A stretch of DNA of 64,000 nucleotides from an uncultured Clostridia bacterium (GTDB taxonomy: Bacteria > Bacillota > Clostridia > Christensenellales > Borkfalkiaceae), in the NCBI GenBank assembly GCA_944327465.1, contig CALVHH010000002.1:1-64000 (forward strand), written 5' to 3'. Below, piece after piece: positions 1 to 64,000 of this stretch; the first letter of the stretch is position 1, and every line of letters starts with the position of its first letter. The notes below the pieces were generated by a model. It was not told where the DNA came from. It ran no database searches and saw nothing but the letters and a program-made list of their open reading frames with translations. The position numbers and the translations under genes were made by a program.

Positions 1-74
1 AAACTGAACAGCCCGGTGGGCTGTTCACCGGGGCGCGTCCGCCTAAGGCGCAAATCCCGTCGCCTCGACCACGG

Positions 75-106
75 AAAAGCACTCGTTTTTTACAACGAGT
101 GCTTTT
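75..106 (+). terminator. Rho-independent terminator hairpin
   Basis: Thirteen bases (75-87, AAAAGCACTCGTT) pair with 94-106 around a T-rich loop, and the A/T flanks give a U-rich tail in either direction. It can end the minus-strand operon whose last gene stops at 217, and also whatever enters the window from the left on plus. Bases 1-74 hold no gene I can identify. Confidence 0.7.
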
Positions 107-216
107 ACTTATGAATCATGAAGACGCCGAAGGCGTTTATTTTATTGCGCAGGGCGCTTGTTCTTTACTTTTGTGTTTTTAATTGATTTTCTGAATTTTG
201 CCAAACGGAGCCCATG

Positions 217-1479
217 TCACTGTTCGGCGCTGACGTCCTGATTGTTTTCCGAAGCGGCGTCATCCCGCCTTTGGCGCATGTATGAAGGAAGGTCCTTAAT
301 ACATATGCCTATGCCCGCGAGAATGGCACCCACCACTGCCCCCGCTATCGCCGCGGCAAACACGTTTATGCCGCCCTGTGCGGTGAGCTTGTTTGTGGTG
401 TACACCACTCCGCTTATGCTGTCGAAGTAGTTGGAATACACCGCCTTGTATGTCGACGTGACCGAAGCGAGCAGATTGCGGCAGGCATTGAGCCTGGACG
501 TGAAGTCGGCGATGTCGGCGTCGCGGGAGTCGCTGTTTATCCAATCGAGCGAAGCCTGTATATCCTCTATCTGCAGTCTGAGGTCGACATTCTCCTCCGT
601 GAGTTCGGCAATCCGGCTGTTGTACGATTCGAGATATGAGCTGTCGGTTGCGCTGTCGCGCTGTTCGACGAGGGCGGCTATGCGCAGCTCGTTTTCGGCT
701 ATGCTCTTTTGAATGGTATCCATCCTTGGCTGAGCGCTTTCGGCATACTGCTCGTAGTCGAGCACGTAGTGACCGGTTGCGAGCAGAGCATCGAGATATT
801 CTTCGGCAGACTCATCGAACACGAGGGCGGCTTCCGCCCTGTAGTCGGCGAGCGTTCTGCCGTTAAAGGTGTATTCTACGCTCAATGCGGCTATCATGTC
901 GTCGTACCTCGACAGCACGTAGTCGCGCTGGTCGGAGAGGGCGTCGATCTTGGTCTGAAAGGCGTTGGCGTTATCGAACACCGAAAGATAGCCGTCGGCT
1001 GCTATGCCCTGCGATATGCTTTTTGCGCGCTCGACGGGGTATTCGGCTACTGCGCGCATGAATGCAGCCGCCTGTGGACCGTTCTTGAAGTAGCCCACGC
1101 CGACGGTCAGCGTGAAGCTGTTTTCGGCAGAGTTGGCGCCCGAGGTGAGGGCGAGGTCGATGTCGTCTTCGCGCACCATCTTTTCGACGTCTATACCCGA
1201 AAGGGCGTCGTTTGAACCGACGATGGATTGAAGTACCGAGGGCGAAACGACCGAATTGTACCTGAACGGCGTGCCGTCGGGGTATTCGTTGTTTTCAAGA
1301 CCGGGAAATTCTATGGTGTAGCTTATTGAATAGGTCTGCGTTGTCCTGTTGTACCAAAAATGCACCGCGCACACCGCCGCTGCCAGGAAGAGCGCCGCGA
1401 CGAGTATGACAAGCCATATCTTTTTTACTATTACTTTGAATATTTCCGATAGGGAAATTCCGCTTTCTCTGTTTTCCAT
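217..1479 (-). CDS. Wzz-type polysaccharide chain-length/export protein
   Basis: A 420-residue protein built like the polysaccharide co-polymerases that set chain length of surface polymers. One N-terminal membrane helix lies at about residues 20-42 and one C-terminal helix at about 368-392. Between them is a long, largely helical extracytoplasmic part with coiled-coil character at about 200-320. No Walker motifs follow the second helix, so it lacks a fused tyrosine-kinase domain. It starts 29 bases after the Wzy-like gene and is probably the last gene of the operon that begins near 5240. The ATG at 1479 has only a weak upstream GAG. Family assignment rests on topology and position more than on conserved motifs. 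Confidence 0.75.
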   Translation of the reverse strand: MENRESGISLSEIFKVIVKKIWLVILVAALFLAAAVCAVHFWYNRTTQTYSISYTIEFPGLENNEYPDGTPFRYNSVVSPSVLQSIVGSNDALSGIDVEKMVREDDIDLALTSGANSAENSFTLTVGVGYFKNGPQAAAFMRAVAEYPVERAKSISQGIAADGYLSVFDNANAFQTKIDALSDQRDYVLSRYDDMIAALSVEYTFNGRTLADYRAEAALVFDESAEEYLDALLATGHYVLDYEQYAESAQPRMDTIQKSIAENELRIAALVEQRDSATDSSYLESYNSRIAELTEENVDLRLQIEDIQASLDWINSDSRDADIADFTSRLNACRNLLASVTSTYKAVYSNYFDSISGVVYTTNKLTAQGGINVFAAAIAGAVVGAILAGIGICIKDLPSYMRQRRDDAASENNQDVSAEQ

Positions 1480-1508
1480 TCAATTATCTCACTGTGCCCG
1501 ACGGGCGG

Positions 1509-2963
1509 TTATTTTAAATATCCTGCAACGCGGCAAGCCGAAAGCCTTTTGCGAACGGGGCGGTCGGCTTCGGAATTGACGAGCACGGACATCATAAAGC
1601 TGTAGACGAGCGTGGGCAGTATATAGAATATGTGGTTATCGAGCAGGCTTAAAATGAGCAGCGAAGCTATCACCAGCCCGACGAAAAATCTGTCCTCGGT
1701 GGGGTTTTTGAAGAAGGATATTATCGTCTGCATGCGGTAGACGGCGTAGGGCACAAATGCCGCGAGACCGCCGACGGCGAGCAGTTCGAACACGGTGTTG
1801 TGATACATATCGGGCATGAGCGGCAGACCGATAAAGCCGGGGTCGCCGCTTATGTCGCGATAAAAACCTATGCCGAACACGGGATTTGCTTTGAACTTTT
1901 CCCATGCCTCGTCGTACAGCCCGTCCCTTCCGCTGCCGGAAAAGAAGTTGTTGGTCAGCATTTCGTACACGCTGACCACTATGTCGCGCTTGACTATGAG
2001 CACGCCGACGGCAGCCAGCGCCGCCGCGCCGAAGATTATTAGGTGCGCCCGCTTTTTTGCGCTCTTTACAAGTATCCAGAGCGCGCAGACGACAAATATG
2101 AACGAGCCTATGAGCATGGCCTGGCGGCTCATGCTCACGAGTATGCAGCCTTCGAGAAGCACGAGATATATTGTAAATATCCACCCGCGTGACGAGCGGC
2201 AGGCAAGATATGCCGCGGCTGGCAGCGATATAGTGAACAGCATGCCCATTGTGTTATACATGCCCCAGCCGAAGTAGAGCGCCGACCTGTCTATGCCGCC
2301 GTCCTCCGTCCACAGATTGTCGTATGTAAGATAGGCGACGGCGAGCTCGATCATAAGGCATATAGTAAGCGCGATAAACGACAGCGCTATGCGCCTGTAC
2401 ATATCGCCGTTGACAGCCACCGAGCCGCTGCATATTACAAATACGCCGAGGAACATGAACGCCATAAAGAATCCGTATACGGCGTTCATTGGAGTATATC
2501 CTTGGCTGAATATGCCGTTGCACATTATGCCCGCCGCAAACAGGCACAGCCCGAAAAACACAGGAGTGCACCTGAATGTGCCGCTGCTCACCGCCCTTAC
2601 CATGCGGTATACGCCCGCGGCGGCGAATACGCCGACGCCGACACCTATCTGCGCGAGCACGGCAGGCTGAAAATAGTAGTCGGAAGGGTCGTTGCCCCCG
2701 GCGAGCGTGGGGGAATTGCGCATGGATATCATGATATTCATGAACAGGAATATGGTTATCAGCGGAGTACCGTCTCTTGTGAACAGCAATATGAATGTGC
2801 CGCAGATAGCCATATACCATATTATGACCATATCGAGGCTGAGATAATAACAGCCGAGCGTCACTGCCGCCGTAAAAAAGGGAAAGTAGTCCGAAGCCAC
2901 CGCTCTGCGCAGCAAAACTAAAATGTCCGTATTGAGTTTTGTGTTTCTTTCCTTAGTGTTCAT
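1509..2963 (-). CDS. O-antigen ligase/polymerase (Wzy-like) membrane protein
   Basis: A polytopic membrane protein of about 484 residues with ten or more hydrophobic helices. Near the C-terminal third it carries the O-antigen ligase/polymerase pattern: GSGRDGLYDEAWEKF, then NPVFGIGF, then a periplasmic-loop HN in MYHNTVFELLAVGG. Members polymerise or ligate lipid-linked sugar repeat units at the outer face of the membrane. I chose the ATG at 2963; a TTG at 3008, abutting the previous stop, would add 15 residues (MPPRCFLLFARSIAG) that look like untranslated leader. It sits directly before the Wzz-like gene, the usual partner. Confidence 0.82.
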   Translation of the reverse strand: MNTKERNTKLNTDILVLLRRAVASDYFPFFTAAVTLGCYYLSLDMVIIWYMAICGTFILLFTRDGTPLITIFLFMNIMISMRNSPTLAGGNDPSDYYFQPAVLAQIGVGVGVFAAAGVYRMVRAVSSGTFRCTPVFFGLCLFAAGIMCNGIFSQGYTPMNAVYGFFMAFMFLGVFVICSGSVAVNGDMYRRIALSFIALTICLMIELAVAYLTYDNLWTEDGGIDRSALYFGWGMYNTMGMLFTISLPAAAYLACRSSRGWIFTIYLVLLEGCILVSMSRQAMLIGSFIFVVCALWILVKSAKKRAHLIIFGAAALAAVGVLIVKRDIVVSVYEMLTNNFFSGSGRDGLYDEAWEKFKANPVFGIGFYRDISGDPGFIGLPLMPDMYHNTVFELLAVGGLAAFVPYAVYRMQTIISFFKNPTEDRFFVGLVIASLLILSLLDNHIFYILPTLVYSFMMSVLVNSEADRPVRKRLSACRVAGYLK

Positions 2964-3008
2964 GCCTGCGATAGACCTTGCAAATAATAAAAAACAGCGC
3001 GGCGGCAA

Positions 3009-3260
3009 TCAGCCGAGTATGCACTCGACTTCGCGGGTGCGGTTGACGGGGTAGGGCGCCGTCTGCTTTGTGACGTGCTCCACCCTTGTCACTTCGCCCT
3101 CGCAAGACGCCCTGCCGCAGGGCACTTTTACTCTGTCGCCCGGCGCTATGAGGGGAAAGGGGCTTATGAACCACGCCTTTCCGCCGCCGTCAAGCGCGAC
3201 GAATACGTATATCAGATCTTCATAATCGGCGATGATGCCGCCGCTGAGGGAATGTATCAT
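3009..3260 (-). CDS. Small conserved hypothetical protein, probable beta-barrel
   Basis: An 83-residue soluble protein without signal peptide or membrane segment. The central part (VKVPCGRASCEGEVTRVEHV) followed by TAPYPVNRTREVECIL reads like a small OB/SH3-like beta-barrel: a 'can be changed to a fixed rule' strand pattern often seen in short Clostridia proteins of unknown role. The ATG at 3260 lies only five bases after the lyase stop, with an AGGTAAGAG ribosome site inside the end of that gene, so the two are translationally close. Its stop abuts the region before the Wzy-like gene. Function is not known; the location suggests co-expression with the polysaccharide genes. Confidence 0.6.
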   Translation of the reverse strand: MIHSLSGGIIADYEDLIYVFVALDGGGKAWFISPFPLIAPGDRVKVPCGRASCEGEVTRVEHVTKQTAPYPVNRTREVECILG

Positions 3261-3265
3261 AGCTC

Positions 3266-5182
3266 TTACCTGCGCCCCGCAGCCCGCACGCCGCCGAGCT
3301 CGACGTTGAAGTCGCGGCGGAGCGTGCCCGCGAGCGCGGGCACGAGCGTTTTTACCTCTTCGGCGGAGTGCATTATCTGCACGTCGCTGACGCCTGCTTG
3401 CTCGTCGTAATAAAAAATTGCGCCGTTTGTATCGAAGTTTTTATCGAATACGTTGTCGTTTTCCACGACCTGCGCCCTTTCGTTCACGATTGTTACGGCA
3501 TTGTCCTTCAGATCGGGCTGCAAGACGATAAATTTACAGTTGAATATCTTTGCCGCACCGCCGCCGTTGCCCTTGTCGGGCTCGGTGGTGACGGGATTTT
3601 TTGCATTGTCGAAGCAGCAGTTTTCAATGAACGCGTACGCGCCTGCACGCAGCGACATGTTTGTGCCCGTGGAACCTTGGTAGTAGTTGTTGTACATGTG
3701 CATGTTTGCCTGTCTTGCCAGGGGCAGGCGGCTGCCGCAGCTTTGGTACCAATTGTGGTGGAAGGTTATGCAGGCGGAAGTCTGGCTGTCGCCGCCGCCT
3801 ACGAGACCCGTCTTGCGGCACTTGTAATAGTGGTTGTACGAAAGCGTGACATAAGCCGTGCGCTTGAGGTCGGTGCCGCCGTCGCCTTTGTGCTTGTCCT
3901 GCTCGGCGCAGACGTCCCAACTGTTATTGCCTTCGTTTATGGTATTGTGATGTATCCATATGCGGTTGCTTGTAAACCCGTTGACTGTGGCGGCGTCCTC
4001 AGAGCCCTGAAAGGCGCAGGCGTCTTCGGTGTAGTCGTCGAAGGTGAGGTTGCGCACTTCAACTGAATTGCAGTCGCTCCACGTAAAGCCCCAGCAATAT
4101 ATGCCTGCATCTTCGCCTATGCCCTCGACGGTGACGTTTTCGGCGTCGGATATATCGCACATATTGTAGTATGAATCAAATTCGCCGCCGCTATAGCTTA
4201 TGCGGTTCGTCAATCCGTTGAGCTTTGAATAGACGCTCTCGTCGAGCGCATTGTAGCCGCCGGAAACTATCTGCTCTTCGGTGATGTGCTTGACGCCGTC
4301 CCTGACGGCTTCGGTGAGCGGCCTGCCGTTGGCGCCTATGACGTCTTCGGCGGCGATATCGTACGCGCCATACTCTATCTCATTCCACGTCGCCGCGCCC
4401 ACGGCGCCTATTATGCGCACGTTTACGGGCTCCTCGCTCCTGTTCGCATTGCGCAAAATTTCGGCTATGCCCGTATAAGTTCTGCCGCCGAGCTCGGCTG
4501 TGACGGTGTTTTTGGTGGCTTCGGTGACGTAGACAACGATTGCCCCGTCCTTTAAAGTGCCGTCGTCGTTGTATGCCCCCACCCCCTCTTCATAGTTGAA
4601 GTGAGCGTAGCCCGAACGGTCGTAGGAGGATATTTCCACTCCCTCTATCTCCATCACTTTGCCGTCGCTTGCCGTTATGCGGAAATCGTAGCTTTCGCCG
4701 CCCGCAAGCCCGACTATATCCGCCCTGGCGGTATCTGCCGACTTCCGGCGGATGAGCTCGCCGTCGACGGCGGAATATGCTCCCCGCCCGCTCAGCCTGT
4801 ATTCGACCGCGGCGCCTTCGGCATTGGTCTCCTTCCACTCGAACGAAGCGCTCTCGCATGCAGCCTGCGCAAACGTGACGATATCGGATGCGGGCGTTTC
4901 CTCATCGGGAGTTTCGTCGCCGCCGGGAGTTTCGCCGTCGTCGGGTTGCTCTTCGCCGCCCGGCGTTTCGCCGTCGTCGGGCGTCTCGTCACCGCCCGGC
5001 GTTTCGCCGTCGTCGGGTTGCTCTTCGCCGCCCGGCATTTCGCCGTCGTCGGGCGTCTCGTCACCGCCGACGGGAGGGCGAACATCTGACGAAGGTCCCG
5101 AGGGTGCGCACGCCGCGCCAAAAAAACACGCCGCGCCGAGAGTGAGAGCCAGTATAAGAGAGACAAGTTTATTAATTTTCAT
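3266..5182 (-). CDS. Secreted pectate lyase family 1 lipoprotein
   Basis: A 638-residue exported protein. The N-terminus (MKINKLVSLILALTLGAAC) is a lipoprotein-type signal peptide with candidate lipid-carrying Cys at 19 or 25. A Pro/Asp/Glu/Gly-rich linker follows at about residues 30-95, then a short Fn3-like segment, then the parallel beta-helix of polysaccharide lyase family 1: IWIHHNTI, a Ca-binding style GDGGTDLKRTAYVTLSYN stretch, and CGSRLPLARQANMHMYNNYY with the catalytic-type Arg. Such enzymes cleave (de-esterified) pectin by beta-elimination. The ATG at 5182 is preferred to upstream starts because it begins the signal peptide. It heads an operon with wzy/wzz-like genes, which is unusual (see findings). 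Confidence 0.85.
   Translation of the reverse strand: MKINKLVSLILALTLGAACFFGAACAPSGPSSDVRPPVGGDETPDDGEMPGGEEQPDDGETPGGDETPDDGETPGGEEQPDDGETPGGDETPDEETPASDIVTFAQAACESASFEWKETNAEGAAVEYRLSGRGAYSAVDGELIRRKSADTARADIVGLAGGESYDFRITASDGKVMEIEGVEISSYDRSGYAHFNYEEGVGAYNDDGTLKDGAIVVYVTEATKNTVTAELGGRTYTGIAEILRNANRSEEPVNVRIIGAVGAATWNEIEYGAYDIAAEDVIGANGRPLTEAVRDGVKHITEEQIVSGGYNALDESVYSKLNGLTNRISYSGGEFDSYYNMCDISDAENVTVEGIGEDAGIYCWGFTWSDCNSVEVRNLTFDDYTEDACAFQGSEDAATVNGFTSNRIWIHHNTINEGNNSWDVCAEQDKHKGDGGTDLKRTAYVTLSYNHYYKCRKTGLVGGGDSQTSACITFHHNWYQSCGSRLPLARQANMHMYNNYYQGSTGTNMSLRAGAYAFIENCCFDNAKNPVTTEPDKGNGGGAAKIFNCKFIVLQPDLKDNAVTIVNERAQVVENDNVFDKNFDTNGAIFYYDEQAGVSDVQIMHSAEEVKTLVPALAGTLRRDFNVELGGVRAAGRR
4905..5080 (-). 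repeat. In-frame coding repeat encoding an acidic Pro/Gly linker
   Basis: Inside the lyase gene the DNA alternates near-identical units of about 30-36 bases that encode PDDGETPGGDE and PDDGETPGGEEQ. At least five units are visible. The encoded linker separates the lipid anchor from the catalytic domain. The number of units could change by slippage without breaking the frame. Confidence 0.85.
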
Positions 5183-5240
5183 GAAAGAATGTCCTAACTT
5201 TATAAGATACCGCGAAAGTTTGCCCGCAGTACGCAACTAT

Positions 5241-5269
5241 ATAATAACACATCAAACATGCAAATGCAA
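5241..5269 (-). promoter_or_regulatory. Sigma-A-type promoter for the lyase-wzy-wzz operon
   Basis: On the minus strand TTGCAT (5269-5264) is followed after 17 bases by TATTAT (5246-5241). The predicted start of transcription near 5234 leaves a leader of about 50 bases before the ATG at 5182. No other promoter-like element is evident between the genes down to 217. Confidence 0.55.
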
Positions 5270-5318
5270 GCTTTATTGCCAAACTATATGCAATATGCAC
5301 CGACAGTGAAGGAAATGG

Positions 5319-5362
5319 CGCCGCCCCCGCGGCGCGGCAGCTGCCGCGCCGCGGGGGCGGCG
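5319..5362. repeat. 44-bp perfect GC palindrome, possible terminator
   Basis: The sequence is perfectly self-complementary around the centre at 5340/5341 (GCGGCAG|CTGCCGC) with no spacer. It lies between the end of the trhA-like gene (5378, minus) and the lyase promoter. The hairpin would stop transcription of the trhA-like gene, but the minus strand lacks a convincing U tract; the plus side has only GTTTTAAG. Confidence 0.7.
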
Positions 5363-5377
5363 TTTTAAGACGGTATT

Positions 5378-6064
5378 TTACATGAGCATTAACACGCTGA
5401 CAAACTGGCAGATTGAACCTGCAAGCACGAATATGTGCCAGATACAGTGCATGTATTTGCGGTTTTTACCGAGCGCGAAGAAGATTATGCCTATGGTATA
5501 TGCCAGACCGCCGGCGAGCAGCCAGGCAAAACAAGCCAACGAAACGCTCTTTAAAAGCAGCGGCACGGCGGGGATTATCATCCAGCCCATGACCACATAT
5601 GCTATCATTGACAGTACCTTGACCGCCTTCCGGCGCATGTTGATTGCGTTGAATGTTATGCCCAGCACTGCCAGCCCCCACTCCACTGCGAGAATGGCAT
5701 ACCCCCACGCGCTGCCCCAGAATGTGAGCAGGCAAAAGGGCGTGTAGCAGCCGGCTATGAGCAGGAATATGGTGCAGTGGTCAAATATCCTGAACACCCG
5801 CTTTGCCCTGCCCTGAGGGAAGAAGTGATAGAGTGCGCTCATTGTGTACAGCACCACTATAGAAAAGGAATATACACCCGCGGCGACAAACTTGTTGACG
5901 GTGGGATCGTACGAAGCGACTATGCACAGCGCTATACAGAACGCCACGCCCAGCGCCCCGCCGACTATGTGCGAGACGGCGTTGAACAGGTCCTCACCCC
6001 TGCCGTACATCGGTTCGGGCGGTCTCACCTTGCCCGTGCGTGAAATATATGCCGTTTGTTCCAT
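5378..6064 (-). CDS. trhA: Hemolysin III / TrhA family seven-helix membrane protein
   Basis: A 228-residue protein with seven hydrophobic helices of the PAQR/hemolysin III family, named for haemolytic activity of a Bacillus homologue and linked in E. coli work to membrane energetics; physiological role in this organism is unknown. Family residues are visible: E-D-x-x-N-x-x-S-H near residues 24-33, SALYHFF near 76-82, FDHCTIFLLIAG near 92-104, and the HxxxH of the last helix (HCIWH) that forms the metal site with the SALYH histidine. The ATG at 6064 is preceded by AAGGAGATG. It stands alone on the minus strand. Confidence 0.88.
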   Translation of the reverse strand: MEQTAYISRTGKVRPPEPMYGRGEDLFNAVSHIVGGALGVAFCIALCIVASYDPTVNKFVAAGVYSFSIVVLYTMSALYHFFPQGRAKRVFRIFDHCTIFLLIAGCYTPFCLLTFWGSAWGYAILAVEWGLAVLGITFNAINMRRKAVKVLSMIAYVVMGWMIIPAVPLLLKSVSLACFAWLLAGGLAYTIGIIFFALGKNRKYMHCIWHIFVLAGSICQFVSVLMLM

Positions 6065-6118
6065 AAAAACATCTCCTTATATACTGTAAATTAATTGAGC
6101 TTCGCGCAAAGCGCCCCG

Positions 6119-6345
6119 TCGACCGAAATTTACTGTTAGATTTCTCGACTGCGCTAGAAACGACAAAGGAGAAAGTCGACCGCTTTCCCCTTTTGTTATT
6201 CGACTACCCCTCTTTTTTGTCATTTCGACCAAGCGAGGCTGAAAGTCGAGCGCGTGGAGAAATCTCGGAGCGTAAACGACGGACAAAAGGTCATCGACCG
6301 AAATTTACTGTTAGATTTCTCGACTGCGCTCGAAATGACAAAGGA
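6119..6345. repeat. Dispersed intergenic repeat, two direct copies plus a relative
   Basis: A block of about 50 bases starting TCGACCGAAATTTACTG and containing AGATTTCTCGACTGCGCTC occurs at 6119-6170 and again, nearly identical, at 6294-6345. Between them (6219-6290) is a related inverted copy with GTCATTTCGACC and GAGAAATCT. The same core recurs at 11978, 35300-35560 and 63600-63710. The rest of 6065-6530 shows no gene. Confidence 0.85.
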
Positions 6346-6537
6346 AATAAGTCGACCGTTTCCACCCTTACCAAAATGACAGGGCTAAATAAAAGCGCTT
6401 GTATATTTGAATTATACCCAAAACGCGGGCAAAACACTACCTACTTTTCAAATATATGCTCTCCCCTTTTTTATTGCGCCCGAACAGGCGCAAATCGGCA
6501 TTCTACGCGCTTTTACAGGCACTCTACCGATAAAACC

Positions 6538-6564
6538 GCGCACTCTACCGGCGGTAGAGTGCGC
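6538..6564. promoter_or_regulatory. Palindromic candidate operator upstream of the XRE gene
   Basis: A perfect inverted repeat of 13-base arms (GCGCACTCTACCG, spacer G, CGGTAGAGTGCGC) ends 28 bases before the -35 box of the promoter for the XRE regulator. A third half-site, CACTCTACCG, lies at 6520-6529. A related, shorter palindrome is found at 16710-16726. This is a plausible regulator-binding site; the protein that binds it is not known. Confidence 0.55.
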
Positions 6565-6592
6565 AATTTGCAGGCGCGAAACGGACGGTAGC

Positions 6593-6621
6593 TTGACGGA
6601 AAAAGAGCGCGGATATATAAT
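6593..6621 (+). promoter_or_regulatory. Sigma-A promoter of the XRE regulator
   Basis: TTGACG at 6593-6598 and TATAAT at 6616-6621 are separated by 17 bases. The start would be near 6628 and the leader about 50 bases, ending in the ribosome site GGGAGGT before the ATG at 6679. Confidence 0.75.
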
Positions 6622-6678
6622 CAGACTGCACATCGGGGGCATGCCGAGGCAGCCGAAAGGTGTGCGGGAGGTATAATA

Positions 6679-7185
6679 ATGACATTTGCACAAAAACTTA
6701 AAGCGCTGCGCACGCAGGCGGACATGACGCAGGAACAGCTTGCCGAGGCAATTTACGTGACCCGCGCAGCCATATCAAAATGGGAGACGGGCAGGGGCTA
6801 CCCCGGAGTGGACAGCCTAAAGCTCATTGCGCAGACGTTCGGCGTGAGCATAGACGAGCTGATATCCGAAGACGACGTGCAGACAAAGCGCATGCTCGAC
6901 GCAAAAAAGAGCAAGGTGCTCTACTGTGCGGCGGTCGCCATGCTGTTGGGCGCCTTTGTATTTGCCGCGCTCGTGTACGCGCTCGGTCAGCCGCTGTGGT
7001 ACATAGGCGCCGCGGCGTGCGTGCTCGGATATATGGCTTTTGCGTTTTCGGCAAAGGACGAATACGCCCGCATCGCCGGCAGGGCGGGGTACGATTTAAA
7101 GCGCAGGCTGGCGCGAATTTTTGCCATAGTACTGATAATAGCGATAATAGTTTTCAGTTCGCTCGAGCTTGCAGGCGTGATCTGA
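6679..7185 (+). CDS. Membrane-anchored XRE-family transcriptional regulator
   Basis: A 168-residue protein. Residues 5-60 are a lambda-repressor-like helix-turn-helix (MTQEQLAEAIYVTRAAISKW, then YPGVDSLKLIAQTFGVSIDEL). After a short basic linker come about three hydrophobic helices (roughly 78-101, 104-122 and 145-165), so the DNA-binding domain is tethered to the inner face of the membrane. Such proteins are thought to sense membrane or envelope states, but the signal here is unknown. The gene has its own promoter with an adjacent palindrome, suggesting autoregulation, and precedes clpB by 154 bases. Confidence 0.85.
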   Translation: MTFAQKLKALRTQADMTQEQLAEAIYVTRAAISKWETGRGYPGVDSLKLIAQTFGVSIDELISEDDVQTKRMLDAKKSKVLYCAAVAMLLGAFVFAALVYALGQPLWYIGAAACVLGYMAFAFSAKDEYARIAGRAGYDLKRRLARIFAIVLIIAIIVFSSLELAGVI

Positions 7186-7214
7186 CCGCCGCGGAGCAAA
7201 TTTTTATACATATG

Positions 7215-7242
7215 TTTAAACGCTGCCTGCTTGAGTTATAAA
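7215..7242 (+). promoter_or_regulatory. Candidate clpB promoter
   Basis: TTTAAA at 7215-7220 and TATAAA at 7237-7242 are 16 bases apart, about 98 bases before the clpB start codon. No CIRCE (HrcA) inverted repeat is present in this leader. The ribosome site AAAGGAGG lies at about 7322-7329. Confidence 0.4.
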
Positions 7243-7339
7243 ATAAGCGAAAACATAACCCGGGCACGACGGCTGAGCAGACGGCGCCGCGAAGGCGGCT
7301 GCCGACTGCCGGTGAAGGGCCTGAAAGGAGGCAACGACT

Positions 7340-9925
7340 ATGGACGGAAATAAATTTACACAGAGCAGCGTTCAGGCAATAAACCGCTGCGAGCGCACCG
7401 CACGCGAGTACGGCAACAGCGCCATAATGCCCGTGCACATTCTGTATTCGCTGTTGGATAAGGACTGCATAGTGCCGCGCATACTTTCAAGGTCGGGGAC
7501 GGACCCCGACGGTCTGAGGAGCGCCGCACTCGACGAAATAGAGCGCCTGCCCAGGATATCGGGCAGCGGCCGCGGGGATATATACATCTCTTCGGAGGCG
7601 AACGCGGTATTTGACGGAGCCGAAAAGACAGCCGCGGGCATGAAGGACGCGTATATTTCGGTAGAGCACATCTTTATTGCGCTTATAGACTGCGAGGACA
7701 GGACGGTGAGCGCGCTGCTTGCACGCTTTGGCGTGAACAAAAACGTCTTTTTGCAGGGACTCAAGGCGGTGCGCGGCAACACGCAGGTGACCAACGACAA
7801 CCCCGAAGAGACCTACGAGGCGCTGGAAAAGTACGGCACCGACCTGACTGCCGCGGCGAGAAGGCACAAGCTTGAACCCGTGATAGGGCGCGACGAGGAG
7901 ATAAGAAACGTAATACGCATACTTTCGCGCAAGACTAAGAACAACCCCGTGCTGATAGGCGAGCCCGGCGTGGGCAAGACGGCGATAGCCGAAGGGCTTG
8001 CAGAACGCATAGTAAAGGGCGACGTGCCCGAAGGGCTGAAGGACAAGACGCTGTTCGCGCTTGACATGGGCGCGCTGATAGCGGGCGCAAAGTACCGCGG
8101 CGAATTTGAAGAGAGACTTAAAGCGGTATTGCAGGAAGTTTCGAAGTCGGAGGGCAGGATACTGCTGTTCATAGACGAACTGCACACCGTAGTGGGCGCG
8201 GGCAAAACGGACGGAGCCATGGACGCGGGCAATCTGTTAAAGCCGCTGCTTGCCCGCGGCGAACTGCACTGCATAGGCGCGACGACTTTGGACGAGTACA
8301 GAAAGTACATCGAAAAGGACGCCGCGCTCGCCAGAAGATTCCAGCCCGTCACCGTGGACGAACCCACCGTGGAGGACACGATATCAATACTGCGCGGACT
8401 CAAGGAGAGGTTTGAAATTTTCCACGGCGTGCGCATACACGACGACGCGCTCGTGGCGGCGGCGACGCTTTCGAACAGGTATATTACCGACCGTTTCCTG
8501 CCCGACAAAGCCATTGACCTTGTGGATGAGGCGGCGGCGATGATAAGAACGGAGATAGATTCCATGCCGAGCGACATGGACGCGCTCAACCGCAGGATAT
8601 TGCAGCTTGAAGTCGAAGAAAAGGCGCTTTCGAAGGAAAAAGACAACATTTCGCAGGCGCGGCTGGAGACCATACGCAAACAGCTTGCCGACGACAAGGA
8701 AGAGTTTGCCGCCATGAAGACCAAATGGGACGACGAAAAGGCAGCCATTCACGACGAAAAACAGCTTAAAGAGCGCATAGACGCCATGAAGGCGGATATA
8801 GACAGCGCCACAAACAGCGGCGACTTTGAAAGGGCGGCGAGGCTGAGGTACGGCGAACTGCCCGGGCTGGAAAAGCAGCTTGAAGAAGCCAAGGCGCGTA
8901 TGGCGGGCGAAAACGCGCTGCTGCAGGACGAAGTGACCGAAGAACAGATAAACCAGATAGTTTCGCGCTGGACGGGCATACCCGTGGCGCGCCTGAAGGA
9001 GGGCGAAAGGGAAAAGATACTGCACCTGCCCGAAGATTTGCACAGGCGCGTCGTCGGTCAGGACGAAGCCGTTAAAAAGGTATCCGAAGCCATACTGCGC
9101 TCGAGGGCGGGCATATCCGACCCGGCGCGGCCGATAGGCTCCTTCCTCTTCCTCGGTCCCACCGGCGTGGGCAAGACCGAACTTGCAAAGTCGCTCGCCG
9201 AAAACCTGTTCGACGACGAAAAGAATATAGTGCGCATAGACATGTCCGAATACATGGAAAAGTTTTCGGTATCGCGCCTTGTGGGCGCGCCCCCGGGATA
9301 CGTGGGCTACGAGGAGGGCGGCACGCTGACGGAGGCGGTAAGGCGCAAGCCCTACTCCATTGTGCTCTTCGACGAGATAGAAAAGGCGCACCCCGACGTG
9401 TTCAATATACTGCTGCAGATACTTGACGACGGCAGAGTGACCGATTCGCAGGGGCGCACGGTTGACTTTAAAAATACCATAATAATTTTGACATCCAACC
9501 TCGGCTCGACGGATATTATCGAGGGAATAAAGGACGGCGAAATAACAAAAGAGGCACAGGACAAGGTCAACGCCATACTCAAACGCTCGTTCCGTCCCGA
9601 ATTTTTGAACAGGCTGGACGAGATAATAATGTTCAAGCCGCTGACGAGGGAAAATATTACGGGCATCGTGGACATACTGCTTGCCCGCCTTGCAAAGAGG
9701 CTTGAAGAGGAAAACCTGAAACTTGAAGTCACGCAGAAGGCAAAGGACTACATCGCCGACAGCGGCTACGACAATATTTACGGCGCGCGCCCCTTGAAGA
9801 GGTTTATTCAGACCCACGCCGAAACGCCGATAGCAAAGTATATTATAGGCAGCAACCCCGCAGCGGGGACTACGATAACTTTGGACGCAAACGAAGAGGG
9901 GCTGTATATTAATAATTTACACTAA
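7340..9925 (+). CDS. clpB: ClpB-type AAA+ disaggregase
   Basis: An 861-residue Hsp100 protein. It has the two-repeat Clp N domain (about 1-145), a first AAA+ module with Walker A GEPGVGKT (about 207-214), a coiled middle domain (about 410-535) containing [15 protein letters not shown], and a second AAA+ module with GPTGVGKT (about 605-612) and the C-terminal [11 protein letters not shown]. The full-length middle domain separates ClpB from ClpC, and no ClpP-binding loop of the ClpX/ClpA type is evident. ClpB works with DnaK to extract polypeptides from aggregates in the cytoplasm. It is followed by a strong terminator, so it is probably a single-gene unit. Confidence 0.93.
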
Positions 9926-9944
9926 ATCATTTCAAACATTTGTA

Positions 9945-9979
9945 AGAGGCGGGGCACACTTAAAGTGCGCCCCGCCTCT
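9945..9979 (+). terminator. clpB terminator
   Basis: A 17-base stem (9945-9961 with 9963-9979, one mismatch) around a minimal loop is followed by TGTTTTTGTG. It lies 20 bases after the clpB stop and also marks the right edge of GC-rich DNA before the AT-rich island. Confidence 0.9.
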
Positions 9980-9990
9980 GTTTTTGTGTA

Positions 9991-10269
9991 TTATTTGCTT
10001 AGATTATCATGTTGTTGCCTATAGCGTCTTTCCTGATTGTCACGCATACCACTGACAGCATCGGCAATAATGGAAAGAAAATACACTATTAAACTAACAA
10101 GAGTAAACGACATCTGCACAACGAAGTAGAGAAAAAAATCCGGTATTTCTAATTTAATAACAATTACCTGGAACAAATAACTACCCATCAAAATAATGAA
10201 GAAAACTATATTTGCAAGATACAATTTGCCTTTTTTACTTAAAACACTTTTTTTTTCGTTATTTTTCAT
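9991..10269 (-). CDS. Small membrane protein of unknown function (AT-rich island)
   Basis: A protein of 92 residues from the ATG at 10269, which has a good GGAGG eight bases upstream. Two long hydrophobic stretches (about 20-38 and 46-72) suggest two membrane helices with a charged tail rich in Arg and Gln (RDNQERRYRQQH). No family is recognised. It starts 15 bases after the stop of the exported protein gene and is surely co-transcribed with it. Base composition is much more AT-rich than the flanking clpB and SDR genes, which points to transfer. Confidence 0.6.
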   Translation of the reverse strand: MKNNEKKSVLSKKGKLYLANIVFFIILMGSYLFQVIVIKLEIPDFFLYFVVQMSFTLVSLIVYFLSIIADAVSGMRDNQERRYRQQHDNLSK

Positions 10270-10283
10270 TATATCTACCTCCG

Positions 10284-11282
10284 TTAATAGAATATTCCAC
10301 CGCAATCAATACCAATTTTCCATGCATCACTTGTTGCCCCAATAGTCAGCGAAGGAGCAACTGAAATATCCGACCCCGCTGAAATACCTATACTGCCACT
10401 AATATCAATTGAATTATATGTATGAATATAGCTTAATTTAATATTTGTCTCTGTATTTTCATTTGTTAAGCTTTTTAAGGTGAGTGTAGCCGTTGCATCC
10501 TGCAATTCTTTGCCGCACCAGCCAGACTTTTCAAGAAAGCTCCAAATATATGCATCAAACCTACCTTCTTCAACGGGATAAAAAGTTACAGAACCAGCAT
10601 TATCATAATATCTCCCTGATATTGAATTATTTAATGCTTTAATTCTGCCGGAACCACCCCATGTTATACCCATAACATCTTCACTTCCTTCCTCCGCTGC
10701 TTCATTACCCATCCAAAACCATACCCATTCTTGTTTCCAACTTGATTTAGCAACAACATAATAAGTATCAGCAGGCATTATGTGATACACAGCAAGTTCG
10801 ATTGTTAAGCGGTATTTTGATGCCTCTGAGTCTTCAACTTTTTCTCCGGTAGTTTCACCAGTTGTCAATGTGGTTGATTGCGATAAATTTTGAGCTAAAG
10901 CCTGAGCCTCTTTAAATTCATCCAATTCTTTTTTTGTCATCAGATTGCTTTCAACAACCATACCATTTCTATCTGTTTTTTCTGACACCCAAACGTTTTG
11001 TACAACAGCGCCAACAAATTCATGATTATCATTTAAAACCGTAGTTTGCAAACTATTTTGTTGACGAATTTCTTTAGTCACGTTTTTCATCTGAACATAT
11101 TGCTGATAACTATCTTCGCTTAACAGATATGTAGTTTCAGAATAATAACCTTCATCCGCATAAACTGTATAATAATTCTTCTGTGCTGGAGTATAGAAAA
11201 TGAAAATACTTAATATTAAAGCTGTTAACAATAAAACGATAACTAATGATTTTATGGATTTTTCTAAATTAAATTTTTTCAT
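10284..11282 (-). CDS. Exported or membrane-anchored protein of unknown family (AT-rich island)
   Basis: A 332-residue protein starting at the ATG at 11282, with AGAGGTG upstream. Residues about 9-30 form one hydrophobic helix (signal peptide or anchor). The rest is predicted outside the cell: an early part rich in Tyr/Gln, a KEAQALAQNL helix, a Trp-rich segment (SSWKQEWVWFWMG), and a C-terminal part of alternating small residues (SGSIGISAGSDISVAPSL) that looks like beta strands, ending with CGGIFY. The only Cys residues in the mature part are in WCGKEL and near the end, so one disulfide is possible. I recognise no family. Confidence 0.65.
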   Translation of the reverse strand: MKKFNLEKSIKSLVIVLLLTALILSIFIFYTPAQKNYYTVYADEGYYSETTYLLSEDSYQQYVQMKNVTKEIRQQNSLQTTVLNDNHEFVGAVVQNVWVSEKTDRNGMVVESNLMTKKELDEFKEAQALAQNLSQSTTLTTGETTGEKVEDSEASKYRLTIELAVYHIMPADTYYVVAKSSWKQEWVWFWMGNEAAEEGSEDVMGITWGGSGRIKALNNSISGRYYDNAGSVTFYPVEEGRFDAYIWSFLEKSGWCGKELQDATATLTLKSLTNENTETNIKLSYIHTYNSIDISGSIGISAGSDISVAPSLTIGATSDAWKIGIDCGGIFY

Positions 11283-11291
11283 AAAACACCT

Positions 11292-11450
11292 CTTATCATA
11301 AATTTTTGGTTGCAACCTTTGATAAAACTTTATCACTAAAGCCCTAAAATGTCAATAGCGAAACTGTCCCGTTTTTGTCCCAAATTACTTTATTCAAAAA
11401 ATTGTTTTAATAAAACCAATACTTATCAATTGCATTTTATTATGATAAAT
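11292..11450. promoter_or_regulatory. Divergent control region with three similar palindromic sites
   Basis: Between the exported-protein gene and the divergent XRE gene lie TTATCATAAA (11293-11302), a perfect inverted repeat TGATAAA-AC-TTTATCA (11320-11335) and TTATGATAAA (about 11439-11449). All share the half-site TGATAAA or TTATCA. Their placement over both presumed promoters suggests operator sites for the neighbouring XRE protein. A TATAAT-like stretch (TGTATAATG) at 11451-11459 sits just before the XRE start codon. Confidence 0.5.
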
Positions 11451-11464
11451 TGTATAATGTTATT

Positions 11465-11824
11465 ATGAATCAAATTAGCGGTAAGTATCTTAAAAAAATC
11501 AGAGAAGAACATGGATATTCTCTGCGCAAGCTTTCAGAAAAAATCTTTATATCAAAATCAACAATTCAGCGTTGGGAGCAATCTTACTTACCTGAAGATA
11601 ATGATTTATTAAATGAAATAGCAAAAGTATTTGACACGACAGTAGATGAAATGCGTTTAGCAAGTACAAAATTATATGAAGATAACACGACAGAATCTGA
11701 AAAAGCATTTCTAACAAACGAGCAGAGAGCAGAAATAAAGTTCGGTATTAAAGGTCTTGCTATAACAGCTACAATAATAGGAATTTTTCTCATAACAATA
11801 ATTATTTTACCTGCAATATGCTAA
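11465..11824 (+). CDS. XRE-family regulator with C-terminal membrane helix
   Basis: A 119-residue protein from the ATG at 11465 (an in-frame TTG at 11450 would add five residues). Residues about 7-60 are a helix-turn-helix of the XRE type (YLKKIREEHGYSLRKLSEKI, then SKSTIQRWEQ and FDTTVDEM). A single hydrophobic helix near the C-terminus (GLAITATIIGIFLITIIILP) would tether it to the membrane. It is divergent from the two unknown genes and shares their AT-rich composition. It probably controls them through the repeated TGATAAA sites. It is a second membrane-anchored XRE within 5 kb, but the two proteins differ in sequence and helix number. Confidence 0.8.
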   Translation: MNQISGKYLKKIREEHGYSLRKLSEKIFISKSTIQRWEQSYLPEDNDLLNEIAKVFDTTVDEMRLASTKLYEDNTTESEKAFLTNEQRAEIKFGIKGLAITATIIGIFLITIIILPAIC

Positions 11825-11906
11825 AATTTGAGACTAATCGACATTTTACAATGATATTACTGCTGTAGCGTTATATCTTTTTATATAATAACTTCAAATT
11901 AAAACT

Positions 11907-11940
11907 CGGAGCACGGCAAAAAAACCGTGCTCCGTTTTTT
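11907..11940 (+). terminator. Terminator after the XRE gene
   Basis: A ten-base stem CGGAGCACGG (11907-11916) pairs with CCGTGCTCCG (11925-11934) around an A-rich loop and is followed by seven T residues. It closes the AT-rich island on the right. Confidence 0.9.
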
Positions 11941-11977
11941 TAATTATTTATTGACAGAATGAATTCTTTCGGCGCTT

Positions 11978-12032
11978 GATCGACCGCACTATACTGTAAG
12001 ATTTCTCGACTACGCTCGAAATGACAAGGGCG
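11978..12032. repeat. Copy of the dispersed AGATTTCTCGACT repeat
   Basis: This gap carries CGACCGCACTATACTG followed by AAGATTTCTCGACTACGCTC and GAAATGACAAG, matching the repeat pairs at 6119 and 6294. It separates the AT-rich island from the SDR gene. Confidence 0.8.
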
Positions 12033-12069
12033 GGTGAAGCGACCGTTCGTACAACGGGCGTTAAATATT

Positions 12070-12870
12070 TTACTGCGGCTGCTTGCCGATGTACGCCAAA
12101 ATACCCCCATCAACATACAGAATGTGTCCGTTTACGGCGTTGGAGGCATCGGAGGCAAGGAATACTGCGGGGCCTGCAAGCTCATCGGCTTCGAGCCAGC
12201 GGCCTGCGGGCGTCTTTGCGCAGATAAAGGTATCGAAGGGATGGCGCGAGCCATCGGGCTGGCGTTCGCGCAGGGGCGCCGTCTGGGGAGTAGCGATGTA
12301 GCCGGGACCTATGGCGTTGCACTGAATGTTGTAGCCGCCGTACTCCGAGCAGATATTGCGGGTGAGCATTTTAAGTCCGCCCTTGGCTGCGGCATATGCC
12401 GAAACGGTCTCCCTGCCCAGCTCGCTCATCATGGAGCAGATGTTTATTATCTTGCCGTGACCCTTTTTTATCATTGAAGGAATGACCGCCTTTGCGCAGA
12501 TGAAGGGCGCGTTGAGGTCGACATCGATGACCTGACGGAAGTCGGCGGCGGACATTTCAATCATTGGTATCCTCTTTATGATGCCCGCGTTGTTGACGAG
12601 GATATCGATGACGCCCACTTCCTTTTCGATTTTTGCGACCATATCCTGAACGGCGGACTCATCGCAGACGTTGCAGACATACCCGTGGGCTTTGATGCCG
12701 TCGGCATTGTATGCGGCGATGCCCTTTTCGACGAGTTCGGGTCTGATATCGCAGAAAGTGATGGTTGCGCCCGCGGCAGCCAGACCCTTGGCAATGGCAT
12801 AGCCTATGCCGTAGGTGCCGCCGGTTATCATGGCGACCTTGCCGTCTAACCTGAAATCTTTCATTTCCAT
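12070..12870 (-). CDS. SDR oxidoreductase, gluconate 5-dehydrogenase / KduD-like
   Basis: A 266-residue short-chain dehydrogenase. The nucleotide-binding glycines are TGGTYGIG at 16-23, NNAG at 93-96, and the catalytic set is Ser146, Tyr159 and Lys163 (YAAAK). The segment IGPGYIATPQT and the end VNGHILYVDGG fit the gluconate 5-dehydrogenase / 2-deoxy-D-gluconate 3-dehydrogenase subgroup, which interconverts keto-sugar acids with NAD(P)H. In pectin breakdown this type of enzyme reduces 2,5-diketo-3-deoxygluconate. The neighbouring pectin-fold lipoprotein and the uronate-type operon agree with that, but substrate cannot be read from sequence. The first of two close ATG codons (12870) follows GGAG. 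Confidence 0.85.
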   Translation of the reverse strand: MEMKDFRLDGKVAMITGGTYGIGYAIAKGLAAAGATITFCDIRPELVEKGIAAYNADGIKAHGYVCNVCDESAVQDMVAKIEKEVGVIDILVNNAGIIKRIPMIEMSAADFRQVIDVDLNAPFICAKAVIPSMIKKGHGKIINICSMMSELGRETVSAYAAAKGGLKMLTRNICSEYGGYNIQCNAIGPGYIATPQTAPLRERQPDGSRHPFDTFICAKTPAGRWLEADELAGPAVFLASDASNAVNGHILYVDGGILAYIGKQPQ

Positions 12871-12911
12871 TGTTAATATTCTCCTTCGAAGTTAATTTTT
12901 TGAACACTTAA

Positions 12912-12940
12912 ATTATAGCACACTGCGCAAAAAAACACAA
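12912..12940 (-). promoter_or_regulatory. Candidate promoter of the SDR gene
   Basis: On the minus strand TATAAT (12917-12912) is preceded at 17 bases by TTGTGT (12940-12935), about 40 bases before the ATG at 12870. Confidence 0.5.
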
Positions 12941-12976
12941 TGAAAATTTTGCAAATTTTTTGTTAAAACAAAAAAG

Positions 12977-13005
12977 GCGGGGCGCGGAAATTTTCCGCGC
13001 CCCGC
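12977..13005 (-). terminator. Terminator of the beta-helix lipoprotein gene
   Basis: Fourteen-base arms (GCGGGGCGCGGAAA and its complement) form a strong hairpin, followed on the minus strand by CCTTTTTTGTTTT. The plus side also has CCTTTTTTATT, so it could act in both directions. Confidence 0.9.
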
Positions 13006-13064
13006 TGTCCCCTTTTTTATTGCCACGGGGGAAAAGCCGCCGCTCCATACGGCAGAGTTATCGT

Positions 13065-16000
13065 TTACCAGTCTATCTGCAGACTGCCGATATAGGTGGA
13101 ATTATCGCCCGTTGTACCGGTGTGCAGCAGGCAGAAGCCGCCGTATGTATTCGATTGTATGTTGGCAGTGAGGTCTACCTTTTCGGCATAGCCCTTATCT
13201 ATGGCGCCCTGGGTCTGCGCCTGACTGCTTTCAACGTGAGCGTTGAGCTTGCCGTCTTCCGTCCAGACGCGTATGGTGCACTCGGTGAGGTAGCACGAAG
13301 ACCTTACGGGCTCGCATATCTCCTTGCTCTTGCCGTCCTTATACTGCATGAGTACGAAGTCGCAGCTGTCGCCGCTCGTCCTGTATATCCTGAGGCCGTA
13401 GCCGGTGAGCGTTTGGTTGTCGAACTTGATCATTATATCCATATACTGATAGTCCGAACCGAAGCCCTGCGAAGCCGTCTTGCCGGGAGCAACCTTGAGC
13501 GTCACGTCCATATCGCCGAAGCTGTCGCCGACGGGCGTGTACCTGAGTCTTGCGCCGCGCGCCGTCTGATAGATACCCGAATAGTCGAGGAAGCCGTTCT
13601 TGGCGCCTGTGCCGTATGACCATGCATTGTTGGTTACATCTGCGGGAGTCCACTTGCCGGCAACCTTGTCGGAGTACTTGCCGCTGACTTCGGTGCCGTC
13701 GAGAGGAATGTAGCCCTCCTGCGTGTCTGCGGGGCAGTAGCCGTCGACCGTCCAGAAGCCTGCGGCTATCTCTGTTTGAGGGTCGGTGGGGAAGTTGGCG
13801 AAGTCGGTGGAATAGCTCTCGTGCGAGGCTATGCCGCTGTCTGCTATGGGAGTTTCGAGCATGTATACGTCGGCTTCGGCGGCATAGTCAGAGCGCACCG
13901 ACTTGCGGAGGATGGATACCTGCAGATACTTGCCCACATAGGCTTTTTCGAGCGTTATCTTCTTTAACGGTTCGCTGCCGCGACCTATGGCGACTTCCTT
14001 GGCGTTGCTGCCCTGGGCGTCGTCGCATACCGACCAGATTATCTGCGAATTATCGGCGCTTTCGCCGGTTATGGTATAATCTACCTGCGCCGTGCCGTCG
14101 GAATTCTGCTTAATGACGGGCGCGGACGCAAATTCGGGCGCGGGCAGCACCTTTGCCCTGACCGTGAGCGCAACTGCGGCTTCGAGACCGGAGGTATCCT
14201 TTGCCGTGACGACCACGGTGGGGATATCGTCGGTATCGTTGATGGGAGTGACGACGCACGAGGTGCCGTCTGCCGAGGGCGCTATGGTGACGTATTTTTC
14301 GTCTTCGGGCTTGATGCTCCAGGTGACCTTTGCCTGCGAGGTGTAGTCGGATGACTGAGGACCGGAGATGGTATAGCCCAATGTGGCGGTATTGGCTTCG
14401 GTTTCGAGCTCATAGGAGCCTTCAATAACGCTTGCCGACATGCGCGTTGCAACGTCTTCTGCGCCGAGGGCGGTCACCTTATCCTTCTGGTTGAGGGGAT
14501 CCCAGCCGTCCGTGCCGCGAAGAAGGTTGTATACATTATATATTATGTTGCCGTCGCCATCGACGAGCTTGTATGCCTTGAGCGCCTGAGTGCCGGTGAG
14601 GTCGACGCCCGCGTCGGGGCTCTTGCCGCCGTCGTCGAAGGTTATCTGTTCGCCGTTGTGAGTTACGTTGGAATAGTAGCTGCGGAACGTAGGGCTCAGC
14701 ACGTCCGTCCAGCCTATTGTGACGGGAACGTCGTAGTCGCTTATGAATTGGCTGTCGATCACTACATAGGGGCTCTGCGCCTTGGAGAGGTACTGCTGTA
14801 CCTTATCGGAGACGTTGTAGTGAACTATTTCCATTGTGCAGTTCAAGAGCGTTGAACCGCCCGTGGAATACCAGGGCTTGCCGCTGTAGAATTGGAAATC
14901 GCAGCCGAGATATACCGAACGCGACGAGCCGTTGAGCGAGTCGTCGGTGCTCTCCATGTGGCAGTTGACGTACAGGGCGCGCTGGCTGTTGTTGAAGGGC
15001 ATCATGTTGAGGCGGCTGATGAAGTTGCAGTTTTCGGCATACAGCTTGTCGCCGCTGTAAGATGCTATCTGACCCTGGGTGACGTTATCCGTCCTCTTGG
15101 GCATGTTGAGCGAGGGGTCGAGGGGATAGACAAGGTCCACGTTGCAGTAGTCGCCGAACGTGACGTTCCTCAGTTCGAGACCGTCGCCCTTGACGCTGAA
15201 CATCGTCCAGTTGCCGCCGTCGTAGCCCTCGTTGTGACCGTAGTTGCCGGCAATAACTACGTTATAAGGGTCGTCGGTCAGACCTGTGATGTGCAGGTAT
15301 TGACAGTTGATGTACATGCCGAAAGCTTCCGTAGTCTCTTCGGAGTTGGGGTTGTGTATCCAGTAGACATAGGGAGCTATGTAGACCTCCATCGGGTCGC
15401 TTTCGGTGCCGTCAACGAGGTTTGCCATTGCCTGCTTGAAGGAATTGTAGACGTAGTCATAACCTTCTATCTGCTCGTCCGAAAGTCTGCCGTCTATGAA
15501 TATGCACCTTTCGCCGAGGTCTATGGTCTTCTCCTCGCCTTCGAAGCCGTAGGTCACCTGCATGCCGTCCTTGGACAGCGTGACGGGATACTGCAGCTCG
15601 GCGGGATCGGCGCCCTTGACCGTGTACTTTGCGTACAGGCTTATGTTTGCCGTCACCTGCGAAGAGAAGTTATATTCTATCGTAGCGGCGCTGTCGGTGT
15701 ACCACCCGTCGAAGTCGTAACCCGATTTTTCGGGAGTCCAGTCGAAGGCGCATTCGCCCTCCTTTACCGACTGCGTCCTGAGCACTTCGCCTTCGTCGTA
15801 GTAGGTAACCGTGTACCAGTTCTGCTTTTCGGGCTGCTGCGCCTCTTCAAATTTTGCATACAGGCTCATATCTGATGTCACCCCGTCGGAAAAGTCGTAC
15901 TTGTCCGTGCGCGAACTGTCGGCGTACCACTCGTCGAACTCATAGCCCGATTTTTCGGGAGTCCAATCGAATGCCTTGTCGCCCGACTTTACGGTCTGCA

Positions 16001-16160
16001 CCCAGAGGGCGCTGCCGCTTTCGTCGTAATAGGTTACCTTGTAGTAGACGTCGCCGTCGGCGGATTGCTGCGGTGCGCAGGCGGCAAACATCGACATGCT
16101 GAAAATTACGGCAAGAGCTACGCTCAGCCATTTCAGCTTTCTCTTTGTGTTAGTTCTCAT
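13065..16160 (-). CDS. Large right-handed beta-helix lipoprotein (pectin-lyase fold)
   Basis: A 1031-residue exported lipoprotein with signal peptide and lipobox MFAAC (Cys28). Two InlB/Listeria-Bacteroides-type repeats follow at about 38-106 and 112-186, each with WTPEKSGY and WY-D. Then comes a right-handed beta-helix (about 200-480) with a pectinesterase-like coil pattern (GNYGHNEG, VKGDGLELRNVTFGDYC, STDDSLNGSSRSVYLGCDF). Next are Ig-like strands (about 580-780) and a C-terminal concanavalin-like domain (about 860-1031). The fold suggests binding or hydrolysis of a plant polysaccharide such as pectin. The classical CE8 catalytic motifs are not clearly visible, so activity is uncertain. 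It is transcribed alone from the promoter at 16250-16277. Confidence 0.78.
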   Translation of the reverse strand: MRTNTKRKLKWLSVALAVIFSMSMFAACAPQQSADGDVYYKVTYYDESGSALWVQTVKSGDKAFDWTPEKSGYEFDEWYADSSRTDKYDFSDGVTSDMSLYAKFEEAQQPEKQNWYTVTYYDEGEVLRTQSVKEGECAFDWTPEKSGYDFDGWYTDSAATIEYNFSSQVTANISLYAKYTVKGADPAELQYPVTLSKDGMQVTYGFEGEEKTIDLGERCIFIDGRLSDEQIEGYDYVYNSFKQAMANLVDGTESDPMEVYIAPYVYWIHNPNSEETTEAFGMYINCQYLHITGLTDDPYNVVIAGNYGHNEGYDGGNWTMFSVKGDGLELRNVTFGDYCNVDLVYPLDPSLNMPKRTDNVTQGQIASYSGDKLYAENCNFISRLNMMPFNNSQRALYVNCHMESTDDSLNGSSRSVYLGCDFQFYSGKPWYSTGGSTLLNCTMEIVHYNVSDKVQQYLSKAQSPYVVIDSQFISDYDVPVTIGWTDVLSPTFRSYYSNVTHNGEQITFDDGGKSPDAGVDLTGTQALKAYKLVDGDGNIIYNVYNLLRGTDGWDPLNQKDKVTALGAEDVATRMSASVIEGSYELETEANTATLGYTISGPQSSDYTSQAKVTWSIKPEDEKYVTIAPSADGTSCVVTPINDTDDIPTVVVTAKDTSGLEAAVALTVRAKVLPAPEFASAPVIKQNSDGTAQVDYTITGESADNSQIIWSVCDDAQGSNAKEVAIGRGSEPLKKITLEKAYVGKYLQVSILRKSVRSDYAAEADVYMLETPIADSGIASHESYSTDFANFPTDPQTEIAAGFWTVDGYCPADTQEGYIPLDGTEVSGKYSDKVAGKWTPADVTNNAWSYGTGAKNGFLDYSGIYQTARGARLRYTPVGDSFGDMDVTLKVAPGKTASQGFGSDYQYMDIMIKFDNQTLTGYGLRIYRTSGDSCDFVLMQYKDGKSKEICEPVRSSCYLTECTIRVWTEDGKLNAHVESSQAQTQGAIDKGYAEKVDLTANIQSNTYGGFCLLHTGTTGDNSTYIGSLQIDW

Positions 16161-16249
16161 CCATCTGCTCCTAATGTTATTGATCGGGGAAAGCTGACCC
16201 GCATCTATTGCCGGCAGAACGGAGCCAAAGCCATCCCGACCTGATTATC

Positions 16250-16277
16250 ATTATACGCAGAGCATTTGAGTTGTCAA
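16250..16277 (-). promoter_or_regulatory. Strong sigma-A promoter of the beta-helix lipoprotein
   Basis: On the minus strand TTGACA (16277-16272) and TATAAT (16255-16250) match consensus exactly with a 16-base spacer. The leader to the ATG at 16160 is about 83 bases. Confidence 0.8.
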
Positions 16278-16779
16278 GGGCTTAAACGAAAAATTTTTAA
16301 ATTATTTTCAGTTTTTGTTAATTAATACCATACAAAGTGTCGATTTTTTGACAAAAACGACATAATTAGTAAAAAATAACAGCGGCGGGCGCATGCAACG
16401 CCCGCCGCCCGGACTGCCGTGCGACAGAAAAAATGCTAAAAGCGGATTGCAGGCAACAGATAAACGATGTACTGAGATGGGCTCATTCATTTATATCCGG
16501 TGCAATTACAGATAAAATGCAATAAAGTGCATGGCATTTGCGGCGAAGGCAAAGAGTACGGACATGCCTGCAATCCTGTTTTGCATCCGCCGCGGCTGCG
16601 CCTGAGCGAGCCGAGCCATGATAATATTTTAAATATAAAAAAGACAAAAATCAAGGAAATTACATTTGCATAGTGCAAACATACGGTTGCAATTTGGCAT
16701 AAACTCCCGCTCTACCGACAGTAGAGTGTCAAAATTACAATATAAATATGCAAAGTTACGCCACTATTTTGGCAAAAAA
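16278..16779. other. Non-coding gap with two hairpins
   Basis: No convincing gene is seen in these 500 bases. A hairpin with ten-base arms (16382-16391 and 16399-16408, GCGGCGGGCG) is followed on the minus strand by GTTATTTTTTAC and looks like a terminator without an obvious upstream gene. A palindrome CTCTAC-CGACA-GTAGAG lies at 16710-16726 and resembles the candidate operator at 6538. The gap may be the remains of a lost gene or hold a small RNA. Confidence 0.5.
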
Positions 16780-16807
16780 CCGCACGGCACCCGGAGAAGC
16801 CGTGCGG
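16780..16807 (-). terminator. Terminator of the ThuA/oxidoreductase operon
   Basis: CCGCACGGC (16780-16788) pairs with GCCGTGCGG (16799-16807), and on the minus strand the hairpin is followed by TTTTTTGCC. It lies about 150 bases past the ThuA-like stop. Confidence 0.85.
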
Positions 16808-16953
16808 TCAGCGCCGACCCTGCCTATGGAGCAGAGGCTGGGCCGAAGTATGGATAGGTTTGCAGCCTTGAGCGGCGGCGTAAAAATGCGGCGCTCAAGC
16901 TGCGGCATGCGGGCGCGGCGGTGCGGCTATGCGCCGCCGCGCCAACGAAAAAG

Positions 16954-17679
16954 TCATTGGAGCGGGATGCTCGGCTCTTCGCAGTGGCGGCAGGCAAGGT
17001 CGGGGCGAAGAGGCGCCTGCGGGGCGACGTAGCCGCACGCATTGCACAGCAGACGGCGCACGGCGGGCAGCTTGTACGTGGGATAGGTTTCGTGCCCGGG
17101 ATTGAAATAGAACAGCTTGCCCCTGCCGCGCCTGAACACGCAGCCGCCGCGCAGCACTTCGCCGCCGCGGAACCAGCCGACGTAGACGAGCTCGTCGGGC
17201 GCGGGGATATCGAAGGGTTCGCCGTACATCTCCTCGCGCGGGATATCTATGAATTCGCCCAGCCCGCGGGCTATGGGGTGCGACATATCCACGCACCACA
17301 GGCGCTCGAGTTCGCCGTCTTCGCGCCACTTTAAAGAACAGGATGTGCCGAGCAGCTTTTTGAGCATCTTTGAATCGTGTGCGGAGTGCAAAAACACCAT
17401 GCCCATGCCGCGCAGCGCCCTTTCTGCCACCTTGGCTATCAGTTCATCGGATACCGCGCCGTGGTACCAGTGCCCCCACCAGAACATCACGTCGGTGGCG
17501 GCGAGGATGTCGTCGGTGAGTCCCTCCGCTCCGTTTTCATCGGCGCGCACGAGCGTGACGGCGTTGCCGTCCTCTTCGAGCAGCTGTCTGAGGCAGACGC
17601 CCATCCCCTCGGGATAGGCCTTTATACCTTCGGGCGAGTGCATGGAGGCGTTATCTTCGCAGACTACGGTAACATTCAT
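16954..17679 (-). CDS. ThuA-like (trehalose utilisation) domain protein
   Basis: A protein of about 241 residues with the class-I-glutamine-amidotransferase-like fold of the ThuA family: TDVMFWWGHWYHGAV near 65, GMGMVFLHSAHDS near 95, and a late FYFNPGHETYPTY. Members sit with Gfo/Idh/MocA oxidoreductases in sugar catabolism and have been tied to keto-disaccharide metabolism, but the catalytic role is not settled. The ATG at 17679 follows GAGGTG by seven bases and lies 10 bases after the previous stop; a GTG at 17688 is in frame but sits within the ribosome site. The C-terminus carries an extra Cys-rich end (CNACGY, then CRHCEEP), a possible small metal site. Confidence 0.82.
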   Translation of the reverse strand: MNVTVVCEDNASMHSPEGIKAYPEGMGVCLRQLLEEDGNAVTLVRADENGAEGLTDDILAATDVMFWWGHWYHGAVSDELIAKVAERALRGMGMVFLHSAHDSKMLKKLLGTSCSLKWREDGELERLWCVDMSHPIARGLGEFIDIPREEMYGEPFDIPAPDELVYVGWFRGGEVLRGGCVFRRGRGKLFYFNPGHETYPTYKLPAVRRLLCNACGYVAPQAPLRPDLACRHCEEPSIPLQ

Positions 17680-17689
17680 GGTCTTCACC

Positions 17690-18775
17690 TCAATCGAAAT
17701 AATAGGGTTTGCCCGTTTGGGCGCTCTTGTAAATGCCTTCGAGTATGGCAGTGACGACTGCCGCCTGCTCGGCGGTGACGTACAGACTGCCGCCGTTTTT
17801 GACGGCGTTTATGAACGTGGCGCACTCTATATCTTCAGGCTCGCCGCCCGCGGCGCCGCTGAAGAACGCCACCGAACCGCCGCTGAAGTCGGGCTTTATC
17901 ATGACCTGCTTGCCCGACATTACGGTGTTTATGCGCAGCCCGTCGAGCATGTCGCCGCCCGCCCTGTCGCCGCATATCGTAGTTATCGCCTCCATCGGGT
18001 CGGCGATGTTGAGCGCCCAGCTCGACTTCAGGTATATGGTCGCGCCGTTCTTCATGACGACGAAGCCGAACGCGCTGTCTTCGGCGGTGAATTTTTCAAC
18101 GTCCCAGTCGCCCCAAGCGTTGCCCGTGTCGCGCTGCGCGTTGAGCTTGTGGAAGGTGCTGCCCACGCAGTAGGCGGGCTCGTAGTTGTTCATCATGAAC
18201 AGAGTGAGGTCGAGCGCGTGCGTGCCGATATCGATGAGCGGTCCGCCGCCCTGCTTTTGGCAGTCGATGAACACGCCCCACGTGGGCACGGCACGGCGGC
18301 GGACGGCGATGGCTTCGGCATAGTATATATCGCCGAAGACGCCGTCATCTGCCAACCTTTTCATATACAGCGCGTCGGCGCGGAAGCGGTTCTGATAGCC
18401 TATGGTGAGTATCTTGCCCGACCTGTCGCGCGCGGCTATCATCTCCTTTGCCTGAGCATAGCTTATGGCCATGGGCTTTTCGCACAGGACGTGTTTGCCC
18501 GCGTCGAGGGCGTCGACGGTTATGCGGCAGTGCGAGTTGTTGGGGGTGAGCACGAGCACCGCGTCGATGCTGTCATCGGCGAGCAGCTGCCTGTAATCGG
18601 TATACACAGCGCAGTCGGGCGTGCCGAAATCGTCGCGGGCCTTGAGCGCCCGCTCCTCTATTATGTCACAGAATGCCGCCATTTCAACTTCGGGATTGCG
18701 CTTTTCGGCGGGCATATGCTTGTTGTTGGCTATGCCGCCGCAGCCTATAATGCCCAGCCTTACTTTTTTGTTCAT
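17690..18775 (-). CDS. Gfo/Idh/MocA family oxidoreductase
   Basis: A 361-residue NAD(P)-dependent sugar dehydrogenase. The Rossmann motif is GIIGCGGIANNKHM (about 8-21), and the family signature CEKPM with its Lys lies near 97-101. A later GGGPLIDIGTHALDL carries the His/Asp typical of the active site. Such enzymes oxidise sugar or inositol hydroxyls to ketones. The start overlaps the stop of the upstream isomerase gene by four bases (ATGA), so translation is coupled. A paralogue is encoded at 20580-21641. Substrate cannot be assigned. Confidence 0.9.
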   Translation of the reverse strand: MNKKVRLGIIGCGGIANNKHMPAEKRNPEVEMAAFCDIIEERALKARDDFGTPDCAVYTDYRQLLADDSIDAVLVLTPNNSHCRITVDALDAGKHVLCEKPMAISYAQAKEMIAARDRSGKILTIGYQNRFRADALYMKRLADDGVFGDIYYAEAIAVRRRAVPTWGVFIDCQKQGGGPLIDIGTHALDLTLFMMNNYEPAYCVGSTFHKLNAQRDTGNAWGDWDVEKFTAEDSAFGFVVMKNGATIYLKSSWALNIADPMEAITTICGDRAGGDMLDGLRINTVMSGKQVMIKPDFSGGSVAFFSGAAGGEPEDIECATFINAVKNGGSLYVTAEQAAVVTAILEGIYKSAQTGKPYYFD

Positions 18776-19548
18776 TTAATTGGTCTCCTTGGCGTTTTTT
18801 TATTTATATTTTTTTGAGCTTCAGCTGCAAGTTTTTTCATGTTGACAAGGCTCTTTTGCATGTATTCCACTTCGTCGCAGGGAAACTTTTCGACCTCGAG
18901 CACAGCCCAGGGTATGCCCTGCCATACGGCTTCGGCAAACACCCCCGCCATATCCACCGCGCCTTCGCCCACTACGGGCTGGGGGCTGACTGCGGGGTCG
19001 GCATGCGCCGCCTCCTTTATGTGCACGAGCGCCGCCGAGCCGCGCAAGTTTTTGAGCTCTGCCGCCGCGTCCCTGCCCGCCACCGTCAGCCAGAACACGT
19101 CGGGTTCGACCTTGACGCCCGTGTCCTTAACTATCCTTGCCACATAGTTCCCGCCCCCTGCATATTCGTGGGCGTGATTATGATAGCCGAACACTATACC
19201 CCTGGCTTCGAGCAGATTTTTGGCTCTCTTCATCGAGTCGACGAGCGCGGCGTATCGCTGCGGCGAGGCGAGCTCGTCGGCGCCCGCCCACGGCACGAAC
19301 ACGTAGCGGATGCCGAGAGCGAGGATGATATCCAGGGAGCATTCGACCTCCTCGGGGCGGATGTGCGCCGAGAGAGCGACGAGGGAATATCTATCCAATA
19401 GTTCGCGAAGCGCGGCGGCGGTCATGCCGTAAAAGCCGGCAAATTCCACACCGTCGTAACCCGCCGCCGCAACAACCGCAAGCGCCCCTTCCGCGCCCTT
19501 TTGCTGCGCGATGTCGCGCAGACTGTAGAGTTGTACGCAAAATTTCAT
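18772..19548 (-). CDS. Sugar phosphate isomerase/epimerase, TIM barrel (xylose isomerase-like)
   Basis: A 258-residue protein of the AP-endonuclease-2 fold family. Visible features are the N-terminal strand MKFCVQLYSLRDIA, AAGYDGVEFAGFYG, the metal-ligand region FGYHNHAHEY, KVEPDVFWLTVAG, and VHIKEA near 190. Members isomerise or epimerise keto-sugars using a divalent metal. It follows the second isomerase by four bases and overlaps the Gfo/Idh gene by four, so all are one transcript. The end is Lys-rich (KKTPRRPIK). Confidence 0.88.
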   Translation of the reverse strand: MKFCVQLYSLRDIAQQKGAEGALAVVAAAGYDGVEFAGFYGMTAAALRELLDRYSLVALSAHIRPEEVECSLDIILALGIRYVFVPWAGADELASPQRYAALVDSMKRAKNLLEARGIVFGYHNHAHEYAGGGNYVARIVKDTGVKVEPDVFWLTVAGRDAAAELKNLRGSAALVHIKEAAHADPAVSPQPVVGEGAVDMAGVFAEAVWQGIPWAVLEVEKFPCDEVEYMQKSLVNMKKLAAEAQKNINKKTPRRPIK

Positions 19549-19552
19549 ATGA

Positions 19553-20524
19553 CTATGCCCACCACATGTTTGTATTGTCCTGACGGATGATGCAGCGGCT
19601 TACGAATGCGACCGCCTTTTCGAGCCCCTCTTTCGGGGACATCAGCCCGTCCTCGTGCTCGATGGATATGCTGTCGTCATAGCCCATTATTTTGAGCATT
19701 GAAAATATCTGCCGCCATACCTCTTCACCGTGCCCGTAGCCCAGAGTGCGGAACACCCATGCCCGCTCGGCGGGCTTGGTGAACGATACGGTATCGAGCA
19801 CGCCGTTTTTGCGCAGCACTGCGGGAAGCATCTGCGTATCCTTGGCATGGAAGTAGTATATTGCGCCATGTTCGCCCAATTCGCGGATGACTTCGGCTAT
19901 GTCCATGCCCTGCCAGAACAGGTGCGAAGGGTCTATGTTGGCGCCTATAACGTCGCCGACCGCCGAACGAAGTTTAAGGCAGGTGGCTGGATTGTATACG
20001 CAGAAACCGGGGTGCATTTCGAGCGCTATGCGCTTTACTCCGTTTTCGGCGGCAAACGCCGCGGCACGGCGCCAATAGGGAATGAGCACCTCGTTCCACT
20101 GCCATTCGAGCACGCGGGGATATTCGGGCGGCCATGCGCAGGTCACCCAGGAGGGCATGGTAGCCTGCGGGTCGGAACCCGGGCAGCCCGAAAAGGTGAC
20201 TATGCGGTCGACGCCTATCTGACCTGCGAGCACACAGGCGGCGCGGAAGTCGTCTTCGAACTTCTGTGCCGTCGCCTTGTCGGGATGCACGCAGTTGCCG
20301 TGCACGGCGAGCGCAGATATGGTCATGTTGTGCCGCTCAAAAGTTGAGAGCAGCGTGCGCCTTGCCGATTCGTCGCGGCTGAGCTCGAGCGCATCGGCGT
20401 GCGCCTTGCCGGGATAGCCGCCCACGCCGAGCTCGAACTGTTCGACGCCCAGCGAGGAGAGATATTCAAGGCTCTCATCCAGGCTGTAGTCGGCAAGTAT
20501 GCTGCTGACAACGCTTATCTTCAT
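19553..20524 (-). CDS. Second sugar phosphate isomerase/epimerase of the operon
   Basis: A 323-residue xylose-isomerase-like TIM barrel. Metal-ligand candidates are Glu in ALEMHPG (about 170), Asp and His in NIDPSHLFWQG (about 197-206) and His in YYFHAKDTQ; ISIEHEDG near 290 provides the last acidic residue. It resembles proteins annotated as hydroxypyruvate-isomerase-like or inosose epimerases, but the substrate is unknown. It is only distantly like its neighbour at 18772. A 55-base gap separates it from the upstream Gfo/Idh gene. Confidence 0.87.
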   Translation of the reverse strand: MKISVVSSILADYSLDESLEYLSSLGVEQFELGVGGYPGKAHADALELSRDESARRTLLSTFERHNMTISALAVHGNCVHPDKATAQKFEDDFRAACVLAGQIGVDRIVTFSGCPGSDPQATMPSWVTCAWPPEYPRVLEWQWNEVLIPYWRRAAAFAAENGVKRIALEMHPGFCVYNPATCLKLRSAVGDVIGANIDPSHLFWQGMDIAEVIRELGEHGAIYYFHAKDTQMLPAVLRKNGVLDTVSFTKPAERAWVFRTLGYGHGEEVWRQIFSMLKIMGYDDSISIEHEDGLMSPKEGLEKAVAFVSRCIIRQDNTNMWWA

Positions 20525-20579
20525 CGTTGATTCCTCCTCAATTATTTATATATTCCGCCTTAGGCTTATGCCGCGGACT

Positions 20580-21641
20580 TCATATCCTTTCCTTTATCAC
20601 CTCGTCGCTCTGCGCCGAGCGCTGCGCCGCCTCCATAAGCGCACTTACGCGCAGCACCTGCTCCTTTCTGACGGCGGGCAGCTCATCGCCCGCGCATGCC
20701 GCCGCAAAATTTTTATAGAATTCAAAGGGACGGGCGCGGACTATTTCGAGCGGGCTTTTGATTATGCTGTCGCCCACGCGGGGCGCCATTGTGCGGGTAA
20801 AGCCGTTGCCGGCACGTATGCCGGCTATATGCTCATCGCGCCGCACGACGGGGCGGACGATGCCGCCCGACAGATCCCAATCGGCTATCTGCGCCGTGCC
20901 CTCGGTGCCGTAGAGCTGCCAGCGGGGCAGGTTGATAAAGCAGTCGGTTGCGATGACGATGAGGTATTCGGTGCCGTTTTCAAAGCGCACGCTCAGGCGG
21001 CAGCCGTCTTCCACCTCTTCGCCGTAGATATAGCTGTATTCGCAGTGCAGCGAGACGACCGCGCCTTTTACCATTTCGAACATCTGGTCTATTAGGTGCA
21101 CGCCCCAGTCGAGCATCATTCCCCCGCCCTGCGCCGCACGCTTGCGCCAGTCGCCCGGGATGCCGTTGCCGCCCATCACCCGCGACTCTATGCGGTAGAC
21201 GTCGCCTATGTGCTCGCGATGGTCATATATATTTTTGACGGTGAGGAAGTCATCGTCCCAGCGGCGGTTCTGGTGGACTTCGAACACTACGCCCGCGCTT
21301 TCGGCGCACGCATACATGTGCTCTGCCTGGCTGAGGCCGAGTCCCACGGGCTTTTCGCAGATGATGTGCTTGCCCGCCGCGGCGGCACGTTCCACATACT
21401 GCGCATGCACGTCGTTGGGGGTGGCTATCAGCACAGCGTCCACACTGTCGTCCGCCATCAGCCGTTCGCTGCTCTCGTAGGCGAATATGCCCTCGGCACG
21501 GGCTGCGGCTGCGCGCTCGGACGAAATATCGTAAATGCCCGCAAGCTCGACGGGGTATTCAGGATCGCCGCCGCAATACTGCCTTAAAAGCCTGCCGTGG
21601 TAACCGCCCATGCCGCCGTAACCTATTATTGCTATCCTCAT
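20580..21641 (-). CDS. Second Gfo/Idh/MocA family oxidoreductase, first gene of the operon
   Basis: A protein of about 353 residues from the ATG at 21641, chosen because it begins the Rossmann strand MRIAIIGYGGMGGYHGRLL and follows AGAGGAAA. CEKPVG with the family Lys lies near 95, and MLDWGVHLIDQ supplies the active-site Asp/His. It is predicted to oxidise a sugar or its acid with NAD(P). It heads a five-gene minus-strand set (two oxidoreductases, two isomerases, ThuA-like), a combination typical of the 3-keto-sugar or inositol type of pathway. Its promoter lies back-to-back with that of the AraC gene. Confidence 0.88.
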   Translation of the reverse strand: MRIAIIGYGGMGGYHGRLLRQYCGGDPEYPVELAGIYDISSERAAAARAEGIFAYESSERLMADDSVDAVLIATPNDVHAQYVERAAAAGKHIICEKPVGLGLSQAEHMYACAESAGVVFEVHQNRRWDDDFLTVKNIYDHREHIGDVYRIESRVMGGNGIPGDWRKRAAQGGGMMLDWGVHLIDQMFEMVKGAVVSLHCEYSYIYGEEVEDGCRLSVRFENGTEYLIVIATDCFINLPRWQLYGTEGTAQIADWDLSGGIVRPVVRRDEHIAGIRAGNGFTRTMAPRVGDSIIKSPLEIVRARPFEFYKNFAAACAGDELPAVRKEQVLRVSALMEAAQRSAQSDEVIKERI

Positions 21642-21661
21642 TTCAAATTTCCTCTCACAAT

Positions 21662-21724
21662 TTGACATATTTGCTCTTTGATGATATAATAACGCTGAAA
21701 ATTGCGCATTTCCACGCAATTTTC
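21662..21724 (+). promoter_or_regulatory. Consensus promoter of the AraC gene with adjacent inverted repeat
   Basis: TTGACA (21662-21667) and TATAAT (21685-21690) are perfect consensus boxes 17 bases apart. Just downstream is a perfect inverted repeat, GAAAATTGCG (21697-21706) and CGCAATTTTC (21715-21724). A direct repeat of TTTCCAC also lies here, as expected of AraC-type half-sites. A weaker minus-strand promoter (TGGAAA, 17 bases, TATTAT) for the divergent operon overlaps the same segment, so one bound protein could control both directions. Confidence 0.7.
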
Positions 21725-21751
21725 CACAAATATCTACCGAATATTGACATC

Positions 21752-22543
21752 ATGAAAAATTTTCCCTATTATGAGCTCAACCACGACAAGGCGGACGGCG
21801 TAGAATTTTTCCGCGGCGACGACCTGGATACGCGCCCGCACTTTCACCGCTGCATAGAGCTGCTGTATATAACCGGAGGCAGCGTCGACTGCAAAATCAA
21901 CGACCAAAGTTTCCGCTGCGGGCAGGACGAGATAATGTTCGTGCACAAGTGCGGCATACATTCGCTGGTGCCCGCGCCGAGCTATGCGAACTTTGTGCTC
22001 ATAATAGGTCAACAGTACTCTTCTGACTTTTCAGGCATATTCCAGAACAGGACGCTGCCCGCCCACCTTGCCGACAGGCAGTTCAACCGCACGCTTCTTG
22101 CGCACTTCCTTGCGCTGGACAAACAAAAGAACGCACCCGCGCTCGTAAAAAAGGGGTATATAGATATAATAGTGGGCAGCCTGCTCGACCACTACGAGCG
22201 CGTGCCCGCCACTCCCACCCCCAATATCGCAGTAATAGTTGCGGCGCTGAACTATATAGACGGGCACTACCGCGAACCGATATCGCTTGACAGCATTTCT
22301 TCGGTTTTCGGGTACAACAAATACTATTTTTCGCGGCTGTTCAATACCTATATAGGCGAATCGCTGAACGCCTACATCAACGCGGTGAGGGTGCGAAACC
22401 TAGTTGCCGAAGCTCGGCAGTGCGAAAACCCCGACCTGACCGAGCTGGTGTTTGCGCACGGCTTCAACTCGATGACCACCTTTTACCGCAATTTTTCAAA
22501 ATATTATTCCCAGCCGCCCACCGAAGTATTCCGCATAAAATGA
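21752..22543 (+). CDS. AraC-family transcriptional regulator
   Basis: A protein of about 263 residues starting at the ATG at 21752 (MKNFPYYEL). The N-terminal half is a cupin-like sensor (RPHFHRCIELLYITGG, near residue 27). The C-terminal hundred residues hold two helix-turn-helix motifs (ISLDSISSVFGYNKYYFSRL and LVFAHGFNSMTTFYRNFSK). It is divergent from the oxidoreductase/isomerase operon with about 110 bases between start codons, and is the obvious candidate for its sugar-responsive activator. The ribosome site is weak. Confidence 0.88.
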   Translation: MKNFPYYELNHDKADGVEFFRGDDLDTRPHFHRCIELLYITGGSVDCKINDQSFRCGQDEIMFVHKCGIHSLVPAPSYANFVLIIGQQYSSDFSGIFQNRTLPAHLADRQFNRTLLAHFLALDKQKNAPALVKKGYIDIIVGSLLDHYERVPATPTPNIAVIVAALNYIDGHYREPISLDSISSVFGYNKYYFSRLFNTYIGESLNAYINAVRVRNLVAEARQCENPDLTELVFAHGFNSMTTFYRNFSKYYSQPPTEVFRIK

Positions 22544-22555
22544 CGCACAAAAATA

Positions 22556-22607
22556 TACCCCGCCGAAAGGGGACAGGCTTAAATGCCTATCCCCTTTCGG
22601 CGGGGTA
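22556..22607. terminator. Long bidirectional terminator hairpin
   Basis: Arms of about 23 bases (22556-22578 with 22585-22607, one mismatch) form a very stable hairpin around TTAAAT. On the minus strand it is followed by ATATTTTTG. It lies between the convergent AraC and restriction endonuclease genes and forms the border of the AT-rich restriction island. Bases 22608-22751 show nothing further. Confidence 0.85.
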
Positions 22608-22751
22608 TTGCCGCTTTATCCACACCCGAAGTTCGGATTATTTTGACATGGTGGAGAAGTATTAACACAAGCAAATATTTCTCATTTTCATCATTTTTTA
22701 TTGCATATTTTGCCAATTGATACCATACAATTCCAGCAATTTTATAATTAT

Positions 22752-23705
22752 CTAATTCCACTTGCAATTTATAGAAATTATCGTAGTCGGCATACCGACA
22801 ATTTGTATATCAAATTTCAAGCTTGTTTCTACCTTAGTTGAAGCATTATGTATGCGGAAGCTGAATTGCCAGCCGCCATCCATATAAAGTTCGACTGTGT
22901 TGGTGCTGAGAGGCTTAAAATCAAGACTAACTATTCGCGTCGGTAACAAAGCACGAGGTACTTCGATTTTGGGAGCAATGACTCGACCAGATTGATTTAA
23001 TGTCCCGTGAAGATTGTAAGTTTGTATCTGCGTAATCCGTTTGCTGTCGATGCTAATAATCTTATAAAAATCAAATTCCCCCAACAAATATTCAACCATC
23101 TTCTGCGGAACGGTAGAGTCGCACTTATTACTACGTAAAACTTCTTCAATGAAAGCTTTAAGCAACGGAACATAGACTTCTTTATCCTTAGACGGAAGCT
23201 CGTTCCAGTTTCTGTTTTCGAATTTCTGTTCGGTCAAATAGTTAAAAATCGGCTCAACGCTGTTCCAATACTGTTCGGAGCACGGTATACCGAACCACTT
23301 GGCGCCAAAATCCAAAGTCTTTGCCAATCTGCTGTGTTTTACTGCAAAGTGATTGTGTTTGATGCTCAAGCCAATTTCCCACTTAATATCCGAGCGAGCA
23401 ATGATAATATCGCGCACATCACCGAGTTTTCCTTCATTGTCGGTTTGAATCTTGAGAGTCAGCAAATCAGAACCTGTTTCAAGCAACATCGGTTCCATAT
23501 CGAATATTGTACTTACCGCAGCAGCCGCGCTTTGTTGCAAAATATATTTGAATCCATCCGAAGTTGAAGCCCATGCGCGTGATGCCGCTTCGTAAGCTGA
23601 ATTTTTAATAATTTCAGCAAAGCGAATTTTATTTATTTCTGCGCAAAGCGTATTAATGCATATATATTCGTATGCGCGACCTTGATTATTGCTTTGATTA
23701 CTCAT
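22752..23705 (-). CDS. Type II restriction endonuclease, HaeIII family
   Basis: A 317-residue protein, close to the 318 residues of R.HaeIII. The middle holds GDVRDIIIARSDIKWEI followed by GLSIKHNHFAVKHSRLA, the nuclease core; Asp99, Glu110 and Lys116 are candidates for the metal-binding set. HaeIII cuts GG^CC to blunt ends. The gene starts 12 bases after the methyltransferase stop and is last in the C-M-R order, so methylation would come first when the system enters a new cell. It is AT-rich compared with the flanks. Target specificity is inferred from its strong pairing with an M.HaeIII-like enzyme. Confidence 0.9.
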   Translation of the reverse strand: MSNQSNNQGRAYEYICINTLCAEINKIRFAEIIKNSAYEAASRAWASTSDGFKYILQQSAAAAVSTIFDMEPMLLETGSDLLTLKIQTDNEGKLGDVRDIIIARSDIKWEIGLSIKHNHFAVKHSRLAKTLDFGAKWFGIPCSEQYWNSVEPIFNYLTEQKFENRNWNELPSKDKEVYVPLLKAFIEEVLRSNKCDSTVPQKMVEYLLGEFDFYKIISIDSKRITQIQTYNLHGTLNQSGRVIAPKIEVPRALLPTRIVSLDFKPLSTNTVELYMDGGWQFSFRIHNASTKVETSLKFDIQIVGMPTTIISINCKWN

Positions 23706-23717
23706 CTTCCGTGCTCC

Positions 23718-24707
23718 TTATTGCAACGCCTGTTTGATTGCGACAGCTACTTCGTAGGCGAGATTGACAGGTACTGCATTACCAATCATTTTGTATGCAT
23801 CATCCGTATAATTATAAATGAATTTGAAGTCATCCGGAAATCCTTGAATCCTTGCTATTTCACGAATTGTCATTCTACGATAAAGATGCTCTTTGCTCTT
23901 AACAAACTCACGTTTATTTTGCTCAATAAATATCATTTTGGGCGCCTGTGGATGTAATTGACATTGTCTGCCCGATGCCTGTACAGTAAAAGCCTGTTCG
24001 TCCCATCCCTTAACGCGATTACGACTCATAAATATGGGCGAATACGCACCCGTAAAATATTCATTGTTATTGATTGCTTGAAGATTATGATAATTTCTCG
24101 CTCCTGCAGGAACAGCAGTAAACTGTAAATCCCATATTACATCACGTAATGTAAGTTTTTTCTTGTCGTCCGCTGTAGAGCCGATAGGAAATTCAAAATG
24201 TATGCCCAAATCACTGCGAAAGCCTATATAAAATACCCTGCGTCTTTCCTGTGGTACTCCGTAATCTTTTGCATTAACTAAGTTAATTGAAACATCATAT
24301 CCACAATCTTTAAACATCGCGATAATATTATTAACCGCTTCCGAATGCCGATTAGCAAGCATTCCGCTTACGTTTTCCGCAAGAAAAAACTTTGGTTGTT
24401 TGCTTTTAAGTATTCGAATATAGTCATAAAATAACTTCCCACGCGCATCGTTAATTCCGCGAAGCGCTCCCGCTTCAGACCAAGACTGACATGGAGGACC
24501 GCCAATTATCCCATCGATATCATCAGGAAAATCATCCTCTTTTAAGCTTCGGATATCACCTTCGATCAATTTAGTAAACGGATGATTTATTTTATATGTA
24601 TCCCATATTGTAGGGTCATACTCATTTGCTATAGAAATCTCAAAACCTGCTCTCTCAAATCCAAGGTCTAATCCACCGCATCCGCTAAAAAGGCTAATTA
24701 TTTTCAT
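23718..24707 (-). CDS. DNA (cytosine-5) methyltransferase, M.HaeIII-like
   Basis: A 329-residue C5 methyltransferase. Motif [12 protein letters not shown] (7-17), motif [14 protein letters not shown] with catalytic Cys73, motif VI ENV (about 116), motif [14 protein letters not shown], the target recognition region with FMSRNRV and [17 protein letters not shown], motif IX and X ([11 protein letters not shown]). From memory the recognition region and motif IV are nearly word-for-word those of M.HaeIII, so GGCC with methylation of the inner C is predicted. It protects host DNA from the adjacent endonuclease. It is preceded by the small controller gene with a ten-base gap. Confidence 0.95.
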
Positions 24708-24717
24708 TGCTTAATCC

Positions 24718-24918
24718 TCATATATTTTTATCATCAATAACAATATTGTTTTGTACACAAAATTGAATGAAGGCATATTCTTTCAATTTAGTCGGCTTTG
24801 TAACGCCATTTTCCCACCGATTTATTGTAGCATATCCGATACCTAATTGTTGTGCAAATTGCATTTGAGTAAGACCAAGCTGCATACGCGCCTGATATAC
24901 TTTTTCTTTAAATTCCAT
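24718..24918 (-). CDS. Controller (C) protein of the restriction-modification system, XRE fold
   Basis: A 66-residue protein made almost entirely of one lambda-repressor-like helix-turn-helix (ARMQLGLTQMQFAQQLGIGY, then ATINRWENGVTKP). The ATG at 24918 follows GAGGTG. Small proteins of this type directly upstream of the methyltransferase gene time expression of type II systems so that endonuclease appears late. A near-palindrome overlapping the promoter -10 box is the likely binding site. It is shorter than many C proteins and could instead be a simple repressor of the operon. Confidence 0.8.
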   Translation of the reverse strand: MEFKEKVYQARMQLGLTQMQFAQQLGIGYATINRWENGVTKPTKLKEYAFIQFCVQNNIVIDDKNI

Positions 24919-24940
24919 ACACACCTCGTAAACTAATCAT

Positions 24941-24970
24941 ATTATATCATGTTATAACAGTTTTTACAAA
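24941..24970 (-). promoter_or_regulatory. Promoter of the restriction operon overlapped by a palindrome
   Basis: On the minus strand TATAAT (24946-24941) lies 18 bases after TTTGTA (24970-24965). The 16-base near-palindrome TTATATCATGTTATAA (24942-24957) covers the -10 region, where a bound controller protein would repress. Confidence 0.55.
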
Positions 24971-25076
24971 TGGAATATATAATCACAAAACCAATATTTG
25001 CATTTTCTGCTGTAAGTAATTAAATAAACTATTCCGAGCCCGACGCACAGCGTATATTTAACAATTTTCAAAAAAC

Positions 25077-25106
25077 AAACGGATAGGTATTTTTGCCTAT
25101 CCGTTT
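25077..25106 (-). terminator. Terminator of the tRNA transcript
   Basis: AAACGGATAGG (25077-25087) pairs with CCTATCCGTTT (25096-25106), and the minus strand continues GTTTTTTGAAAA. It lies three bases past the tRNA-Ala end. Bases 24971-25076 show nothing else. Confidence 0.85.
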
Positions 25107-25108
25107 GT

Positions 25109-25184
25109 TGGTGGAGATGATCAGACTCGAACTGACTACCTATACGTTGCGAACGTATCGCTCTACCGGGTGAGCTACATCCCC
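25109..25184 (-). tRNA. tRNA-Ala(CGC)
   Basis: A 76-base cloverleaf on the minus strand. The acceptor pairs GGGGATG with CATCTCC and includes the G3-U70 pair that marks tRNA-Ala. The anticodon stem ATACG/CGTAT encloses TTCGCAA, giving anticodon CGC for codon GCG. The D arm (TAGCTCACCCGGTAGAGC) is standard and the 3' CCA is encoded. It is the second tRNA of the transcript and borders the restriction island. Confidence 0.93.
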
Positions 25185-25276
25185 GAATATGGCGGAGATA
25201 CTTGATTTCCGCACTGACGTTATGCATGCCTCCTTATGGCTTTTACATACCAACCGCCTTACGGCTGTTGAGTGCT

Positions 25277-25361
25277 TGGTGCTGACAACAGGACTTGAAC
25301 CTGCAAGGTATTAACCACAGGATTCTAAGTCCTGCGCGTCTGCCAATTCCGCCATGTCAGC
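25277..25361 (-). tRNA. tRNA-Leu(UAG)
   Basis: An 85-base tRNA with a variable arm. The acceptor pairs GCTGACA with TGTCAGC, the anticodon stem CAGGA/TCCTG encloses CTTAGAA, giving anticodon TAG for CUA and wobble-read CUN codons, and CCA is encoded. The 91 bases between this and tRNA-Ala hold no other tRNA. Confidence 0.93.
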
Positions 25362-25416
25362 ATGCGCAGCACCCATACGGAACGCTATATTATTATATTA
25401 AAGCGCAAAAAAATTG

Positions 25417-25884
25417 TCAATCGTTTTTTGAGCGTCTGCCGCCCGCCCCGAGGCATATTATAGCGGCGTGAACGGCGAATATGACGGCAATTGCCGACGC
25501 CGAACCGATGACGTCGAACATTACGTCGCGCAGGGCAGCCGACCTGCCGGGCACGAAGTACTGGTGTAACTCATCCGTGCAGGCGTAGAACAGGCAGAAT
25601 GCCGCGGCGCACAGCGACGACAGCGCCGCTCTCCACACGCCGGAGGGCAGTTTTATGCCGCTGAGCGACTGCGCAAGACAGTAGCTGCCTGCGCCGAGGC
25701 AGGCGTACAAAAACATGTGGGCTATGTTGCGTATGCGCAGCCCGAAGATTATGACCACTTCGGAAGCAGTCTGACCGGGCGGAATGTCTATACCGAGCAC
25801 GCCGAGCAACCAGGCGCCGAAGCCGTTGCTGACGCCCGAAGAGATATTGCCGTTCTGCGACGAAAAGATGAAAATGACTGCCAT
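25417..25884 (-). CDS. VanZ-family membrane protein
   Basis: A protein of at least 155 residues with four hydrophobic helices and the VanZ signatures FSSQ near the N-terminus and DELHQYFVPGRSAALRDVMFD in a loop. VanZ homologues influence glycopeptide susceptibility in some bacteria; most are of unknown role. The first ATG (25884) leaves the first helix truncated and has no ribosome site. The frame stays open upstream to 25938, where GGAGG is followed by two ATC codons, so translation may begin at a non-AUG codon at about 25935 (see findings). The following genes are tRNAs. Confidence 0.85.
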   Translation of the reverse strand: MAVIFIFSSQNGNISSGVSNGFGAWLLGVLGIDIPPGQTASEVVIIFGLRIRNIAHMFLYACLGAGSYCLAQSLSGIKLPSGVWRAALSSLCAAAFCLFYACTDELHQYFVPGRSAALRDVMFDVIGSASAIAVIFAVHAAIICLGAGGRRSKND

Positions 25885-26024
25885 TACGGCGACCGTCGGC
25901 GCCGCCGACAGTACTATTTTTGTTGTGCGACTGATGATACACCTCCGTTAAGAGTATATGCTCGCCGCGAAATTTAATTGCATATTTGCGTTAGTTGCGG
26001 CATAGTATGCGGGCAACATAAAAT

Positions 26025-26363
26025 TCAATTGCCCTTTTCAAGGGTGTTTATTATAAGTTCGTCGCAGTGGAGCATTATTTGCAGGCACTCGAACAGCAGC
26101 TCGTTCGCCTCGCCGTCCAGCCCCTTCCTCTTCATTGCGTCGTTGATTATGACTGCGGCATAGTTGAACGAAGAGAATAAATTTTTAAGGTATTCTTCTA
26201 TGTCCTTGAAGTCGTCTGCGGCGGTCACGTAAAAATTATAAACGTCCTGCAGCTTTTTGCTTGCGCCGTGAAAGACGGAAAGATTTTTATTTTTATACAC
26301 GTCCTCGATATCGGCATTGAATTTTTGTATAAGGTCGATCAATCTCAGCTGTTCAAACGTCAC
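26025..26363 (-). CDS. Small helical hypothetical protein
   Basis: A 112-residue soluble protein, predicted all-helical with no signal peptide or membrane segment. Acidic and aromatic residues alternate (DIEEYLKNLFSSFNYAAVI). No family is recognised. The start ATG at 26363 lacks a strong ribosome site (GGGGGTGC seven to fourteen bases upstream is possible). Codon use matches the GC-rich neighbours except for somewhat more A/T. It stands between VanZ and rpoC on the same strand. Confidence 0.6.
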   Translation of the reverse strand: MTFEQLRLIDLIQKFNADIEDVYKNKNLSVFHGASKKLQDVYNFYVTAADDFKDIEEYLKNLFSSFNYAAVIINDAMKRKGLDGEANELLFECLQIMLHCDELIINTLEKGN

Positions 26364-26470
26364 CGCAGCACCCCCATTATGATGTTTTGGTGTATTATAT
26401 CACTTTGTGCCGCAAATGTAAAGCGCGGCGCGATGACCGCGCCGCATAAAGATACATCAGAAAACGAATT

Positions 26471-26496
26471 GCCGCCGCGCCCGAAGGCGCGGCGGC
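26471..26496 (-). terminator. Terminator of the rpoBC operon
   Basis: GCCGCCGCGCC (26471-26481) pairs with GGCGCGGCGGC (26486-26496) around a four-base loop. On the minus strand it is followed by AATTCGTTTTC, a modest U-rich tail. It lies 40 bases after the rpoC stop. Confidence 0.7.
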
Positions 26497-26535
26497 ACAA
26501 ATTTTGAGCTTTGAATGTTTACGGCGCTGTACTGA

Positions 26536-30222
<3,687 letters not shown>

Positions 30223-30236
30223 ATATTCAACCTCCC

Positions 30237-33200
30237 TTACTTGTCGTCGCCGTCGTCTTCGCCGTCTTCTTCATCGTCGCCGAAGTCGTCGTCGGCATCC
30301 TCTTCCGCGTCGAAGAGAGTGTACTTGTCGCCGAGGTCGTCATCGTCGCCGAAGTCGTCTACATCCTCATCGGAGAACAGCTCCTTTGAAGCAAAGTCGT
30401 CGGCGTCGTCGTCCGTATCGAAGAGCTGGAAGCCTTCGAGCTCGCTCTCGTCTTCGACCACGCGCTCGCGGGCGCCCAGTTCGAATTCCTCGTCGGGAAT
30501 GGCGTTTTCGCGCTCTTCGGCTTCGCGGACGCGGGCGGTGGGTATCGCCTCGTCCTCGTCGTCGAGCTCGCGGATGATGAGTTCTTCGCCGCTCTCGGTG
30601 AGCACCTTGACGTCAAGCGCGAGCGACTGCAGTTCCTTTAACAGCACCTTGAAGGCTTCGGGAATGCCCGGTTCGGAGATATTGTTGCCCTTGACTATGG
30701 ATTCGTAGGTCTTTACGCGGCCGACGATATCGTCCGACTTGACGGTGAGTATCTCCTGAAGGATGTGCGCGGCGCCGTATGCTTCGAGCGCCCACACTTC
30801 CATTTCGCCGAAGCGCTGACCGCCGAACTGCGCCTTGCCGCCGAGGGGCTGCTGCGTGACGAGCGAGTAAGGACCTATCGAGCGGGCGTGGATCTTGTCG
30901 TCGACGAGGTGGATGAGCTTTATCATGTACTGCACGCCGACGGTGACCCTGTTTTCGAAGGGTTCGCCCGTTCTGCCGTCATAGACCTGTATTTTGCCGT
31001 CCACCTTGCCTTCGGGGTTGACTATGTTGTTTTCGTAGAAGAGTTGTTTGATGTCCTGCTCGGTGGCGCCGTCGAATACGGGGGTGGCTATCTTCCAGCC
31101 GAGCTGCTTGCACACCAGCCCCAGGTGCACTTCGAGCACCTGACCGATGTTCATTCGGGAAGGCACGCCGAGAGGGTTGAGAACTATCTGCAGCGGGGTG
31201 CCGTCCGCAAGGAAGGGCATATCCGCCTGGGGAAGCACGCGGGAGATGACGCCCTTGTTGCCGTGGCGGCCCGCCATCTTGTCGCCGACCTGGATCTTGC
31301 GCTTCTGCGCGATATATACGCGCACGAGCTTGTTTACGCCGGGCGAAAGTTCGTCCTTGTTTTCGCGGGTGAACACCTTTACGTCGACGACTATGCCGCC
31401 TTCACCGTGGGGGACCTTTAAGGAAGTATCGCGCACTTCCCTTGCCTTTTCGCCGAAGATGGCGCGAAGCAGGCGCTCTTCGGGGGTGAGTTCGGTTTCG
31501 CCCTTGGGGGTGACCTTGCCGACGAGGATATCGCCGGTAGTCACTTCGGCGCCGATGCGGATTATGCCGTTTTCATCGAGGTCTTTGAGCGCGTCCTCGC
31601 CGACGTTGGGGATATCGCGGGTTATCTCCTCTTCGCCCAGCTTGGTGTCGCGGGCTTCGGTTTCGTGCTCTTCGATGTGGATGGACGTGAACACGTCGTC
31701 CTGCACGAGCTTTTCGGAGATGAGGATGGCGTCCTCGTAGTTGTAGCCCTCCCACTCCATGTAGCCGATGAGGATATTTTTGCCGAGCGCGAGCTCGCCG
31801 TTGTTCGTGGCGGGGCCGTCGGCTATGATTTCGCCCTCTTCAACGCGGTCGCCGGTATTGACGATGGGGCGCTGGTTGAGGCAGGTGTTCTGGTTGGAGC
31901 GTTCGAATTTCTTTAACTTGTATTCGGCGACGAAGCCGTCCTCTTCCTTTATCTTTATGAGGTCGGAAGCGCAGCCGACAACGACGCCCGCCTTTTTGGC
32001 GCGCACCATTACGCCCGAGTCGCGGGCGATGGCTGCCTCGATGCCCGTTGCGACGATGGCGCTCTCGGTCTTCATGAGGGGCACCGCCTGGCGCTGCATG
32101 TTCGAACCCATAAGCGCACGGTTGGTATCGTCGTTTTCAAGGAAGGGTATGAGCGCGGTCGCTACCGAGACGAGCTGCTTGGGCGAAACGTCCATGTAGT
32201 CCATTCTTTCGGGAGCGAGCTCGGTTATGAGGTCGCGGTGACGGCAGCCGACGTGAGCGTTGACGAAGTGGTTGTTTTCGTCCAGCGGTTCGTTTGCCTG
32301 GGCGACGGTGAACTTATCCTCCTCGTCCGCGGTGAGGTAGTCGACCACGTCGGTCACGGTGGGTACGCCGTTTTCATCCTTTACCACCCTGCGGTAGGGC
32401 GACATGATGAAGCCGTACTCGTTGACCTTTGAGAAGGTTGCAAGCGAGGAGATGAGTCCGATGTTCTGACCTTCGGGCGTCTCTATGGGGCACAGACGGC
32501 CGTAGTGCGAGTGGTGAACGTCGCGCACTTCGAAAGTTGCCCTGTCGCGGTTGAGACCGCCGGGGCCGAGCGCGGAGAGCTTGCGCTTGTGCGTGAGCTC
32601 GGCGGCGGGGTTGGTCTGGTCCATAAACTGCGACAGCTGCGAGGAGCCGAAGAATTCGCGGATGACGGCAGATACGGGGCGGACGTTGACGAGTCCCGAG
32701 GGCGTGACTTCCATTGCGTCCTGGGTAGCCATGCGCTCCTTTATGAGCTTTTCGAGGCGGGAAATGCCTATGCGCAGCTGGTTGGTGAGCAGTTCGCCGA
32801 CCGAGCGCACGCGGCGGTTGCCGAGGTGGTCGATATTATCTATCGTGCCTATGCCGTACTGCAAATCTATGTTGGTGGATATCGAAGCGACGATGTCGTC
32901 GACGGTGATGTGCTTGTGGTTGAGCTTTTCGATGACGGGCTTTATTGCCTTCTTTTCGTCCTTGTCGAGCGAAGTCTTGTCGCTCGCGAGCAGCATATCG
33001 AACACCTTGCAGGCTTCGACGAACTTTATGCGCTGGTCGCGGCGGCGCTCCCTGTTCTTCTTCTCTTCGGGCTTTTCGTCGTCGGAGGCGGGTATCTCCT
33101 CGCAGTAATAGACGGCGTTGATGCGGTCGACGTACTTTTCGGCGACCTGTTCGCACGTCTGCGCTCTGCACTCGGCGGCGAGCTCCTTCATGAACAGGAA

Positions 33201-34316
33201 GTTGGGAAGATATATCGTGGGCAGCAGCCCGAACATCTTGGGGTCCTTATCGGAGACCGACTTGAAGTTTACCGTGTTGTTGGCGATTATCTTGTGCTTT
33301 ATGCGGCCCTGTACGGGGTCGTTTACCCATACGTACACTTCGTTTACGCCCGCATCCTGAATTTCGAATGCGCGGGCGTCGCTTTCGATGACGTCGCCGG
33401 CGTGGGCGATTATTTCGCCCGTGCGGGGGTCGGCTATGTCCTCTGCGAGCGTGCAGCCGGGCAGACGGTATGCCAGGTTGAGCTTTTTATTGAACTTGTA
33501 CCTGCCGACTTTGACCACGTCGTACCTGCGGGGGTCGAAGAAGAGATTGTTGAGGTGCTGCTTTACCGAAGCTTCGGTGGGCACTTCGCCCGGGCGCAGA
33601 CGGCGGTAGAGTTCGATAAGACCGTCGCTTTCGGACTTGGTGGTGTCCTTGGCGATGGTGTTTTCCATCATCTTGTCATCGGCAAAGAGGTTTAAAATAG
33701 CCCTGTCCGAACCGAAACCGAGGGCGCGCAGAAGCACGGTAGCGCATATCTTGCGCTTCCTGTCCACGTGTACCCAGAGCACGCCCTGGGCGTCCTGTTC
33801 GAATTCGAGCCATGCGCCGCGGTTGGGGATGACGGTGGTGCCGAACATCTCCTTGCCCGTTTTGTCCACTTCCTTTGCGTTGTACACGCCGGGCGAACGG
33901 ACGAGCTGCGATACTATTACGCGCTCGGCGCCGTTGATGATGAACGAGCCGGAATCGGTCATGAGGGGGAATTCGCCCATGAATACGTCCTGGTCGATGA
34001 CTTCGTCCTTGACCTTGTTTACCAGCCTGACCTTTACGTGCATGGGAAGCGCGTAGGTGGCGTCGCGGTTGCGGCACTCTTTTTCGTCGTACTTGGGTTT
34101 GTCGTCAAACCAGTGGTCGAGGAAATAGAGCTCGTAGTGGTCGGAATAGTCGGTTATCGGCGAAAAATCTTCAAATACTTCGCTTATGCCCTCGTTGATG
34201 AAGGTATCGTAGCTCGACTTCTGAATTTCAACGAGGTCGGGAATGTCGATGACTTCGTTGATCTTGCCGAATTTGCGCCTTTCCGTCTTGCCATACTTGT
34301 GAACGGGTAAATTCAT
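30237..34316 (-). CDS. rpoB: DNA-directed RNA polymerase subunit beta
   Basis: A 1359-residue beta subunit, longer than the roughly 1190 of many Firmicutes. The rifampicin-region [16 protein letters not shown] is canonical, but the following [13 protein letters not shown] has Lys where E. coli Arg529 stands. The extra length is mostly a strongly acidic C-terminal tail (about residues 1235-1359, runs such as DDDADDF and EEDADDDF) of low complexity. AAGGAG lies 11 bases before the ATG. The usual upstream rplKAJL genes are absent; the next gene upstream is divergent. Confidence 0.97.
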
Positions 34317-34368
34317 TAAAGTGTGCTGCTCCTTAATTTTTTTCTATTTCACAGTCGGCGATTATGCG

Positions 34369-34398
34369 TATATATCTTTTCACCGCAAACAATGCCAA
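34369..34398 (-). promoter_or_regulatory. Candidate rpoBC promoter
   Basis: On the minus strand TTGGCA (34398-34393) and TATATA (34374-34369) are 18 bases apart, giving a leader of about 45 bases with AAGGAG before the ATG. The boxes are weaker than expected for such a gene, so another promoter further upstream in the 528-base divergent gap is possible. Confidence 0.4.
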
Positions 34399-34623
34399 GG
34401 GGTGTTTCGCCGGGGCGGCGCCGCAACCGAAAACAAATTGCATGCGTGCCGCACAGGCATATTTTATTTAAGAACGCCTTGACGGCGCAGCTTACAGAAC
34501 TCTTCCCCCGCGGACGCCATTTGCGGGCGGGGAAAATATTGGCAGAAAATTTTTTTGAAAAAGGCTTGACAAATTGCCCATGTTCGGCAGCGCCCGCCGC
34601 AGGCAAAAATTTTGTCAATGTGC

Positions 34624-34652
34624 TTTACAAATGCTGCCTTATAGTATATAAT
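34624..34652 (+). promoter_or_regulatory. Sigma-A promoter reading toward rqcP
   Basis: TTTACA (34624-34629) and TATAAT (34647-34652) are 17 bases apart. The leader to the rqcP ATG would be about 185 bases. The rest of 34399-34844 has a GC-rich central patch but no gene or known leader that I can recognise. Confidence 0.6.
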
Positions 34653-34844
34653 TAATTGAGAAAAACGGCTGTATCAGTGCCCTGAGCGACCATTTAATAG
34701 GCAAAAAATTAGCTTAAAAAAGCCAAAAACGGGCAAAGAGCGCATTGTAATACATTATAGTATTATAAGTACTTTGAAAAGTAAAGTCAAGCGGTTTTAC
34801 GCCGTCTTTAAAATATTTGAATTTTTGTTCCCGGAGCAGCAGAC

Positions 34845-35093
34845 ATGGACGAAATGAGGATAGATAAATTTTTAAAAGTTTCGCGCATTTTAAAGAGGCG
34901 CACCGTGGCGCAGGAGGCGTGCGCGGGCGGCAAGGTATGCGTGAACGGCAGGGCGGCAAAGCCTTCGCACTGCGTAAAGGCGGGCGACGTTGTAGAGATA
35001 ACTTACGCCACCGGCACGCTGAAATTTAAAGTTTTAAACATAAAGCAGACGACAAAAAAGGACGAAGCCGCGGGGCTTTACGAGATACTGTGA
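34845..35093 (+). CDS. rqcP: S4-domain RNA-binding protein, RqcP-like
   Basis: An 82-residue protein made of a single S4 RNA-binding domain (MRIDKFLKVSRILKRRTVAQ, then GGKVCVNGRAAKPS, then VKAGDVVEI). This matches the Hsp15/RqcP type. In Bacillus subtilis RqcP works with RqcH on stalled 50S subunits to add poly-alanine tails to nascent chains. Length is standard. It is read divergently from rpoB. No RqcH gene is in the window. Bases after it (35094-35597) hold repeats only. Confidence 0.85.
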   Translation: MDEMRIDKFLKVSRILKRRTVAQEACAGGKVCVNGRAAKPSHCVKAGDVVEITYATGTLKFKVLNIKQTTKKDEAAGLYEIL

Positions 35094-35099
35094 CGCCAT

Positions 35100-35560
35100 A
35101 CGGTTCCGCCGCCCGTCGGCGGCGAATGAATTGAAAGCGCCTTAATGGAGCGGGCGTAAGCCCGCGAGAATTCATGCCGCACAAGCGGCAATTCATGAAC
35201 GCCCCACGTTCAATTCATGCGCGCGGCGCAATTCATTCGGAGCGCAGTCCGCGCACCGACATCGAAAAACGATGCGGCAGGTTCGCGAAGCGTGGCGCAG
35301 CGGAACGCTGCCTTTTGTCCGTCGCTTACGCTACGAGATTTCTCCGCTCCGCGCTACGCGCTTCGGTCGAAATGACAAAAGAAGGGAAACTGCGAAATGA
35401 CAAAAGGGGCGAAATGGTCGACATACCCGCCCTGTCATTTCGACTAAGTGAGCGGTGCACGGTCGACCTACCCGCCCTGTCATTTCGACTAAGTGAGCGA
35501 AGCGAACGCATGGAGAAATCTGACCGCTTAGCCCTGTCGACCAAAGGAAGCCCCCATTGG
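35100..35560. repeat. Cluster of dispersed intergenic repeats
   Basis: Two repeat types lie side by side. From about 35120 to 35240 short units AATTCATG alternate with small hairpins (GCCGCACAAGCGGC, CGGGCGTAAGCCCG). From about 35310 to 35560 the GAGATTTCTC / GTCATTTCGAC family appears in both orientations; a unit GTCATTTCGACTAAGTGAGC occurs twice (about 35435 and 35480). No gene is seen. Confidence 0.85.
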
Positions 35561-35597
35561 CAAGATCAAGAAAAAACCTTATATAAAGGAATAGCAT

Positions 35598-37136
35598 ATG
35601 TTCAAAATTCTTCTTTCCAAACTCAAAGAAGCCGTCATTTCGGTGGCGCCCGTGACGATAATAGTGCTGATCGTTTCGTTCACGCCGGCAGTTGACCTGA
35701 CTAACACCGAACTGGCGGCATTTATAATTTCAGCCATAGCGCTGATAGCGGGCATTGCGCTGTTCAACCTCGGCGCCGACATGGCGATGACGCCCATGGG
35801 CGAATTTGTGGGCTCGGGGCTGACCAAATCAAAAAAGATATGGCTGCTTATAGGCGTATGTTTTGCAATGGGCGTACTGATAACCATTGCCGAACCCGAC
35901 CTTACCGTGCTTGCCAATCAGGTAAAGGACATAATGCCCGGTTCGGGCGGCACCGTGCTTATAGTCACAGTGGGCGCGGGCGTGGGGCTCTTCCTTGTGG
36001 TGGCGGTTTTAAAGATAATATTCCACAAGGATCTGTCCATGCTGATAATGTTCTTTTACCTGATGCTGTTTGCCGTATGCGCCGTAATGGCGGAGCACGG
36101 CAAGTTCGAGCTCATACCCCTCTCCTTCGATTCGGGCGGAGTGACCACCGGTCCCATAACGGTGCCGTTTATAATGGCGCTGGGCGTGGGCATAGCTTCG
36201 ACGGTGGGCGGCAGAAATGCGGGCGAAAACTCGTTCGGACTGGTGGCGCTGTGCTCGGTGGGTCCCATAATAGCGGTCATGGCGCTTTCGCTGACGACAA
36301 GCGGCAGCATGGCTTCGTACGACACGGGCATATACGACATAGAGCACGTGCTGGGCAACAACGGGCTGGCTGCGATGATAGCAGGCAAGCTGGGCGACGT
36401 GGCGCTCGCCCTGGGATTGATAGTTGTATTCTTTTTGATACTGCAGCTGACCATACTTATGCTGCCCAAGGGCAAGCTCATACAGATGGCGATAGGCATA
36501 GCCTACACATATATAGGTCTGGTAATATTCCTCACCGCCGTGGAAGCGGGCTTTATGCCGATAGGATTCAAGATAGGCGAAGAGCTGGCGTCGTTCAGCA
36601 AGCCGCTGCTTGCGGCGTTCGCATTCGTGCTGGGACTCGTGGTGGTGCTCGCCGAGCCGGCAGTGCACGTTTTGAACAACCAGGTAGAGGAAATAACGGG
36701 CGGCGGCGTGAAAAAGACGGAGATGATGATAGCGCTCTCCGTAGCCGTGGGCATATCGATATGCCTTTCGATAATAAGGATGATATACAAATTTTCCATA
36801 CTGTACTACCTTATACCCGGATACCTCATTTCGCTGGGGCTTTCGTTCTTCGTGCCCCGAATGTATACGGCGATAGCCTTCGATTCGGGCGGGGTGGCGA
36901 GCGGACCGCTGACTTCGAGCTTTATACTGCCGCTGGTGATAGGCGCGTGCGAAGCGACGAGCGGAAACTCGTATATATACAGCATGGCATACGGCGTGGT
37001 GGCAATGGTGGCGATGACGCCGCTGATAACCATTCAGCTGCTCGGATTCAAGGCTGTGACGGCAAACAAAGTGCGCGAAAGGATAACCCTGAGACGCATA
37101 CTTGCCGCCGACGACGAACAGATAATATACTTTTAA
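35598..37136 (+). CDS. DUF1538 family membrane protein, tandem duplicated
   Basis: A 512-residue polytopic membrane protein with about 12 helices. It is a tandem repeat: PLSFDSGGVTTGPITVPFI in the first half and IAFDSGGVASGPLTSSFI in the second are the same motif, and FNLGADMAMTPMGEFVG has its counterpart near LAEPAVHVLNNQVEEITGG. This is the DUF1538 family, whose two inverted or direct halves recall a transporter. Its role is unknown. Two PII-like signalling genes follow at 12 and 1 base, so it is a likely PII-controlled carrier. AAAGGAATAG precedes the ATG. Confidence 0.85.
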   Translation: MFKILLSKLKEAVISVAPVTIIVLIVSFTPAVDLTNTELAAFIISAIALIAGIALFNLGADMAMTPMGEFVGSGLTKSKKIWLLIGVCFAMGVLITIAEPDLTVLANQVKDIMPGSGGTVLIVTVGAGVGLFLVVAVLKIIFHKDLSMLIMFFYLMLFAVCAVMAEHGKFELIPLSFDSGGVTTGPITVPFIMALGVGIASTVGGRNAGENSFGLVALCSVGPIIAVMALSLTTSGSMASYDTGIYDIEHVLGNNGLAAMIAGKLGDVALALGLIVVFFLILQLTILMLPKGKLIQMAIGIAYTYIGLVIFLTAVEAGFMPIGFKIGEELASFSKPLLAAFAFVLGLVVVLAEPAVHVLNNQVEEITGGGVKKTEMMIALSVAVGISICLSIIRMIYKFSILYYLIPGYLISLGLSFFVPRMYTAIAFDSGGVASGPLTSSFILPLVIGACEATSGNSYIYSMAYGVVAMVAMTPLITIQLLGFKAVTANKVRERITLRRILAADDEQIIYF

Positions 37137-37148
37137 GGGAGGACGCAC

Positions 37149-37586
37149 ATGGCAGAACAGACAAAAAAACGCGCATTTTCGCGGCGCAGCGCCAAGACGG
37201 CTAGACCCGCAGCCGAAAACACGAACAAAGTGACGTCTAACCCGCTGAAACTTTTGGTGACCGTAGTAAACAGAAACAAAGCCGAATATTACGCCGACTT
37301 TTTGCAGTCGTTCGAAGTCAACCTGCAGATGACCGTGCTGGCGGAAGGCACCGCCGACGCGAACATGCTGAAGTACCTGGGGCTGACCGACAAGAAAAAG
37401 AGCGTGATACTTTCGGTGGTGCAGCAGAACAAGCTGCCCGACGCGCTGTACGCGCTGGGCAGAAAGTTTGAAACGGTAAAGGACGGCAAGGGCATTGCCT
37501 TTACCATACCGCTTTCAAGCGTGATGGGCGCGCTGCTTTACGGATTTTTGAGCAACAACCGCTCGGTAGTCAAGGAGGAGAAATAA
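37149..37586 (+). CDS. PII-like signalling protein, N-terminally extended
   Basis: A 145-residue protein. The first 30 residues are basic and Ser/Ala-rich (MAEQTKKRAFSRRSAKTARP). The rest follows the ferredoxin-like PII fold (NPLKLLVTVVNRNKAEYYAD, then a short loop, VILSVVQQNKLPDALYALGR, and a KGIAFTIPLSSV end). The T-loop is short and lacks the classical uridylylation Tyr. It differs from the next gene product and may form a hetero-pair with it. Binding of a nucleotide is possible but no residues can be assigned with confidence. Confidence 0.72.
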   Translation: MAEQTKKRAFSRRSAKTARPAAENTNKVTSNPLKLLVTVVNRNKAEYYADFLQSFEVNLQMTVLAEGTADANMLKYLGLTDKKKSVILSVVQQNKLPDALYALGRKFETVKDGKGIAFTIPLSSVMGALLYGFLSNNRSVVKEEK

Positions 37587-37587
37587 T

Positions 37588-37932
37588 ATGTCGGCATACG
37601 AGGCTGTTTTTTGCATAGTAAACGAAGGATTTTCCGACGTGGTGATGGACGCCGCCAAGGAGGCGGGCGCACGCGGCGGCACGGTGATACACGCTCACGG
37701 CACCGCGAACAAGGAGGCGGAAAATTTCTTTAAGATAACCATTCAGCCCGAAAAGGAGATAGTTATGATACTTGTGCCTTCGGACATAAAGGACGACGTG
37801 CTGCGGGCGCTGTACCGCAACGCGGGACTCAAGAGCGAAGGTCAGGGCATAGCCTTTTCGATGCCCGTCGACGACGTGGTGGGCATGCGGGGCGCCGAGC
37901 CCGCCGCCGCGGACGAAGGCGAAAAAAAATGA
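37588..37932 (+). CDS. PII-family regulatory protein
   Basis: A 114-residue trimeric-type PII protein. The characteristic GARGGTVIHAHGT (about 27-39) corresponds to the conserved strand before the T-loop of GlnB, and GQGIAFSMPVDDVVGM to the C-terminal strand. The classical T-loop Tyr51 region is replaced by NKEAENFFKITIQ. Such proteins sense ATP/ADP or other small ligands and gate membrane transporters. It starts one base after the previous stop, and its last four bases overlap the ispDF start. Confidence 0.82.
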   Translation: MSAYEAVFCIVNEGFSDVVMDAAKEAGARGGTVIHAHGTANKEAENFFKITIQPEKEIVMILVPSDIKDDVLRALYRNAGLKSEGQGIAFSMPVDDVVGMRGAEPAAADEGEKK

Positions 37933-39080
37933 AGGTAAGCGCGATAATATGCGCGGCGGGACGGGGCGAGCGTGCGGCGATGGGAAAAAATAAACTGCTT
38001 GCCGACCTTGACGGCGCACCCGCGCTGTGGCACACGCTAAATGCATTTTGTCTGCCCTGCATAGACGAGGTGATAGTGGCGTGTTCGCCCGCAGATATGC
38101 CGCAGATAAGCGCGCTGTGCGCCCCGTTCGGGTACATCATCGCCGAGGGCGGCGGGACGAGGACGGAGAGCGTTTACAACGCCCTCGGCAAGTGCACGGG
38201 CGACATCGTACTGATACACGACGGCGCGAGGCCGTACGTGACGGAGCAGACGATATACGGCTGCATAGCCTGCGTACAAAGCAGCCGTTCGGGCGTATGC
38301 GCGGTGCCCGTCACCGACACGATAGCCGTCGCCGAGGGCGGAAGGATAGCCGAAGTGCCCGACCGCTCGCGGCTGTTCGCCGTTCAGACGCCCCAGGGAT
38401 TTTGGACGAAGGATATAAAGGCGGCTTACGAGCTCGCCGCGCAAGGCGGTGAAACGTACACCGACGACAGCGCCGTGTTCAGGCGGTATATCGCCGAGCC
38501 GACGCTGTGCGAAGGCAGCCGCGACAACATAAAACTTACCTATAAAAGCGACTTCACGCGGGCATATCCCGCCATCAGCGCCGCAAACGGATGCGCCGTG
38601 GGGCTGGGAGCCGACGTACACGCCTTCGGCGGCGACAATAAATTCGTTACGCTGTGCGGCGTGAAGATAGACTGCGACCGCGGACTCGTGGCGCACAGCG
38701 ACGGCGACGTGCCCGTGCACGCGCTGATGGACGCGCTGCTTTCGGCGGCGGGGCTCAAAGACATAGGACACTACTTCCCCGACGACGACCCGCAATACGA
38801 CGGCGCGGACAGCATGAAGCTTTTGGAGCGCGTGGTGCGGCTGGTGCGCTCGCGCGGGCTGCGCCCCGCAGGCGCGAGCATTGCGATACGCGCAGAGCAG
38901 CCCAGGCTGAGCGCACACATAGGGCGCATGCAGGAAAACATTTGCAGGGCGCTGGACATACCCCCCGAGAAGGCGGGCATATCGGCAGGCACCAACGAAA
39001 AGCTGGGCTTTGTGGGCAAAAAGCTGGGCATAGAGGCGCTTGCCGCAGTTATACTGGAAGAGACAGATGGCAAAGAATAA
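37929..39080 (+). CDS. ispDF: IspD-IspF fusion of the MEP isoprenoid pathway
   Basis: A 383-residue bifunctional enzyme. Residues 1-225 are 4-diphosphocytidyl-2C-methylerythritol synthase: AAGRGERAAMGKNK nucleotide loop, HDGARPYV and VTDTIAVAEGG. Residues about 225-383 are 2-C-methylerythritol 2,4-cyclodiphosphate synthase with metal ligands in GLGADVHAFG and AHSDGDVPVHALMDAL, DIGHYFPDDD, and TNEKLGFVGKKLG. The two steps are separated in the pathway by IspE. Fused IspDF is known in some lineages. It overlaps the PII gene by four bases and radA by 14. Confidence 0.93.
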   Translation: MKVSAIICAAGRGERAAMGKNKLLADLDGAPALWHTLNAFCLPCIDEVIVACSPADMPQISALCAPFGYIIAEGGGTRTESVYNALGKCTGDIVLIHDGARPYVTEQTIYGCIACVQSSRSGVCAVPVTDTIAVAEGGRIAEVPDRSRLFAVQTPQGFWTKDIKAAYELAAQGGETYTDDSAVFRRYIAEPTLCEGSRDNIKLTYKSDFTRAYPAISAANGCAVGLGADVHAFGGDNKFVTLCGVKIDCDRGLVAHSDGDVPVHALMDALLSAAGLKDIGHYFPDDDPQYDGADSMKLLERVVRLVRSRGLRPAGASIAIRAEQPRLSAHIGRMQENICRALDIPPEKAGISAGTNEKLGFVGKKLGIEALAAVILEETDGKE

Positions 39081-40449
39081 CACTATTTTCGTATGCGCGG
39101 AGTGCGGCGCGACCAGCCCGAGGTGGCTGGGGCGGTGCCCTTCGTGCGGAAAATTCAATACAATGGCTGAAGAGGCGGTAAAGAGCGACAAGCCCGAAAA
39201 GAACAACAGGGCGGTATATTCGCAGGCGAGGGCGCAGAAGCTTTCGGCAGTTACCTTTGAAAGGTACGACCGCACGCCGAGCGGCATCTCCGAATTCGAC
39301 ACCGTGCTCGGAGGCGGCATCGTGGCGGGCTCGCTCGTCCTCTTGGGCGGCGACCCGGGCATAGGCAAATCTACCCTGCTCACGCAGATAGCCGCGCACC
39401 TTTCGCACGGGCACAAGGTTTTGTACTTTTCGGCAGAAGAGAGCTGCTCGCAGGTGAAGATGCGGGCGGAGCGGCTGCAGCTTGACACAGGCGAGCTGTA
39501 TATAGTGAACGAGACCTGCATAGACGGGCTCGAAAGCGAGCTCGACGGGGTGCAATTTTGCATAATAGACTCCATTCAGGCAGTTTACACCGACGACCTC
39601 TCCTCCTCTTCCGGCTCCGTGGGACAGGTCAGGGAATGCGCCACAAAGCTCATGCGCACGGCAAAGAGCCGCGGCATAACATTTTTTATAGTGGGGCACG
39701 TGACAAAGGAGGGCGCGCTGGCGGGACCCAAAGTGCTGGAGCACATAATGGACACCGTGCTCTACTTCGAGGGCGAAAACCAGGAAAACTATCGCATACT
39801 CCGCGCCGTAAAGAACAGATTCGGCAATGTTTCGGAAGTGGGCGTGTTCGAGATGACCGACCGCGGCATAGCAGCCGTCACGGACTATTCGGGCATATTC
39901 CTTTCGGAGAGCCGCGGACAGGAGGCGGGCTGCGCGGTGACGCCCGCACAGACGGGCAACCGCTGCATGAACGTGGAGATACAGACGCTCATTTCCAAGA
40001 CGGCGTTCGGTCAGCCGCGCAGGATGCCGCTGGGCATAGACTACAACAAGCTTGCGCTGCTTTTGGCGGTGCTTGAAAAGAGATGCTCGCTGCCCTTCCA
40101 GAGCTACGACGTGTACATAAACGCGATGGGCGGCATAAAGCTCAGTGAGCCCGCGTGCGACCTTGCGGTGTGCGCGGCGCTGGCTTCGGCGCACACCGAC
40201 GAGCCGATAGACAAGTACACGGCGATATTCGGCGAAGTGGGGCTCACGGGCGAAGTGAGGGCGGTTTCCTACGCCGAAAAACGCGTGCAGGAGTGCGTAA
40301 AGATGGGATTCAGGCGCGTGCTGCTGCCCGCGAAGAACATGAAATCGGTGGCAAAATACGCCGATAAAATAAACATAGTGCCCATACTGTACGTAAATTC
40401 CATGATAAAGACGCTATTCGGGCAGGGGAGCAACCGGGCAAAAGCATAA
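39067..40449 (+). CDS. radA: DNA repair protein RadA (Sms)
   Basis: A 460-residue protein from the ATG at 39067, which sits inside the end of ispDF and follows GGAAGAG. It has the N-terminal zinc motif CAECG and CPSCGKFN, a RecA-like core with Walker A GGDPGIGKST (about 88-97) and the RadA KNRFG motif (about 252-256), and a Lon-protease-like C-terminal domain (about 330-460). RadA promotes branch migration in recombination and processes stalled forks. Length and motifs are standard. Confidence 0.97.
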   Translation: MAKNNTIFVCAECGATSPRWLGRCPSCGKFNTMAEEAVKSDKPEKNNRAVYSQARAQKLSAVTFERYDRTPSGISEFDTVLGGGIVAGSLVLLGGDPGIGKSTLLTQIAAHLSHGHKVLYFSAEESCSQVKMRAERLQLDTGELYIVNETCIDGLESELDGVQFCIIDSIQAVYTDDLSSSSGSVGQVRECATKLMRTAKSRGITFFIVGHVTKEGALAGPKVLEHIMDTVLYFEGENQENYRILRAVKNRFGNVSEVGVFEMTDRGIAAVTDYSGIFLSESRGQEAGCAVTPAQTGNRCMNVEIQTLISKTAFGQPRRMPLGIDYNKLALLLAVLEKRCSLPFQSYDVYINAMGGIKLSEPACDLAVCAALASAHTDEPIDKYTAIFGEVGLTGEVRAVSYAEKRVQECVKMGFRRVLLPAKNMKSVAKYADKINIVPILYVNSMIKTLFGQGSNRAKA

Positions 40450-40469
40450 AAAAAATTTTGCCACGCCTA

Positions 40470-40497
40470 TTGACGAACGCGCATTTGATGGTATAAT
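40470..40497 (+). promoter_or_regulatory. Sigma-A promoter of the cytidylate-kinase-like gene
   Basis: TTGACG (40470-40475) and TATAAT (40492-40497) are 16 bases apart. The leader is about 45 bases and ends with TAAGGAGGT seven bases before the ATG at 40547. Confidence 0.7.
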
Positions 40498-40546
40498 AAT
40501 ATTGATGAGAGGGCGCACATGCGGGCGCCTTAAGGAGGTATGATAT

Positions 40547-41161
40547 ATGATTATAACAGTATCTCGTCAGTTTGGCAGCGGCGGCAGAGAGGTGGGCAAA
40601 CGCCTTGCCGACGCACTCGGACTGCAATATTACGACAAGGAACTTGTGACGCAGATAGCCGAACACACCGACTTGAACGAGGGATATGTGTCCTCCGTAC
40701 TTGAAAACGGCGGCTTTAAAAATTATGCCTTTACATTCGGCAGGACTATGCCCTTTGTTTCAGCCACTCCCGCCCCCGTCACCGACGTTTTGGTGGCGCA
40801 GCAGAAGATCATAAAGGCGATAGGTCAGAAGGGCAACTGCCTGATAGTCGGACGCTCGGCAGACGTGATACTCAAGGACTTCAAGCCGTTCAGAATATTC
40901 GTATACGCCGACGACGCCAGCAAGATAGCCCGCTGCCGCCAGCGCGCACCCGAAGGCGAACACTACACCGACAAACAGATGCTCAGGCGCTTCAAGGAAA
41001 TTGACGGCGGCAGAAGGAAGCTGCACGACCTTTTGAGCATGCACCGCTGGGGCGACAAGGCGGGATACGACCTGATGCTCAACACCACGAACATAAACAT
41101 AAAAGCCATAATTCCCGCGCTGGCGGAATATATATCGAAAGCAAACAAGGACGAGCAGTGA
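40547..41161 (+). CDS. Cytidylate-kinase-like protein
   Basis: A 204-residue P-loop protein. MIITVSRQFGSGGREVGKRL is the phosphate-binding start of the cytidylate-kinase-like family, followed by YYDKELV and the NCLIVGRSADVIL/FVYADD strand, then a lid region with arginines (ARCRQRAPEG, and LHDLLSMHRWGDK). It lacks the full CMP-binding set of the housekeeping enzyme Cmk, so its substrate is uncertain. It forms its own transcription unit. Confidence 0.82.
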   Translation: MIITVSRQFGSGGREVGKRLADALGLQYYDKELVTQIAEHTDLNEGYVSSVLENGGFKNYAFTFGRTMPFVSATPAPVTDVLVAQQKIIKAIGQKGNCLIVGRSADVILKDFKPFRIFVYADDASKIARCRQRAPEGEHYTDKQMLRRFKEIDGGRRKLHDLLSMHRWGDKAGYDLMLNTTNINIKAIIPALAEYISKANKDEQ

Positions 41162-41179
41162 GCGCCCGCACGGGCGTTG

Positions 41180-41216
41180 GCGGCGGGTCAAAAATGACCC
41201 GCCGCTATAATTTTTT
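41180..41216 (+). terminator. Terminator after the cytidylate-kinase-like gene
   Basis: GCGGCGGGTCA (41180-41190) pairs with TGACCCGCCGC (41195-41205) and is followed by TATAATTTTTT. Confidence 0.85.
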
Positions 41217-41250
41217 GCGCGCAAAAGACGAAGAGAAACAAAATACAAAC

Positions 41251-41290
41251 GAAGAGCGCGGGGGCGAAAAATTTCGCCCCCGCGCTCTTC
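41251..41290. terminator. Second hairpin, 19-bp perfect stem
   Basis: Perfectly complementary 19-base arms (41251-41269 and 41272-41290) enclose two bases. The plus side is followed by AACACTTTTTTATT. Its placement between the kinase and the convergent AbrB-like gene suits a bidirectional terminator. Confidence 0.75.
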
Positions 41291-41364
41291 AACACTTTTT
41301 TATTACGTTAAGGTTAGTTTACTTCCGCACAGTCTGCCGTGCAGCCACACAAAGGAGCTTGCGC

Positions 41365-41655
41365 TCACTTCTTCTTTTTCTTCTTTTTCTTTTTGTCCTT
41401 GTCCTTTTTCTCGGCGTCGTACAAAGGCGAAGTGGGAAGTTCGTCAAACTGCGCAGCATCGGGCTCGGCGGCGGGCGCCTTTGCCTTTACGGCGGCGCCC
41501 GAAGGCAGTGAGCCGAAGTTGTCGCCGTTCATGACTATGTAGCCCTGTTCGCACTTTACAAACAATAATTTATCGCCCGTGTCCACACCCAGCTCTTCCC
41601 TGACCGCCTTGGGTATGGTTATTTGACCCTTTGAAGTCAGTTTTGCAATTTCCAT
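41365..41655 (-). CDS. AbrB/SpoVT-type DNA-binding protein with lysine tail
   Basis: A 96-residue protein. Residues 1-45 are the AbrB swapped-hairpin domain (KLTSKGQITIPKAVREELGV, then GDKLLFVKCEQGYIVM), a dimeric DNA-binding fold used by transition-state regulators and antitoxins. The remaining half is a Pro/Ala linker and a lysine-rich end (DKDKKKK and more), coded mostly by AAG/AAA and rich enough in repeats to slip. There is no toxin gene nearby. GGAGG and a strong promoter precede it. Confidence 0.82.
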   Translation of the reverse strand: MEIAKLTSKGQITIPKAVREELGVDTGDKLLFVKCEQGYIVMNGDNFGSLPSGAAVKAKAPAAEPDAAQFDELPTSPLYDAEKKDKDKKKKKKKKK

Positions 41656-41701
41656 AAGTTCTTACCTCCGTTACAAAAGCAAAAATCCTTACTTTTCTTA
41701 C

Positions 41702-41729
41702 ATTATACCATAAATATACAGTTTGTCAA
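41702..41729 (-). promoter_or_regulatory. Consensus promoter of the AbrB-like gene
   Basis: On the minus strand TTGACA (41729-41724) and TATAAT (41707-41702) are perfect consensus boxes 16 bases apart. The leader to the ATG at 41655 is about 40 bases. Confidence 0.75.
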
Positions 41730-41800
41730 GTAAAGGAAAACATTTCCTGCAAATTGAGGCATAAATTTTTTAACCCCGCGCAACATAGATAGTACGGAGG

Positions 41801-42406
41801 ATGAATATGCAATTTGAAAACAGCATGACCCGCCTGAATCTTGCAAGAAGTTTTGCCGGCGAAAGTCAGGCGGCGATGCGCTACAGAATGATAGCGCGGG
41901 CGGCCGCAAAACAGGGACAGAGCCAACTTTGCTACGTGTTGAACACGATAGCCCAAAACGAGGACGAACATGCGCGAAGGTTTTTTGAAGAGCTGACAAA
42001 GCACGGCGGAAACGACATCGACAATATCGAACTTGAAGCCGGGTATCCCTTTCACACGGGCGACTTAGCCAAGGCAATGAGGCTTGCCGCCAAAGACGAA
42101 CGCGAGGAACACCAAAGAATTTACCAAAGTTTTGCCAATGAAGCACAGAGCGAAGGTCTGGACGACATTGCCGCACTGTTTAAAATGGTTGCCAATGTGG
42201 AAAAGCGGCACGAACAGGTATTTGAATACCTTGCCGAAGCCTTTGAAAAGGGAAAACTGTACAAAAACGACGCGCCGATACTGTATATCTGCTCTAAGTG
42301 CGGCTATATGCACACGGCAAACGAGGCATGGAAGACATGTCCGCTTTGCAGGTCGGACCAAAGCGAAGTAATTTTGCATATTCCCTACGACAAGGAGAAA
42401 TTATGA
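41801..42406 (+). CDS. rbr: Rubrerythrin-like diiron peroxidase
   Basis: A 201-residue protein. The N-terminal four-helix bundle has the ferritin-like ligands (FAGESQAAMRYRM, QNEDEHARRFF, DEREEHQRIYQSF, VEKRHEQVFEYL). The C-terminal rubredoxin-like knuckle has CSKCG and CPLCR (about 164-184). Rubrerythrins reduce hydrogen peroxide with electrons from rubredoxin in the cytoplasm of anaerobes. The order of domains is classical. GGAGG precedes the ATG, and the last four bases overlap the next small gene. Confidence 0.93.
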   Translation: MNMQFENSMTRLNLARSFAGESQAAMRYRMIARAAAKQGQSQLCYVLNTIAQNEDEHARRFFEELTKHGGNDIDNIELEAGYPFHTGDLAKAMRLAAKDEREEHQRIYQSFANEAQSEGLDDIAALFKMVANVEKRHEQVFEYLAEAFEKGKLYKNDAPILYICSKCGYMHTANEAWKTCPLCRSDQSEVILHIPYDKEKL

Positions 42407-42495
42407 AAAAGACCGAAAATTCCAAAAGCAAGGGCTGCAAAAGCAAAAAGACTACCGACTGCGGCTCTTCAAAGGGAGCAAAGGACTGCAATTGA
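42403..42495 (+). CDS. Very short Lys/Ser/Cys-rich peptide, possibly part of a frameshifted gene
   Basis: A 30-residue reading frame whose ATG overlaps the rubrerythrin stop (ATGA) and follows AAGGAG. It is rich in Lys, Ser and Cys (KSKGCKSKKTTDCG). Right after the stop the +1 frame stays open to 42589 and encodes ELSSECFDPNGSYTGVC and then EEPVQDADDL, which looks like a natural protein end. Removing one T in AATTGAG joins both into about 61 residues. Function unknown; translational coupling to rubrerythrin suggests a redox or metal role. Confidence 0.6.
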   Translation: MKKTENSKSKGCKSKKTTDCGSSKGAKDCN

Positions 42496-42622
42496 GCTGA
42501 GTTCGGAGTGCTTTGACCCGAACGGCAGCTATACGGGCGTGTGCCGCGACAGGCACGAAGAGCCCGTGCAGGACGCCGACGACCTTTAAATAGGCGTGCC
42601 GCGCTGCGGCATTAAAAGGTCG

Positions 42623-42655
42623 GGCGGCGGGCGAAAAGTATTTTCGCCCGCCGCC
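42623..42655 (+). terminator. Hairpin after the rubrerythrin unit
   Basis: Arms of 15 bases (GGCGGCGGGCGAAAA and its complement) enclose GTA. There is no long T run afterwards, so termination would rely on the very stable stem. Confidence 0.6.
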
Positions 42656-42708
42656 TTACATATCCTATAATTCAAACTTTCCTTAAAAAACGCTCCCGTA
42701 CATAGACG

Positions 42709-42740
42709 CGCCGCCGCGGCAGATGACTGCCGCGGCGGCG
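42709..42740 (-). terminator. Hairpin after the NifX-like gene
   Basis: CGCCGCCGCGGCA (42709-42721) pairs with TGCCGCGGCGGCG (42728-42740) around six bases. It lies just past the stop at 42754 but has no U tract on the minus strand. Confidence 0.55.
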
Positions 42741-42753
42741 TACTCATAAAAAT

Positions 42754-43161
42754 TCAGTTTTTGCCGCAGTAGCCGCCGCAGTCGTGGTCGCCGCCGTGGC
42801 AGCCGTGACCTTCGCCGTGCTCGCGGTCGTGGTGGTCGCAGCGCACTTGGGGGTCGTAGCCCAAAGTGCCCGCAAGATATGCTTCGACGGCACCGTCCGC
42901 ACTGCCCGAAACTCCGCCGAAGAGCTCTATGCCCGCCTGAGCGAGGGCAGCCTGCGCCCCTCCGCCTATGTCGCCGCAGATGAGCGCTTCAACTCCCATG
43001 TTCTTTAAAAAGGAGGCAAGTGCGCCGTGACCGCTGCCGTTGGTATCGACGACTTCGGATGACTGCACCTTGCCGTCGCATACATCGTAAATTTTGAACT
43101 GCTGAGTGTGTCCGAAGTGCTGAAAAACTTCGCCGTTCAGATAAGTTACCGCCAATTTCAT
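42754..43161 (-). CDS. NifX/NifB-C-terminal-like protein with His-rich tail
   Basis: A 135-residue protein. Residues 1-105 are the dinitrogenase iron-molybdenum cofactor-type domain (MKLAVTYLNGEVFQHFGHTQ, EVVDTNGSGHGALASFL, ALICGDIGGGAQAALAQAGI). The last 30 residues are rich in His, Cys, Asp and Gly (HHDREHGEGHGCHGGDHDCG), a probable metal-binding tail. No nif genes are nearby; free-standing members of this family in anaerobes are of unknown role and may carry iron-sulfur or other metal clusters. It is followed on the same strand by no gene for 350 bases. Confidence 0.85.
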   Translation of the reverse strand: MKLAVTYLNGEVFQHFGHTQQFKIYDVCDGKVQSSEVVDTNGSGHGALASFLKNMGVEALICGDIGGGAQAALAQAGIELFGGVSGSADGAVEAYLAGTLGYDPQVRCDHHDREHGEGHGCHGGDHDCGGYCGKN

Positions 43162-43194
43162 TTTACACCTCTTTTATGGGGCTGACCGCCCTCA

Positions 43195-43746
43195 TCATTT
43201 TAAATATTTTATTATCCTTGCAGGATTTCCCGCAATGACTACGTTTGAAGGAAACGACTTTGTCACCACCGCTCCGCTGCCGACGACTACGTTGTCGCCC
43301 AGCGTGACGCCGGGATTGATGACGGCGCTGCCGCCTATCCAGCAGTTATCGCCTATGGTCACGGGCTTGCCGAGCTCCAGCCCCGATATGCGGGTGGCTT
43401 CGTCGAGCGGGTGGCACGCCGTATATATGCCCGCCTGCGGTGCGATGAGGCAGTTTCTGCCTATGGTAACTTTGCATACGTCGAGAATGACGACGCCGTA
43501 GTTGACGTAAAAATTTTCGCCGACGTGAATATTGCAGCCGTAGTCGCACCAGAATCCCCTGCCCAGCGTGACGTTCTGCCCGCAGCTGCCCAAAAGCTGC
43601 TTGGCTATGGCGCTGCGCTCCGCTTCATCGAGCCTGCCGTAGTTCAGTTCTTCGCACAGCTTTACAGCCCTTGTGTGCATGGCGGCAAGTTCGGGGTCGC
43701 TTGCCGTGTACAGCTCGCCCGCCAGCATCTTTTGCTTTTCGGTCAT
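43195..43746 (-). CDS. maa: Sugar O-acetyltransferase, left-handed beta-helix (Maa/LacA-like)
   Basis: A 183-residue hexapeptide-repeat acetyltransferase. The N-terminal cap MTEKQKMLAGELYTASDPEL is that of maltose/galactoside O-acetyltransferases, followed by hexapeptide coils and the active-site region YTACHPLDEATR with catalytic His, then GNPARIIKYL. It transfers acetyl from acetyl-CoA to a sugar hydroxyl. The gene lies eight bases downstream of ftsY and may be co-transcribed with it. Confidence 0.9.
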   Translation of the reverse strand: MTEKQKMLAGELYTASDPELAAMHTRAVKLCEELNYGRLDEAERSAIAKQLLGSCGQNVTLGRGFWCDYGCNIHVGENFYVNYGVVILDVCKVTIGRNCLIAPQAGIYTACHPLDEATRISGLELGKPVTIGDNCWIGGSAVINPGVTLGDNVVVGSGAVVTKSFPSNVVIAGNPARIIKYLK

Positions 43747-43754
43747 AACGCGCC

Positions 43755-44651
43755 TCAGAATATGTTGTCTATGAACTCTTCGGGGTCGAACAGCTCTATG
43801 TCTTCAAGCTTTTCGCCCACGCCCGTAAACATTACGGGCACGCCCAGTTCGGAGCAGAGCGAAATGACGAAACCGCCCTTTGCGGTGCCGTCGAGCTTTG
43901 TTAAAACTATGCCGTCGAGTTCGACGGCTTCATCGAACACCCGCGCCTGATTGACGGCGTTGTGACCGGTGGTGGCGTCGAGCACAAGCAGCTTATAGAA
44001 GTTAGCCGCAGGCATTTCGCGCCTGACCACCCTGTCCATCTTTTTGAGCTCTTCCATCAAATTCGCCTTGACGTGCAGCCTGCCCGCGGTATCTATTATC
44101 ACCACGTCTGTCCCCCTCGCCTTGGCTGAAGACAGCGCGTCAAAGACTACTGCCGAGGGGTCGGAACCCTCCTCGTGCTTGACTATGCGCACCTTGGCTC
44201 GCTCTGCCCACACCGAAAGCTGGTCGCTTGCGGCGGCGCGGAAGGTATCGGCGGCGGCAACAGTGACCGACTTGTGCTGTTTTAAAAAGTAGTTGGCGAG
44301 CTTGCCGACGGTAGTCGTCTTGCCCACGCCGTTGACGCCCACGAGCATTATCACCGCGGGATATTTAAGCTCGGGCAGCTCTGCCTCTGTAAGCTTTTCT
44401 TCGAGAATGTCCTTTAAAAGGTCTACTATATAGTCCTTGTCCCTGAGTTTTTCCTGTTTTACCTCGTCGCGGAGCTCTTCCACCACCTCTTCGGAGGTCG
44501 TCAGCGAGATGTCGGAAGATATCAGAATCTCTTCGAGCTCTTCGTAGAACTCATCGCCTATCTTGTTTTTTGCAAACAGTGCGCCGAGCGCGCCGCCCAA
44601 TGCTTCGCGCGTCTTTTTGAGCGCACCTGCTATTTTTGAAAATATTCCCAT
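43755..44651 (-). CDS. ftsY: Signal recognition particle receptor FtsY
   Basis: A 298-residue SRP-type GTPase. After a short helical N domain come the G-domain motifs GVNGVGKTTT (about 108-117), DTFRAAASDQL, DTAGRLHVK (about 196-204) and TKLDGTAKGG (about 255-264). It lacks the long acidic A domain of E. coli FtsY, as usual in Firmicutes. It docks ribosome-SRP complexes at the membrane. It follows smc by 112 bases; GAGGATC precedes the ATG. Confidence 0.97.
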   Translation of the reverse strand: MGIFSKIAGALKKTREALGGALGALFAKNKIGDEFYEELEEILISSDISLTTSEEVVEELRDEVKQEKLRDKDYIVDLLKDILEEKLTEAELPELKYPAVIMLVGVNGVGKTTTVGKLANYFLKQHKSVTVAAADTFRAAASDQLSVWAERAKVRIVKHEEGSDPSAVVFDALSSAKARGTDVVIIDTAGRLHVKANLMEELKKMDRVVRREMPAANFYKLLVLDATTGHNAVNQARVFDEAVELDGIVLTKLDGTAKGGFVISLCSELGVPVMFTGVGEKLEDIELFDPEEFIDNIF

Positions 44652-44763
44652 AAGATCCTCTATGTTTTATTAACGCAAGTCTTGCCGTGGGGCGGCTGCG
44701 ACTTGCCGCAATATAGACCCCTTTAATTCTTCTCAAACGGCGTAAGGATGGCGCCGTTCACGA

Positions 44764-47700
44764 TCATGATATCGTATCGCCGCCGAGCTTGGTTTCCACT
44801 TCGGAAAGCTTTACCGAAACTATCTTTGAAACGCCCTTTTCTTCCATCGTAACGCCAAAGAGAACATCGGCGTTTTCCATTGTGGGCTTGCGATGGGTTA
44901 TTACTATGAACTGAGTTTTTTCGGCAAACTTTTTAAGATATCGCGCATACCTGCCCACGTTGGCTTCGTCCAGCGCGGCTTCGATTTCGTCGAGCACGCA
45001 GAAGGGCATGGGGCGCATGGCTATTATTGCAAAAAGTATGGCTATTGCCGTGAGCGCCTGTTCGCCGCCCGAAAGCAGAGATATCTTTGAAAGTTTTTTG
45101 CCGGGAGGCGAGGCGATTATCTCTACTCCGGCATTTAAAGGGTCGTCGCAGTCGGTGTAGTCGAGCTGCAGTTCCGCCCTGCCGCCGCCGAACAGCTCCT
45201 TGAAGGTGCGCTTGAAATTTTCGTTTATCGTTTCAAAGCCCTTGTTGAATATCCTGAGCATTTCGTCACGGATGTCGTTGAGCGCCAGCGTCAAATCTTC
45301 GATGCCCTTTTCAAGGTCTGCCTTGTCCTGGCACATCTTGTTGTAGCGGGCGGAAACTTCCTCGTACTCCTCCACTGCGTTGGGATTGACGGCGCCGAGC
45401 ATGGTGAGCTGGCGCTTGTAATTGGCTATTGCGTTTGCAGAACCCGAAATATCGTACCCCTCCTCCTTATACTGCAGGCAGCTTTCGTAGTCGAGGTCGT
45501 ATTCTTCGGATATCCTTGCCTGAAGATTTTCAAGGTCGGAATCTATCTTTTGCAGATTGAGTTCGGCAGCGTGCAGTTTTTCCTTGCACTTTTCGCTCTC
45601 GTCGTAGGTGCGCAGCCTGTCGGCGTTGACCTTTTCGGTGCGCTCGTTGAGCGTGCGCTTGGTATCTTCGAGCGAAGCTATTTCGGCAAGCACCCTGTCG
45701 AGTTCTGCCTTGTCGTCCTGCGAGAGCGCGGCGCGGGCAGCCTTTTGAGTGAAGTCATCGAACTGCGCCTGCATTTCTGGCAGCACATCCTGCAGCGACG
45801 AAACTTTGGATATGAGCTGCGCCCTCTCTTCGGTCAGCCTTGCAACGGTGTCCTCGTTGCCCTTTACCGCCGTCTGCAGCGAGGCGCTCTCTATCTGGCA
45901 GCTGTTCAGCTTTTCCACCTTGGCGCTGCGCTCTTCGACAAGTTTTTCGTACTTGACGGACATATCGTCCATTTCGGACGACGCCCTGTCGGACTGTTCC
46001 GAAAGCGTGCTTGCGCCTTCGGACGTTGAAGAGAACTGATCGTCGAGCTCGTGCAGCTTGCCCTCGAGGGCGCGGCGCGTCTGGCAGTAGGCGGAATATT
46101 CGCCCTCCTTGTCGGTGACGCTCTGCAAGAGCCCCGAGCTGCGCTGGTTGCAGGCGGCGAGCTCGTTGCCCGCGCTCTGCAGCCTCTCCCTGAGGTTTTC
46201 ACGCGCCTGCACGGCGTTGGTGCGGGCGAGTTCCGCCTCCTCCTTTTTTGCCTCGGCGCGGGCGAGCGCGGCGCGTTTTTGGGAGATGGACTCCTCTATC
46301 TCCTTTAAGTTGCGCTCGTTTGCGAGGAGATTTGCCGAATTTTCCCTGCGCGAACCGCCCGTCATGGAGCCCGTGGTGGAGATGACGTCGCCGTCGAGGG
46401 TGACTATCTTGAACGCGCGGGGGTACTTTTTGGCTATAGCCGTGGCGGAGCGGATGTCGTCGCAGATGAGCGTGTTGCCCAGGAGATTGTGTATTACGTT
46501 TTCGTACTTTTTATCGTAGGCGACGAGGTCTATGGCGTAGCCTATGGCGCCCTCTTCGCGGCGGGCAGACCTTATCTGGTCGTTTTCGTAGCGGGGACGG
46601 AGGGCGTCGACGGGCAGGAACGTTACCTGACCTGCGCGGTTGTTCTTTAAATATAAAATGAGCGTCTGCGCGTCCTCACGCGTGGCGGTGATGACGTTTT
46701 GCATGGCGCCGCCGAAAGCCGTCTCTATGGCGGTTTCGTACTCCTTCTTTGTGCTTACGACGTCGGCAATCAGCCCCATTATCCTTGCGCCCAGCGAAGG
46801 GTTGCTGCGGGCGTCGCTCATGAGCCGCTTTACAGAGTATATGTAGCCTTCGAAGCGGTCGCGGAGAGCCTGCTGCGTAGTGAGCGACTGACCGAGCGAA
46901 TCTATGGCGGCGCGGAGAGAGTAGATTTCGGATACCAGCTCCTGCAGCTTGCCTTCCGCCTTGGCGACTTCGGAGTCGGCGTTGGCGACGAGTTCGTTTT
47001 CGTTGCCCAGCAGGGCGTTAAGGCGCTGCTGTTCGGACAGGGCGGCGGCGTACTCGTCCTTGAGCGAGGCGTGCTCGCCCTTTATTCGGGAAATAGCCTC
47101 GTCTATTTCGGCTATGCGCTCGTTGATGAATTCCTTTTTTGCCGACAGCGAGCCCATGCTCTCCTTTATGTCCGAAAGGTCCTTGAAGGCGTCCATGACC
47201 TTTTTGCGGTGCTCATCCGTCATGTTTTCATAGTTTGTTATTTCAGCCGAAAGCGCCGATATCTCGGCGCGGAGCCGTTCGCATACCGACGAGAGATTGG
47301 CTATGCGGGCGGTGTTCTTTTCGGCGTAGTCGCGGGTGCGCTTTATCTCCCTGTCGATATCGCCTATGCGCTTGGTGGAATAGGTTATGTCGTCGCGCGC
47401 CTGCGTGAGCTTTTGCTTGACGGCGTTGGCTTTTTCCTTGAACACCTTGCTTTCGCCCGACGTCTGGGCTATGCCAACAGAGTAGCTGACGCGCTTATCG
47501 TTGAGCTGCTTCAGCTTGTCGTCGGCGGAGGACAGCAGTGCGCGGCACTCGTCGTATTCGTTTAAGAGCGCCGAAGACTGTTCGGCAAGCTTTTCTATCT
47601 GCGCGGTGCAGTCGGCGATCTTTGCGTTTATCCTGTTCCTTTCGCCTTCGGCGGTATCGTGGCGGTAGATGTATGTATTGACCTCGTGATGGCGAAGCGA

Positions 47701-48363
47701 CGAGTACAGCTCGCGGTATTTGCGGGCGTTTTCGGCTGCCTTGGCGAGGGGATTGAGCTGGCGCTCGACTTCCTGCATCCTCTGCACGAACACGAAGAGA
47801 TTGTCGCGGGCGGCGGAAAGTTTTCTTTCGGCGTCTGCCTTTCTGTCCTTGAAAACTATTATGCCCGTCGCCTCTTCGAATATGGAGCGGCGCTCTTCGG
47901 GGCGGGAGTTCATTATCTGCGCTATCCTGCCCTGACCGATTATTGAATAGCCCTCCTTTGCCGCGCCGGCGCCGTGCAGAAGCGCCGTGAGCACCTTCAT
48001 CCTCGAGGGCTGGCGGTTTAAAATATATTCGCTTTCGCCGTCGCGGTACAGCCTTCTGGTCATCTCTACCTCGTCGCAGTCGATATCGAAGATGCGGTTG
48101 GTGTTGTCGAACGTAAGGGTGACTTCGCAAAAGGACATCTTTTTGCGCTTTTCGGTGCCCGAAAATATGACGTCCATCATCTGCGTGCCGCGCATCTGCT
48201 TTGCCGACTGTTCGCCGAGCACCCAGCGTATGGCGTCGGCGACGTTGCTCTTGCCGCAGCCGTTGGGACCGACTATGCAGGTGACGCCGTCGGAGAGGGT
48301 TATTTCGGTCGGGTCTGCAAAGGATTTGAACCCGACGAGTTTTATTGATTTGAATTGAATCAT
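44764..48363 (-). CDS. smc: Chromosome segregation protein SMC
   Basis: A 1199-residue condensin ATPase. Walker A GPNGCGKSN lies at 32-40. Two long coiled coils flank the hinge (about 510-650, with GYAIDLVAYDKKYE and TLDGDVISTTGSMTGGS). The C-terminal head has the signature LSGGEQALTAIAILFAI and Walker B PFCVLDEIEAALDEAN. SMC dimers with ScpAB organise and segregate the chromosome. Length matches Firmicutes SMC. It belongs to the conserved rnc-smc-ftsY order, about 80 bases after rnc. Confidence 0.97.
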   Translation of the reverse strand: MIQFKSIKLVGFKSFADPTEITLSDGVTCIVGPNGCGKSNVADAIRWVLGEQSAKQMRGTQMMDVIFSGTEKRKKMSFCEVTLTFDNTNRIFDIDCDEVEMTRRLYRDGESEYILNRQPSRMKVLTALLHGAGAAKEGYSIIGQGRIAQIMNSRPEERRSIFEEATGIIVFKDRKADAERKLSAARDNLFVFVQRMQEVERQLNPLAKAAENARKYRELYSSLRHHEVNTYIYRHDTAEGERNRINAKIADCTAQIEKLAEQSSALLNEYDECRALLSSADDKLKQLNDKRVSYSVGIAQTSGESKVFKEKANAVKQKLTQARDDITYSTKRIGDIDREIKRTRDYAEKNTARIANLSSVCERLRAEISALSAEITNYENMTDEHRKKVMDAFKDLSDIKESMGSLSAKKEFINERIAEIDEAISRIKGEHASLKDEYAAALSEQQRLNALLGNENELVANADSEVAKAEGKLQELVSEIYSLRAAIDSLGQSLTTQQALRDRFEGYIYSVKRLMSDARSNPSLGARIMGLIADVVSTKKEYETAIETAFGGAMQNVITATREDAQTLILYLKNNRAGQVTFLPVDALRPRYENDQIRSARREEGAIGYAIDLVAYDKKYENVIHNLLGNTLICDDIRSATAIAKKYPRAFKIVTLDGDVISTTGSMTGGSRRENSANLLANERNLKEIEESISQKRAALARAEAKKEEAELARTNAVQARENLRERLQSAGNELAACNQRSSGLLQSVTDKEGEYSAYCQTRRALEGKLHELDDQFSSTSEGASTLSEQSDRASSEMDDMSVKYEKLVEERSAKVEKLNSCQIESASLQTAVKGNEDTVARLTEERAQLISKVSSLQDVLPEMQAQFDDFTQKAARAALSQDDKAELDRVLAEIASLEDTKRTLNERTEKVNADRLRTYDESEKCKEKLHAAELNLQKIDSDLENLQARISEEYDLDYESCLQYKEEGYDISGSANAIANYKRQLTMLGAVNPNAVEEYEEVSARYNKMCQDKADLEKGIEDLTLALNDIRDEMLRIFNKGFETINENFKRTFKELFGGGRAELQLDYTDCDDPLNAGVEIIASPPGKKLSKISLLSGGEQALTAIAILFAIIAMRPMPFCVLDEIEAALDEANVGRYARYLKKFAEKTQFIVITHRKPTMENADVLFGVTMEEKGVSKIVSVKLSEVETKLGGDTIS

Positions 48364-48442
48364 GTAGCTCCTTGATTATACCGCGCCCGTGATGCGGCGC
48401 ACGGCAGGTGCGGTGAAGTTTTGCGACGGGAACGATGACCGC

Positions 48443-49069
48443 CTATTCGCCGAACAGCGCGGCGTAAGCCGCCGCAGCGGCGGCGCGGCGGGCGAGCGCG
48501 GTGTTTGCGCCCCTGCCGTAAAAGGTGCGCCCCGCGGCGAGCACGGTCACCACGAAGTCATGTTCGCCGTCCCTGCCCTCATCCAGCCCCTGGCTGTAGA
48601 CGGGCAGCGGCATGCCGCGACCCTGCAGAGCTTCCTGCAGGCAGGCGATGTAGTCGCGCTCGCGGCGGGAAAAATCGAGCGTGCGGTATATGAAGTCCTT
48701 TGCCGCCGCCATGCCGCCGTCGAGGTATATTGCCGCGACGACCGCCTCGTAGGCGGAAGGGATCGCCTTTTTATTGTTGAATGCGCCCTTGGGCTTTATG
48801 AGCGCGGCATCCAGACCGAGCGCAAGCGAAACTTCGGCGAGCGCCCTGTCGTTGACGACCGACTTCTTGCGGGAAGTTATGCCGCCTTCGTCCAGCCCGT
48901 CGCGAAAGAACTTTTCGGCGGCGACAAAGCCTATGAGCGAATCGCCGAGGCATTCGAGGCTTTCGTTGTTGAAGTGCTCGTCGGCGCCCTTTAAAGTGAG
49001 TGCGCGGCGCAAAAGGGATGCGTCGGAAAAATTATAGCCCAGCGCCCTTTCGACGTCACTTGTCGTCAT
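48443..49069 (-). CDS. rnc: Ribonuclease III
   Basis: A 208-residue double-strand-specific RNase, slightly shorter than the usual 225-250. The catalytic signature NESLECLGDSLIGFVAAE (about 36-53) and the second acidic motif EAVVAAIYLDGG (about 108-119) are present. A C-terminal dsRNA-binding domain (about 140-208) follows, with a shortened end. It processes rRNA and other structured RNAs. It overlaps the end of plsX by 14 bases. Confidence 0.95.
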   Translation of the reverse strand: MTTSDVERALGYNFSDASLLRRALTLKGADEHFNNESLECLGDSLIGFVAAEKFFRDGLDEGGITSRKKSVVNDRALAEVSLALGLDAALIKPKGAFNNKKAIPSAYEAVVAAIYLDGGMAAAKDFIYRTLDFSRRERDYIACLQEALQGRGMPLPVYSQGLDEGRDGEHDFVVTVLAAGRTFYGRGANTALARRAAAAAAYAALFGE

Positions 49070-50090
49070 TATCTATGACCGAGGACAGGTCTGCCTGCTC
49101 GATAAGGCTTTCGACCTTTTGTATGAGCCCCGAGCGGTAGAGCTGCGCCGCCTTGTGCACGGCGTTGCAGATGGATATCGCCGAAGACGAGCCGTGGTTT
49201 TTGACGACGACCTTTTTTACGCCCAGCAGCATTGCTCCGCCGGCGGCTTCGAAGTCGAGGTCGGCGCGCATGCGGTTTATCGCCTTTTTGCAAAGCAGTG
49301 CGCCTATCTTGGAGCGCGTATCCGCCATGAGCTGCTTTTTCATCGTCTTCAATATCATCTTGGCGGTGCCTTCCATGGTCTTTAAGGCGATGTTGCCCGA
49401 AAAACCGTCGGAGACGACTACGTCGATATCGGCGGTGTTTATGTCTCTGCCTTCAATATTGCCGACGAAGTTTATGCCCTTCATCTGCTTTAAGTACTTG
49501 TATGCCTGCTGGTGCACGGGATCGCCCTTGTGCTCTTCGGTGCCGTTGTTCAAAAGCCCGACTTTGGGCTGTTTTACGCCCAGACCGACGGTGGAGTACG
49601 CGCTGCCCATAAGCGCGAACTGGCAGAGCATGGAGGGCTTGCACTCGGCATTGGCACCGCAGTCGCACAGCACGACCATTTTGCCGTTGACATTGGGCAC
49701 CGCGGGTGTGAGCGCGGGGCGCTTTATGCCGCGTATCCTGCCCAGAATGAGCTGTCCGCCGACTATGGTGGCGCCAGTGGAGCCCGCCGTGACGAGCGCA
49801 GCGACGTCATCCTGCTTTTTGAGCATCCAGAACGCCTGCATGAGCGAGGAGTTCTTCTTTTTGACCGCCTCGGTGGGGATGTCGTTCATGTCGATGACGT
49901 CGGGGCAGTCGACTATCTCCAGCCTGTCGGCAGGATAGCTGAGCCCGCCAAGACAGCTTTCGAGCTTGTCCTTTTGCCCGGTGAGGATGATATAGAGCTC
50001 TTTATCCTCGTTCAATGCCCTCGCGACGCCCGCACAGGTGCTGGCGGGGGCGTTGTCGCCGCCCATTCCGTCGACTATAATTTTATCCAT
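49056..50090 (-). CDS. plsX: Phosphate acyltransferase PlsX
   Basis: A 344-residue enzyme that makes acyl-phosphate from acyl-ACP for phospholipid synthesis. MGGDNAPASTCAGVARAL, the SLMQAFWMLK segment and ALVTAGSTGATIVGG are family hallmarks, as are DCGANAECKPSML and GTEEHKGDPVHQQAY. Length is standard. It is the first gene of the plsX-rnc-smc-ftsY run. It has no acpP gene between it and rnc, which is often found there. Confidence 0.97.
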   Translation of the reverse strand: MDKIIVDGMGGDNAPASTCAGVARALNEDKELYIILTGQKDKLESCLGGLSYPADRLEIVDCPDVIDMNDIPTEAVKKKNSSLMQAFWMLKKQDDVAALVTAGSTGATIVGGQLILGRIRGIKRPALTPAVPNVNGKMVVLCDCGANAECKPSMLCQFALMGSAYSTVGLGVKQPKVGLLNNGTEEHKGDPVHQQAYKYLKQMKGINFVGNIEGRDINTADIDVVVSDGFSGNIALKTMEGTAKMILKTMKKQLMADTRSKIGALLCKKAINRMRADLDFEAAGGAMLLGVKKVVVKNHGSSSAISICNAVHKAAQLYRSGLIQKVESLIEQADLSSVIDNDDK

Positions 50091-50196
50091 ATATGTTCCC
50101 CTTTGATTTCTTTTTGAGCGTATGCGGCACGCAAAATACGTGCCCTTATATGATTATATCATATAAAATCACAAAAGACAATTAAATTGCGGTGCA

Positions 50197-51453
50197 TTAT
50201 AGACAGCCGCCGGCTACGGAAGGACGGCGGATGACGTTGGGCGAGGCGGCGTACCTATCGCGGCGGACGAGCCTGGTAGTGCGCACCCCGCCGCGCACTT
50301 CAACGAGATAGCCGCAGCTTTCGGTGCCCGGAGACCCGCGGGAGATGACGCATTCTTCCTCCCCGCCCTCTTCGACGACGTCCGCGGGCTGGGGAATGGT
50401 GCCCGTGACGACCGATCTGAACGAGCGTTCGACGCCGTCGCCAAGCCCGTACACCGAACATGTGAGCCTGCCGCCCGAAGCGCTCATGCGGATATATACG
50501 GGCGTGGGGCGGGTATTTACAAACCTGAGGTCGCAGCGTGTGCCGCTGACCATTGCATCGCGTGAGGCTTCGACATAGCCCACCCTGAGCGAGTGAGGGT
50601 GATATTCGGTCAGCCGCAACCCCGAAAGCAGCGCGGCGTTGTAGAGCGTGGTGGAGACCTGGCACACCCCTCCCCCCACGCCTTCAACGAACCTGCCTTC
50701 GGAAATTATCTTTGCCGCGGCGAAGCCGTTGGCAGCCGTGCGCTCGCCCACGGTGCGGTTGAAGGAAAATTCTTCGCCCGAGGCGAGCACCGTGCCGTTT
50801 ATTTTTGAGGCGGCAAGGGCGATGTTTGCCGAGCGCGGTGCGTTGGAAGGGTCGTATACGGTGGAAAAAGAGTACATGAGCGACGTTTCACGTTTTACGC
50901 CGCACATCGACTTTTTTCGCGCAACGGGCGCAACGCGGACAGTCACCTCGCCGAAGCCGCCGTTGAGCGAGCCGTCGATATCGGCGAGCAGCGCGGCGCG
51001 GTCTGCGACAGCGCCGTCGCCGCCGTCAAAATAGGTGAACGGTTCGCCCGAGGCGTTGAACACGGCGTAAGGTTCGACGGGAGCGCGGTCGATGCGGGCG
51101 CAGACCGAATCGACTATCTCCCGGGCGCCGTTCAAATAGATGTGCACAGACGAGCGATAGCTGCCCCGGCGGGATATGCCGCCGACGAGCTCGGTAAGGT
51201 CGTCGGCAAAGTTGAATTCGGGATACCTGAACACCAGCCGCTCGCCGCCCGCGCACACCACAAGCCGCTGCGAGCGCAAAAAGTCTGCCCTGCTGCGGCG
51301 CACGGCGGCGACTGCCGCCGTGCGCGACATGCCGCCGACGGACACGCCGTCGATATAAGTTCCGCGGGGAAGCGCGCCGAAAAAACCCTCCGAAAATAAA
51401 AGGGCACCCACGGCGAGCGTGAGTACCGCAAGTGCTTTAAAAAATCTCTTCAA
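50197..51453 (-). CDS. VanW-family exported protein
   Basis: A 418-residue protein with an N-terminal membrane anchor (about 5-25). The first half is a peptidoglycan-binding-like 'PG_binding_4' region (GTYIDGVSVGGMSRTAAVAA), and residues about 215-350 are the VanW domain (SGEEFSFNRTVGERTAANGF, GVGGGVCQVSTTLYNAALLS, YHPHSLRVGY). The C-terminal part (about 360-418) resembles a G5-type strand region. Role in the cell wall is presumed but unknown. It follows the PHP gene with a four-base overlap. Confidence 0.85.
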   Translation of the reverse strand: MKRFFKALAVLTLAVGALLFSEGFFGALPRGTYIDGVSVGGMSRTAAVAAVRRSRADFLRSQRLVVCAGGERLVFRYPEFNFADDLTELVGGISRRGSYRSSVHIYLNGAREIVDSVCARIDRAPVEPYAVFNASGEPFTYFDGGDGAVADRAALLADIDGSLNGGFGEVTVRVAPVARKKSMCGVKRETSLMYSFSTVYDPSNAPRSANIALAASKINGTVLASGEEFSFNRTVGERTAANGFAAAKIISEGRFVEGVGGGVCQVSTTLYNAALLSGLRLTEYHPHSLRVGYVEASRDAMVSGTRCDLRFVNTRPTPVYIRMSASGGRLTCSVYGLGDGVERSFRSVVTGTIPQPADVVEEGGEEECVISRGSPGTESCGYLVEVRGGVRTTRLVRRDRYAASPNVIRRPSVAGGCL

Positions 51454-52280
51454 AATGTCTTAAGCGCGTCGATGAGCGCCTCGTCGGGGTAAAATACGGG
51501 GCTGCCCACTGAGCGCGAACCGCCCTGATAGTGGGTATCCGAACCGCCGGTGACGAGCAGCGAATACTTGCGCGCCATCTCCTTGTAGTAAGCCGTCTCC
51601 CCATCAGTATGCCCCGAATACACGGCTTCTATGCCGCCGAGACCGATGGAGCGCAGCCCTGCTATGAGCTCTTCCTTTACGGCGCCGTCCAGCGCTATGC
51701 GCCCGGGGTGAGCGAGCGACGATATACCGCCGCAGTCCGCAGTCAGTTTTACCGCCTCTTCGGGCGTCAGCCTGCCCACGCGGGAGTGCGCGAACTTGCC
51801 TTCGGCTATATACGAAAGGTAGAATTCCCCCGCGCTCTTTGCGTAGCCCAGCCTTGCCGCGGCGCGGCAGATGAACATGGAGTGCACGGGCGTGCCCTGC
51901 ACGGTACGCTCTTTGAGCACTTCGTCCAACGGCACGCGGATGCCGCGGCATTCGAGCTTTTTCAAGGTGTCCTCGCAGCGGGCGTAGGAGCCTTCGACCG
52001 CCGACTTGTAATATTTTACGAAGGCAGGGCAGTTTTTATCTATGCCGTAGCCCAGAATGTGCACTTTGACTTGGGCGTAGGCAGAAAATTCAATGCCGTC
52101 GACGGCGCGTATGCCCGCCTCCGCGGCGAGAGCATGCACCTCGGCAGAGGCGCCCATAGTGTCGTGGTCGGTGACGCACATCAGCCCCAGCCCCGCACGC
52201 TTTGCCGCGGCGACGGCTTCGGCGGGCGACTGCCTGCCGTCGGAATAGTATGTGTGTATGTGCATATCGGCACGAATCAT
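51450..52280 (-). CDS. PHP-domain phosphoesterase
   Basis: A 276-residue metal-dependent hydrolase. The first motif ADMHIHTYYSDGR gives two His and an Asp, MCVTDHDTMGA the next His/Asp, and GISSLAHPGRI and TGGSDTHYQGGS the remaining ligands. This is the subgroup acting on 3',5'-nucleoside bisphosphates or small oligonucleotide-derived phosphates. It overlaps recF by four bases and vanW by four, so the three form one transcript. Confidence 0.87.
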   Translation of the reverse strand: MIRADMHIHTYYSDGRQSPAEAVAAAKRAGLGLMCVTDHDTMGASAEVHALAAEAGIRAVDGIEFSAYAQVKVHILGYGIDKNCPAFVKYYKSAVEGSYARCEDTLKKLECRGIRVPLDEVLKERTVQGTPVHSMFICRAAARLGYAKSAGEFYLSYIAEGKFAHSRVGRLTPEEAVKLTADCGGISSLAHPGRIALDGAVKEELIAGLRSIGLGGIEAVYSGHTDGETAYYKEMARKYSLLVTGGSDTHYQGGSRSVGSPVFYPDEALIDALKTF

Positions 52281-53362
52281 CTCTTTATGGCTCCCCCTTC
52301 TATCCTTATCCTCTTTGCCTCCCTGCCCGTCAGCACGCGCTCGGCGTGCGTGCAGGTGAGTATGGTCTGCAGACCTTCGGTGCGGGCGACGAGCTTTTTA
52401 CGGCGGGAGAGGTCGAGTTCGGAGAGCACGTCGTCCAAAATGAGCACGGGATATTCGCCGCTGAACTGACAGAATATTTCCACTTCGGCAAGTTTTATGG
52501 CGAGCGCCGCGGTGCGCGTCTGCCCCTGCGAGGCATAGGTCTTGGCGTCCTCGCCGTCTATCTTTATTTCAACGTCGTCGCGGTGGGGACCTGTGGAGGT
52601 GAACCCCAGGCGGACGTCGCGTTCACAGCTCTCCCTGAGCTCTTCGAACAGCCTGTCCTTTATGTCCTGTTCGCTGCCGGCATACTTTTTTTGGGGAGCG
52701 ACGGCGAGCTCCTCCCTGCCGTCAGTGAGAAAGGCGTGCGCCTCGGCGGCGAGGGGCGCCAGGCGGCGGATGTAGTCTGTCCTGCGGTACGCAACGGCGG
52801 CTGCATATGCGCACAGCTGTTCATCCCAGACGGGCAGCGTTTCAAAGACGAGCGAAGTGTCCCTGTCCTTTAAGAGGTTGTTGCGCTGCTCGAGTATGCG
52901 GTTGTAGCGCGAAAGCGCCGTGTAGTATGGTCTTGACAGCTGCGACAGAGATATATTCAGAAACCTGCGCCGCTCGTCGGGACCGTCCTGGATGAGGCGC
53001 AGCTCCTGCGGGGAAAAGAATACGGCGTAGAGATTGCCCAAAAGGTCGGCGTTGCGCACTATCCTGTTGCCGTTGACGCTGAGCTCCCTGCCGTTTTCGC
53101 GTATGCGAGCCGAAAGGCATATGTCGCCGTACCTGCCGCCGCAGACCGAAGATATTTCGGCTTCGGGACAGCCGTATTTTATGAGCTGCCTGTCCCTGCG
53201 GGCGCGTGGCGAAGTGCCTGTGCAGAGGTAAAACACCGCCTCGGCGCAGTTGGTCTTGCCCTGCGCGTTCCTGCCCGTGAGCACGTTGAGCCCGGAGCAG
53301 AATTCGAACTGCTCCGAGGAATAATTTCTGAAATTTTTTAACACTAAATTTTTTATGCGCAT
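52277..53362 (-). CDS. recF: DNA replication/repair protein RecF
   Basis: A 361-residue SMC-like ATPase from the ATG at 53362 (MRIKNLVLKNFRNY); longer upstream frames add AT-rich residues that are not RecF-like. Walker A is GRNAQGKTN (about 31-39), GQTRTAALAIKLAEVEIF holds the signature region, and PVLILDDVLSELD is Walker B. RecF helps load RecA at gaps. It is read divergently from dnaA with about 112 bases between, instead of following dnaN in a dnaA-dnaN-recF line. Confidence 0.95.
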   Translation of the reverse strand: MRIKNLVLKNFRNYSSEQFEFCSGLNVLTGRNAQGKTNCAEAVFYLCTGTSPRARRDRQLIKYGCPEAEISSVCGGRYGDICLSARIRENGRELSVNGNRIVRNADLLGNLYAVFFSPQELRLIQDGPDERRRFLNISLSQLSRPYYTALSRYNRILEQRNNLLKDRDTSLVFETLPVWDEQLCAYAAAVAYRRTDYIRRLAPLAAEAHAFLTDGREELAVAPQKKYAGSEQDIKDRLFEELRESCERDVRLGFTSTGPHRDDVEIKIDGEDAKTYASQGQTRTAALAIKLAEVEIFCQFSGEYPVLILDDVLSELDLSRRKKLVARTEGLQTILTCTHAERVLTGREAKRIRIEGGAIKR

Positions 53363-53474
53363 TTTATGGACAAAAACACTGTACTTTAAAGGTGAATTGT
53401 AATATAATGTTAGAAAATTACCTATACATTGTACCACAAAACATTTAAAAACACAAAGGGAATTTATTGAAATT
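53363..53474. promoter_or_regulatory. Divergent recF/dnaA control region
   Basis: This AT-rich 112-base gap holds TATAAT (53403-53408) for the plus strand with a weak -35, and AAAGGGA before the dnaA ATG. No sequence close to the DnaA box (TTATCCACA) is seen, so I do not call an origin here. Confidence 0.45.
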
Positions 53475-54824
53475 ATGGCAGACAGCACCAACTTTGACTT
53501 TATTTACGACCCCATAAAGGAAAAAATGCGCGAGACTGTGAGCCACATCTCCTACATAACCTATATAGACAAGCTCAAGCCCGTGGACGTGGACGGGCGC
53601 TATATCGTGCTGCAGACCCCCAACGAGAACTTTGCCCAGTACATAACGGGCACCCTCGCCGAAAAGATGCGCGAAGCCATAATAAAGGCAGACGTGGGCG
53701 TTTCGGACTTCAGGCTGGTTGTGGAAGGCAGCGAAGAGTACGCCTATAACCCGCCCGCCGAGGAGAGCTATTCGCCGCCTTCGAACCTCGACAAAAAGTA
53801 CACGTTCGATTCGTTCGTGGTGGGAAAGAACAACGAGTTCGTGTATGCAGCGGCGCTCAACGTCGCCGAAGACCCCGCAGGCACCTACAACCCGCTGTTC
53901 ATCTACGGCGGCACAGGGCTGGGCAAGACGCACCTGATGCAGGCGATAGCCAACAAGATACTCGCCGAAAAGCCCAATATGAAGGTAATTTACGTTACCT
54001 GCGAACAGTTCGTAAACGAAATAATAGACACCATGTTCACGAGCCGCGGACCCGAAGCGCGCGACCGCGGAAACAAGCTGAGGCAGTATTACCGCTCGGC
54101 AGATATACTTATAATAGACGACATTCAGTTCATCGCCAACAAAAAGGCAGTGCAGGAAGAATTCTTCCACACCTTCAACGAGCTCGTATCCAAGGGCAAG
54201 CAGATAGTTATATCTTCCGACCAGCCTCCCAAGGAGCTGACCGCGCTCGAAGAGCGGCTGAGGACGCGTTTTTCGGGCGGGCTGGTGTTCGACATACTGC
54301 CCCCCAACTTCGAGACAAAGATCGCCATATTGAAGCGCAAGGCGTTTGAAAAGAAGTGCATAGTCCCCGACGAAGTGCTGACTTTTCTGGCGCAGGATTC
54401 GGGCGACGACGTGAGGACGCTCGAAGGCAGGCTGACAAAGGTCATTTTTGCAAGCAAGCTGCACGAAGCGCCCATAACCGTGACGCTGGCAGCCAACGCG
54501 CTGAACGAGGCGGTGAGCGAGGACGGCAAGGAGGAGATAACGCCCGATTCGATCATAAACGCCGTGTGCTCGTACTACAACGTATCCAAGGGCGACCTCG
54601 TGGGCAAGTGCAAAAAAAAGGAGCTCGTCCAGCCCAGGCAGATATGCTGCTACCTGATGTGCGAGCTGCTGTCGCTGCCGCTGATGTCCATAGGCAAGGC
54701 GCTGGGCAACCGCAACCACACCACCATACTGTATTCGCGCAACAAGGTGGACGAAATGAAGTCTGTCAACGACCGCATCGCCAAAGACATAGACGACATT
54801 AAAAATATAGTGCTTAAAAAATAA
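53475..54824 (+). CDS. dnaA: Chromosomal replication initiator DnaA
   Basis: A 449-residue initiator. Domain I is at 1-85, a short linker follows, and the AAA+ domain starts at KKYTFDSFVVGKNNEF. Walker A is GGTGLGKTH (about 153-161) and Walker B ILIIDDIQF. The C-terminal DNA-binding helix-turn-helix has ISIGKALGNRNHTTI in the form MSIGKALGNRNHTTILYS. It binds DnaA boxes and opens the origin. Length is standard. It precedes mnmG by about 80 bases. Confidence 0.97.
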   Translation: MADSTNFDFIYDPIKEKMRETVSHISYITYIDKLKPVDVDGRYIVLQTPNENFAQYITGTLAEKMREAIIKADVGVSDFRLVVEGSEEYAYNPPAEESYSPPSNLDKKYTFDSFVVGKNNEFVYAAALNVAEDPAGTYNPLFIYGGTGLGKTHLMQAIANKILAEKPNMKVIYVTCEQFVNEIIDTMFTSRGPEARDRGNKLRQYYRSADILIIDDIQFIANKKAVQEEFFHTFNELVSKGKQIVISSDQPPKELTALEERLRTRFSGGLVFDILPPNFETKIAILKRKAFEKKCIVPDEVLTFLAQDSGDDVRTLEGRLTKVIFASKLHEAPITVTLAANALNEAVSEDGKEEITPDSIINAVCSYYNVSKGDLVGKCKKKELVQPRQICCYLMCELLSLPLMSIGKALGNRNHTTILYSRNKVDEMKSVNDRIAKDIDDIKNIVLKK

Positions 54825-54905
54825 ATTGCAGGCGGCAAAGCCGCCTGCGCCGCGCAGAAGCGCACTTGCATGACCGCGACCCGCAAGGGTCGCATTTATA
54901 TAGCT

Positions 54906-56771
54906 ATGGTAACATTCACCGAGGGACAATTCGATATCGTCGTAGTAGGAGCGGGTCATGCCGGCTGCGAGGCGGCGCTCGCCGCGGCGCGGACGGGACT
55001 TAAGACGGCTATGCTGACGCTCAATCTTGACAGCATAGCCTTTATGGCGTGCAACCCTTCGATAGGCGGCACGGCAAAGGGGCATCTGGTGCGTGAAATA
55101 GACGCGCTGGGCGGCGAGATGGGCATCAACGCCGACGAGACCGCCATGCAGTTCAAAATGCTCAACGTGGGCAAGGGCGCGGCGGTGCAGTCGCTGAGGT
55201 GCCAGAACGACAAGAACGCCTATCACCGCCGCATGAAATATGTGTTGGAGCACACCGATAACCTGCGCATAGTGCAGGGCGAAGCGGCTAAAATACTAGT
55301 AGAAGACGGCGCAGTATGCGGCGTTGAAACGACCTACGGCGGTGTGTTTTACTGCCGCGCCGCCGTACTGGCGACGGGCGTTTACCTCAACGCGCAGACC
55401 ATAACGGGCGAAGTTATAAAAGACAGCGGTCCCAACGGGTTCGCCCCCGCCACCGCGCTCACCAAAAACCTCATAGAGCTGGGATTCAACGTGCGACGGT
55501 TCAAGACGGGCACGCCCGCGAGGATAGACTTCCGCACAATAGATATTGAAAAGTGCGGCGTGCAGGAGGGCGATGAGGACGTTTACCCCTTTTCGTTCAT
55601 GCACGACGAGCTGCCCAAAGAGCAGTCGCGCTGCTACCTGACTTACACGAACGCGGCGACGCACGGCATAATACTTGAAAACCTTGACCGCTCACCCCTT
55701 TACAACGGCACGATAGACAGCACGGGACCGAGATACTGCCCTTCGATAGAGACCAAGGTGGTTCGCTTTGCCGACAAGGAGAGGCACCAGATATTTATAG
55801 AGCCCGAGGGCGCCGACACGCTGGAAGCCTATATACAGGGCATGTCCTCCTCCCTCCCCCACGACATCCAAAGTGATATGTACCGTTCGGTAGCGGGGCT
55901 GGAGCACTGCGACATAATGCGTTACGCCTATGCGATAGAGTACGACTGCATAGACACGCTGGACGTATATCCCACGCTTGAATTCAAAAAGGTCAAGGGG
56001 TTGTACACGGCGGGGCAGATAAACGGCACTTCGGGCTACGAAGAGGCTGCGGCGCAGGGATTGATGGCGGGGCTGAACGCTTCGTTAAAGCTGCGCGGCA
56101 TGCAGCCGCTCGTTCTCGGGCGGGACGAGGCGTATATAGGCGTACTTATAGACGACCTTGTGACAAAGGGCACCGAAGAGCCCTACCGCATGATGACCAG
56201 CCGCGCCGAATACCGCATCGAGCTGAGGCAGGACAACGCCGATATGAGGCTGACGCAGAAGGGCTACGACTGCGGGCTGGTGAGCGAGGAGAGATACAAA
56301 AGGTTCAAAGAGCGCAGCGCGCAGCTTGAGCGTGCCAAAGAGACGCTGAACGAACGGCTTTCGGCGGCGCAGAGCGACGGCATACTGACCGCGCACGGCA
56401 TGGAGAGCGCGGGCAAGCCGCTGTCGCCCGCCGACCTTATCAGGCGGGGGATCTCCGCGGAGGACGTCTGCCGCGAGGCGGGAATACTTAAAGACATGCC
56501 GCGCCCGGTGCTGGAGAGCGCGGGCACGGAGATAAAGTACGAAGGCTATTTAAAGAAGGGGCGCGAACAGATAGCGCGGGCGCGAAAGCTTGAAGACAGG
56601 CTGCTGCCCGACGACATGGACTACGCCGCAATAGAGGGGCTGAGGCTGGAGGCGCGCGAAAAGCTTGCAAAGGTACGCCCCCGCTCGCTCGGTCAGGCAG
56701 GAAGAATTTCGGGCGTAAATCCCGCCGACATAGCCGTGCTGATGATATACCTTACACTCAAAAGACAATGA
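54906..56771 (+). CDS. mnmG: tRNA uridine-5-carboxymethylaminomethyl modification enzyme MnmG
   Basis: A 621-residue FAD enzyme from the ATG at 54906 (MVTFTEGQFDIVVVGAGHAG); an ATG at 54870 would add 12 residues that do not belong to the family. The FAD motif GAGHAGCEAALAAARTG, MACNPSIGGTAKGHLVREID, QTITGEVIKDSGPNG-type strand and the C-terminal VSEERYKRFKER / SGVNPADIAVL are standard. With MnmE it modifies the wobble uridine of tRNAs. No clear ribosome site is visible. A 21-base hairpin (54828-54848) lies between dnaA and this gene. Confidence 0.95.
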   Translation: MVTFTEGQFDIVVVGAGHAGCEAALAAARTGLKTAMLTLNLDSIAFMACNPSIGGTAKGHLVREIDALGGEMGINADETAMQFKMLNVGKGAAVQSLRCQNDKNAYHRRMKYVLEHTDNLRIVQGEAAKILVEDGAVCGVETTYGGVFYCRAAVLATGVYLNAQTITGEVIKDSGPNGFAPATALTKNLIELGFNVRRFKTGTPARIDFRTIDIEKCGVQEGDEDVYPFSFMHDELPKEQSRCYLTYTNAATHGIILENLDRSPLYNGTIDSTGPRYCPSIETKVVRFADKERHQIFIEPEGADTLEAYIQGMSSSLPHDIQSDMYRSVAGLEHCDIMRYAYAIEYDCIDTLDVYPTLEFKKVKGLYTAGQINGTSGYEEAAAQGLMAGLNASLKLRGMQPLVLGRDEAYIGVLIDDLVTKGTEEPYRMMTSRAEYRIELRQDNADMRLTQKGYDCGLVSEERYKRFKERSAQLERAKETLNERLSAAQSDGILTAHGMESAGKPLSPADLIRRGISAEDVCREAGILKDMPRPVLESAGTEIKYEGYLKKGREQIARARKLEDRLLPDDMDYAAIEGLRLEAREKLAKVRPRSLGQAGRISGVNPADIAVLMIYLTLKRQ

Positions 56772-56785
56772 ATATAGCAAAAAAA

Positions 56786-56811
56786 CCGCGCAGACGTTTG
56801 CGCGGTTTTTT
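56786..56811 (+). terminator. mnmG terminator
   Basis: CCGCGCA (56786-56792) pairs with TGCGCGG (56799-56805) and is followed by TTTTTT. A-rich bases before it make a second U tract on the minus strand. Confidence 0.9.
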
Positions 56812-56869
56812 GCCATGATGCGACAAACAAAGTCAGCAAACATTGCGCGTCGTGCCTTAAAATTATGGC

Positions 56870-59137
56870 ATGCGGATAAGAATTTCGGGCAGCAGCGTGC
56901 TCGTCTACGCGCTGTATGCCTTTGCCACGGTATGTATAAATTATGCGGCGCAGGGAGCGCCGCTTTCGTTGGGGCTGTGCTTTGCCATGCTGGCGTGCGG
57001 GGCGAATATTTTTGCTTCGCCGGCGATATACGTGCTTGCCGCCATACCTTCGCTCGATTGGATCATAATGCTGATAACGCTGTTCGAAGGCGCGTTCGTG
57101 TGCGCGATAACGGCGATATACAGGCGGGCGCACAAAAAGATAAAATATGAGTACATAGCCTTTATGGCGGTGGCGCTTGCGCCGTTCATAGCCTTTTCGC
57201 CGTGGGACGGGCTGGACAGCCTGTACATTACCGACAACGAATACATAATAAAAGCCGTTGCCGCAGCGGCGGCGATGATTTTTTCGGTGTTCTGTTTAAA
57301 GGCCGTATACGCGCTGTTTTTCAGGCTGTGCAGGTGCAGGCTGAAGAGCGAGGAGATAGTCTGCCTTGCGCTGATGTTCACGGTGGCGGGCATAGGATTT
57401 TACAATTTGTGCGGGCTGACCACCTGCCTGTGCCTGGGCGCGGGCGGGGTGGTGCTGTGCGTACGGCTGTACCGCGACCCCGCGGCGCTGGCGTTCGGCT
57501 GCGCCGCGGGGCTGCCCCTGGCGTGCACCACCTTTTCGGGCGAGTATATAGCCGCGTTTACGCTGCTTGCCGCCGTATGCCTGCTGTTTTGCGGCGCGGG
57601 CAGGGGTGCGCCGAGCGCCGCGGCGATAGCCTGCGGCGCGGTGTACCTGTTCTTTAAGGGCACTTTCACTTCGGGCATTGCCGAAGCCGTGATATACGGG
57701 ATCCTGCTGTTTTTGTGCTGCGCGCTGCCGGCGCTGCCCTCAGAAAAGGCAATGGGCGCGCTTTTGAACAGGCTGAGGGTCAAGAGCGACCTGCCGGAAG
57801 TGTTCGAAGAGCGGCTGCGCAGCCGCATAAGCGAAAAGCTGTTCAGAACGGGTCAGGTGTTCAGGGAGATAGAAAACGCGTTCAACTCGTTCGACAGCGT
57901 GCCCGGCGAACAAGCCGTGCAGGGCAGCGTGCTGGGCGAAATAAGGCAGCGGCTGTGCTCAAGGTGCGAGCGGCGGCAGGCGTGTGCGCTCACCGACGTA
58001 TACGAAGGCTTTGCGAGGCTGTTGCACAGCGGCAGCATAAAGGGCAAAGTCAGCCTTGTTGACCTGCCCGCCGAAGTCACCGCCAACTGCATCCGCCCCG
58101 CCGACGTCATGGCTGAGATCAACGGGGCGCTGTCAAGGCTGAAGAAACTGTCTTCGGAAGCAGAGAGCGCAAGGAGCGGGCGAAAGCTGCTTGCCACCCA
58201 GGCAAAGGGGATATCCGAAGTTTTAAAGAGCGCCGCAGTGGACATTGCTCGGGCGGGACGCGGCGAGAGCAGCCGCGAAAAGCAGGTCGAAGAGGCGCTG
58301 GCGGGCGGCGGCATATCCTGCACCGAAGTAAAGATAGGCGACGGCTGCCGCGAGATATACCTGACCGTGGCGGGGAAGGCAGCCGCAGAAGCGCTCAGAC
58401 AGGCGCTGGGCGCGGCGCTGGGCGGAAGGTTCATGGTAAAGGACAAGATAGCCTACGACGGCGACAGGACGCTGTACATATTCGTGCGGCCGCCCGAATA
58501 CGACGCGGCATTCGGCGTGGCGCACGCCGTGAAGGACGGCGAAAAGGCTTCGGGCGATACACATTCGGTGATAAAGATAAACGAGCACCGCTTCATGATG
58601 GCGCTGTGCGACGGAATGGGCAGCGGCGAGGGTGCCAGGCGGATATCTTCGACGACCATTTCGCTGATAGAGGCGTTTTTCAGGGCAGAAATGCCTACGG
58701 ATACGGTGTTGGAGACGATAAACAAACTGATGAGCTTCAACCGCGACGAGAGCTTTACCTGCATAGACATTGCCGCGGTAGACCTGAACACGCTGGGCGC
58801 GGCGTTCATAAAGATAGGCTCGCCGCCGAGCGTCATAATAAAGCGGGACGGCATAAAGATAGCCGAAAGCGGCTCGCTGCCGCTGGGCATTTTAGACAGC
58901 ATACGCCCCGCCGTGAGCGAGGACAGGCTTGAGCCCGACGACATGATAGTGTTCATGAGCGACGGGATAACTTCTGCCTTTCCTTCCGCCACCGACCTTT
59001 ACGATTTTTTGGAAAAACTTAAGCCGCTCAACCCGCAGAACCTTGCCGACGCCATACTTGCCGAGGCAAAAAAAGCCGCCGGGGGAAAGTGCCCCGACGA
59101 CATGACGGTATTGTGCGTTAGAGTATTCTGCGCGTAG
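56870..59137 (+). CDS. spoIIE: Stage II sporulation protein E-like membrane phosphatase
   Basis: A 755-residue protein. The N-terminal half has about ten hydrophobic helices (about 10-290). The C-terminal 250 residues are a PP2C-type phosphatase: MALCDGMGSGEGARRISS, then FTCIDIAAVDLNTLGAAFIK, GSLPLGIL, and MSDGITSAFPS near the end. SpoIIE dephosphorylates SpoIIAA to release sigma-F in the forespore. It is a little shorter than the 827 residues of B. subtilis. Its presence indicates a sporulation gene set. The ATG at 56870 has no obvious ribosome site. Confidence 0.9.
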   Translation: MRIRISGSSVLVYALYAFATVCINYAAQGAPLSLGLCFAMLACGANIFASPAIYVLAAIPSLDWIIMLITLFEGAFVCAITAIYRRAHKKIKYEYIAFMAVALAPFIAFSPWDGLDSLYITDNEYIIKAVAAAAAMIFSVFCLKAVYALFFRLCRCRLKSEEIVCLALMFTVAGIGFYNLCGLTTCLCLGAGGVVLCVRLYRDPAALAFGCAAGLPLACTTFSGEYIAAFTLLAAVCLLFCGAGRGAPSAAAIACGAVYLFFKGTFTSGIAEAVIYGILLFLCCALPALPSEKAMGALLNRLRVKSDLPEVFEERLRSRISEKLFRTGQVFREIENAFNSFDSVPGEQAVQGSVLGEIRQRLCSRCERRQACALTDVYEGFARLLHSGSIKGKVSLVDLPAEVTANCIRPADVMAEINGALSRLKKLSSEAESARSGRKLLATQAKGISEVLKSAAVDIARAGRGESSREKQVEEALAGGGISCTEVKIGDGCREIYLTVAGKAAAEALRQALGAALGGRFMVKDKIAYDGDRTLYIFVRPPEYDAAFGVAHAVKDGEKASGDTHSVIKINEHRFMMALCDGMGSGEGARRISSTTISLIEAFFRAEMPTDTVLETINKLMSFNRDESFTCIDIAAVDLNTLGAAFIKIGSPPSVIIKRDGIKIAESGSLPLGILDSIRPAVSEDRLEPDDMIVFMSDGITSAFPSATDLYDFLEKLKPLNPQNLADAILAEAKKAAGGKCPDDMTVLCVRVFCA

Positions 59138-59167
59138 GCGCCCGAGCGGCAGCTGCCGCTCGGGCGC
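59138..59167. repeat. 30-bp perfect palindrome between convergent genes
   Basis: The sequence is perfectly self-complementary about 59152/59153 with the same GCGGCAGCTGCCGC centre as the 5319 palindrome. It sits between the spoIIE and malQ stops and can serve as a shared terminator without U tract. Confidence 0.75.
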
Positions 59168-59225
59168 ACGGCTTAAATTCAATAAACAGTTTTACAAGCC
59201 GATGAGCGCGCCGCGCCCGTCGGTT

Positions 59226-60737
59226 TTATGCTCTGCCCGCGCGGATGACGGCGTTTTTGAACTGCGCCATGGCACTGCGCGAGGGCATGGCGGTGAGGCG
59301 GAAGCCCCAGTTGCCCTGCGGCGTGGAGGGCGTATTCATGCGCGAAGCGTTGTCGAGGCAGAGTATGTCCTGCACGGGGACGACGGCTATTGCCGAGCGG
59401 GTATTGAGTGCGCACAGCACCAGCCCGCGGACGGCATCCGCCCTGTCGACGACGGGGGTGTACACGCCCTCGTAGCCGAGCGCCGAGCGCAGCCCCTTTT
59501 TGAACGCGGCAAATTCTTTATCCGTCTGCTTGAGCAGGAAGCCCAGCGCCGTGTCGTTGTCGTGGGTGCCCGTGTACGCCACGGAGTGCTCGCCGATATT
59601 TTGGGGCAGATAGCCGTTGTCCTTTTCGCCGTCGAAGGCGAACATGAGCACCTTCATCGAAGGGAAACCGCTCTCGTTGAGGAGCCTGATGACGCCGTCG
59701 TCGATGACGCCGAGGTCTTCGGCGATTATGTTGAGCTTGCCGAGCCGCCTTTCGGCCTCTTCGAAGAGCGCAACGCCCGGACCGGGCATCCACTCGCCCT
59801 CCCTTGCCGTCTTGCTGCCGGCGGGGACGGAATAATACCTGTCCAGACCGCGGAAGTGGTCTATGCGGAGTATGTCGTACATGCGCTTTGCGTGCGCTAT
59901 GCGGTTTATCCACCAGTCGTAGCCCGAAGCCCTGAGCGCGTCCCAGTTGTAGAGCGGATTGCCCCACAGCTGACCGTCCTTGGAAAAATAGTCGGGGGGA
60001 ACGCCTGCCACCGCGGTGGGGTTGAGGTCTTCATCGAGCTTGAAGAGCTCGGGATGAGCCCATACGTCGGCAGAATCGTAGGCGACGTACAGCGGGATAT
60101 CGCCTATAAGATGCACGCCCTTTGAGTTGGCATAATTTTTTAAAGCCGCCCACTGCCTTTCAAATTCGTACTGCAAGAACAGCCAGAAGCAGTATTCTTC
60201 GCGGTAGACCGAGGTGCGGAACTCGTATATGGCGAGGTGCTCCTTATATTTGTACGCTTCGGGGAAGGTGTTGAACACGCCTGCGTAGCGCGATTTGAGC
60301 GACATGAACAGCGCATAGTCTTCTGCCCTGCCGCTTTCGATATACGCTACGAATGCGGCGTCCTTTATGTTGAAGCGGGCATACGCCCTGCGCAGAAGCT
60401 TGTAGCGGTTTTCGTACAAGTCGCCGTAGTCGACGCCGTTTTTTAATTTGCGCTCGGCGCTTTTAAGCTCTTCTCTGTCCAAAAGCCCCTGCCTTGAAAG
60501 CTCTTCGAGGTCGATAAAGTAGGGATTGCCCGAAGTGCACGAAACGGACTGATAGGGCGAATCGCCGTAGCCCGTCTGCTGCAGTGGCAGGATCTGCCAG
60601 TACTTTACGCCGCACTTTGCAAGCATATCCACGAACTCGTAGGCCTCTTTGCCGAGCGAACCTATGCCGTACTTATTTGGCAGCGACGATATGTGGCAGA
60701 GCACGCCCGCGCCGCGCCCGGGTATATATTTTTGCAT
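59226..60737 (-). CDS. malQ: 4-alpha-glucanotransferase (amylomaltase)
   Basis: A 503-residue GH77 enzyme. GAGVLCHISSLPNKYGIGSLG is the usual start, with WQILPLQQTGYGDSPYQS, the catalytic region RIDHFRGLDRYYSVP, the acid/base IIAEDLG and the transition-state Asp in YTGTHDNDTALG. It moves alpha-1,4 glucan units between maltodextrins in the cytoplasm. Length is standard. The gene stands alone; a hairpin lies beyond its stop. Confidence 0.95.
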   Translation of the reverse strand: MQKYIPGRGAGVLCHISSLPNKYGIGSLGKEAYEFVDMLAKCGVKYWQILPLQQTGYGDSPYQSVSCTSGNPYFIDLEELSRQGLLDREELKSAERKLKNGVDYGDLYENRYKLLRRAYARFNIKDAAFVAYIESGRAEDYALFMSLKSRYAGVFNTFPEAYKYKEHLAIYEFRTSVYREEYCFWLFLQYEFERQWAALKNYANSKGVHLIGDIPLYVAYDSADVWAHPELFKLDEDLNPTAVAGVPPDYFSKDGQLWGNPLYNWDALRASGYDWWINRIAHAKRMYDILRIDHFRGLDRYYSVPAGSKTAREGEWMPGPGVALFEEAERRLGKLNIIAEDLGVIDDGVIRLLNESGFPSMKVLMFAFDGEKDNGYLPQNIGEHSVAYTGTHDNDTALGFLLKQTDKEFAAFKKGLRSALGYEGVYTPVVDRADAVRGLVLCALNTRSAIAVVPVQDILCLDNASRMNTPSTPQGNWGFRLTAMPSRSAMAQFKNAVIRAGRA

Positions 60738-60765
60738 TTTCCCACCTCACAGTTGACAAATAAAG

Positions 60766-61950
60766 TTACTTTTTGAGCAGAGATTTTATCCCGGCGACCG
60801 CCTCTTTTGTGACTTCGGGGCTGCCGAACGCCGTAAGGCGGAAGAAGCCTTCGCCGTTGGCGCCGAAGCCCGCGCCGGGCGTGCCGACGACCTGAATATT
60901 TTCAAGCAGGTAGTCGAAGAACTGCCAGCTGCCCATGCCGTCGGGGCACCTGAGCCAGATGTACGGCGAATTCTTGCCGCCGGTATACCATATGCCCAGC
61001 TCGTCCATGCAGTCGGCAATGAGCTTTGCATTGGCGCGGTAGACGGCGAGGTTTGCCGCTATCTGCCGCATGCCTTCGGGCGTGAACACCGCCGCGGCGC
61101 CGCGCTGAACGATGTACGAGACGCCGTTGAATTTTGTCGTCTGGCGCCTGAGCCACATCTTGTTTGCCGACATGCCGTCGCGCACGAGCGCCTTGGGCAC
61201 CACGGTATAGCCGCAGCGCGTACCCGTGAAGCCCGCAGTTTTGGAGAGCGAGCAGAACTCGACGGCGCACGTCTTTGCGCCCTCTATCTGAAATATCGAA
61301 CGGGCGAGCCCGTCATCGGTTATAAAGCATTCGTATGCGGCGTCGTAAAGTATGACGGCGCCCTTGGCGTTGGCGTAGTCCACCCACTCTTTCAGCTGTG
61401 CCTTGGAGTATGCCGCGCCCGTGGGATTGTTGGGCGAGCACAGATATATTATATCGGCATCTACCGAATAGTCGGGCATGGGCAAAAAGCCGTTAATTTC
61501 GGTGGCGTTCATGTACAGCACCCTGCGCCCCGCCATGGTGTTGGTATCCACATATACGGGATAGACGGGGTCGGGCACGAGCACGGTGTTGCCTTCGCCG
61601 AAGATATCCAAAATGTTGCCGATATCCGACTTTGCGCCGTCGGAGATGAATATTTCGTCGGGCTCGAGCTCGACGCCGTGGCTGAGATAGTAGCCGCGCA
61701 CCCCCTCCCTTAAAAAGTCGTAGCCCTGTTCGGGACCGTAGCCGCGGAAGGTGGATTTATCCGCCATGTCGTCCACGGCGGAATGCAGCGCCGAAATGAC
61801 TGCCGGCGCGAGGGGCAGCGTGACGTCGCCTATGCCCAGGCGGAGAATTTCACGCCCGGGGTGGGCGGCGGAATATGCCGCCACCTTTTGGGCTATCGTT
61901 GAAAACAGATAGCTTTGAGCTATGTCGTTGAAATGCGTATTGAAGTGCAT
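60766..61950 (-). CDS. dapL: LL-diaminopimelate aminotransferase
   Basis: A 394-residue PLP enzyme. The start NDIAQSYLFSTIAQKV and GIGDVTLPLAPAVISAL are typical of DapL. The PLP lysine lies in SLSKTAGFTGTRCGY (about 235), NNPTGAAY supplies the PLP-stabilising residues, and RLTAFGSPEV the C-terminal substrate Arg. It converts tetrahydrodipicolinate directly to LL-DAP, a one-step variant of the lysine/peptidoglycan route. It follows pyrG by seven bases. The dapF gene lies at the window edge. Confidence 0.95.
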   Translation of the reverse strand: MHFNTHFNDIAQSYLFSTIAQKVAAYSAAHPGREILRLGIGDVTLPLAPAVISALHSAVDDMADKSTFRGYGPEQGYDFLREGVRGYYLSHGVELEPDEIFISDGAKSDIGNILDIFGEGNTVLVPDPVYPVYVDTNTMAGRRVLYMNATEINGFLPMPDYSVDADIIYLCSPNNPTGAAYSKAQLKEWVDYANAKGAVILYDAAYECFITDDGLARSIFQIEGAKTCAVEFCSLSKTAGFTGTRCGYTVVPKALVRDGMSANKMWLRRQTTKFNGVSYIVQRGAAAVFTPEGMRQIAANLAVYRANAKLIADCMDELGIWYTGGKNSPYIWLRCPDGMGSWQFFDYLLENIQVVGTPGAGFGANGEGFFRLTAFGSPEVTKEAVAGIKSLLKK

Positions 61951-61957
61951 ATATGCC

Positions 61958-63565
61958 TCAGTGTTTTTTATTTTGGGAATACTTTACCGCGTATTTTATA
62001 AACTCCCTGAACACGGGATGGGCGTGCTGGGGACGGGACTTGAACTCGGGGTGGAACTGCACGCCGAGGTAGAAGTCGTTTGCGGGGACTTCGACGGCTT
62101 CGACGAGCAAGCCGTCGGGCGAGGTGCCGGCTATATTCATGCCCGCATCCTCCATCTCCTTGCGGAAGGTGTTGTTGAATTCGTATCTGTGGCGGTGGCG
62201 CTCGGAGATGTCGTCCGCGCAGTACGCCTGCTTCATCATTTTGCCTATCACGCGGCAGGGATATGCGCCCAGGCGCATTGTGCCGCCCATCTTTACGCCG
62301 TGCTGGTCGGGCATGAGGTCTATTACGGGGTGCTTGCTTTCGGGGTCGAATTCCGAAGAGTTTGCGTCGGCATAGCCCAAAACATTGCGGGCGTATTCTA
62401 TGACCGCCGTCTGCATGCCCAGGCATATGCCCAGATAGGGCACGTTGTGTTCGCGGGCATACTTTGCGCAGAGTATTTTGCCTTCGACGCCGCGGTTGCC
62501 GAAGCCGCCGGGCACGAGTATGCCGTCCACGCCCGAAAGAAGTTCGCCCACGTTCTCTTCGGTCAGGCTCTCGCTGTCCACCCAGTCGATATCTATCTTT
62601 GCGGCGTTTTCATAGCCGGCGTGCGCCAAAGCTTCGGCGACGGAAAGATAGGCGTCGTGGAGCTGAACGTACTTGCCGCAGAGGGCTATTTTGACCGTCT
62701 TGTCCCTTGCGGCTATGCGCGCGAGCATGTTCTGCCATTCGGTGAGGTCGATGTCGCGGGGGTCAAGGTGCAGTTTTTTGCAGACTATGGTTGAAAAATT
62801 GCTCTCTTCGAGCATTATGGGACACTGATAGAGCACGGGCAGAGTCATGTTCTCGATGCAGCATTCGGGCTCGACGTTGCAGAACATGGCGATCTTGTCC
62901 TTGACTTCCTTGGGCATGGGGGCGTCGACGCGGGCGATTATGATATCGGGGTTGATGCCCATGCCCTGCAGTTCCTTTACGGAGTGCTGGGTAGGTTTGG
63001 ATTTGAACTCTTCGGAGCCTGAGATATAGGGCACGAGCGAGACGTGTATGAAGCAACAATTGTCCCTGCCGACTTCGCGGGAGACCTGGCGTATGGCTTC
63101 GATGAAGGGCTGGCTTTCGATATCGCCTATCGTGCCGCCTATTTCGGTTATTACCACGTCGGCGCCCGTGGAGCTCGCCACGTTGTATATGAACGACTTT
63201 ATTTCGTTGGTGATGTGGGGTATGACCTGCACCGTCTGACCGAGATATTCGCCGTTGCGCTCCTTGTTGAGGACGTTCCAATATACCTTACCGGTGGTGA
63301 GGTTGGAATACTTGTTTAAATTTTCGTCGATAAAGCGCTCGTAATGCCCGAGGTCGAGGTCGGTTTCGGCGCCGTCGTCGGTGACGAACACTTCGCCGTG
63401 CTGATAGGGGCTCATTGTGCCGGGGTCGATGTTTATGTAGGGGTCAAGCTTCTGCGAAGCGACCTTGTAGCCCCTGCACTTTAAGAGCCTGCCGAGCGAT
63501 GCCGCCGTTATTCCTTTGCCGAGTCCGGACACTACGCCGCCCGTAACGAAAATGTACTTTGTCAT
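61958..63565 (-). CDS. pyrG: CTP synthase
   Basis: A 535-residue enzyme. The synthetase domain has [40 protein letters not shown] and [16 protein letters not shown]. The glutaminase domain has [10 protein letters not shown] in the form [13 protein letters not shown], catalytic Cys in YLGICLGMQ and His/Glu in [12 protein letters not shown]. It makes CTP from UTP, glutamine and ATP. CAGGAG precedes the ATG. It shares a strand and a short gap with dapL. Confidence 0.98.
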
Positions 63566-63599
63566 TTATATTCTCCTGGGTAAATAGGTTGTTTACTGT

Positions 63600-63846
63600 A
63601 ATATTTTCCTGTTGTCATTTCGACAAAACTTCTCCCTTTTGTCATTTCGACCGGAGCACGTAGTGCGGAGCGGAGAAATCTCGCCGCAGAGCGCCGCGAC
63701 AAAAGAGGAGCGATACGAATGAATCACGCTCGTGCTCTGTCTTCCAAACTATATAGTCAGATCTCCCGGCTGCGCCCAAAATTCAGGCAGCGACAAAATT
63801 GCCGCAATTCATGAAAACGCCAAAGGCGTTCTCAATTCATAGAAAT
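63600..63846. repeat. Dispersed repeats between pyrG and dapF
   Basis: Units GTCATTTCGAC (about 63615 and 63640) and GAGAAATCTC (63670) repeat the families at 6119 and 35310. From 63808 to 63840 comes ATTCATGAAAACGCC-AAAGGCGTT-CTCAATTCAT, like the AATTCATG units at 35160 and the ATCATGAAGACGCC unit at 115. No gene is seen. Confidence 0.8.
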
Positions 63847-64000
63847 TTAAATTTCTATCTCTCCCCAAAAGACCAGCGTTGCGCCGCCCGTCATGTATAC
63901 CGTTTCGCCTGTATAGGTTATGACGAGGTCGCCGCCGCGGAGATGCACGGTTATGGGGGTATTCATGTCGGCACAGCCGTTTAAGACCGCCGCCACCGCC
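63847..64000 (-). CDS. dapF: Diaminopimelate epimerase, C-terminal part (cut by window edge)
   Basis: The minus strand is open from the window edge to a TAA at 63849-63847. The 50 residues visible read AAVLNGCADMNTPITVHLRG, then GDLVITYTGETVYMTGGATL and VFWGEIEI. The pattern LRGGDL, YMTGGA and VFWGE is the end of DapF, which turns LL-DAP into meso-DAP. The gene is cut by the edge. With dapL it completes part of the lysine/peptidoglycan route. Confidence 0.85.
   Translation of the reverse strand, partial: AVAAVLNGCADMNTPITVHLRGGDLVITYTGETVYMTGGATLVFWGEIEI

What the first reader, a model, noticed from the sequence alone, without database searches (positions are those of the whole stretch)
1..64000. 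GGCC is about ten-fold rarer than composition predicts across the whole window
Reading through both strands I find only about 30-40 GGCC sites in 64 kb; at about 57% GC roughly 420 are expected from base composition. GCGC, GGCGCC and CCGG are common. The avoidance is visible in codon choice. In clpB and elsewhere Gly is mostly GGC, but before a codon starting with C it is GGG or GGA (GGG-CTT near 7994, GGG-CTG at 8874, GGA-CTC near 8398). Likewise Ala after a codon ending in G is GCG or GCA rather than GCC. The window encodes a HaeIII-like system predicted to cut GGCC. Either long exposure to restriction, or mutation of methylated GGmCC, could cause this. The restriction genes are AT-rich, yet the avoidance is genome-like in breadth, so the target has probably been under pressure longer than this copy alone explains.
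Basis: partly seen in the sequence, partly recalled or inferred. Interest (0 to 1): 0.8.

Follow-up and report, generated by a model that had tools for sequence, protein, structure and literature searches.

The report
Fast GGCC loss near HaeIII genes
This gut bacterium has lost most of its GGCC sequences since parting from its nearest relative, most likely because it carries a restriction enzyme that cuts GGCC, but a number of related species show the same loss with no such enzyme found in their draft genomes.

Summary
The depletion is real: 30 GGCC in the window against 417 expected from trinucleotides and 28 in genes against 381 in codon shuffles (z -23.7). It is genome-wide: 204/2,851 in 458 kb from 22 readable of 23 contigs. 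The window encodes a HaeIII-type endonuclease and methyltransferase.

The sister G218 (100/99) shows no such system and near-normal GGCC (0.87). On this genome's own branch 50 of 60 ancestral GGCC sites in the sampled genes were lost, against 252 of 1,421 control words; 7 of 50 fit deamination. So the depletion looks young and selective, not older than this copy.

The unexpected part is the genus: ratios run from 0.03 to 1.02 in 71 of its 93 genomes, with at least 13 switches on an rpoB tree. Complete GGCC systems were found in 8 of 93 and do not significantly predict the ratio (p 0.23); in 15 depleted genomes no C5 methyltransferase was found. Site avoidance, also as a trace of lost systems, is published (PMC4687349); so much avoidance without a detected enzyme is unexplained.

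The parts
1..64000 (.). GGCC-depleted DNA (30 sites; 10 of them in rpoB/rpoC, 26536-34316)
22752..23705 (-). HaeIII-family restriction endonuclease, 317 aa, open frame
   Evidence: Pfam PF09556, E 8.4e-137, 298 of 298 profile positions
23718..24707 (-). M.HaeIII-like cytosine-5 DNA methyltransferase, 329 aa
   Evidence: PF00145 E 3.2e-104; full-length match to solved M.HaeIII 1dct, E 1.7e-133
24718..24924 (-). small helix-turn-helix-like ORF upstream of the methyltransferase, candidate controller (judged by eye from its translation, not scanned against a library)
   Evidence: translation
25109..25184 (-). tRNA-Ala(CGC) next to which the restriction cassette lies; the sister G218 has this tRNA followed by other genes

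Best explanation
A HaeIII-type Type II restriction-modification cassette sits beside a tRNA-Ala gene. Imperfect methylation makes each GGCC in the chromosome a liability, so synonymous and noncoding mutations that break GGCC are favoured and those that create it are removed. Shown: open R and M genes of the right families; genome-wide depletion; loss on the lineage's own branch after the split from a sister in which the system was not found, about nine times faster than control words; a loss spectrum that is mostly not deamination. Inferred: that the enzymes are active, that they act on GGCC here, that the cassette arrived after the split, and that it and not another agent drove the loss.
For: R and M families. 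Sister G218 (87% complete): GGCC 0.87 and 0.79 in two separate regions, no match to PF09556, PF00145 or PF09521, same tRNA pair with other genes after it. G000+G218 100/99 on a tree built without GGCC codons; one clade of the 7 high genomes rejected, p-AU 1.2e-7. Terminal branch of G000: 50/60 GGCC lost, 1 gained; 13 control words 252/1421 lost; hazard ratio 9.2. At 136 sites that are GGCC in at least 2 high sisters G000 keeps 10; 18 other words are kept at 23-79% (14 of 18 at 51-79%; lowest GATC 6/26, GCCA 30/91, CCGG 18/44, GGTC 18/39) and the high genome G218 keeps 58/107 of GGCC. Cassette GC 0.39-0.40 against flank 0.55.
Against: Presence of a GGCC system does not significantly predict depletion in the genus: RM+ median 0.09 (n 8), RM- median 0.24 (n 63), p 0.23. 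G216 and G176 carry complete systems at 0.59 and 0.68 (0.59 and 0.65 in a second region). G180 lost 15 of 17 GGCC sites on its own branch with no C5 methyltransferase found. The tree program flags uneven base make-up in 10 of the 16 rows, G218 among them. Activity was not tested.
Confidence: 0.7

Rival explanations
1. (About the genus as a whole; not exclusive of the best explanation.) The pressure on GGCC comes mainly from something other than the chromosomal systems seen here: GGCC restriction systems on plasmids or prophages that binning leaves out, systems present in only some strains of each species, or an unrecognised GGCC-targeting system. The HaeIII copy in the window is one visible case of it.
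For: 24 of 63 RM- genomes have GGCC under 0.15; 16 of 29 RM- genomes at least 95% complete do; in 15 depleted genomes no C5 methyltransferase was found. On terminal branches of those 15, GGCC gains 5/801 against 83/1192 for matched contexts, losses 34/55 against 165/1860. Three of the 15 (G104, G217, G221) have no PF01555 match either.
Against: The genomes are draft assemblies. No candidate agent was found: DndC over its cut-off only in G197 and G198. Losses of systems are known to leave such traces (PMC4687349). Five depleted genomes with other C5 methyltransferases could have a GGCC enzyme of another kind.
Confidence: 0.3
2. (About the genus as a whole.) Depletion without the enzyme is only a memory of recently lost GGCC systems.
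For: Published for many sites (PMC4687349; abstract, section on traces and first of two parts of the Discussion read). A truncated HaeIII endonuclease with a stop remains in G167, GGCC 0.09. The ratios between 0.15 and 0.7 look like recovery; RM- genomes at 0.15-0.4 gain GGCC at 0.70 of the matched rate (37/958 against 76/1376).
Against: My rough arithmetic: GGCC recovers about 0.2 of expectation per 0.1 substitutions per site, so the state below 0.15 lasts about 0.05 after loss, while purging at 9-11 times the control rate takes about 0.1. Carriers should then outnumber recent losers; observed 8 to 24. This is an order of magnitude only. One truncated HaeIII endonuclease and no truncated NgoPII were found in 93 genomes.
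Confidence: 0.35
3. Mutation: deamination of the methylated cytosine in GGmCC removes the sites.
For: The methyltransferase is of the 5-methylcytosine class. At glycine codons GGTC is the commonest replacement: 20 of 45 lost in G000, 22 of 33 in G180, 24 of 45 in G122; in homologous genes G000 has 13, 25, 28 and 5 more GGTC than G218, G184, G185 and G155 while it has 96, 125, 78 and 75 fewer GGCC. Two related cassettes (G176, G181) have a neighbouring ORF that is or resembles Vsr (G176 by Pfam; G181 by its similar N-terminus), as if deamination were a cost.
Against: 7 of 50 terminal losses are GGTC/GACC; GGCG 16, GGCA 10. All 75 alanine-frame sites (G-GCC) are lost in G000, mostly through the last base or the first, which deamination of the inner C does not give. 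GGTC/GACC stand at 0.95 genome-wide. In G180 and other depleted genomes no C5 methyltransferase was found.
Confidence: 0.03
4. General codon or dinucleotide bias of the lineage, unrelated to restriction.
For: CCGG, GATC and CTAG are low too.
Against: Codon shuffles keep codon use and still give 381; noncoding DNA is as depleted; relatives of 89-90% identity have near-normal GGCC.
Confidence: 0.02

Closest known systems
HaeIII restriction-modification system (PF09556 endonuclease, M.HaeIII 1dct/3ubt)
   Same: Both proteins match over their full length, the methyltransferase through its target-recognition region (position of that region recalled)
   Different: A small helix-turn-helix-like ORF stands upstream; activity untested
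Avoidance of Type II recognition sites, including traces of lost systems (Rusinov et al. 2015, PMC4687349)
   Same: Under-representation of a 4-bp palindrome in a genome with an orthodox Type II system; also in relatives without it
   Different: Here switches are placed on a tree of close relatives, the loss is put on one branch with its substitution spectrum, and most depleted genomes have no detected system
NgoPII restriction system (PF09521)
   Same: Endonuclease of this family stands beside the same methyltransferase lineage in three congeners; that NgoPII cuts GGCC is recalled
   Different: Not in the window

Membership tests
HaeIII-type Type II R-M | Endonuclease of family RE_HaeIII, full length | tested here: met
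   PF09556 1-298/298, E 8.4e-137
HaeIII-type Type II R-M | C5 methyltransferase aligned with M.HaeIII through the target-recognition region | tested here: met
   1dct alignment, query 1-328, 448 bits
HaeIII-type Type II R-M | Cuts GGCC; methylates the inner C | not testable with these tools
   needs enzyme or methylome; specificity of HaeIII recalled
Restriction-site avoidance | Site under-represented after composition correction | tested here: met
   o/e 0.07, codon-shuffle z -23.7, Karlin tau 0.137; the paper's span for unbiased sites is 0.78-1.23
Restriction-site avoidance | Avoidance goes with presence of the system across relatives (not strictly defining: the paper reports avoidance without it) | tested here: inconclusive
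   Direction as expected, medians 0.09 and 0.24, but p 0.23 with 8 RM+ and 63 RM-; below 0.1: 5 of 8 and 18 of 63, p 0.10
Phosphorothioate (Dnd) system with GGCC core (core recalled) | DndC present in depleted genomes | tested here: not met
   no match in G000; 13 of 93 genomes match, 2 over the cut-off (G197, G198)

The most novel reading that the evidence does not exclude
GGCC avoidance in this genus is driven above the level of the single genome: GGCC systems that come and go among strains or ride on unbinned elements keep purging the word species-wide (GGCC-free alleles would also pass restricting recipients more easily), or a GGCC-targeting system without any known cytosine-5 methyltransferase exists in the 15 depleted genomes where none was found. 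Either way the word count records a pressure whose agent is not in the assembled genome.
Probability: 0.3. Interest if true: 0.75.

Novelty: new member of a known kind. Interest (0 to 1): 0.5.

Why it matters
Whether restriction systems reshape their host's genome by selection or by mutation, how fast, and how long the trace lasts are old questions. One genus here shows at least 13 switches between low and higher GGCC (cut 0.3) on an rpoB tree of 68 genomes, with near-normal sisters as controls. Loss on the window's branch is about nine times faster than for control words and mostly not of the deamination kind, which favours selection. The depleted genomes without a detected enzyme press on the 'memory of lost systems' explanation.

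Tried and rejected
Deamination of GGmCC as the main route: rejected by the spectrum, a minor share possible. Low GGCC as the ancestral state kept by G000 and G180: where high sisters have GGCC, replacements in G000 and G180 agree in 25/67, less than at control words (112/212); G000/G151 35/109 against 162/387; G000/G122 31/98 against 156/436, hardly different; G122/G134 69/108 against 414/665, so that pair probably inherited its depletion. The tree rejects one clade of high genomes. Dnd phosphorothioation: rejected. DpnII as a parallel for GATC: 7 of 93 genomes, two of them partial, mixed GATC ratios, not pursued. Other C5 methyltransferases as GGCC enzymes: of 20 loci tested, 8 have the HaeIII-like recognition region and 12 do not; five depleted genomes (G040, G064, G110, G149, G166) were judged only from the partial alignments, and another kind of GGCC region cannot be excluded. 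Phage carriage: two viral contigs hold an M.HaeIII relative (80-82%), no endonuclease found in the stretches held, GGCC 26/42 and 22/33. Insertion-site repeats around the cassette: nothing convincing. A first attempt at reading recognition regions used one strand only and was repeated. The paired test of methyltransferase presence against low GGCC had too few informative pairs (7 pairs, 1-2 in which GGCC differed, all in the expected direction). Of 93 congeners, 22 were not measured for GGCC, mainly for want of a good rpoB stretch.
Full report
Observation. The window has 30 GGCC sites. Expectation is 356 from composition and 417 from trinucleotides. In 47 greedily chosen ORFs there are 28 against 380.9 +/- 14.9 in 100 codon shuffles; outside them 2 against 36. 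By codon frame (GGC-C, NGG-CCN, G-GCC) the ORFs hold 17, 5 and 6 sites where 177, 17 and 188 are expected. With 22 further stretches of at most 20 kb, one from each other contig, the genome gives 204/2,851 in 458 kb; every readable stretch lies between 0.03 and 0.16, and C20 reads as non-ACGT. Karlin's tau is 0.137. CTAG (0.06), GATC (0.36) and CCGG (0.36) are also low genome-wide, so the statement that CCGG is common is wrong.

The genes. 22752-23705 (minus) is a full-length HaeIII-family endonuclease, 23718-24707 (minus) a methyltransferase aligned end to end with M.HaeIII. A small helix-turn-helix-like ORF stands upstream at 24718-24924 (by eye). The cassette has GC 0.39-0.40 in a 0.55 flank. 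It lies next to tRNA-Ala(CGC); G218 has the same tRNA-Leu/tRNA-Ala pair and VanZ gene, followed by other genes at 0.52-0.66 GC. After the corresponding tRNA-Leu, G122 has a long ORF that by eye looks like Cas9 (not scanned), which suggests a defence hotspot.

The host. The assembly is 1.435 Mb in 23 contigs, 92% complete. The nearest named record is an uncultured Clostridia bacterium, RpoB 95% (L029; its contig length equals that of G184, so it is probably that genome); Candidatus Gallimonas faecavium is at 81%. The genus search covered 93 genomes.

Relatives. I measured GGCC in 71 of the 93 (stretches of 5.6-104 kb in all per genome), plus four other genomes of the family. The ratio runs from 0.03 to 1.02 in the genus. 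A second region was read for 13 congeners (a 14th, G221, was masked): G218 0.79, G184 0.85, G185 0.64, G178 0.79, G155 0.70, G216 0.59, G176 0.65, G181 0.30, G180 0.05, G217 0.03, G222 0.05, G194 0.15; G151 moved from 0.16 to 0.38. On the best rpoB tree of 68 rows (19 of 65 inner branches open) the state (cut 0.3) changes at least 13 times. In the window's own clade G000, G180 and G151 are low; G218, G184, G178, G185, G155, G182 and G188 are high.

When and how the sites were lost. A tree of 16 genomes from 11 genes without any codon touching GGCC joins G000 with G218 (100/99) and rejects a single clade of the seven high genomes (p-AU 1.2e-7); the program flags uneven base make-up in 10 rows, G218 among them, and few filled columns in G182. 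On G000's terminal branch 50 of 60 ancestral GGCC sites are lost and 1 gained; 13 control words lose 252 of 1,421, a hazard ratio of 9.2. G180 loses 15 of 17 (10.8), G151 13 of 22 (5.4), G218 8 of 61 (0.9). Where G218 has GGCC and G000 has not, 65 sites are backed by another high relative, 29 are not, 5 have no data. The new words on G000's branch are GGCG 16, GGCA 10, GGCT 5, GGTC 5, GGAC 5 and others; GGTC plus GACC are 7 of 50. In a wider count, 10 of 136 shared GGCC sites remain in G000; 18 other words are kept at 23-79%. All 75 alanine-frame sites are gone, mostly by the last base or the first. At glycine-frame sites GGTC is the commonest replacement (20 of 45 in G000, 22 of 33 in G180), which is what ordinary transitions or some deamination would give. 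Replacements in G000 and G180 agree less often (25/67) than at control words (112/212), as expected of separate losses; for G000 and G122 the difference is small (31/98 against 156/436) and G122 and G134 look alike (69/108 against 414/665), probably by descent. GGCC is shared between distant high genomes and G218 (38/87), G184 (53/82), G185 (31/87) and G178 (34/77) at rates like ordinary words, G000 6/87, so normal GGCC appears ancestral.

Enzyme against avoidance. RE_HaeIII is full length in 5 of 93 congeners, with a truncated copy in G167; RE_NgoPII in 3. All eight carry a methyltransferase 80-100% identical to the window's beside it. C5 methyltransferases of any kind were found in 44 of 93. 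Among the 71 measured, RM+ (8) have median 0.09 and RM- (63) 0.24, p 0.23; below 0.15 are 5 of 8 and 24 of 63. RM+ values are 0.03, 0.06, 0.08, 0.09, 0.09, 0.26, 0.59, 0.68. Fifteen genomes without a C5 methyltransferase found are below 0.15, nine of them at least 95% complete by the tool's figures. On terminal branches (rpoB+rpoC, parsimony, 68 genomes) these 15 gain GGCC in 5/801 and lose it in 34/55 opportunities, against 83/1192 and 165/1860 in matched contexts. The other groups: RM+ low (4) 1/206 and 24/34; low with other C5 enzymes (8) 7/526 and 8/21; RM- at 0.15-0.4 (20) 37/958 and 29/162; RM- at 0.4-0.7 (8) 34/327 and 20/151; RM- high (10) 38/262 and 23/383; RM+ not low (G216, G181, G176) 13/87 and 5/68, no avoidance visible. 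The groups were chosen by the ratio itself, partly in the same genes, so this shows when purging happened, not independently that it happened.

Reading. For the window, the simplest account is recent acquisition of a HaeIII system followed by fast selective purging. For the genus, carriers without avoidance fit recent arrivals, and depleted genomes without enzymes fit recent loss in part. A rough estimate of mine is that the depleted state should last about 0.05 substitutions per site after loss while purging needs about 0.1, so carriers should outnumber recent losers; the observed ratio is 8 to 24. Draft assemblies, plasmids and strain differences could hide systems.

Literature. Rusinov et al. 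2015 (PMC4687349; abstract, the section on traces of lost systems and the first of two parts of the Discussion read) report under-representation in 43.3% of 1930 cases where only another strain of the species, and 18.4% of 5162 where only another species of the genus, has the system. Five searches (listings with starts of abstracts, lists cut at 10) showed no title on this lineage; subscription papers are not covered, and the genus has no name that I could search for. That GGCC is avoided in Bacillus and its phages is recalled, not checked.

Noticed in passing
L199 (G176), L201 (G210), L203 (G211) against window 22752-24707: The same M.HaeIII-like methyltransferase lineage pairs with two endonuclease families (HaeIII and NgoPII). 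G176 and G181, close relatives (rpoB 0.88 nt), share an M gene (0.83 nt) and a neighbouring Vsr-like ORF but have different endonucleases, as if one isoschizomer had replaced the other.
   Followed up: partly
71 congeners: GATC varies like GGCC: from 0/43 (G223) to 71/68 (G211) between congeners; whether independently of GGCC was not tested. DpnII, found in 7 of 93 (two partial), does not obviously track it.
   Followed up: partly
71 congeners: CCGG is low (0.18-0.70) in the congeners measured except the outlying G162-G164 (0.79-0.93): perhaps an older, more uniform avoidance.
   Followed up: no
L269 4018-8016 (G122): Near the tRNA-Leu that corresponds to the one beside the restriction cassette in the window, G122 has a 1332-aa ORF resembling Cas9 by eye: possible defence hotspot.
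   Followed up: no
window 26536-34316: 10 of the 30 remaining GGCC sites are in rpoB/rpoC, all GGC-C at glycine codons, perhaps because preferred glycine codons resist replacement in highly expressed genes.
   Followed up: no
window 10284-11824: AT-rich island (29-36% GC) with a 350-aa protein without Pfam or NCBIfam match and a helix-turn-helix gene.
   Followed up: no
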